Source of the DNA: Saccoglossus kowalevskii
Lineage: Eukaryota; Hemichordata; Enteropneusta; Harrimaniidae
DNA length: 30,611 nucleotides
NCBI RefSeq assembly: GCF_000003605.2
Contig: NW_003125999.1
Coordinates: forward strand, 1-30,611
Direction: 5' to 3'
This document shows positions 1 to 30,611 of this stretch, one piece after another. The notes beneath the pieces are model-generated. The model searched no databases and had not been told where the DNA came from. It worked only from the letters and a program-made list of their open reading frames with translations. A program made the position numbers and the translations under genes. How positions within the stretch are numbered: the first letter of the stretch is position 1; the number at the start of each line of letters is the position of its first letter.

Positions 1-25
1 ATTCTGCATTGGTTTTGCAGTAGGC
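1..25 (-). rRNA. 5S-like copy, cut by the window edge
   Basis: Only 5S nt 1-25 (the 5' end) lie in the window. Confidence 0.7.
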
Positions 26-123
26 TGAATATTCGTCGGAATTGGATCGTCATTTAATGCTACGGCTAGGCAAAAAATCATAGGAAAAAGTTAGTATGTA
101 ATGTGGAATAAAGATGTTGATGA

Positions 124-242
124 GCCTACTGCACGTGGTATTCTCAGCCGGTCTCCCATGCTAATACTAACCACGCCCGATGCAGCTTAGCTTCAGTGAT
201 CCGACGAGAACTGGTGTATTCTGCAACGGTTTTGCAGAAGGC
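124..242 (-). rRNA. 5S-like copy
   Basis: Full length. Box C is altered (GCTAATAC on the plus strand) and helix I has one mismatch (AAGGC end). Twin of 24360-24478. Confidence 0.65.
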
Positions 243-339
243 TGAATATTCGTCGGAATTGCATGACGTTTAACGCTTCGGTAAGGCAAAAAATCCCGGG
301 AAAAAGTTGGTATGTACGGTGGAATAAAAATGTTGAGAA

Positions 340-458
340 GCCTACTTCACATGGTATTCCCAGCCGGTCTCCGATTCAAGTACTAACCACTCCCGATGCA
401 GCTTAACTTCAGTGATCAGACGAGAACTGGTGTATTCTGCACTGGTTTGGCAGAAGGC
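340..458 (-). rRNA. 5S-like copy
   Basis: Full length. CTTCACATGG, CCGATTCAAG and AGAAGGC changes weaken helix I. Twin of 24576-24694. Confidence 0.62.
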
Positions 459-555
459 AGGATATTCGTCAGAATTGCATGTCGTTTAACGCTTCGGTAA
501 GGCAAACAATCCAGGGAAAAAGTTGGTATGTACGGTGGAATAAAAATGTTGATAA

Positions 556-674
556 GCCTACTGCACATGGTATTCCCAGCCGGTCTCCCATGCAAGTACT
601 TACCACGTCCGATGCAGCTTAACTTCAGTGATCGGACGAGAACTGGTGTATTCTGCTATGGTTTGGCAGTAGGC
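556..674 (-). rRNA. 5S-like copy, near consensus
   Basis: Full length with four changes (CACATGG, ACTTACC, CGTCCG, CTATGG); helix I intact. Twin of 1419-1537. Confidence 0.7.
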
Positions 675-771
675 AGAATATTCGTCCGAATTGCATGTCG
701 TTTAACGCTTCGGTAAATCAAAAAATCCCGGGACAAAGTTGGTATGTACGGTGGAATAAAAATGTTGAGAA

Positions 772-890
772 GCCTACTTCACATGGTATTCCCAGCCGGT
801 CTCCGATTCAAGTACTAACCACTCCCGATGCAGCTTAACTTCAGTGATCAGACGAGAACTGGTGTATTCTGCACTGGTTTGGCAGAAGGC
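772..890 (-). rRNA. 5S-like copy
   Basis: Same type as 340-458; twin of 1635-1753. Confidence 0.62.
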
Positions 891-987
891 AGGATATTCG
901 TCAGAATTGGATGTAATTTAATACTTCGGCTAGGCAAAAAATCCCGGGAAAAAGTTAGTATGTACGGTGGAATAAAAATGTTGATGA

Positions 988-1106
988 GCCTAATGCACGT
1001 GGTATTCCCAGCCGGTCTCCCGGGCAAGTACTAACCACGCCCAATGCAGCTTAACTTCAGTGATCGGACGAGAACTGGTGTATTCTGCATTGGTTTTGCA
1101 GCAGGC
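988..1106 (-). rRNA. 5S-like copy
   Basis: Full length. CCTAATGC breaks one helix I pair; CCCGGGCAAG and CCCAATG are private. Twin of 1851-1969. Confidence 0.64.
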
Positions 1107-1203
1107 TGAATATTCGTCGGAATTGGATGTCATTTAATGCTACGGCTAGGCAAAAAATCATGGGTAAAAGTTACTATGTAATGTGGAATAAAAATGTTGA
1201 TGA

Positions 1204-1321
1204 GCCTACTGCTCGTGGTATTCCCAGCCAGTCTCCCATGCAAGTACTAACCACGCCCGATGCAGCTTAACTTCAGTGATCGGACAAGAATGGTGTGTTC
1301 TGCAATGGTTTGACAATAGGC
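1204..1321 (-). pseudogene. 5S-like copy with 1-bp deletion
   Basis: 118 bp: AAGAATGG lacks one base in the loop region. Matches 2067-2170 in its first half. Confidence 0.6.
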
Positions 1322-1418
1322 TGAATATTCGTCAGAATTGCATGTCGTTTAACGCTTCGGTAAGGCAAACAATCCAGGGAAAAAGTTGGTATGTACGGTG
1401 GAATAAAAATGTTGATAA

Positions 1419-1537
1419 GCCTACTGCACATGGTATTCCCAGCCGGTCTCCCATGCAAGTACTTACCACGTCCGATGCAGCTTAACTTCAGTGATCGGAC
1501 GAGAACTGGTGTATTCTGCTATGGTTTGGCAGTAGGC
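1419..1537 (-). rRNA. 5S-like copy, near consensus
   Basis: Identical type to 556-674 (863-bp repeat). Confidence 0.7.
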
Positions 1538-1634
1538 AGAATATTCGTCCGAATTGCATGTCGTTTAACGCTTCGGTAAATCAAAAAATCCCGGGACAAA
1601 GTTGGTATGTACGGTGGAATAAAAATGTTGAGAA

Positions 1635-1753
1635 GCCTACTTCACATGGTATTCCCAGCCGGTCTCCGATTCAAGTACTAACCACTCCCGATGCAGCTTA
1701 ACTTCAGTGATCAGACGAGAACTGGTGTATTCTGCACTGGTTTGGCAGAAGGC
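1635..1753 (-). rRNA. 5S-like copy
   Basis: Second copy of 772-890. Confidence 0.62.
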
Positions 1754-1850
1754 AGGATATTCGTCAGAATTGGATGTAATTTAATACTTCGGCTAGGCAA
1801 AAAATCCCGGGAAAAAGTTAGTATGTACGGTGGAATAAAAATGTTGATGA

Positions 1851-1969
1851 GCCTAATGCACGTGGTATTCCCAGCCGGTCTCCCGGGCAAGTACTAACCA
1901 CGCCCAATGCAGCTTAACTTCAGTGATCGGACGAGAACTGGTGTATTCTGCATTGGTTTTGCAGCAGGC
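1851..1969 (-). rRNA. 5S-like copy
   Basis: Second copy of 988-1106. Confidence 0.64.
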
Positions 1970-2066
1970 TGAATATTCGTCGGAATTGGATGTCATTTAA
2001 TGCTACGGCTAGGCAAAAAATCATGGGTAAAAGTTACTATGTAATGTGGAATAAAAATGTTGATGA

Positions 2067-2170
2067 GCCTACTGCTCGTGGTATTCCCAGCCAGTCTCCC
2101 ATGCAAGTACTAACCACGCCCGATGCAGCTTAAGTTCAGTGATCGGACGAGAACTGGTGTATTCTGCAAT
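2067..2170 (-). pseudogene. Headless 5S copy (98-bp deletion type)
   Basis: Lacks 5S nt 1-15 and 83 bp of upstream spacer. Joint TGCAAT/AAAAATG, with AAT shared by both parent sites. No helix I, start site or TATA element. Confidence 0.85.
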
Positions 2171-2184
2171 AAAAATGTTCATCA

Positions 2185-2303
2185 GCCTACTACACGTGGT
2201 ATTCCCAGCCGGTCTCCCATGCAAGTACTAACCACGCCCGATGCAGCTTAACTTCAGTGATCGGACGAGAACTGGTGTATTCTGCATTGGTTTTGCAGCA
2301 GGC
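2185..2303 (-). rRNA. 5S-like copy
   Basis: Full length with four changes (CTACAC, CATTGG, GGTTTTGC, GCAGCAGGC). Confidence 0.68.
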
Positions 2304-2400
2304 TGAATATTCGTCGGAATTGGATGTCATTTAATGCTACGGCTAGGCAAAAAATCAAAGGAAAAAGTTAGTATGTAACGTGGAATAAAAAAGTGGATGA

Positions 2401-2519
2401 CCCTACTGCACGTGGTATTCCCAGCCGGTCTCCCATGCTAGTACTAACCACGCCCGATGCATCTTAACTTCAGTGATCGGACGAGAACTTCTGTATTCTG
2501 CAATGGTTTGGCAGTAGGC
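2401..2519 (-). rRNA. 5S-like copy
   Basis: Full length; 3' terminal base changed (CCCTACT). GCTAGTAC, GCATCTT and CTTCTG are also changed. Confidence 0.63.
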
Positions 2520-2616
2520 TGAATATTCGTCCGAATTTTATGTCATTTAATGCTTCGTCTAGGCAAAAAATCATGGGAAAAAGTTAGAATGTAATGTGGA
2601 ATAAAAATGTTGATGG

Positions 2617-2735
2617 GCATACTGCATGTGGTATTCCCAGCCGGTCTCACGTGCAAGTCCTAACCATGCCCGATGCGGCTTAACTTCAGTGATCGAACGA
2701 GAACTGGAGTATTCTGCATTGGTTTGGCAGTAGGC
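2617..2735 (-). rRNA. 5S-like copy
   Basis: Full length, many changes (GCATACTGCATG, CACGTGCAAGTCC, CATGCCC). Twin of 9686-9804. Confidence 0.58.
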
Positions 2736-2832
2736 TGAATATTCGTCGGAATTGGATTTCAATTAATGTTTCGGTTAGGCAAATAATAAAGGGAAAAAGA
2801 TAGTATGTACGGTGGAATAAAAATGTTGATAA

Positions 2833-2950
2833 GCCTACTGCACGTGGTATTCCCAGCCGGTCTCCCATGCAAGTACTAACCACGCCCGATGCAGGTTAAC
2901 TTCAGTGATCGGACAAGAACTGGTGTATTCTGCTATGGTTTGGCAGTAGC
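2833..2950 (-). pseudogene. 5S-like copy, 1 bp short at its 5' end
   Basis: Near consensus except CAGGTT, ACAAG, CTATGG and a lost G (AGTAGCC) that shortens helix I. Twins 9902 and 28615. Confidence 0.55.
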
Positions 2951-3047
2951 CGAATATTCGTCCGAATTGTATGTCTTTTAATGCTTCGTCTGGGCAAAAA
3001 ATCATGGGAAAAAGTTAGAATGTAATGTGGAATAAAAATGTTGATGG

Positions 3048-3166
3048 GCCTACTGCACGTGGTATTCCCAGCCGGTCTCCCGTGCAAGTCCTAACCATGC
3101 CCGATGCAGCTTAACTTCAGTGATCGGACGAGAACTGCTGTATTCTGCAATGGTTTGGCAGTAGGC
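3048..3166 (-). rRNA. 5S-like copy, near consensus
   Basis: Four changes: CCGTGC, AGTCCT, CATGCC, CTGCTG. Helix I intact. Twins 10117 and 28830. Confidence 0.68.
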
Positions 3167-3263
3167 TGAATATTCGTCCGAACTGTATGTCATTTAATGC
3201 TTCGCCTAGGCAAAAAATCATGGGAAAAAGTTAGAATGTAATGTGGAATAAAAATGTTGATGG

Positions 3264-3382
3264 GCCTACTACACGTGGTATTCCCAGCCGGTCTCCCGTG
3301 CAAGTCCTAACCATGCCCGATGCAGCTTAACTTCAGTGGTCGGACGAGAACTCGAGTATTCTGCAATGGTTTGGCAATAGGC
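3264..3382 (-). rRNA. 5S-like copy
   Basis: CTACAC, CCGTGC, AGTCCT, GTGGTCGG, CTCGAG (an XhoI-like site) and CAATAGGC. Twins 6056, 10333 and 29046. Confidence 0.62.
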
Positions 3383-3479
3383 TGAATATTCGTCGGAATT
3401 GGATGTAATTTAATACTTCGGCTAGGCAAAAAATCCCGGGAAAAAGTTAATATGTATGGTGGAATAAAAATGTTGATGA

Positions 3480-3591
3480 GCCTAATGCACATGGTATTCC
3501 AGGCCGGTCACCTATGCAACCACGCCCGATGCAGCTTAACTTCAGTGATCGGACGAGAACTGGTGTATTCTGCAATGGTTTGGCAGTAGGC
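3480..3591 (-). pseudogene. 5S copy with 7-bp box C deletion
   Basis: ATGCAACCACG replaces ATGCAAGTACTAACCACG, removing 5S nt about 74-80 and the heart of box C. Private CACCTATG. Confidence 0.85.
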
Positions 3592-3688
3592 TGAATATTT
3601 GTCGGAATTGGATTTCAATTAATGCTTCGGCTAGGCAGAAAATCACGGGAAAAAGATAGTATGTATGGTGGAATAAAAATGTTGATAA

Positions 3689-3807
3689 GCCTACTGCACG
3701 TTGTATTCCCAGCAGGTCTCCTATGCAAGTACTAACCACGCCCGATGCAGCTTAACTTCAGTGATCGGACGAGAACTGCTGTATTCTGCAATGGTTTGGC
3801 AGTAGGC
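3689..3807 (-). rRNA. 5S-like copy, near consensus
   Basis: Four changes (CGTTGT, GCAGG, CCTATG, CTGCTG); helix I intact. Confidence 0.67.
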
Positions 3808-3901
3808 TGAATTTTCGTCCGAATTTTATGTAATTTAATACTTCGGCTAGGCAAAAAATCCCGGGAAAAAGTTAGTATGTATGGTAGAAAAATGATGATG
3901 A

Positions 3902-4020
3902 GCCTAATGCACATGGTATTCCAGGCCGGTCTCCCATGCAAGTACTATCCACGCCCGATGCAGCTTAACTTCAGTGATCGGACGAGAACTGGTGTATTCT
4001 GCAATGATTTGGCAGTAGGC
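3902..4020 (-). rRNA. 5S-like copy
   Basis: CCTAATGCACATGG, CCAGG, CTATCC, AATGAT. The 3' spacer is 3 bp short but keeps T5. Confidence 0.63.
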
Positions 4021-4117
4021 TGAATATTCTTCGGAATTGGATGTCATTTAATGCTACGGCTAGGCAAAAAATCAAGGGTAAAAGTTAGTATGTAACGTGG
4101 AATAAAAATGTTGATGA

Positions 4118-4236
4118 GCCTACTGCACGTGGTATTCTCAGCCGTTCTCCCATGCAAGTACTAACCTCGCCCGATGCAGCTTAACTTCAGAGATCGGACG
4201 AGAACTGGTGTATTCTGCAATGGTTTATCAGTACGC
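4118..4236 (-). rRNA. 5S-like copy
   Basis: TTCTCAG, CCGTTC, ACCTCG, CAGAGAT, TTATCAGTACGC; the last breaks helix I. Confidence 0.58.
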
Positions 4237-4333
4237 TGAATATTCGTCGGAATTGGATGTAATTTAATACTTCGGCTAGGCAAAAAATCCCGGGAAAAAG
4301 TTAGTATGTACGGAGGAATAAAAATGTTGATGA

Positions 4334-4452
4334 GCCTACTGCACGTGGTATTCCCAACCAGTCTCACATGCAAGTACTAACCTCGCCCGATGCAGCTTAA
4401 CTTCAGTGATCGGACGAGAACTGGTGTATTCTGCAATGATTTGGCAGTAGGC
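4334..4452 (-). rRNA. 5S-like copy
   Basis: CCCAACCAGTCTCACATG, ACCTCG, AATGAT; helix I intact. Twin of 26894. Confidence 0.66.
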
Positions 4453-4549
4453 TGAATATTCGTCGGAATTGGATGTCATTTAATGCTACGGCTAGGCAAA
4501 AAATCATGGGTAAAAGTTAGTATGTAATGTGGAATAAAAATGTTGATGA

Positions 4550-4668
4550 GCCTACTGCACGTGGTATTCCCTGCCGGTCTCCCATGCAAGTACTAACCAC
4601 GCCCGATGCAGCTGAAATTCAGTGATCGGACGAGAACTGGTGTGTTCTGCAATGGTTTGACAGTAGGC
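4550..4668 (-). rRNA. 5S-like copy
   Basis: CCCTGCC, GCTGAAATTC (box A hit), GTGTTC, TTGACAG. Twin of 27110. Confidence 0.64.
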
Positions 4669-4765
4669 TGAATATTCGTCAGAATTGCCTGTGGTTTAAC
4701 GCTTTGGCTAGGCAAAAAATCCCGCGAAAAATTTGGTATGTACGGTGGAATAAAAATGTTGATAA

Positions 4766-4884
4766 GCCTACTGCACGTGGTATTCACAGCCGGTCTCCCA
4801 TGCAAGTACTAACCAAGCCCGATGCAGCTTAACTTCAGTGGTTGGACGAGAACTGGTGTATTCTGCAATGGTTTGGCAGTAGGC
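4766..4884 (-). rRNA. 5S-like copy, near consensus
   Basis: TTCACAG, CCAAGCC, GTGGTTGG; helix I intact. Twins 11622 and 27326. Confidence 0.68.
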
Positions 4885-4981
4885 TGAATATTCGTCGGAA
4901 TTGGATGTCATTTACTGCTACGGATAGGCAAAAAATCATGGGTAAAATTTAGTATGTAATGTGGAAGAAAAATGTTGATGA

Positions 4982-5100
4982 GCCTACTGCACGTGGTATT
5001 CTCAGCCGTTCTCCCATGCAAGTACTAACCACACCCGATGCAGCTTAACTTCAGAGATCGGACGAGAACTGGTGTATTCTGCAATGGTTTGGCAGTAGTC
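4982..5100 (-). rRNA. 5S-like copy
   Basis: TTCTCAG, CCGTTC, CCACACC, CAGAGAT and AGTAGTC (helix I mismatch). Twin of 27542. Confidence 0.6.
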
Positions 5101-5197
5101 TGAATATTCGTCGGAATTGGATGTAATTTAATACTTCGGCTAGGCAAAAAATCCAGGAAAAATATTACTATGTACAGTGGAATAAAATTTTTGATGA

Positions 5198-5316
5198 GCC
5201 TACTGCACGTGGTATTCCCAGCCGATCTCCCATGCAAGTACTAACCATGCCCGATGCAGATTAACTTCAGTGATCGGACGAGAACTTGTTTATTCTGCAT
5301 TGGTTTGGCAGTAGGC
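5198..5316 (-). rRNA. 5S-like copy
   Basis: CCGATC, CATGCC, CAGATTAAC, CTTGTTTATT. Terminator context changed to AATAAAATTTTTGATG. Twin of 27758. Confidence 0.6.
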
Positions 5317-5414
5317 TGAATATTCGTCGCAATTGGATGTCATTTAATGCTTCGGCTAGGCAAAAAATCAAGGAAAAAAAGTTAGTATGTAATGTGTAAT
5401 AAAAATGTTGATGA

Positions 5415-5533
5415 GCCTTTTGCACGTGGTATTCTCAGCAGGTCTCCCGTGCAAGTACTAACCACGCCCGATGCGGCTTAACTTCAGTGATCGGACGAGA
5501 ACTCGTGTATTCTGCAATGGTTTGGCAGTAGGC
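5415..5533 (-). rRNA. 5S-like copy absent from the distant block
   Basis: GCCTTTTGC disrupts helix I. This is the monomer missing from 26800-28343. Confidence 0.58.
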
Positions 5534-5630
5534 TGAATATTCGTCGGAATTGGATGTAATTTAATACTTCGGCTAGGCAAAAAATCACGGGAAAAAGTTA
5601 GTATGTACGGTGGAATAAAAATGTTCATCA

Positions 5631-5749
5631 GCCTACAGCACGTGGTATTCCCAGCCGGTCTCCCATGCTAGTACTAACCGCGCCCGATTCAGCTTAACTT
5701 CAGTGATCGGACGCGAACTGGTGTATTCTGCAATGGTGTGGCAGTAGGC
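5631..5749 (-). rRNA. 5S-like copy
   Basis: CATCAG-type 3' flank; CTACAGC, GCTAGT, ACCGCG, GATTCAG, ACGCG, GGTGTGG. Twin of 27974. Confidence 0.6.
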
Positions 5750-5846
5750 TGAATATTCGTCAGAATTGGATGTAATTTAATACTTCGGCTAGGCAAAAAA
5801 TCCCGGGAAAAAGTTAGTATGTATGGTGGAATAACAATGTTGATGA

Positions 5847-5958
5847 GCCTAATGCACATGGTATTCCAGGCCAGTCTCCCATTCAACCACGCCCGATGCA
5901 GCTTAACTTCAGTGATCGGACGAGAACTGGTGTATTCTGCAATGGTTTGGCAGTAGGC
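5847..5958 (-). pseudogene. 5S copy with 7-bp box C deletion
   Basis: CCCATTCAACC deletion context; first T-run broken (TAACAATG). Twins 7331, 8397 and 28190. Confidence 0.85.
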
Positions 5959-6055
5959 TGAATATTCGTCCGAACTGTATGTCATTTAATGCTTCGCCTA
6001 GGCAAAAAATCATGGGAAAAAGTTAGAATGTAATGTGGAATAAAAATGTTGATGG

Positions 6056-6174
6056 GCCTACTACACGTGGTATTCCCAGCCGGTCTCCCGTGCAAGTCCT
6101 AACCATGCCCGATGCAGCTTAACTTCAGTGGTCGGACGAGAACTCGAGTATTCTGCAATGGTTTGGCAATAGGC
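6056..6174 (-). rRNA. 5S-like copy
   Basis: Same type as 3264-3382 (CTCGAG variant). Confidence 0.62.
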
Positions 6175-6271
6175 TGAATATTCGTCGGAATTGGATGTAA
6201 TTTAATACTTCGGCTAGGCAAAAAATCCCGGGAAAAAGTTAATATGTATGGTGGAATAAAAATGTTGATGA

Positions 6272-6383
6272 GCCTAATGCACATGGTATTCCAGGCCGGT
6301 CTCCTATGCAACCACGCCCGATGCAGCTTAACTTCAGTGATCGGACGAGAACTGGTGTATTCTGCAATGGTTTGGCAGTAGGC
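6272..6383 (-). pseudogene. 5S copy with 7-bp box C deletion
   Basis: First of three consecutive 209-bp monomers; CCTATGCAACC. Confidence 0.86.
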
Positions 6384-6480
6384 TGAATATTCGTCGGAAT
6401 CGGATGTAATTTAATACTTCGGCTAGGCAAAAAATCTCGGGAAAAAGTTAGTATGTATGGTGGAATAAAAATGTTGATGA

Positions 6481-6592
6481 GCCTAATGCACATGGTATTC
6501 CAGGCCGGTCTCCCATGCAACCACGCCCGATGCAGCTTAACTTCAGTGATCGGACGAGAACTGGTGTATTCTGCAATGGTTTGGCAGTAGGC
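6481..6592 (-). pseudogene. 5S copy with 7-bp box C deletion
   Basis: Second of the 209-bp run; differs little from the next copy, so a recent local duplication. Confidence 0.86.
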
Positions 6593-6689
6593 TGAATATT
6601 CGTCGGAATCGGATGTAATTTAATACTTCGGCTAGGCAAAAAATCCCGGGAAAAAGTTAATATGTATGGTGGAATAAAAATGTTGATGA

Positions 6690-6801
6690 GCCTAATGCAC
6701 ATGGTATTCCAGGCCGGTCTCCCATGCAACCACGCCCGATGCAGCTTAACTTCAGTGATCGGACGAGAACTGGTGTATTCTGCAATGGTTTGGCAGTAGG
6801 C
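6690..6801 (-). pseudogene. 5S copy with 7-bp box C deletion
   Basis: Third of the 209-bp run. Confidence 0.86.
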
Positions 6802-6898
6802 TGAATATTCGTCGGAATTGGATGTAATTTAATACTTCGGCTAGGCAAAAAATCCCGGGAAAAATTTATTATGTACGGTGGAATAAAAATGTTGATGA

Positions 6899-7017
6899 TC
6901 CTACTGCACGTGGTATTCCCAACCAGTCTCCCATGCAAGTACTATCCACGCCCGATGCAGCTTAACTTCAGTGATCAAACAAGAACTGGTGTATTCTGCA
7001 GTGATTTGGCAGTAGGC
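6899..7017 (-). rRNA. 5S-like copy
   Basis: 3' terminal base changed (TCCTACT); CCCAACCAG, CTATCC, GATCAAACAAG, CAGTGAT. Twins 7965 and 29680. Confidence 0.58.
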
Positions 7018-7114
7018 TGAATATTTGTCGGAATTGGATGTCATTTAATGCAACAGCTAGGCAAAAAATCATGGGTAAAAGTTAGTATGTAACGTGGAAT
7101 AAACATGTTGATGA

Positions 7115-7233
7115 GCCTACTGCACGTGGTATTCCCAGCCGGTCTCCCATGCAAGTACTAACCGCGCCCGATTCAGCTTAACTTCAGTGATCGGACGCGA
7201 ACTGGTGTATTCTGCAATGGTGTGGCAGTAGGC
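7115..7233 (-). rRNA. 5S-like copy, near consensus
   Basis: ACCGCG, GATTCAG, ACGCG, GGTGTGG; helix I intact. First T-run reduced (TAAACATG). Confidence 0.66.
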
Positions 7234-7330
7234 TGAATATTCGTCAGAATTGGATGTAATTTAATACTTCGGCTAGGCAAAAAATCCCGGGAAAAAGTTA
7301 GTATGTATGGTGGAATAACAATGTTGATGA

Positions 7331-7442
7331 GCCTAATGCACATGGTATTGCAGGCCAGTCTCCCATTCAACCACGCCCGATGCAGCTTAACTTCAGTGAT
7401 CGGACGAGAACTGGTGTATTCTGCAATGGTTTGGCAGTAGGC
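7331..7442 (-). pseudogene. 5S copy with 7-bp box C deletion
   Basis: TATTGCAGGCCAG and CCCATTCAACC; twin of 8397 in the 1,066-bp repeat. Confidence 0.85.
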
Positions 7443-7539
7443 TGAATATTCGTCCGAATTGTATGTCATTTAATGCTTCGTCTAGGCAAAAAATCATGGG
7501 AAAAAGTTAGAATGTACGGTGGAATAAAAATGTTCATCA

Positions 7540-7658
7540 GCCTACTGCACGTGGTATTCCCAGCCGGTCTCCCATGCAAATATTAACCACGCCCGATTCA
7601 GCTTAACTTCAGTGATCGGACGCGAACTGGTGTATTCTGCAATGGTTTGGCAATAGGC
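7540..7658 (-). rRNA. 5S-like copy
   Basis: CATCAG-type flank; box C altered (CAAATATTAAC). CAATAGGC gives a G-U pair in helix I. Twin of 8606. Confidence 0.62.
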
Positions 7659-7755
7659 TGAATATTCGTCGGAATTGGATGTAATTTAATACTTCGGCTA
7701 GGCAAAAAATCCCGGGAAAATGTTAACATGTATGGTGGAATAAAAATGTTGATGA

Positions 7756-7867
7756 GCCTAATGCACATGGTATTCCAGGCCGGTCTCCCATGCAACCACG
7801 CCCGATGCAGCTTAACTTCAGTGATCGGACGAGAACTGGTGTATTCTGCAATGGTTTGGCAGTAGGC
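7756..7867 (-). pseudogene. 5S copy with 7-bp box C deletion
   Basis: Spacer TTAACATG; twin of 29471. Its counterpart was lost from the second 1,066-bp unit by recombination. Confidence 0.85.
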
Positions 7868-7964
7868 TGAATATTCGTCGGAATTGGATGTAATTTAATA
7901 CTTCGGCTAGGCAAAAAATCCCGGGAAAAATTTATTATGTACGGTGGAATAAAAATGTTGATGA

Positions 7965-8083
7965 TCCTACTGCACGTGGTATTCCCAACCAGTCTCCCAT
8001 GCAAGTACTATCCACGCCCGATGCAGCTTAACTTCAGTGATCGGACGAGAACTGGTGTATTCTGCAATGATTTGGCAGTAGGC
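7965..8083 (-). rRNA. 5S-like copy
   Basis: TCCTACT 3' end, CCCAACCAG, CTATCC, AATGAT. Twin of 29680. Confidence 0.6.
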
Positions 8084-8180
8084 TGAATATTTGTCGGAAT
8101 TGGATGTCATTTAATGCAACAGCTAGGCAAAAAATCATGGGTAAAAGTTAGTATGTAACGTGGAATAAACATGTTGATGA

Positions 8181-8299
8181 GCCTACTGCACGTGGTATTC
8201 CCAGCCGGTCTCCCATGCAAGTACTAACCACGCCCAATTCAGCTTAACTTCAGTGATCGGACGCGAACTGGTGTATTCTGCAATGGTGTGGCAGTAGGC
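8181..8299 (-). rRNA. 5S-like copy
   Basis: As 7115 but CCCAATTCAG. Starts the second 1,066-bp unit. Confidence 0.63.
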
Positions 8300-8396
8300 T
8301 GAATATTCGTCAGAATTGGATGTAATTTAATACTTCGGCTAGGCAAAAAATCCCGGGAAAAAGTTAGTATGTATGGTGGAATAACAATGTTGATGA

Positions 8397-8508
8397 GCCT
8401 AATGCACATGGTATTGCAGGCCAGTCTCCCATTCAACCACGCCCGATGCAGCTTAACTTCAGTGATCGGACGAGAACTGGTGTATTCTGCAATGGTTTGG
8501 CAGTAGGC
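8397..8508 (-). pseudogene. 5S copy with 7-bp box C deletion
   Basis: Second copy of 7331-7442. Confidence 0.85.
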
Positions 8509-8605
8509 TGAATATTCGTCCGAATTGTATGTCATTTAATGCTTCGTCTAGGCAAAAAATCATGGGAAAAAGTTAGAATGTACGGTGGAATAAAAATGTT
8601 CATCA

Positions 8606-8724
8606 GCCTACTGCACGTGGTATTCCCAGCCGGTCTCCCATGCAAATATTAACCACGCCCGATTCAGCTTAACTTCAGTGATCAGACGCGAACTGGTGTA
8701 TTCTGCAATGGTTTGGCAATAGGC
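8606..8724 (-). rRNA. 5S-like copy
   Basis: Second copy of 7540-7658, with GATCAGACG. Confidence 0.6.
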
Positions 8725-8821
8725 TGAATATTCGTCGGAATTGGATGTAATTTAATACTTCGGCTAGGCAAAAAATCCCGGGAAAAAGTTAACATGTATG
8801 GTGGAATAAAAATGTTGATGA

Positions 8822-8940
8822 GCCTACTGCACGTGGTATTCCCAACCAGTCTCCCATGCAAGTACTATCCACGCCCGATTCAGCTTAACTTCAGTGATCG
8901 GACGAGAACTGGTGTATTCTGCAATGATTTGGCAGTAGGC
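8822..8940 (-). rRNA. 5S-like copy, recombinant monomer
   Basis: Low-coordinate flank (TTAACATGTATGG) as 7756; body (CCCAACCAG, CTATCC, AATGAT) as 7965. A crossover in or near the shared AATAAAAATGTTGATGA explains it. Confidence 0.65.
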
Positions 8941-9037
8941 TGAATATTTGTCGGAATTGGATGTCATTTAATGCAACAGCTAGGCAAAAAATCATGGGTA
9001 AAAGTTAGTATGTAACGTGGAATAAACATGTTGATGA

Positions 9038-9156
9038 GCCTACTGCACGTGGTATTCCCAGCCGGTCTCCCATGCAAGTACTAACCACGCCCGATGCAGC
9101 TTAAATTCAGTGATCGGACGAGAACTGGTGTGTTTTGCAATGGTTTGACAGTAGGC
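9038..9156 (-). rRNA. 5S-like copy
   Basis: GCTTAAATTC, GTGTTTTGC, TTGACAG; helix I keeps eight of nine pairs. Similar to 10974. Confidence 0.65.
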
Positions 9157-9253
9157 TGAATATTCGTCAGAATTGCATGTCTTTTAATGCTTCGTCTGGG
9201 CAAAAAATCATGGGAAAAAGTTAGAATGCAATGTGGAATAAAAATGTTCATCA

Positions 9254-9372
9254 GCCTACTGCACGTTGTATTCCCAGCCCGTCTCCCATGCAAGTACTAA
9301 CCACGCCCGATGCAGCTTAACTTCAGTGATCGGACGAGAACTGGTGTGTTTTGCAATGGTTTGACAGTAGGC
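9254..9372 (-). rRNA. 5S-like copy
   Basis: CATCAG-type flank; CGTTGT, CAGCCCG, GTGTTTTGC, TTGACAG. Confidence 0.62.
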
Positions 9373-9469
9373 TGAATATTCGTCAGAATTGCATGTCTTT
9401 TAATGCTTCGGCTAAACAGAAAATCACGGGAAAAAGATAGTATGTATGGTGGAATAAAAATGTTGATAA

Positions 9470-9588
9470 GCCTACTGCACGTGGTATTCCCAGAATGTCT
9501 CCTATGCAAGTACTAACCACGCCCGATGCAGCTTAACTTCAGTGATCGGACGAGAACTGCTGTATTCTGCAATGGTTTGGCAGTAGGC
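9470..9588 (-). rRNA. 5S-like copy
   Basis: CAGAATGTCTCCTATG alters helix IV; rest near consensus. Similar to 11190. Confidence 0.62.
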
Positions 9589-9685
9589 TGAATATTCGTC
9601 CGAATTTTATGTCATTTAATGCTTCGTCTAGGCAAAAAATCATGGGAAAAAGTTAGAATGTAATGTGGAATAAAAATGTTGATGG

Positions 9686-9804
9686 GCATACTGCATGTGG
9701 TATTCCCAGCCGGTCTCACGTGCAAGTCCTAACCATGCCCGATGCGGCTTAACTTCAGTGATCGAACGAGAACTGGAGTATTCTGCATTGGTTTGGCAGT
9801 AGGC
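9686..9804 (-). rRNA. 5S-like copy
   Basis: Twin of 2617-2735. Confidence 0.58.
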
Positions 9805-9901
9805 TGAATATTCGTCGGAATTGGATTTCAATTAATGTTTCGGTTAGGCAAATAATAAAGGGAAAAAGATAGTATGTACGGTGGAATAAAAATGTTGATA
9901 A

Positions 9902-10019
9902 GCCTACTGCACGTGGTATTCCCAGCCGGTCTCCCATGCAAGTACTAACCACGCCCGATGCAGGTTAACTTCAGTGATCGGACAAGAACTGGTGTATTCT
10001 GCTATGGTTTGGCAGTAGC
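9902..10019 (-). pseudogene. 5S-like copy, 1 bp short at its 5' end
   Basis: Twin of 2833-2950. Confidence 0.55.
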
Positions 10020-10116
10020 CGAATATTCGTCCGAATTGTATGTCTTTTAATGCTTCGTCTGGGCAAAAAATCATGGGAAAAAGTTAGAATGTAATGTGGA
10101 ATAAAAATGTTGATGG

Positions 10117-10235
10117 GCCTACTGCACGTGGTATTCCCAGCCGGTCTCCCGTGCAAGTCCTAACCATGCCCGATGCAGGTTAACTTCAGTGATCGGACGA
10201 GAACTGCTGTATTCTGCAATGGTTTGGCAGTAGGC
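10117..10235 (-). rRNA. 5S-like copy
   Basis: Twin of 3048-3166 but with GCAGGTT in box A. Confidence 0.64.
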
Positions 10236-10332
10236 TGAATATTCGTCCGAACTGTATGTCATTTAATGCTTCGCCTAGGCAAAAAATCATGGGAAAAAGT
10301 TAGAATGTAATGTGGAATAAAAATGTTGATGG

Positions 10333-10451
10333 GCCTACTACACGTGGTATTCCCAGCCGGTCTCCCGTGCAAGTCCTAACCATGCCCGATGCAGCTTAAC
10401 TTCAGTGGTCGGACGAGAACTCGAGTATTCTGCAATGGTTTGGCAATAGGC
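10333..10451 (-). rRNA. 5S-like copy
   Basis: CTCGAG variant; twin of 3264-3382. Confidence 0.62.
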
Positions 10452-10548
10452 TGAATATTCGTCGGAATTGGATGTAATTTAATACTTCGGCTAGGCAAAA
10501 AATCCCGGGAAAAAGTTAATATGTATGGTGGAATAAAAATGTTGATGA

Positions 10549-10660
10549 GCCTAATGCACATGGTATTCCGGGCCGGTCTCCCATGCAACCACGCCCGATG
10601 CAGCTTAACTTCAGTGATCGGACGAGAACTGGTGTATTCTGCAATGGTTTGGCAGTAGGC
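10549..10660 (-). pseudogene. 5S copy with 7-bp box C deletion
   Basis: TATTCCGGGCC; positional twin of 3480. Confidence 0.85.
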
Positions 10661-10757
10661 TGAATAATCGTCGGAATTGGATGTAATTTAATACTTCGGC
10701 TAGGCAAAAAATCCCGGGAAAAATTTATTATGTACGGTGGACTAAAAATGTTGATGA

Positions 10758-10876
10758 GCCTACTGCACGTGGTATTCCCAACCAGTCTCCCATGCAAGTA
10801 CTATCCACGCCCGATGCAGCTTAACTTCAGTGATCTGACGAGAACTTGTGTATTCTGCAATGATTTGAAAGTGGGC
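10758..10876 (-). rRNA. 5S-like copy, helix I damaged
   Basis: GATTTGAAAGTGGGC at the 5' end cannot pair fully with the 3' end; also CCCAACCAG, CTATCC, GATCTGACG. Confidence 0.52.
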
Positions 10877-10973
10877 TGAATATTTGTCGGAATTGGATGT
10901 CATTTAATGCTACGGCTAGGCAAAAAATCATGGGTAAAAGTTAGTATGTAACGTGGAATAAAAATGTTGATGA

Positions 10974-11092
10974 GCCTACTGCACGTGGTATTCCCAGCCG
11001 GTCTCCCATGCAAGTACTAACCACGCCCGATGCAGCTTAAATTCAGTGATCGGACGAGAACTGGTGTGTTTTGCAATGGTTTGACAGTAGGC
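10974..11092 (-). rRNA. 5S-like copy
   Basis: Four changes (TTAAATTC, GTGTTTTGC with two, TTGACAG). Confidence 0.66.
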
Positions 11093-11189
11093 TGAATATT
11101 CGTAAGAATTGCATGTCTTTTAATGCTTCGTCTGGGCAAAAAATCATGGGAAAAAGTTAGTATGTATGGTGGAATAAAAATGTTGATAA

Positions 11190-11308
11190 GCCTACTGCAC
11201 GTGGTATTCCCAGAATGTCTCCTATGCAAGTACTAACCACGCCCGATGCAGCTTAACTTCAGTGATCGGACGAGAACTGCTGTATTCTGCAATGGTTTGG
11301 CAGTAGGC
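11190..11308 (-). rRNA. 5S-like copy
   Basis: CAGAATGTCTCCTATG and CTGCTG as in 9470. Confidence 0.62.
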
Positions 11309-11405
11309 TGAATATTCGTCCGAATTTTATGTCATTTAATGCTTCGTCTAGGCAAAAAATCATGGGAAAAAGTTAGAATGTAATGTGGAATAAAAATGTT
11401 GATGG

Positions 11406-11524
11406 GCATACTGCACGTGGTATTCCCAGCCGGTCTCACGTGCAAGTACTAACCACGCCCGATGCAGCTGAAATTCAGTGATCGGACGAGAACTGGTGTG
11501 TTCTGCAATGGTTTGACAGTAGGC
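11406..11524 (-). rRNA. 5S-like copy, mosaic
   Basis: 3' part as 9686 (GCATACTGC, CACGTGC), 5' part as 4550 (GCTGAAATTC, GTGTTC), so likely a recombinant entering block G. Confidence 0.6.
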
Positions 11525-11890
11525 TGAATATTCGTCAGAATTGCCTGTGGTTTAACGCTTTGGCTAGGCAAAAAATCCCGGGAAAAATTTGGTATGTACG
11601 GTGGAATAAAAATGTTGATAAGCCTACTGCACGTGGTATTCACAGCCGGTCTCCCATGCAAGTACTAACCAAGCCCGATGCAGCTTAACTTCAGTGATTG
11701 GACGAGAACTGGTGTATTCTGCAATGGTGTGGCAGTAGGCTAAATATTCGTCGGAATTGGATGTCATTTACTGCTACGGATAGGCAAAAAATCATGGGTA
11801 AAAGTTAGTATGTAATGTGGAATAAAAATGTTGATGAGCCTACTGGACGTGGTATTCTCAGCCGTTCTCCCACGCAAGTACTAACCACGC
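11440..11890 (-). repeat. Partial third copy of block G
   Basis: Matches 4584-5034 at offset 6,856, including the shared GCTGAAATTCAG, TTGCCTGTGG and ACCAAGCCC variants. Flanks on both sides are unrelated monomer types, so only about two monomers were moved. Confidence 0.8.
11622..11740 (-). rRNA. 5S-like copy
   Basis: TTCACAG, CCAAGCC, GTGATTGG, GGTGTGG; third relative of 4766. Confidence 0.66.
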
Positions 11891-11956
11891 CCGATGCAGC
11901 TTAACTTCAGTGATCGGACGAGAACTGGTGTATTCTGCAATGGTTAGGCAGTAGGC
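11838..11956 (-). rRNA. 5S-like copy
   Basis: CTGGACG, TTCTCAG, CCGTTC, CCACGC, GGTTAGG. Confidence 0.63.
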
Positions 11957-12052
11957 TGAATATTCGTCCGAATTGTATGTCATTTAATGCTTCGTCTAGG
12001 CAAAAAATCATGGGAAAAATTTGGTATGTAATGTGGAATAAAATGTTGATGA

Positions 12053-12156
12053 GCCTACTGCACGTGGTATTCCCAGCTGGTCTCGCGTGCAAGAACTAAC
12101 CACGCCCGATGCGGCTTAACTTCAGTGATCGGATGAGAACTGGTGTATTCTGCAAT
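12053..12156 (-). pseudogene. Headless 5S copy
   Basis: 98-bp deletion type; AGCTGGTCTCGCGTGCAAGAAC alters helix IV and box C. Twin of 23041. Confidence 0.85.
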
Positions 12157-12170
12157 AAAAATGTTCATCA

Positions 12171-12277
12171 GCCTACGGCACGTGGTATTCCCAGCCGGTC
12201 TCCTCCCATGCAAGTATTAACCACGCCCGATGCAGCTTAACTTCAGTGATCGGACGAGAACTGGAGTATTCTGCAAT
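12171..12277 (-). pseudogene. Headless 5S copy with 3-bp insertion
   Basis: CTCCTCCCATG duplicates three bases; second headless copy in a row, the only such pair in the window. Confidence 0.85.
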
Positions 12278-12291
12278 AAAAATGTTCATCA

Positions 12292-12325
12292 GCCTACTGC
12301 ACGTGGTATTCCCAGCCGGTCTCCC
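12292..12325 (-). pseudogene. 5S 3'-end fragment
   Basis: The last ~34 nt of 5S fuse to spacer at CTCCC/GTCGGAATTGG. A unique 94-bp deletion removed the rest, including boxes A and C. Confidence 0.85.
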
Positions 12326-12413
12326 GTCGGAATTGGATGTCATTTAATGCTACGGCTAGGCAAAAAATCATGGGTAAAAGTTACTATGTAATGTGGAATA
12401 AAAATGTTGATGA

Positions 12414-12532
12414 GCCTACTGCTCGTGGTATTCCCAGCCAGTCTCCCATGCAAGTACTAACCACGCCCGATGCAGCTTAACTTCAGTGATCGGACGAGAA
12501 CTGGTGTGTTCTGCAATGGTTTGGCAGTAGGC
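12414..12532 (-). rRNA. 5S-like copy, near consensus
   Basis: Three changes (GCTCG, CCAGTC, GTGTTC); helix I intact. Confidence 0.7.
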
Positions 12533-12629
12533 TGAGTAGTCATCAGAATTGGATGTTGTTTAACGCTTCGGCTAGGCAAAAAATCCCGTGAAAATTTTGG
12601 TATGTACGGTGGAATAAAGATGTTGATAA

Positions 12630-12747
12630 GCCTACTGCAAGTGGTATACCCAACCGGTCTCCCATGCAAGTATTAACCACGCCAGATGCAGCTTAACTTC
12701 TGAGATTGAACGAGAACTGGTGTATTCTGCTATGGTTTGGCAGTAGC
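12630..12747 (-). pseudogene. 5S-like copy, short 5' end
   Basis: GTATACCCAACC, GCCAGATG, TTCTGAGATTGAACG and a 5' end reduced to AGTAGC. Confidence 0.52.
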
Positions 12748-12841
12748 AAAATATTCGTCCGAATTGTATGTCATTTAATGATTCGTCTAGGCAAAAAATC
12801 ATGGGAAAAAGTTAGTATGTAATGTGAATAAAATATGATGA

Positions 12842-12959
12842 CCCTACTGCCAGTGGTATTCCCAGCCGGTCTCCCATGCTAGTACTAACACGCCAGATGC
12901 ATCTTAACTTCAGTGATCCGACGAGAACTGGTGTATTCTGCAATGGTTTTGCAGTAGGC
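12842..12959 (-). pseudogene. 5S-like copy with 1-bp deletion
   Basis: CTAACACGCC lacks a C; CCCTACTGCCAG. Starts unit 1 of the 1,198-bp repeat. Confidence 0.58.
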
Positions 12960-13056
12960 TGAATATTCGTCGGAATTGGATGTCATTTAATGCTATGGCT
13001 AGGCAAAAAATCATAGGAAAAAGTTAGTATGTAATTTGGAATAAAAATTTTGATGA

Positions 13057-13175
13057 CCCTACTGCACGTGGTATTCCCAGCCGGTCTCCCATGCAAGTAC
13101 TAACCACGCCCGATGCAGCTTAACTTCAGTGATCGGACAAGAACTGGTGTGTTCTGCAATGGTTTGACAGTAGGC
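13057..13175 (-). rRNA. 5S-like copy, near consensus
   Basis: CCCTACT end, ACAAG, GTGTTC, TTGACAG. Counterparts 14257, 15455 and 16653. Confidence 0.65.
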
Positions 13176-13272
13176 TGAATATTCGTCAGAATTGCATGTC
13201 GTTTAACGCTTCGGTATATCATAAAATCCCGTGAAAATGTTGGTATGTACGGTGGAATAAAGATGTTGATAA

Positions 13273-13391
13273 GCCTACTGCAAGTGGTATTCCCAACCGG
13301 TCTCCCATGCAAGTATTAACCACGCCAGAGGCAGCTTAACTTCAGAGATCGAACAAGAACTGGTGTATTCTGCTATGGTTTGGGAGTAGGC
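13273..13391 (-). rRNA. 5S-like copy
   Basis: CAAGTGG, CAACCGG, GTATTAAC, GCCAGAGGC, CAGAGATCGAACAAG, GGGAGTAGG. Counterparts 14473, 15671 and 16869. Confidence 0.55.
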
Positions 13392-13488
13392 AGAATATTC
13401 GTCCGAATTGTATGTCATTTAATGATTCGTCTAGGCAAAAAATCATGGGAAAAAGTTAGTATGTAATGTGGAATAAAAATTTTGATGA

Positions 13489-13607
13489 CCCTACTGCACG
13501 TGGTATTCCCAGCAGGTCTCCCATGCAAGTACTAACCACGCGCGATGCAGCTTAACTTCAGTGATCGGACGAGAACTGGTGTATTCTGCACTGGTTTGGC
13601 AGTAGGC
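13489..13607 (-). rRNA. 5S-like copy
   Basis: CCCTACT end, GCAGG, CGCGCG, CACTGG. Counterpart 14689. Confidence 0.64.
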
Positions 13608-13704
13608 TGGATATTCGTCGGAATTGGATGTAATTTAATACTTCGGCTAGGCAAAAAATCCCGGGAAAAAGTTAGTATGTACGGTGGAATAAAAATGTTG
13701 ATGA

Positions 13705-13808
13705 GCCTAATGCACGTGGTATTCCCAGCCGGTCTCCCATACAAGTACTAACCACGCCCGAAGCAGCTTAAGTTCAGTGATCGGACGAGAACTGGTGTAT
13801 TCTGCAAA
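13705..13808 (-). pseudogene. Headless 5S copy
   Basis: CCTAATGC, CATACAAG, GAAGCAG; joint reads TGCAAAAAAAATTTTCATCAG. The 118-bp member of the 1,198-bp unit. Confidence 0.85.
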
Positions 13809-13822
13809 AAAAATTTTCATCA

Positions 13823-13941
13823 GCCTACTGCACGTGGTATTCCCAGCCGGTCTCCCATGCAAGTACTAACCACGCCCGATGCAGCTTAACTTCAGTGATC
13901 GGACAAGAACTGGTGTATTCTGCATTGGTTTTGCAGTAGGC
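13823..13941 (-). rRNA. 5S-like copy, near consensus
   Basis: Only three changes (ACAAG, CATTGG, GGTTTTGC); helix I intact. Repeated at 15023 and, with few changes, 16221. Confidence 0.72.
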
Positions 13942-14040
13942 TGAATATTCGTCGGAATTGGATGTCATTTAATGCTACGGCTAGGCAACAAAATCATAGG
14001 AAAAAGTTTAGTATGTAATGTGGAATAAAAATATTGATGA

Positions 14041-14159
14041 CCCTACTGCCAGTGGTATTCCCAGCCGGTCTCCCATGCTAGTACTAACCACGCCAGATGC
14101 ATCTTAACTTCAGTGATCCGACGAGAACTGGTGTATTCTGCAATGGTTTTGCAGTAGGC
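14041..14159 (-). rRNA. 5S-like copy
   Basis: CCCTACTGCCAG, GCTAGT, GCCAGATGCATC, GATCCG. Starts unit 2. Confidence 0.6.
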
Positions 14160-14256
14160 TGAATATTCGTCGGAATTGGATGTCATTTAATGCTATGGCT
14201 AGGCAAAAAATCATAGGAAAAAGTTAGTATGTAATGTGGAATAAAAATTTTGATGA

Positions 14257-14375
14257 CCCTACTGCACGTGGTATTCACAGCCGGTCTCCCATGCAAGTAC
14301 TAACCACGCCCGATGCAGCTTAACTTCAGTGATCGGACAAGAACTGGTGTGTTCTGCAATGGTTTGACAGTAGGC
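14257..14375 (-). rRNA. 5S-like copy
   Basis: As 13057 with TTCACAG. Confidence 0.63.
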
Positions 14376-14472
14376 TGAATATTCGTCAGAATTGCATGTC
14401 GTTTAACGCTTCGGTATATCACAAAATCCCGTGAAAATGTTGGTATGTACGGTGGAATAAAGATGTTGATAA

Positions 14473-14591
14473 GCCTACTGCAAGTGGTATTCCCAACCGG
14501 TCTCCCATGCAAGTATTAACCACGCCAGAGGCAGCTTAACTTCAGAGATCGAACAAGAACTGGTGTATTCTGCTATGGTTTGGCAGTAGGC
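14473..14591 (-). rRNA. 5S-like copy
   Basis: As 13273, with GGCAGTAGG restored. Confidence 0.57.
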
Positions 14592-14688
14592 AGAATATTC
14601 GTCCGAATTGTATGTCATTTAATGATTCGTCTAGGCAAAAAATCATGGGAAAAAGTTAGTATGTAATGTGGAATAAAAATTTTGATGA

Positions 14689-14807
14689 CCCTACTGCACG
14701 TGGTATTCCCAGCAGGTCTCCCATGCAAGTACTAACCACGCGCGATGCAGCTTAACTTCAGTGATCGGACGAGAACTGGTGTATTCTGCACTGGTTTGGC
14801 AGTAGGC
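14689..14807 (-). rRNA. 5S-like copy
   Basis: Counterpart of 13489. Confidence 0.64.
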
Positions 14808-14904
14808 TGGATATTCGTCGGAATTGGATGTAATTTAATACTTCGGCTAGGCAAAAAATCCCGGGAAAAAGTTAGTATGTACGGTGGAATAAAAATGTTG
14901 ATGA

Positions 14905-15008
14905 GCCTAATGCACGTGGTATTCCCAGCCGGTCTCCCATACAAGTACTAACCACGCCCGAAGCAGCTTAAGTTCAGTGATCGGACGAGAACTGGTGTAT
15001 TCTGCAAA
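14905..15008 (-). pseudogene. Headless 5S copy
   Basis: Counterpart of 13705. Confidence 0.85.
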
Positions 15009-15022
15009 AAAAATTTTCATCA

Positions 15023-15141
15023 GCCTACTGCACGTGGTATTCCCAGCCGGTCTCCCATGCAAGTACTAACCACGCCCGATGCAGCTTAACTTCAGTGATC
15101 GGACAAGAACTGGTGTATTCTGCATTGGTTTTGCAGTAGGC
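15023..15141 (-). rRNA. 5S-like copy, near consensus
   Basis: Counterpart of 13823; three changes from consensus. Confidence 0.72.
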
Positions 15142-15238
15142 TGAATATTCGTCGGAATTGGATGTCATTTAATGCTACGGCTAGGCAACAAATCATAGGA
15201 AAAAGTTAGTATGTAATGTGGAATAAAAATATTGATGA

Positions 15239-15357
15239 CCCTACTGCCAGTGGTATTCCCAGCCGGTCTCCCATGCTAGTACTAACCACGCCAGATGCAT
15301 CTTAACTTCAGTGATCCAACGAGAACTGGTGTATTCTGCAATGGTTTTGCAGTAGGC
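15239..15357 (-). rRNA. 5S-like copy
   Basis: As 14041 with GATCCAACG. Starts unit 3. Confidence 0.6.
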
Positions 15358-15454
15358 TGAATATTCGTCGGAATTGGATGTCATTTAATGCTATGGCTAG
15401 GCAAAAAATCATAGGAAAAAGTTAGTATGTAATGTGGAATAAAAATTTTGATGA

Positions 15455-15573
15455 CCCTACTGCACGTGGTATTCACAGCCGGTCTCCCATGCAAGTACTA
15501 ACCACGCCCGATGCAGCTTAACTTCAGTGATCGGACAAGAACTGGTGTGTTCTGCAATGGTTTGACAGTAGGC
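15455..15573 (-). rRNA. 5S-like copy
   Basis: As 14257. Confidence 0.63.
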
Positions 15574-15670
15574 TGAATATTCGTCAGAATTGCATGTCGT
15601 TTAACGCTTCGGTATATCACAAAATCCCGTGAAAATGTTGGTATGTACGGTGGAATAAAGATGTTGATAA

Positions 15671-15789
15671 GCCTACTGCAAGTGGTATTCCCAACCGGTC
15701 TCCCATGCAAGTATTAACCACGCCAGATGCAGCTTAACTTCAGAGATCGAACAAGAACTGGTGTATTCTGCTATGGTTTGGCAGTAGGC
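15671..15789 (-). rRNA. 5S-like copy
   Basis: As 14473 but GCCAGATGC instead of GCCAGAGGC. Confidence 0.58.
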
Positions 15790-15886
15790 AGAATATTCGT
15801 CCGAATTGTATGTCATTTAATGATTCGTCTAGGCAAAAAATCATGGGAAAAAGTTAGTATGTAATGTGGAATAAAAATGTTGATGA

Positions 15887-16005
15887 GCCTACTGCACTTG
15901 GTATTCCCAGCCGGTCTCCCATGCAAGTCCTAACCACGCCCGATGCAGCTTAACTTCAGTGATCGGACAACAACTGGTGAGTTCTGCAATGGTTTGACAG
16001 TAGGC
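15887..16005 (-). rRNA. 5S-like copy
   Basis: GCACTTGG, AGTCCT, ACAACAACTGGTGAG; resembles 17085, not its counterparts 13489 and 14689, so it marks an exchange inside unit 3. Confidence 0.6.
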
Positions 16006-16102
16006 TGAATATTCGTCGGAATTGGATGTAATTTAATACTTCGGCTAGGCAAAAAATCCCGGGAAAAAGTTAGTATGTACGGTGGAATAAAAATGTTGAT
16101 GA

Positions 16103-16206
16103 GCCTAATGCACGTGGTATTCCCAGCCGGTCTCCCATACAAGTACTAACCACGCCCGAAGCAGCTTAAGTTCAGTGATCGGACGAGAACTGGTGTATTC
16201 TGCAAA
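16103..16206 (-). pseudogene. Headless 5S copy
   Basis: Counterpart of 13705 and 14905. Confidence 0.85.
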
Positions 16207-16220
16207 AAAAATGTTCATCA

Positions 16221-16339
16221 GCCTACTGCACGTGGTATTCCCAGCCGGTCTCCCATGCAAGTACTAACCACGCCCGATGCAGCTTAACTTCAGTGATCGG
16301 ACAAGAACTGGTGTATTCTGCATTGGTTTTGCAGTAGGC
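16221..16339 (-). rRNA. 5S-like copy, near consensus
   Basis: Counterpart of 13823 and 15023; helix I intact. Confidence 0.72.
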
Positions 16340-16436
16340 TGAATATTCGTCGGAATTGGATGTCATTTAATGCTATGGCTAGGCAACAAATCATAGGAAA
16401 AAGTTAGTATGTAATGTGGAATAAAAATATTGATGA

Positions 16437-16555
16437 CCCTACTGCCAGTGGTATTCCCAGCCGGTCTCCCATGCTAGTACTAACCACGCCAGATGCATCT
16501 TAACTTCAGTGATCCGACGAGAACTGGTGTATTCTGCAATGGTTTTGCAGTAGGC
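16437..16555 (-). rRNA. 5S-like copy
   Basis: As 14041. Starts unit 4. Confidence 0.6.
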
Positions 16556-16652
16556 TGAATATTCGTCGGAATTGGATGTCATTTAATGCTATGGCTAGGC
16601 AAAAAATCATAGGAAAAAGTTAGTATGTAATGTGGAATAAAAATTTTGATGA

Positions 16653-16771
16653 CCCTACTGCACGTGGTATTCCCAGCCGGTCTCCCATGCAAGTACTAAC
16701 CACGCCCGATGCAGCTTAACTTCAGTGATCGGACAAGAACTGGTGTGTTCTGCAATGGTTTGACAGTAGGC
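16653..16771 (-). rRNA. 5S-like copy
   Basis: As 13057. Confidence 0.65.
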
Positions 16772-16868
16772 TGAATATTCGTCAGAATTGCATGTCGTTT
16801 AACGCTTCGGTATATCATAAAATCCCGTGAAAATGTTGGTATGTACGGTGGAATAAAGATGTTGATAA

Positions 16869-16987
16869 GCCTACTGCAAGTGGTATTCCCAACCGGTCTC
16901 CCATGCAAGTATTAACCACGCCAGAGGCAGCTTAACTTCAGAGATCGAACAAGAACTGTTGTATTCTGCTATGGTTTGGCAGTAGGC
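16869..16987 (-). rRNA. 5S-like copy
   Basis: As 13273 with CTGTTGTATT. Confidence 0.56.
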
Positions 16988-17084
16988 AGAATATTCGTCC
17001 GAATTGTATGTCATTTAATGATTCGTCTAGGCAAAAAATCATGGGAAAAAGTTAGTATGTAATGTGGAATAAAAATGTTGATGA

Positions 17085-17203
17085 GCCTACTGCACGTGGT
17101 ATTCCCAGCCGGTCTCCCATGCAAGTGCTAACCACGCCCGATGCAGCTTAACTTCAGTGATCGGACAACAACTGGTGAGTTCTGCAATGGTTTGACAGTA
17201 GGC
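17085..17203 (-). rRNA. 5S-like copy
   Basis: AGTGCTAAC in box C, ACAACAACTGGTGAG, TTGACAG. Confidence 0.6.
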
Positions 17204-17300
17204 TGAATATTCGTCAGAATTGCATGTCGTTTAACGCTTCGGTAAATAAAAAAATCCCGGGACAAAGTTGGTATGTACGGTGGAATAAAAATGTTGAGAA

Positions 17301-17419
17301 GGCTACTGCAGATGGTATTCCCAGCCGGTCTCCCATGCAAGTACTAACCACGCCCGATGCAGCTTAACTTCAGTGATCGGACGAGAACTGGTGTATTCTG
17401 CATTGGTTTTGCAGTAGGC
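17301..17419 (-). rRNA. 5S-like copy
   Basis: GGCTACTGCAGATGG, CATTGG, GGTTTTGC. Same 3' type as 21413 and 19362. Confidence 0.62.
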
Positions 17420-17516
17420 TGAAGATTCGTCGGAATTGGATGTCATTTAATGCTACGGCTAGGCAAAAAATCATGGGTAAAAGTTACTATGTAATGTGGA
17501 ATAAAAATGTTGATGA

Positions 17517-17635
17517 GCCTACTGCACGTGGTATTCCCAGCCGGTCTCCCATGCAAGTACTAACCACGCCCGATGCAGCTTAACTTCAGTGATCGGACAA
17601 GAACTGGTGTGTTCTGCAATGGTTTGACAGCAGGC
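17517..17635 (-). rRNA. 5S-like copy, near consensus
   Basis: ACAAG, GTGTTC, TTGACAG, CAGCAGGC. Confidence 0.66.
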
Positions 17636-17732
17636 TGAATATTCGTCAGAATTGCATGTCGTTTAACGCTTCGGTAAGGCAAAAAATCCCGGGAAAAAGT
17701 TGGTATGTACGGTGGAATAAAAATGTTGAGAA

Positions 17733-17851
17733 GCCTACTGCACATGGTATTCCCAGCCGGTCTCCCATGCAAGTACTAACCACGCCCGGTGCAACTTAAC
17801 TTCAGTGATCGGACGAGAACTGGTGTATTCTGCAATGGTTTGGCAGTAGGC
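17733..17851 (-). rRNA. 5S-like copy, near consensus
   Basis: Three changes (CACATGG, CCCGGTG, CAACTTAAC); helix I intact. Confidence 0.7.
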
Positions 17852-17948
17852 TGGATATTCGTCGGAATTGGATGTAATTTAATACTTCGGCTAGGAAAAA
17901 ATCCCCGGGAAAAAGTTAGTATGTACAGTGGAATAAAAATGTTGATGA

Positions 17949-18052
17949 GCCTAATGCACGTGGTTTTTCCAGCCGGACTCCCATGCAAGTACTAACCACG
18001 CCCGATGCAGCTTAATTTCAGTGATCGGACGAGAGCTGGTGTATTCTGCAAC
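17949..18052 (-). pseudogene. Headless 5S copy
   Basis: CCTAATGC, GTTTTTCC, CCGGACTCC; joint TGCAACAAAAATG. Related to 21629. Confidence 0.84.
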
Positions 18053-18066
18053 AAAAATGTTCATCA

Positions 18067-18184
18067 GCCTACTGCACGTGGTATTCCCAGCCGGTCTCCC
18101 ATGCAAGTACTAACCACGCCCGATGCAGGTTAACTTCAGTGATCGGACGAGAACTAGTGTATTCTGCATTGGTTTGGCAGTAGC
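18067..18184 (-). pseudogene. 5S-like copy, 1 bp short
   Basis: GCAGGTT, CTAGTG, and AGTAGCTG at the 5' end shortens helix I. Confidence 0.55.
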
Positions 18185-18281
18185 TGAATATTCGTCGGAA
18201 TTGGATGTCATTTAATGCTACGTCTAGGTAAAAAATCATAGGAAAAACTTAGTATGTAATGTGGAATAAAAATGTTGATGA

Positions 18282-18403
18282 GCCTACTGCACGTGGTATT
18301 CCCAGCCTGTCTCCCATGCAAGTACTAAACCACGCCCCGATGCAGCTTAACTTCAGTGATCGGACAAGAAACTGGTGTTATTTTGCATTGGTTTGCAGTA
18401 GGC
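18282..18403 (-). pseudogene. 5S-like copy with several indels
   Basis: Extra bases in CTAAACCACGCCCCG, AGAAACTGG and GTTATTTTG; GGTTTGCAG lacks one. 122 bp. Confidence 0.6.
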
Positions 18404-18497
18404 TGAATATTCGTCGGAATTGGATGTCATTTAATGTTACGGCTAGGCAATCATAGGAAAAAAGTTAGTATGTAATGTGGAATAAAAATATTGATGA

Positions 18498-18617
18498 CCT
18501 TACTGCACGTGGTATTCCCAGCCGGTCTCCCATGCTAGTACTAACCACGCCCGATGCATTTTTAACTTCAGTGATCCTACGAGAACTGGTGTATTCTGCA
18601 ATGGTTTTGCAGTAGGC
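18498..18617 (-). pseudogene. 5S-like copy with indel
   Basis: GACCTTACT end, GCATTTTTAAC, GATCCTACG; decayed 16437 type. Confidence 0.58.
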
Positions 18618-18714
18618 TGAATATTTGTCGGAATTGGATGTCATTTAATGCTATGGCTATGCAAAAAATCATAGGAACAAGTTAGTATGTAATGTGGAAT
18701 AAAAATATTGATGA

Positions 18715-18833
18715 CCCTACTGCACATGGTATTCCCAGCCGGTCTCCCATGCAAGTACTAACCACGCCCAATGCAGCTTAACTTCAGTGATCGGACAAGA
18801 ATTGGTGTGTTCTGCAATGGTTTGACAGTAGGC
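18715..18833 (-). rRNA. 5S-like copy
   Basis: CCCTACTGCACATGG, CCCAATG, ACAAGAATTGG; 16653 type. Confidence 0.58.
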
Positions 18834-18930
18834 TGAATATTCATCAGAATTGCATGTCGTTTAACGCTTCGGTAAATCATAAAATCCCGTGAAAATGTTG
18901 GTATGTACGGTGGAATAAAGATGTTGATGA

Positions 18931-19049
18931 GCCTACTGCAAGTGGTATTCCCAACCGGTCTCCCATGCAAGTATTAACCACGCCAGATGCAGCTTAACTT
19001 CAGCGATCGAACGAGAACTGGTGTATTCTGCTATGGTTTGGCAGTAGGC
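18931..19049 (-). rRNA. 5S-like copy
   Basis: 16869 type: CAAGTGG, CAACCGG, GTATTAAC, GCCAGATG, CAGCGATCGAACG. Confidence 0.57.
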
Positions 19050-19146
19050 AGAATATTCGTCCGAATTGTATGTCATTTAATGATTCGTCTAGGCAAAAAA
19101 TCATGGGAAAAAGTTAGTATGTAATGTGGAATAAAAATGTTGATGA

Positions 19147-19264
19147 GCCTACTGCACGTGGTATTCCCAGCCGGTCTCCCATGCAGTCCTAACCACGCCC
19201 GATGCAACTTAACTTCACTGATCAGACAACAACTGGTGTGTTCTGCAATGGTTTGACAGTAGGC
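19147..19264 (-). pseudogene. 5S-like copy with indels
   Basis: ATGCAGTCCTAAC lacks a base in box C; GCAACTT, TTCACTGATCAGACAACAAC. Confidence 0.57.
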
Positions 19265-19361
19265 TGAATATTCGTCAGAATTGCATGTCGTTTAACACTT
19301 CGGTAAATCAAAAAATCCCGGGACAAAGTTGGTTTGTACGGTGGAATAAAAATGTTGAGAA

Positions 19362-19482
19362 GGCTTACTGCAGATGGTATTTCCAGCCCTGTCTCCCATG
19401 CAAGTACTAACCACGCCCCGATGCAGCCTTAACTTCAGTGATCAGACGAAAACTGGTGTATTCTGAATGGTTGGCAGTAAGC
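19362..19482 (-). pseudogene. 5S-like copy with many indels
   Basis: GGCTTACTGC, TTTCCAGCCCTGTC, CGCCCCG, GCAGCCTTAAC, TTCTGAATGG, AGTAAGC. Confidence 0.6.
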
Positions 19483-19578
19483 TGGATATTCTCGGAAATG
19501 GATGTATTTTAATACTTCGGCTAGGTAAAAAATCCCGGGAAAAAGTTAGTATGTATGGTAGAATAAAAATGTTGATGA

Positions 19579-19697
19579 ACCTAATGCACGTGGTATTCCC
19601 AGCCGGTCTCCCATGCAAGTACTAACCACGCCCGATGCATCTTAACTTCAGTGATCGGACAAGAACTGGTGTATTCTGCAATGGTTTGGCAGTAGGC
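19579..19697 (-). rRNA. 5S-like copy
   Basis: ACCTAATGC end, GCATCTT, ACAAG; otherwise near consensus. Confidence 0.63.
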
Positions 19698-19794
19698 TGA
19701 ATATTCGTCCGAATTGTATGTCTTTTAATGCTTCGTCTGGGCAAAAAATCATGGGAAAAAGTTAGAATGTAATGTGGAATAAAAATGTTGATGG

Positions 19795-19913
19795 GCCTAC
19801 TGCACGTGGTATTCCCAGCCGGTCTCCCGTGCAAGTCCTAACCATGCCCGATGCTGCTTAACTTCAGTGATCCGACGAGAACTGGTGTATTCTGCAATGG
19901 TTTGGCAGTAGGC
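19795..19913 (-). rRNA. 5S-like copy, near consensus
   Basis: CCGTGC, AGTCCT, CATGCC, GCTGCTT, GATCCG; helix I intact. Confidence 0.65.
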
Positions 19914-20010
19914 TGAATATTCGTCGGAATTGGATTTCAATTAATGTTTTGGCTAGGCAAAAAATCAAGGGAAAAAGATAGTATGTACGGTGGAATAAAA
20001 ATGTTGATAA

Positions 20011-20129
20011 GCCTACTGCATGTGGTATTCCCAGCCGGTCTCCCATGCTAGTACTAACCACGCCCGATGCAGCTTAACTTCAGTGATCGGACAAGAACTG
20101 GTGTATTCTGCAATGGTTTGGCAGTAGGC
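20011..20129 (-). rRNA. 5S-like copy, near consensus
   Basis: Three changes (GCATGTGG, GCTAGT, ACAAG); helix I intact. Confidence 0.69.
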
Positions 20130-20226
20130 TGAATATTCGTCGGAATTGGGTGTAATTTAATACTTCGGCTAGGCAAAAAATCACGGTAAAATGTTAGTAT
20201 GTATGGTGGAATAAAAATGTTGACGA

Positions 20227-20338
20227 GCCTAATGCACATGGTATTCCAGGCCGGTCTCCCATGCAACCACGCCCGATGCAGCTTACCTTCAGTGATCGGA
20301 CGAGAACTGGTGTATTCTGCAATGGTTTGGCAGTAGGC
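20227..20338 (-). pseudogene. 5S copy with 7-bp box C deletion
   Basis: Spacer TGACGAG; GCTTACCTTC. Confidence 0.85.
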
Positions 20339-20435
20339 TGAATATTCGTCGGAATTGGATGTAATTTAATACTTTGGCTAGGCAAAAAATCCCGGGAAAA
20401 AGTTAGTATGTATGGTGGAATAAAAATGTTGATGA

Positions 20436-20548
20436 GCCTAATGCACATGGTATTCCAGGCCGGTCTCCTCATGCAACCACGCTCGATGCAGCTTAACTTC
20501 AGTGATCAGACGATAACTGGTGTATTCTGCAATGAGTTGGCAGTAGGC
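20436..20548 (-). pseudogene. 5S copy with 7-bp box C deletion
   Basis: Also a 1-bp insertion (CTCCTCATGCAACC), CGATAACTGG and AATGAGTTGG. Confidence 0.85.
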
Positions 20549-20645
20549 TGAATATTCGTCGGAATTGGATGTCATTTAATGCTACGGTTAGGCAAAAAAT
20601 CATGGGTAAAAGTTGGTATGTAATGTGGAATAAAAATGTTGATGA

Positions 20646-20765
20646 GCTTACTGCACGTGGTATTCCCAGCTGGTCTCCCATGCAAGTACTAACCACGCCC
20701 CAATGCAGTTTAACTTCAGTGATCGGACAAGAACTGGTGTGTTGTGCAATGGTTTGACAGTAGGC
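20646..20765 (-). pseudogene. 5S-like copy with 1-bp insertion
   Basis: GCTTACTGC end, AGCTGG, CGCCCCAATGCAGTTTAAC, GTTGTGCAATG. Confidence 0.56.
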
Positions 20766-20862
20766 TGAATATTGGTCAGAATTGCAGGTCATTTAACGCT
20801 GCGGTAAGGCAAAAAATCCCGGGAAAAAGTTGGTATGTACGGTGGAATAAAAATGTTGATAA

Positions 20863-20981
20863 GCGTACTGCAGGTGGTATTCCCAGCCGGTGTCCCATGC
20901 AAGTACTAACCACGCCCGATGCAGCTTAACTTCAGTGATCGAACGAGAACTGGTGTATTCTGTAATGGTTGGGCAGTAGGC
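20863..20981 (-). rRNA. 5S-like copy
   Basis: GCGTACTGCAGG, CCGGTGTCCC, GATCGAACG, TGTAATGGTTGGG. Counterpart of 30112. Confidence 0.6.
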
Positions 20982-21078
20982 TGAATATTCGTTGGAATTG
21001 GATGTAATTTAATACTTCGGATAGGCAAAAAATCCCTGGAAAAAGTTAGTATGTACGATGAAATAAAAATGTTGATGA

Positions 21079-21182
21079 GCCTAATGCACGTGGTATTCCC
21101 AGCCGGTCTGCCATGCAAGTACTAACCACGCCCGATGCAGCTTAACTTCAGTGATCGGATGAGAACTGGTGTATTCTGCAAT
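21079..21182 (-). pseudogene. Headless 5S copy
   Basis: CCTAATGC, GGTCTGCC, GGATGAG. Twin of 30328. Confidence 0.85.
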
Positions 21183-21196
21183 AAAAATGTTCATCA

Positions 21197-21315
21197 GCCT
21201 ACTGCACGTGGTATTCCCAGCCGGTCTCCCATGCAAGTACTAACCGCGCCCGATGCAGCTTAACTTCAGTGATCGGACGGAAACTGGTGTATTCTGCATT
21301 CGTTTGGCAGTAGGC
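21197..21315 (-). rRNA. 5S-like copy
   Basis: ACCGCG, GGACGGAAACTGG, CATTCG; helix I intact. Confidence 0.64.
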
Positions 21316-21412
21316 AGAATATTCGTCCGAATTGCATGTCGTTTAACGCTTCGGTAAATCAAAAAATCCCGGGACAAAGTTGGTATGTACGGTGGAATAA
21401 AAATGTTGAGAA

Positions 21413-21531
21413 GGCTACTGCAGATGGTATTCCCAGCCGGTCTCCCATGCAAGTACTAACCACGCGCGATGCAGCTTAACTTCAGTGATCGGACGAGAAC
21501 TGGTGTATTCTGCAATGGTTTGGCAGTAGGC
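21413..21531 (-). rRNA. 5S-like copy, near consensus
   Basis: GGCTACTGCAGATGG and CGCGCG only. Confidence 0.66.
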
Positions 21532-21628
21532 TGGATATTCGTCGCAATTGGATGTAATTTAATACATCGGCTAGGCAAAAAATCCCGGGAAAAATTTAGT
21601 ATGTACAGTGGAATAAAAATGTTGATGA

Positions 21629-21732
21629 GCCTAATGCACGTAGTATTCCCAGCCGGTCTCCCATGCAAGTACTAACCACGCCCGATGCAGCTTAAGTTCA
21701 GTGATCGGACGAGAACTGGTGTATTCTGCAAT
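21629..21732 (-). pseudogene. Headless 5S copy
   Basis: CCTAATGCACGTAGT, CTTAAGTTC; related to 17949. Confidence 0.85.
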
Positions 21733-21746
21733 AAAAATGTTCATCA

Positions 21747-21865
21747 GCCTACTGCACGTGGTATTCCCAGCCAGTCTCCCATGCAAGTACTAACCACGCC
21801 CGATGCAGCTTAACTTCAGTGATCGGACAAGAACTGGTGTATTCTGCATTGGTTTTGCAGTAGGC
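21747..21865 (-). rRNA. 5S-like copy, near consensus
   Basis: CCAGTC, ACAAG, CATTGG, GGTTTTGC; CATCAG-type flank. Confidence 0.68.
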
Positions 21866-21962
21866 TGAATATTCGTCGGAATTGGATGTCATTTAATGTT
21901 TTCGTCTAGGCAAAAAATCCCGAAAAAAAGTTAGTATGTACGGTGGAATAAAATGTTGATGA

Positions 21963-22081
21963 GCCTAATGCACATGGTATTCCCAGCCAGTCTCCCATGC
22001 AAGTACTAACCACGCCCGATGCAGCTTAACTTCAGCGATCGGACGATAACCTGTGTATTCTTCAATGGTTTGGCAGTAGGC
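21963..22081 (-). rRNA. 5S-like copy
   Basis: CCTAATGCACATGG, CCAGTC, CAGCGATC, CGATAACCTG, TTCTTCAATGG. Confidence 0.58.
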
Positions 22082-22179
22082 TGAAATATTCGTTGGAATT
22101 GGATGTCGTTTAATGCTTCGGCTAGGCAAAAAATCCCGCGAAAAAGTTAGTATGTACGGTGGAATAAAAATGTTGATGA

Positions 22180-22297
22180 GCTTACTGCATGTGGTATTCT
22201 CAGCCGGTCTCCCATGCAAGTACTAACCACGTCCGGTGGGCTTTACTTCAGTGATCGGACGAGAATTGGTGTATTCTGCAATGGTTTGTCAGTAGGC
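22180..22297 (-). pseudogene. Highly diverged 5S copy
   Basis: GCTTACTGCATG and GTCCGGTGGGCTTTACTTC disrupt box A and helix II; 118 bp. Twin of 22611. Confidence 0.62.
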
Positions 22298-22394
22298 TGA
22301 AAATTCGTCGCAATTGAATGTCATGTAATGCTACGGCTAGGCAAAAAATCATGGGAAAAAGATAGTATGTAATGTGGAATAAAAATGTTGATGA

Positions 22395-22513
22395 GCCTAC
22401 TGCACGTGGTGTTCCCAGTAGGTCTCCAATGCAAGTACTAACCACGCCCAATGCAGATTAACTTAAATGATCCGATGTGAACTGGTGTATTCTGCAATGG
22501 TTTGGCAGTAGGC
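22395..22513 (-). pseudogene. Highly diverged 5S copy
   Basis: GTGTTCCCAGTAGG, CCAATGC, CAGATTAACTTAAATGATCCGATGTGAAC changes hit box A and helix III. Twin of 22824. Confidence 0.6.
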
Positions 22514-22610
22514 TGAATATTCGTTCGAATTGTATGTCATCTAATGTTTCGTCTAGGCAAAAAATCCCGCGAAAAAGTTAGTATGTACGGTGGAATAAAA
22601 ATGTTGATGA

Positions 22611-22728
22611 GCTTACTGCATGTGGTATTCTCAGCCGGTCTCCCATGCAAGTACTAACCACGTCCGGTGGGCTTTACTTCAGTGATCGGACGAGAATTGG
22701 TGTATTCTGCAATGGTTTGTCAGTAGGC
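22611..22728 (-). pseudogene. Highly diverged 5S copy
   Basis: Second copy of 22180-22297. Confidence 0.62.
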
Positions 22729-22823
22729 TGAAAATTCGTCGGAATTGGATGACATTTAATGCTTCAGCTAGGCAAAAAATTCCTGGAAAAGGTTAGTATG
22801 AACTACGGAATAATTTTTTATGA

Positions 22824-22943
22824 GACTACTACACGTGGTATTCCCAGTAGGTCTCCAATGCAAGTACTAACCACGCCCAATGCAGATTAACTTTAAATGA
22901 TCCGATGTGAACTGGTGTATTCTGCAATGGTTTGGCAGTAGGC
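22824..22943 (-). pseudogene. Highly diverged 5S copy
   Basis: GACTACTACACG end, extra T in AACTTTAAATG; its 3' flank reads GAACTACGGAATAATTTTTTATG, the most altered spacer in the window. Confidence 0.6.
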
Positions 22944-23040
22944 TGAATATTCGTCCGAATTGTATGTCATTTTAATGCTTCGTCTAGGCAAAAAATCATG
23001 GGAAAAAGTTGGTATGTATGTGGAATAAAAATGTTGATGA

Positions 23041-23145
23041 GCCTAACTGCACGTGGTATTCCCAGCTGGTCTCGCGTGCAAGAACTAACCACGCCCGATG
23101 CGGCTTAACTTCAGTGATCGGATGAGAACTGGTGTATTCTGCAAT
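23041..23145 (-). pseudogene. Headless 5S copy
   Basis: GCCTAACTGC has an extra A; GGTCTCGCGTGCAAGAAC. Twin of 12053. Confidence 0.85.
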
Positions 23146-23159
23146 AAAAATGTTCATCA

Positions 23160-23280
23160 GCCTACGGCACGTGGTATTCCCAGCCGGTCTCCTCCCATGC
23201 AAGTACTAACCACGCCGATGCAGCTTAACTTCAGTGATCGGACGAGAACTGGTGTATTCTGCAATGGTTTGGCAGTAGGC
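23160..23280 (-). pseudogene. 5S-like copy with 3-bp insertion
   Basis: CTCCTCCCATG insertion and CACGCCGATG 1-bp loss; 5' half matches consensus. Confidence 0.6.
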
Positions 23281-23377
23281 TGAATATTCGTCGGAATTGG
23301 ATGTCATTTAATGCAACGGCTAGGCAAAAAATCATAGGAAAAAGTTAGTATGTAATGTGGAATAAAAATGTTGATGA

Positions 23378-23496
23378 GCATACTGCACGTGGCATTCACA
23401 GCCGGTCTCCCATTCAAGTACTTACCACGTCCGATGCAGCTTAACTTCAGTGATCGGACGAGAACTGGTGTGTTCTGCAATGGTTTGGCTGTAGGC
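23378..23496 (-). rRNA. 5S-like copy
   Basis: GCATACTGCACGTGGCATTCACAG, CCCATTC, ACTTACC, CGTCCG, GGCTGTAGG. Confidence 0.58.
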
Positions 23497-23593
23497 TGAG
23501 TATTCATCAGAATTGGATGTCGTTTAACGCTTTGGCTAGGCAAAAAATTCCGTGAAAATTTTGGTATGTACGGTGGAATAAAGATGTTGATAA

Positions 23594-23712
23594 GCCTACT
23601 ACAAGTGGTATACACAACCGGTCTCCCATGCAAGTATTAACCACGCCAGATGCAGCTTTACTTCAGTGATCGGACGAGAACTGGTGTGTTCTGCAATGAT
23701 TTGGCAGTAGGC
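23594..23712 (-). rRNA. 5S-like copy
   Basis: CTACAAGTGGTATACAC, CAACCGG, GTATTAAC, GCCAGATG, GCTTTACTTC, AATGAT. Confidence 0.56.
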
Positions 23713-23809
23713 TGAGTAGTCATCAGAATTGGATGTTGTTTAACGCTTCGGCTAGGCAAAAAATCCCGTGAAAATTTTGGTATGTACGGTGGAATAAAAA
23801 TGTTCATCA

Positions 23810-23928
23810 GCCTACTGCACGTGGTATTCCCAGCCAGTCTCCCATGCAAGTACTAACCACGCCCGATGCAGCTTAACTTCAGTGATCGGACGAGAACTGG
23901 TGTATTCTGCATTGGTTTTGCAGTAGGC
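23810..23928 (-). rRNA. 5S-like copy, near consensus
   Basis: Three changes (CCAGTC, CATTGG, GGTTTTGC); helix I intact; CATCAG-type flank. Confidence 0.71.
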
Positions 23929-24025
23929 TGAATATTCGTCGGAATTGGATGTCATTTAATGCTACGGCTAGGCAAAAAATCCCGGGAAAAAGTTAGTATG
24001 TACGGTGGAATAAAAATGTTGATGA

Positions 24026-24129
24026 GCCTAATGCACATGGTATTCCCAGCCGGTCTCCCATGCAAGTACTAACCACGCCCGATGCAGCTTAACTTCAGTG
24101 ATCGGACGAGAACTGGTGTAATCTGCAAT
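24026..24129 (-). pseudogene. Headless 5S copy
   Basis: CCTAATGCACATGG and GTGTAATCTGC. Confidence 0.85.
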
Positions 24130-24143
24130 AAAAATGTTCATCA

Positions 24144-24262
24144 GCCTACTGCACGTGGTATTCCCAGCCGGTCTCCTATGCAAGTACTAACCACGCCCGA
24201 TGCAGCTTAACTTCAGTGATCGGACGGAAACTGGTGTATTCTGCATTGGTTTGGCAGTAGGC
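24144..24262 (-). rRNA. 5S-like copy, near consensus
   Basis: CCTATG, GGACGGAAAC, CATTGG; helix I intact. Confidence 0.68.
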
Positions 24263-24359
24263 TGAATATTCGTCGGAATTGGATGTCATTTAATGCTACG
24301 GCTAGGCAAAAAATCATAGGAAAAAGTTAGTATGTAATGTGGAATAAAGATGTTGATGA

Positions 24360-24478
24360 GCCTACTGCACGTGGTATTCTCAGCCGGTCTCCCATGCTAA
24401 TACTAACCACGCCCGATGCAGCTTAGCTTCAGTGATCCGACGAGAACTGGTGTATTCTGCAACGGTTTTGCAGAAGGC
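24360..24478 (-). rRNA. 5S-like copy
   Basis: Twin of 124-242. Confidence 0.65.
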
Positions 24479-24575
24479 TGAATATTCGTCGGAATTGCAT
24501 GACGTTTAACGCTTCGGTAAGGCAAAAAATCCCGGGAAAAAGTTGGTATGTACGGTGGAATAAAAATGTTGAGAA

Positions 24576-24694
24576 GCCTACTTCACATGGTATTCCCAGC
24601 CGGTCTCCGATTCAAGTACTAACCACTCTCGATGCAGCTTAACTTCAGTGATCAGACGAGAACTGGTGTATTCTGCACTGGTTTGGCAGAAAGC
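24576..24694 (-). rRNA. 5S-like copy
   Basis: Twin of 340-458 with CACTCTCG and AGAAAGC. Confidence 0.6.
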
Positions 24695-24793
24695 AGGATA
24701 TTTGTCAGAAATTGGATGTAATTTAATACTTCGGCTAGGCAAAAAATCCTCGGGAAAAAGTTAGTATGTACGGTGGAATAAAAATGTTGATGA

Positions 24794-24913
24794 GCCTAAT
24801 GCACGAGGTATTTCTCAGCCGATATACCATGCAAGTACTAATCACGCCCAATGCAGCTTAACTTCAGTGATCGGACGAAAACTGGTGTATTTTGCAATGG
24901 TTTGGCAATAGGC
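24794..24913 (-). pseudogene. 5S-like copy with 1-bp insertion
   Basis: GAGGTATTTCTCAGCCGATATACC, CTAATCACG, CCCAATG, GACGAAAAC; helix IV and V damaged. Confidence 0.56.
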
Positions 24914-25010
24914 TGAATATTCGTCGGAATTGGATGTCATTTACTGCTACGGATAGGCAAAAAATCATGGATATAAGTTAGTATGTAATGTGGAATAAAA
25001 ATGTTGATGA

Positions 25011-25129
25011 GCCTACTGCACGTGGTATTCCCAGCAGGTCTCCAATGCAAGTACTAACCACGCCCGATGCAGCTTAACTTCAGTGATCGGACGAGAACTG
25101 CTGTATTCTGCAATGGTTTGGCAGTAGGC
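25011..25129 (-). rRNA. 5S-like copy, near consensus
   Basis: Three changes (GCAGG, CCAATG, CTGCTG); helix I intact. Confidence 0.7.
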
Positions 25130-25226
25130 TGAATATTCGTCCGAATTTTATGTCATTTAATGATTCGTCTAGGCAAAAAATCATGGGAAAAAGTTAGAAT
25201 GTAATGTGGAATAAAAATGTTGATGG

Positions 25227-25345
25227 GCCTACTACACGTGGTATTCCCAGCCAGTCTCCCGTGCAAGTCCTAACCATGCCTGATGCAGCTTAACTTCAGT
25301 GATCGGACGAGAACTGGTGTATTCTGCAATGGTTTGGCAGTAGGC
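25227..25345 (-). rRNA. 5S-like copy
   Basis: CTACAC, CCAGTC, CCGTGC, AGTCCT, CATGCCTG; 5' half consensus. Confidence 0.64.
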
Positions 25346-25442
25346 TGAATATTCGTCGGAAATGGATGTAATTTTATACTTCGGCTAGGCAAAAAATCCC
25401 GGGAAAAAGTTAGTATGTAATGAGGAATAAAAATGTTGATGA

Positions 25443-25546
25443 GCCTACTGCACGTGGTATTCCCAGCCGGTCTCGCGTGCAAGAACTAACCACGCCCGAT
25501 GCGGCTTAACTTCAGTGATCGGACGAGAACTGGTGTATTCTGCAAT
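25443..25546 (-). pseudogene. Headless 5S copy
   Basis: CTCGCGTGCAAGAAC and GCGGCTT; nearly the same as 26344. Confidence 0.85.
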
Positions 25547-25560
25547 AAAAATGTTCATCA

Positions 25561-25597
25561 GCCTACTGGTGTATTCTGCAATGGTTTGGCAGTAGGC
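25561..25597 (-). pseudogene. 5S remnant with 82-bp internal deletion
   Basis: Only the two ends of the gene remain, joined at a shared ACTG (GCCTACTG/GTGTATTC). Helix I is kept but boxes A and C are gone. Confidence 0.88.
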
Positions 25598-25694
25598 TGA
25601 ATATTCGTTCGAAATGTATGTCATTTAATGTTTCGTCTAGGCAAAAAATCCCTGGAAAAAGTTAGAATGTAATGTGGAATAAAAATGTTGATGG

Positions 25695-25813
25695 GCCTAC
25701 TGCACGTGGCATTCCCAGCAGGTCTCCCATGCAAGTACTAACCACGCCCGATGCAGCTTAAATTCAGTGATCGGACGAGAACTGGTGTGTTTTGCAATGG
25801 TTTGACAGTAGGC
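25695..25813 (-). rRNA. 5S-like copy
   Basis: GTGGCATTCC, GCAGG, TTAAATTC, GTGTTTTGC, TTGACAG. Confidence 0.62.
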
Positions 25814-25910
25814 TGAATATTCGTCAGAATTGCATGTGGTTTATCGCTTTGGCTAGGCAAAAAATCCCCGGAAAAATTTGGTATGTTCGGTGGAATAAAA
25901 ATGTTGATAA

Positions 25911-26029
25911 GCCTACTGAACGTGGTATTCCCATCCGGTCTCCCATGCAAGTACTGACCAAGCCCGATGCAGCTTAACTTCAGTGATCGGACGAGAACTG
26001 GTGTATTCTGCAATGGTTTGGCAGTAGGC
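25911..26029 (-). rRNA. 5S-like copy, near consensus
   Basis: CTGAACG, CCATCC, GTACTGACC, CCAAGCC; helix I mostly intact. Confidence 0.66.
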
Positions 26030-26126
26030 TGAATATTCGTCGGAATTGGATGTCATTTACTGCTACGGATAGGCAAAAAATCATGGGTAAAAGTTAGTAT
26101 GTAATGTGGAATAAAAATGTTGATGA

Positions 26127-26245
26127 GCCTACTGCACATGGTATTCCCAGCCGGTCTCCCATGCAAGTACTAACCACGCCCGATGCAGCTTAACTTCAGT
26201 GATCGGACGAGAACAGGTGTATTCTGCAATGGTTTGGCAGTAGGC
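26127..26245 (-). rRNA. 5S-like copy, joint closest to consensus
   Basis: Two changes only (CACATGG and GAACAGG). Helix I, box A and box C are intact and T5 follows 9 nt past the 3' end. A best candidate for a functional copy. Confidence 0.75.
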
Positions 26246-26343
26246 TGGATATTCGTCGGAATTGGATGTAATTTTATACTTCGGCTAGGCAAAAAATCCC
26301 GGGAAAAAAGTTAGTATGTAATGAGGAATAAAAATGTTGATGA

Positions 26344-26447
26344 GCCTACTGCACGTGGTATTCCCAGCCGGTCTCGCGTGCAAGAACTAACCACGCCCGA
26401 TGCGGCTTAACTTCAGTGATCGGACGAGAACTGGTGTATTCTGCAAT
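26344..26447 (-). pseudogene. Headless 5S copy
   Basis: CTCGCGTGCAAGAAC and GCGGCTT, as 25443. Confidence 0.85.
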
Positions 26448-26461
26448 AAAAATGTTCATCA

Positions 26462-26580
26462 GCCTACTGCACGTGGTATTCCCAGCCGGTCTCCCATGCA
26501 AGTACTAACCACGCCCAATGCAGCTTAACTTCAGTGATCGGACAAGAACTGGTGTGTTCTGCAATGGTTTGGGAGTAGGC
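26462..26580 (-). rRNA. 5S-like copy
   Basis: CCCAATG, ACAAG, GTGTTC, GGGAGTAGG. Confidence 0.63.
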
Positions 26581-26677
26581 TGAGTATTCGTCAGAATTGG
26601 ATGTCACTTAACGCTTCGGCTAGGCAAAAAATCCCGTGAAAAGTTTGGTATGTACGGTGGAATAAAGATGTTGATAA

Positions 26678-26796
26678 GCCTACTGCAAGTGGTATTCCCA
26701 GCCAGTCTCCCATGCAAGTACTAACCACGCCAGATGCAGCTTAACTTCAGTGATCGAACGAGAACTGGTGTATTCTGCAATGGTTTGGCAGTAGGC
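26678..26796 (-). rRNA. 5S-like copy, near consensus
   Basis: CAAGTGG, CCAGTC, GCCAGATG, GATCGAACG; helix I intact. Confidence 0.67.
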
Positions 26797-26893
26797 TGAA
26801 TATTCGTCGGAATTGGATGTAATTTAATACTTCGGCTAGGCAAAAAATCCCGGGAAAAGGTTAGTATGTACGGAGGAATAAAAATGTTGATGA

Positions 26894-27012
26894 GCGTACT
26901 GCACGTGGTATTCCCAACCAGTCTCACATGCAAGTACTAACCACGCCCGATGCAGCTTAACTTCAGTGATCGGACGAGAACTGGTGTATTCTGCAATGAT
27001 TTGGCAGTAGGC
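26894..27012 (-). rRNA. 5S-like copy
   Basis: Twin of 4334 with GCGTACTGC. Confidence 0.63.
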
Positions 27013-27109
27013 TGAATATTCGTCGGAATTGGATGTCATTTAATGCTACGGCTAGGCAAAAAATCATGGGTAAAAGTTAGTATGTAATGTGGAATAAAAA
27101 TGTTGATGA

Positions 27110-27228
27110 GCCTACTGCTCGTGGTATTCCCAGCCGGTCTCCCATGCAAGTACTAACCACGCCCGATGCAGCTGAAATTCAGTGATCGGACGAGAACTGG
27201 TGTGTTCTGCAATGGTTTGACAGTAGGC
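27110..27228 (-). rRNA. 5S-like copy
   Basis: Twin of 4550 with GCTCG and consensus CCAGCC. Confidence 0.65.
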
Positions 27229-27325
27229 TGAATATTCGTCAGAATTGCCTGTGGTTTAACGCTTTGGCTAGGCAAAAAATCCCGGGAAAAATTTGGTATG
27301 TTCGGTGGAATAAAAATGTTGATAA

Positions 27326-27444
27326 GCCTACTGCACGTGGTATTCACAGCCGGTCTCCCATGCAAGTACTAACCAAGCCCGATGCAGCTTAAGTTCAGTG
27401 ATTGGACGAGAACTGGTGTATTCTGCAATGGTTTGGCAGTAGGC
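27326..27444 (-). rRNA. 5S-like copy
   Basis: Twin of 4766 with CTTAAGTTC and GTGATTGG. Confidence 0.65.
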
Positions 27445-27541
27445 TGAATATTCGTCGGAATTGGATGTCATTTACTGCTACGGATAGGCAAAAAATCATG
27501 GGTAAAATTTAGTATGTAATGTGGAATAAAAATGTTGATGA

Positions 27542-27660
27542 GCCTACTGCACGTGGTATTCTCAGCCGTTCTCCCATGCAAGTACTAACCACCCCCGATG
27601 CGGCTTAACTTCAGAGATCGGAGGAGAACTCGTGTATTCTGCAATGGTTTGGCAGTAGGC
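27542..27660 (-). rRNA. 5S-like copy
   Basis: Twin of 4982; CCACCCCCG, GCGGCTT, GGAGGAGAACTCG; helix I intact here. Confidence 0.6.
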
Positions 27661-27757
27661 TGAATGTTCGTCGGAATTGGATGTAATTTAATACTTCGGC
27701 TAGGCAAAAAATCCAGGAAAAACATTACTATGTACAGTGGAATAAAATTTTTGATGA

Positions 27758-27876
27758 GCCTACTGCACGTGGTATTCCCAGCCGATCTCCCATGCAAGTA
27801 CTAACCATGCCCGATGCAGATTAACTTCAGTGATCGGACGAGAACTGGTTTATTCTGCATTGGTTTGGCAGTAGGC
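27758..27876 (-). rRNA. 5S-like copy
   Basis: Twin of 5198 with CTGGTTTATT. Confidence 0.61.
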
Positions 27877-27973
27877 TGAATATTCGTCGCAATTGGATGT
27901 CATTTAATGCTTCGGCTAGGCAAAAAATCACGGGAAAAAGTTAGTATGTACGGTGGAATAAAAATGTTCATCA

Positions 27974-28092
27974 GCCTACTGCACGTGGTATTCCCAGCCG
28001 GTCTCTCATGCTAGTACTAACCGCGCCCGATTCAGCTTAACTTCAGTGATCGGACGCGAACTGGTGTATTCTGCAATGGTGTGGCAGTAGGC
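27974..28092 (-). rRNA. 5S-like copy
   Basis: Twin of 5631 with CTCTCATG; CATCAG-type flank. Confidence 0.62.
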
Positions 28093-28189
28093 TGAATATT
28101 CGTCAGAATTGGATGTAATTTAATACTTCGGCTAGGCAAAAAATCCCGGGAAAAAGTTAGTATGTATGGTGGAATAACAATGTTGATGA

Positions 28190-28301
28190 GCCTAATGCAC
28201 ATGGTATTGCAGGCCAGTCTCCCATTCAACCACGCCCGATGCAGCTTAACTTCAGTGATCGGACGAGAACTGGTGTATTCTGCAATGGTTTGGCAGTAGG
28301 C
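28190..28301 (-). pseudogene. 5S copy with 7-bp box C deletion
   Basis: TATTGCAGGCCAG as 7331 and 8397; first T-run broken. Confidence 0.85.
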
Positions 28302-28398
28302 TGAATATTCGTCCGAATTGTATGTCATTTAATGCTTCGTCTAGGCAAAAAATCATGGGAAAAAGTTAGAATGTACGGTGGAATAAAAATGTTCATCA

Positions 28399-28517
28399 GC
28401 CTACTGCACGTGGTATTCCCAGCCGGTCTCACGTGCAAGTACTAACCATGCCCGATGCGGCTTAACTTCAGTGATCGAACGAGAACTGGAGTATTCTGCA
28501 TTGGTTTGGCAGTAGGC
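28399..28517 (-). rRNA. 5S-like copy
   Basis: Joins a CATCAG flank to a 2617-type body (CACGTGC, CATGCC, GCGGCTT, CGAACG, CTGGAG), marking the edge of block C copy 3. Confidence 0.6.
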
Positions 28518-28614
28518 TGAATATTCGTCGGAATTGGATTTCAATTAATGTTTCGGTTAGGCAAATAATAAAGGGAAAAAGATAGTATGTACGGTGGAAT
28601 AAAAATGTTGATAA

Positions 28615-28732
28615 GCCTACTGCACGTGGTATTCCCAGCCGGTCTCCCATGCAAGTACTAACCACGCCCGATGCAGGTTAACTTCAGTGATCGGACAAGA
28701 ACTGGTGTATTCTGCTATGGTTTGGCAGTAGC
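28615..28732 (-). pseudogene. 5S-like copy, 1 bp short at its 5' end
   Basis: Twin of 2833 and 9902. Confidence 0.55.
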
Positions 28733-28829
28733 CGAATATTCGTCCGAATTGTATGTCTTTTAATGCTTCGTCTGGGCAAAAAATCATGGGAAAAAGTTAG
28801 AATGTAATGTGGAATAAAAATGTTGATGG

Positions 28830-28948
28830 GCCTACTGCACGTGGTATTCCCAGCCGGTCTCCCGTGCAAGTCCTAACCATGCCCGATGCAGCTTAACTTC
28901 AGTGATCGGACGAGAACTGCTGTATTCTGCAATGGTTTGGCAGTAGGC
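28830..28948 (-). rRNA. 5S-like copy, near consensus
   Basis: Twin of 3048; helix I intact. Confidence 0.68.
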
Positions 28949-29045
28949 TGAATATTCGTCCGAACTGTATGTCATTTAATGCTTCGCCTAGGCAAAAAAT
29001 CATGGGAAAAAGTTAGAATGTAATGTGGAATAAAAATGTTGATGG

Positions 29046-29164
29046 GCCTACTACACGTGGTATTCCCAGCCGGTCTCCCGTGCAAGTCCTAACCATGCCC
29101 GATGCAGCTTAACTTCAGTGGTCGGACGAGAACTCGAGTATTCTGCAATGGTTTGGCAATAGGC
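29046..29164 (-). rRNA. 5S-like copy
   Basis: CTCGAG variant, as 3264. Confidence 0.62.
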
Positions 29165-29261
29165 TGAATATTCGTCAGAATTGGATGTAATTTAATACTT
29201 CGGCTAGGCAAAAAATCCCGGGAAAAAGTTAGTATGTATGGTGGAATAACAATGTTGATGA

Positions 29262-29373
29262 GCCTAATGCACATGGTATTCCAGGCCAGTCTCCCATTCA
29301 ACCACGCCCGATTCAGCTTAACTTCAGTGATCGGACGCGAACTGGTGTATTCTGCAATGGTTTGGCAATAGGC
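29262..29373 (-). pseudogene. 5S copy with 7-bp box C deletion
   Basis: 5847-type 3' part (TAACAATG, CCCATTCAACC) joined to a 7540-type 5' part (GATTCAG, ACGCG, CAATAGGC). Confidence 0.85.
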
Positions 29374-29470
29374 TGAATATTCGTCGGAATTGGATGTAAT
29401 TTAATACTTCGGCTAGGCAAAAAATCCCGGGAAAAAGTTAACATGTATGGTGGAATAAAAATGTTGATGA

Positions 29471-29582
29471 GCCTAATGCACATGGTATTCCAGGCCGGTC
29501 TCCCATGCAACCACGCCCGATGCAGCTTAACTTCAGTGATCGGACGAGAACTGGTGTATTCTGCAATGGTTTGGCAGTAGGC
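29471..29582 (-). pseudogene. 5S copy with 7-bp box C deletion
   Basis: Twin of 7756. Confidence 0.85.
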
Positions 29583-29679
29583 TGAATATTCGTCGGAATT
29601 GGATGTAATTTAATACTTCGGCTAGGCAAAAAATCCCGGGAAAAATTTATTATGTACGGTGGAATAAAAATGTTGATGA

Positions 29680-29798
29680 TCCTACTGCACGTGGTATTCC
29701 CAACCAGTCTCCCATGCAAGTACTATCCACGCCCGATGCAGCTTAACTTCAGTGATCGGACGAGAACTGGTGTATTCTGCAATGATTTGGCAGTAGGC
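29680..29798 (-). rRNA. 5S-like copy
   Basis: Twin of 7965 (TCCTACT end). Confidence 0.6.
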
Positions 29799-29895
29799 TG
29801 AATATTTGTCGGAATTGGATGTCATTTAATGCAACAGCTAGGCAAAAAATCATGGGTAAAAGTTAGTATGTAACGTGGAATAAACATGTTGATGA

Positions 29896-30014
29896 GCCTA
29901 CTGCACGTGGTATTCCCAGCCGGTCTCCCATGCAAGTACTAACCACGCCCGATGCAGCTGAAATTCAGTGATCGGACGAGAACTGGTGTGTTCTGCAATG
30001 GTTTGACAGTAGGC
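29896..30014 (-). rRNA. 5S-like copy
   Basis: GCTGAAATTC, GTGTTC, TTGACAG; first T-run reduced (TAAACATG). Confidence 0.65.
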
Positions 30015-30097
30015 TGAATATTCGTCAGAATTGCCTTTGGTTTAACGCTGCGGTAAGGCAAAAAATCCCGGGAAAAAGTTGGTATGTACGGTGGAAT

Positions 30098-30102
30098 AAA
30101 AA
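30098..30102 (-). terminator. Pol III T5 terminator of 5S copy 30112-30230
   Basis: Five Ts on the minus strand starting 10 nt past the 5S 3' end. Backup runs follow at 30073-30077 (T5) and 30060-30065 (T6). Other spacers keep or break the first run: TAAAGATG and TAAACATG types retain only T3, and TAACAATG types lose it. Confidence 0.65.
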
Positions 30103-30137
30103 TGTTGATAAGCCTACTGCAGGTGGTATTCCCAGCC

Positions 30138-30158
30138 GGTCTCCCATGCAAGTACTAA
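30138..30158 (-). promoter_or_regulatory. Box C-like part of the 5S internal promoter (example copy)
   Basis: Minus-strand TTAGTACTTGCATGGGAGACC, at 5S nt 73-93, the region bound by TFIIIA in known 5S genes. This is the segment hit by the recurrent 7-bp deletion elsewhere in the array. Confidence 0.75.
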
Positions 30159-30165
30159 CCACGCC

Positions 30166-30181
30166 CGATGCAGCTTAACTT
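30166..30181 (-). promoter_or_regulatory. Box A-like part of the 5S internal promoter (example copy)
   Basis: Minus-strand AAGTTAAGCTGCATCG at 5S nt 50-65, matching the animal box A pattern. Confidence 0.7.
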
Positions 30182-30255
30182 CAGTGATCGAACGAGAACT
30201 GGTGTATTCTGCAATGGTTTGGCAGTAGGCTGAATATTCGTTGGAATTGGATGTA

Positions 30256-30261
30256 ATTTAA
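30256..30261 (-). promoter_or_regulatory. TATA-like element, -31 to -26 of 5S copy 30112-30230
   Basis: TTAAAT on the minus strand, 25 nt upstream of the 5S start. Arthropod, nematode and plant 5S genes use AT-rich elements near -30, and the same position is TTAAAT or TTAAAC in most other copies. Shown here for one copy as the example. Confidence 0.55.
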
Positions 30262-30327
30262 TACTTCGGCTAGGCAAAAAATCCCTGGAAAAAGTTAGTA
30301 TGTACGATGAAATAAAAATGTTGATGA

Positions 30328-30431
30328 GCCTAATGCACGTGGTATTCCCAGCCGGTCTGCCATGCAAGTACTAACCACGCCCGATGCAGCTTAACTTTAG
30401 TGATCGGATGATAACTGGTGTATTCTGCAAT
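30328..30431 (-). pseudogene. Headless 5S copy
   Basis: Twin of 21079 with CTTTAGTG and GATAAC. Confidence 0.85.
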
Positions 30432-30445
30432 AAAAATGTTCATCA

Positions 30446-30563
30446 GCCTACTGCACGTGGTATTCCCAGCCGGTCTCCCATGCAAGTACTAACCTCGCCC
30501 GATGCAGCTTAACTTCAGTGATCGGACGAAACTGGTGTATTCTGCATTGGTTTGACAGTACGC
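30446..30563 (-). pseudogene. 5S-like copy with 1-bp deletion
   Basis: ACCTCG, GGACGAAACTGG lacks one base, and CAGTACGC breaks helix I. Confidence 0.57.
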
Positions 30564-30611
30564 TGAATATTCGTCGGAATTGGATGTCATTTAATGTTAC
30601 TGCTATGCAAA

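Follow-up and report, generated by a model that had tools for sequence, protein, structure and literature searches.

Organization of the array

The window analysed here, the whole 30,611-nucleotide contig NW_003125999.1 of the acorn worm Saccoglossus kowalevskii (1..30611), is filled over all its 30.6 kb by a 216-bp satellite, of which Rfam, blastn and profile matches place some 148–150 units head to tail on the minus strand. The consensus unit consists of a 120-nt segment resembling 5S rRNA and a 96-bp spacer. With cmscan, 135 matches to the Rfam 5S model RF00001 reached or exceeded the gathering score; all lie on the minus strand and cover model positions 1–120, while no plus-strand match to RF00001 and no match to any other Rfam family was found in the window. 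The scores range from 97.8 bits (8180..8299, minus strand) down to 52.2 bits for the lowest-scoring segment listed (20435..20548, minus strand). Blastn with the genome's own 5S as query detected 148 copies in the window, again all on the minus strand, and a monomer profile gave 150 matches that cover 99.7% of it. These searches bear out the initial annotation, which had described a 30-kb array of a 216-bp monomer more than half of which is 5S and had named the RF00001 search as the check. It had divided the monomer into a minus-strand 5S segment of 119 nt and a spacer of 97 bp; strand and full length were correct, but the sizes are 120 and 96, with an extra base inserted in helix II. The order of the mitochondrial genes points to an acorn worm of the Saccoglossus type. 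A placement among lancelets was rejected, the lancelet gene orders described in PMC2034537 having no COX1 inversion; this inversion, together with AAA = Lys, is reported for Saccoglossus kowalevskii. By eye, nad6 lies between tRNA-Pro and tRNA-Phe.

The 147 spacings between the blastn copies fall mostly into three classes, 215–217 bp (112 spacings), 209–211 bp (15) and 118–123 bp (14). Spacings of 209–211 bp mostly reflect the loss of 7 bp within the 5S part. The 113-nt segment delimited by cmscan at 7330..7442 (minus strand) is as expected of this variant with its 209-bp unit. The shortest class results from a 98-bp deletion that takes away most of the spacer along with some 18 nt at the start of the following 5S segment; in the fused pair at 2050..2286 (minus strand, 118-bp spacing) the junction, read from the sequence, lies at an ATT microhomology. 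For counts across copies, 400 profile matches were reduced to 300 near-full-length monomers with at most 10 gap columns, 261 of them distinct. The 7-bp deletion, scored when all seven columns are absent, occurs in 29 of the 300 and in 14 of the 122 that lie in the window.

Runs of several monomers are themselves repeated, all on the minus strand. An eight-monomer run (12961–14591) is 99.6% identical to the monomers six further on (14161–15789), forming a higher-order repeat at 12961..15789, and a related run, 14810–16006, matches 16007–17204 at 99.2%. Five monomers at 6594–7659 follow again at 7660–8725 (99.1%; higher-order repeat 6594..8725), and a five-monomer block at 2521..3592 has a second copy at 9590..10661 (99.6%). 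Duplicated runs are 98.6–100% identical against a background of 89%. Clustering into subfamilies revealed weak structure only (silhouette 0.11–0.15).

How far does the satellite extend through the genome? With the monomer at 17300..17515 (minus strand) as query, the best copies on other contigs are 95–97% identical. A satellite-specific 21-mer has 1,791 exact copies in the assembly and 204 in 80,611 bp sampled, from which a total of about 0.7 Mb is extrapolated. Since 5S-headed SINEs exist, for example SINE3 of zebrafish, the unit could be imagined to be such an element turned tandem. This appears very unlikely, as the 96-bp spacer contains three T-runs of 5–6 that should stop Pol III inside the spacer, the consensus has no A-rich tail, and the 30 loci retrieved by the genome search (L010–L039) each consist of satellite to at least 98.7%, though that search gives best copies only.

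Comparison with the working 5S genes

Elsewhere in the genome, on other contigs than the satellite, there are 5S arrays whose units measure about 1.14 and 1.58 kb. The 47 copies scored in them reach 105–113 bits, compared with 52–98 bits in the satellite, and the existence of these better-scoring arrays indicates that the satellite array is 5S-derived and not working rDNA. The 5S part of the satellite consensus shares 91.7% identity with the genome's own 5S. Mixed-allele 21-mers, joining satellite and working 5S variants, occur at 12 and 4 places in the genome; the 6 of these 16 loci that were read are all satellite, with no transition between the 5S classes. Nor did the loci read include a 5S class that combines satellite alleles with gene-like surroundings, which speaks against the origin proposed below.

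The flanks were compared between eight working copies (loci L001, L003 and L004) and the satellite consensus, using an upstream motif chosen by eye. The working copies carry an element at −21 that reads ACTTAAA in six and ACTTACA in two; the satellite consensus has none there, its sole TTAAA lying about 10 nt further upstream. Moreover, a T-run begins directly at the 5S end in all eight working copies but 8 nt later in the satellite. The upstream element together with an immediate T-run, by which functional 5S rDNA would be recognized, is thus missing from the satellite consensus. A kinship of the 96-bp spacer with real 5S spacers was also considered and rejected, the best match to the working spacers being 13 bp long (E 2.9).

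Founder changes relative to the working 5S

The satellite consensus differs from the genome's own 5S by nine substitutions and one insertion, stated with the working 5S as reference and unpolarised as to the lineage of change, for which other hemichordate 5S sequences would be required. Three pairs are changed on both sides (7–113 G-C to U-A, 18–62 C-G to U-A and 31–48 G-C to A-U) and two wobbles have turned into Watson-Crick pairs (20–60 U-G to C-G and 26–53 G-U to A-U). The remaining changes are a substitution at the unpaired position 12 and one U inserted at 17 in helix II, the pairs of which had been manually re-registered from the Rfam alignment ahead of the counts. All eight substitutions at paired sites keep pairing, and none of the tested pairs is broken. 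Of three paired changes put forward in the initial annotation, the one in helix III (CAGT/ACTG) is specific to the satellite; the states cited for helices IV and V are identical in the working 5S and, being features of the species' normal 5S rRNA, say nothing about the satellite. One paired change each in helix I and helix II, likewise specific to the satellite, had been overlooked.

Among 200,000 random sets of nine substitutions, which presume even mutation across sites, 1.2% leave no pair broken and none contains three compensated pairs. The 101 distinct monomers carrying 7–12 substitutions, with gaps set aside, provide an empirical null; one of them has no broken pair and none has three or more compensated pairs. 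Both results bear on the rival idea of an ordinary 5S pseudogene as the source of the satellite, without a functional variant ahead of it, in which case coincidence or gene conversion would account for the paired changes. The satellite of the fish Hoplias is held to come from duplicated rDNA segments (PMC2713275), so that a plain duplicate would be the usual starting point. However, nine changes with three compensated pairs and none broken are not what the random sets produce, and drifting monomers behave otherwise, so that a pseudogene origin is disfavoured and appears unlikely.

Variation among monomers

No covariation was found among the 261 distinct monomers: with gaps set aside, the pairing frequency is 0.935, equal to the 0.935 expected if sites varied independently, and three double changes are seen where 8.6 are expected. 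Pair-breaking transitions hit 23 of 29 sites and pair-preserving ones 27 of 34; their mean frequencies are 0.012 and 0.021, and the lower value for pair-breaking transitions is possibly a trace of constraint. Apart from this weak hint in the opposite direction, the copies do not keep the fold in the manner of functional 5S genes under selection. Counting gaps as differences and as broken pairs, the 5S part of the copies departs from its own consensus by 6.8 differences on average, and 261 of the 300 copies break 1–5 of the tested pairs. Conversely, in 22 of the 300 near-full-length copies every tested pair is intact and positions 50–97 depart from the consensus by no more than one base, and with these largely intact some copies may be transcribed.

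These counts also bear on a possible role of the array as working 5S rDNA, perhaps of a stage-specific (oocyte-type) class. In support of such a role, a 5S segment is present in nearly every unit, the consensus folds like 5S (−47.1 vs −50.5 kcal/mol), over positions 50–97 it shows a single difference from the working 5S, and there are the 22 largely intact copies. The divergence of the copies from their own consensus and their broken pairs speak against it, as do the 7 nt missing from the 5S part of 29 of 300 copies, the absent upstream element, the displaced T-run and the separate 5S arrays of the genome, which together make a working locus very unlikely.

Origin of the satellite

We consider it probable, at roughly 80%, that a single unit of a divergent, once-working 5S rRNA gene gave rise to the satellite. 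The initial annotation had placed the evolution of the sequence as a folded RNA either before or during amplification. The founder substitutions, which keep pairing, uphold the first alternative; the lack of covariation and the free breakage of pairs among the 261 distinct monomers argue that selection on the fold acted before and not during amplification. Presumably a second 5S gene class initially existed in the lineage and drifted from the main class under selection for the RNA fold. Its presumed descendant, the satellite consensus, is off at nine sites and by one insertion, and pairing is retained wherever a pair was substituted. A single founding unit that had the 96-bp spacer but not the upstream element common to both working arrays, and whose first T-run began 8 nt past the 5S end, would then have been repeated head to tail to give the arrays now present on many contigs. 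The copies now mutate with no clear respect for the fold, and the 7-bp deletion variant and the spacer-loss fusion were themselves multiplied. The satellite also spreads through duplication of multi-monomer blocks, as seen for the blocks in the window. As a 5S gene the satellite probably does nothing. That it is a fossil or reservoir of a second, distinct 5S rRNA class, whose intact copies continue to supply that 5S at some stage or in some tissue, seems highly improbable.

Satellites derived from 5S are already known in frogs and a fish; for hemichordates no description of one was found in the open-access papers searched, those on hemichordate satellites and tandem repeats being judged by title. 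The present satellite offers a clean case in which selection on the fold came first and nearly free decay followed amplification, the two being separable on one molecule, and it hints at satellites as a place where lost classes of rRNA genes can survive.

Relation to known 5S-derived repeats

The satellite is comparable in kind to frog PcP190 and to 5SHindIII-DNA of Hoplias, with an unusually clear founder record. PcP190 of hyloid frogs is a tandem unit of ~190 bp with a 120-bp 5S-like segment and a spacer unlike known 5S spacers, located in both species studied on contigs separate from 5S rDNA (PMC11675491), features that the acorn worm satellite shares. Taxon argues against membership in PcP190, and the two differ in several respects: the acorn worm unit measures 216 bp, its 5S part is 91.7% identical to the 5S gene as compared to ~69–70% in PcP190, and PcP190 is divided into a conserved and a hypervariable region, whereas no significant difference in variability separates 5S part and spacer within the acorn worm genome (p = 0.30). 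5SHindIII-DNA of Hoplias malabaricus is likewise a tandem satellite from 5S rDNA, found at many chromosomal sites. Its 360-bp unit comprises 95 bp that resemble 5S, the other 265 bp resembling the real 5S spacer (PMC2713275), unlike the present satellite with its full-length 5S and a spacer that does not resemble real ones.

Pikes, too, possess thousands of 5S copies through massive amplification of 5S rDNA. Their copies are homogeneous and judged potentially functional (PMC5437419), in contrast to the diverged and fold-broken copies of the satellite. The spacer had also been called very short for an animal 5S repeat; it is short for this genome, with its working units of about 1.1–1.6 kb, but not unprecedented, as Tribolium castaneum has a 121-bp gene with a spacer of 71 bp, although these short units are the main 5S genes of the species (PMC11202950), unlike the satellite.

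A 216-bp satellite with a 5S rRNA segment

The window, one entire contig (C1891) of a 572-Mb assembly of 4,830 contigs, consists from end to end of a ~216-bp unit in tandem. A profile of the monomer accounts for 99.7% of the window's length, and in each of five other 10-kb contig pieces its coverage is 99.7% or more. The initial annotation had read a minus-strand segment of the unit as 5S rRNA, and a search of the window with cmscan bears this out: 135 matches that reach the Rfam gathering score (52.2–97.8 bits), all spanning model positions 1–120, lie on the minus strand and none on the plus strand, and no family other than 5S rRNA is listed. Blastn with the genome's own 5S as query finds 148 copies, and truncated copies in fused pairs were probably partly missed by cmscan. 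The consensus unit comprises a 5S segment of 120 nt and a spacer of 96 bp; the 147 copy spacings measure 215–217 bp in 112 cases, 209–211 bp in 15 and 118–123 bp in 14.

Comparison with the probable working 5S genes

Other 5S copies of this genome stand in arrays with units mostly of ~1,139 bp (contig C3485) or ~1,579 bp (contigs C2212 and C3801) and score 105–113 bits, in an incomplete list of 47 scored out of 18,217 first-look candidates. In the eight copies read (loci L001, L003 and L004) a motif picked by eye at −21 is ACTTAAA in six and ACTTACA in two, and in all eight a T-run begins directly at the 5S end. The satellite consensus has neither form of the element at −21, and its sole TTAAA is set ~10 nt farther upstream. 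In the satellite the first T-run begins 8 nt past the 5S end, and the spacer shares with the spacers of these arrays no more than a 13-bp match (E 2.9). Upstream element, T-run, spacer and scores together suggest that the non-satellite arrays are the working genes. The ~1,139-bp and ~1,579-bp array types have in common a stretch on the upstream side of the gene, and their spacers look different by eye.

Two probable phases in the history of the satellite

The point of interest is a clear two-phase record of the satellite's founder. Relative to working 5S, the satellite consensus carries nine substitutions and one insertion, and eight of the nine substitutions fall at paired sites, one at an unpaired site. 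Pairs 7-113, 18-62 and 31-48 are changed on both sides, 20-60 and 26-53 have gone from wobble to Watson-Crick, and none of the tested pairs is broken. Among 200,000 random sets of nine substitutions 1.2% left no pair broken, and none held three compensated pairs. Paired changes in helices IV and V, put forward in the initial annotation, are not specific to the satellite, as the working 5S has identical states, and they are therefore excluded from the founder changes. These changes may have arisen on either side of the split between satellite and working 5S; at pair 7-113 the satellite state is presumably derived, judged against vertebrate 5S.

Variation after amplification was followed in 261 distinct monomers (from 400 profile matches, 300 of them near full length). 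On average a share of 0.9348 of the pairs is standard, where independent variation of the two sides would give 0.9353; double changes number three, against 8.6 expected. Non-consensus frequency averages 0.048 over the paired and 0.054 over the unpaired sites of the 5S part, and 0.088 over the spacer (5S versus spacer, p = 0.30). Just one of 101 distinct monomers with 7–12 substitutions has no broken pair. Pair-breaking transitions are seen at 23 of 29 possible sites and pair-preserving ones at 27 of 34; the lower mean frequency of the former (0.012 versus 0.021) is the sole hint of residual constraint. Lesions were themselves multiplied: a 7-bp deletion within the 5S part is present in 29 of 300 monomers, and a 98-bp deletion fusing adjacent units accounts for 14 of 147 spacings, with nine exact junctions in the window. 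CpG is retained in 74% of cells versus 86% for GpC, a mild indication consistent with methylation.

Satellites of the same 5S-derived kind are known, namely PcP190 of frogs (PMC11675491) and 5SHindIII of Hoplias (PMC2713275), and the present one is new by its probable taxon, its unit and its spacer.

Spread of the satellite

Pairwise identity averages 0.89 over all monomers in the window, 0.888 for neighbours and 0.88–0.90 across contigs; since neighbours are no more alike than any two monomers, there is little local homogenisation. By contrast, runs of 3–8 monomers, selected at 97.5% identity or more per monomer, pair with other runs at 98.6–100% identity, some of them 7–26 kb apart. An 862-bp block at 461–1322 recurs at 1323–2170 with 99.5% identity, and the monomers at 339–458, 771–890 and 1634–1753 score an equal 75.6 bits each.

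A 21-mer specific to the satellite has 1,791 copies in the assembly and 204 in the 80,611 bp sampled, which extrapolates to ~0.7 Mb, some 3,300 units or ~0.12% of the assembly, a rough figure because the sampled contigs were selected for resembling a single monomer of the window and because arrays tend to collapse in assemblies.

The decayed 3' end of a non-LTR-like retrotransposon lies in the satellite at L050:1-1447 (contig C404), L052:1501-2935 (C1072) and L053 from 403 onward (C4545). By eye it would be a LINE; Pfam gave no match for the one piece searched. The C1072 piece lies within the array and has a target duplication of ~10–12 bp (monomer columns 142–153). Its upstream flank is 98.9% identical to that of C4545 across 363 bp, and a single insertion was therefore copied together with the array. 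Downstream, C404 and C1072 share only 92% and then 88–89% identity, and the 3' flank in C4545 is not satellite.

The mitochondrial contig

On the mitochondrial contig C4830 most located protein genes lie on one strand in a vertebrate-like manner, COX1 is inverted, and by eye the codon AAA stands for Lys and AGA for Ser; a published account gives the same inversion and code for S. kowalevskii among hemichordates (PMC3121625). An acorn worm of the Saccoglossus type is therefore the probable source of the genome. Translations of this contig (L040:1-700) also suggest tandem repeats of roughly 130 bp, apparently just ahead of atp6.
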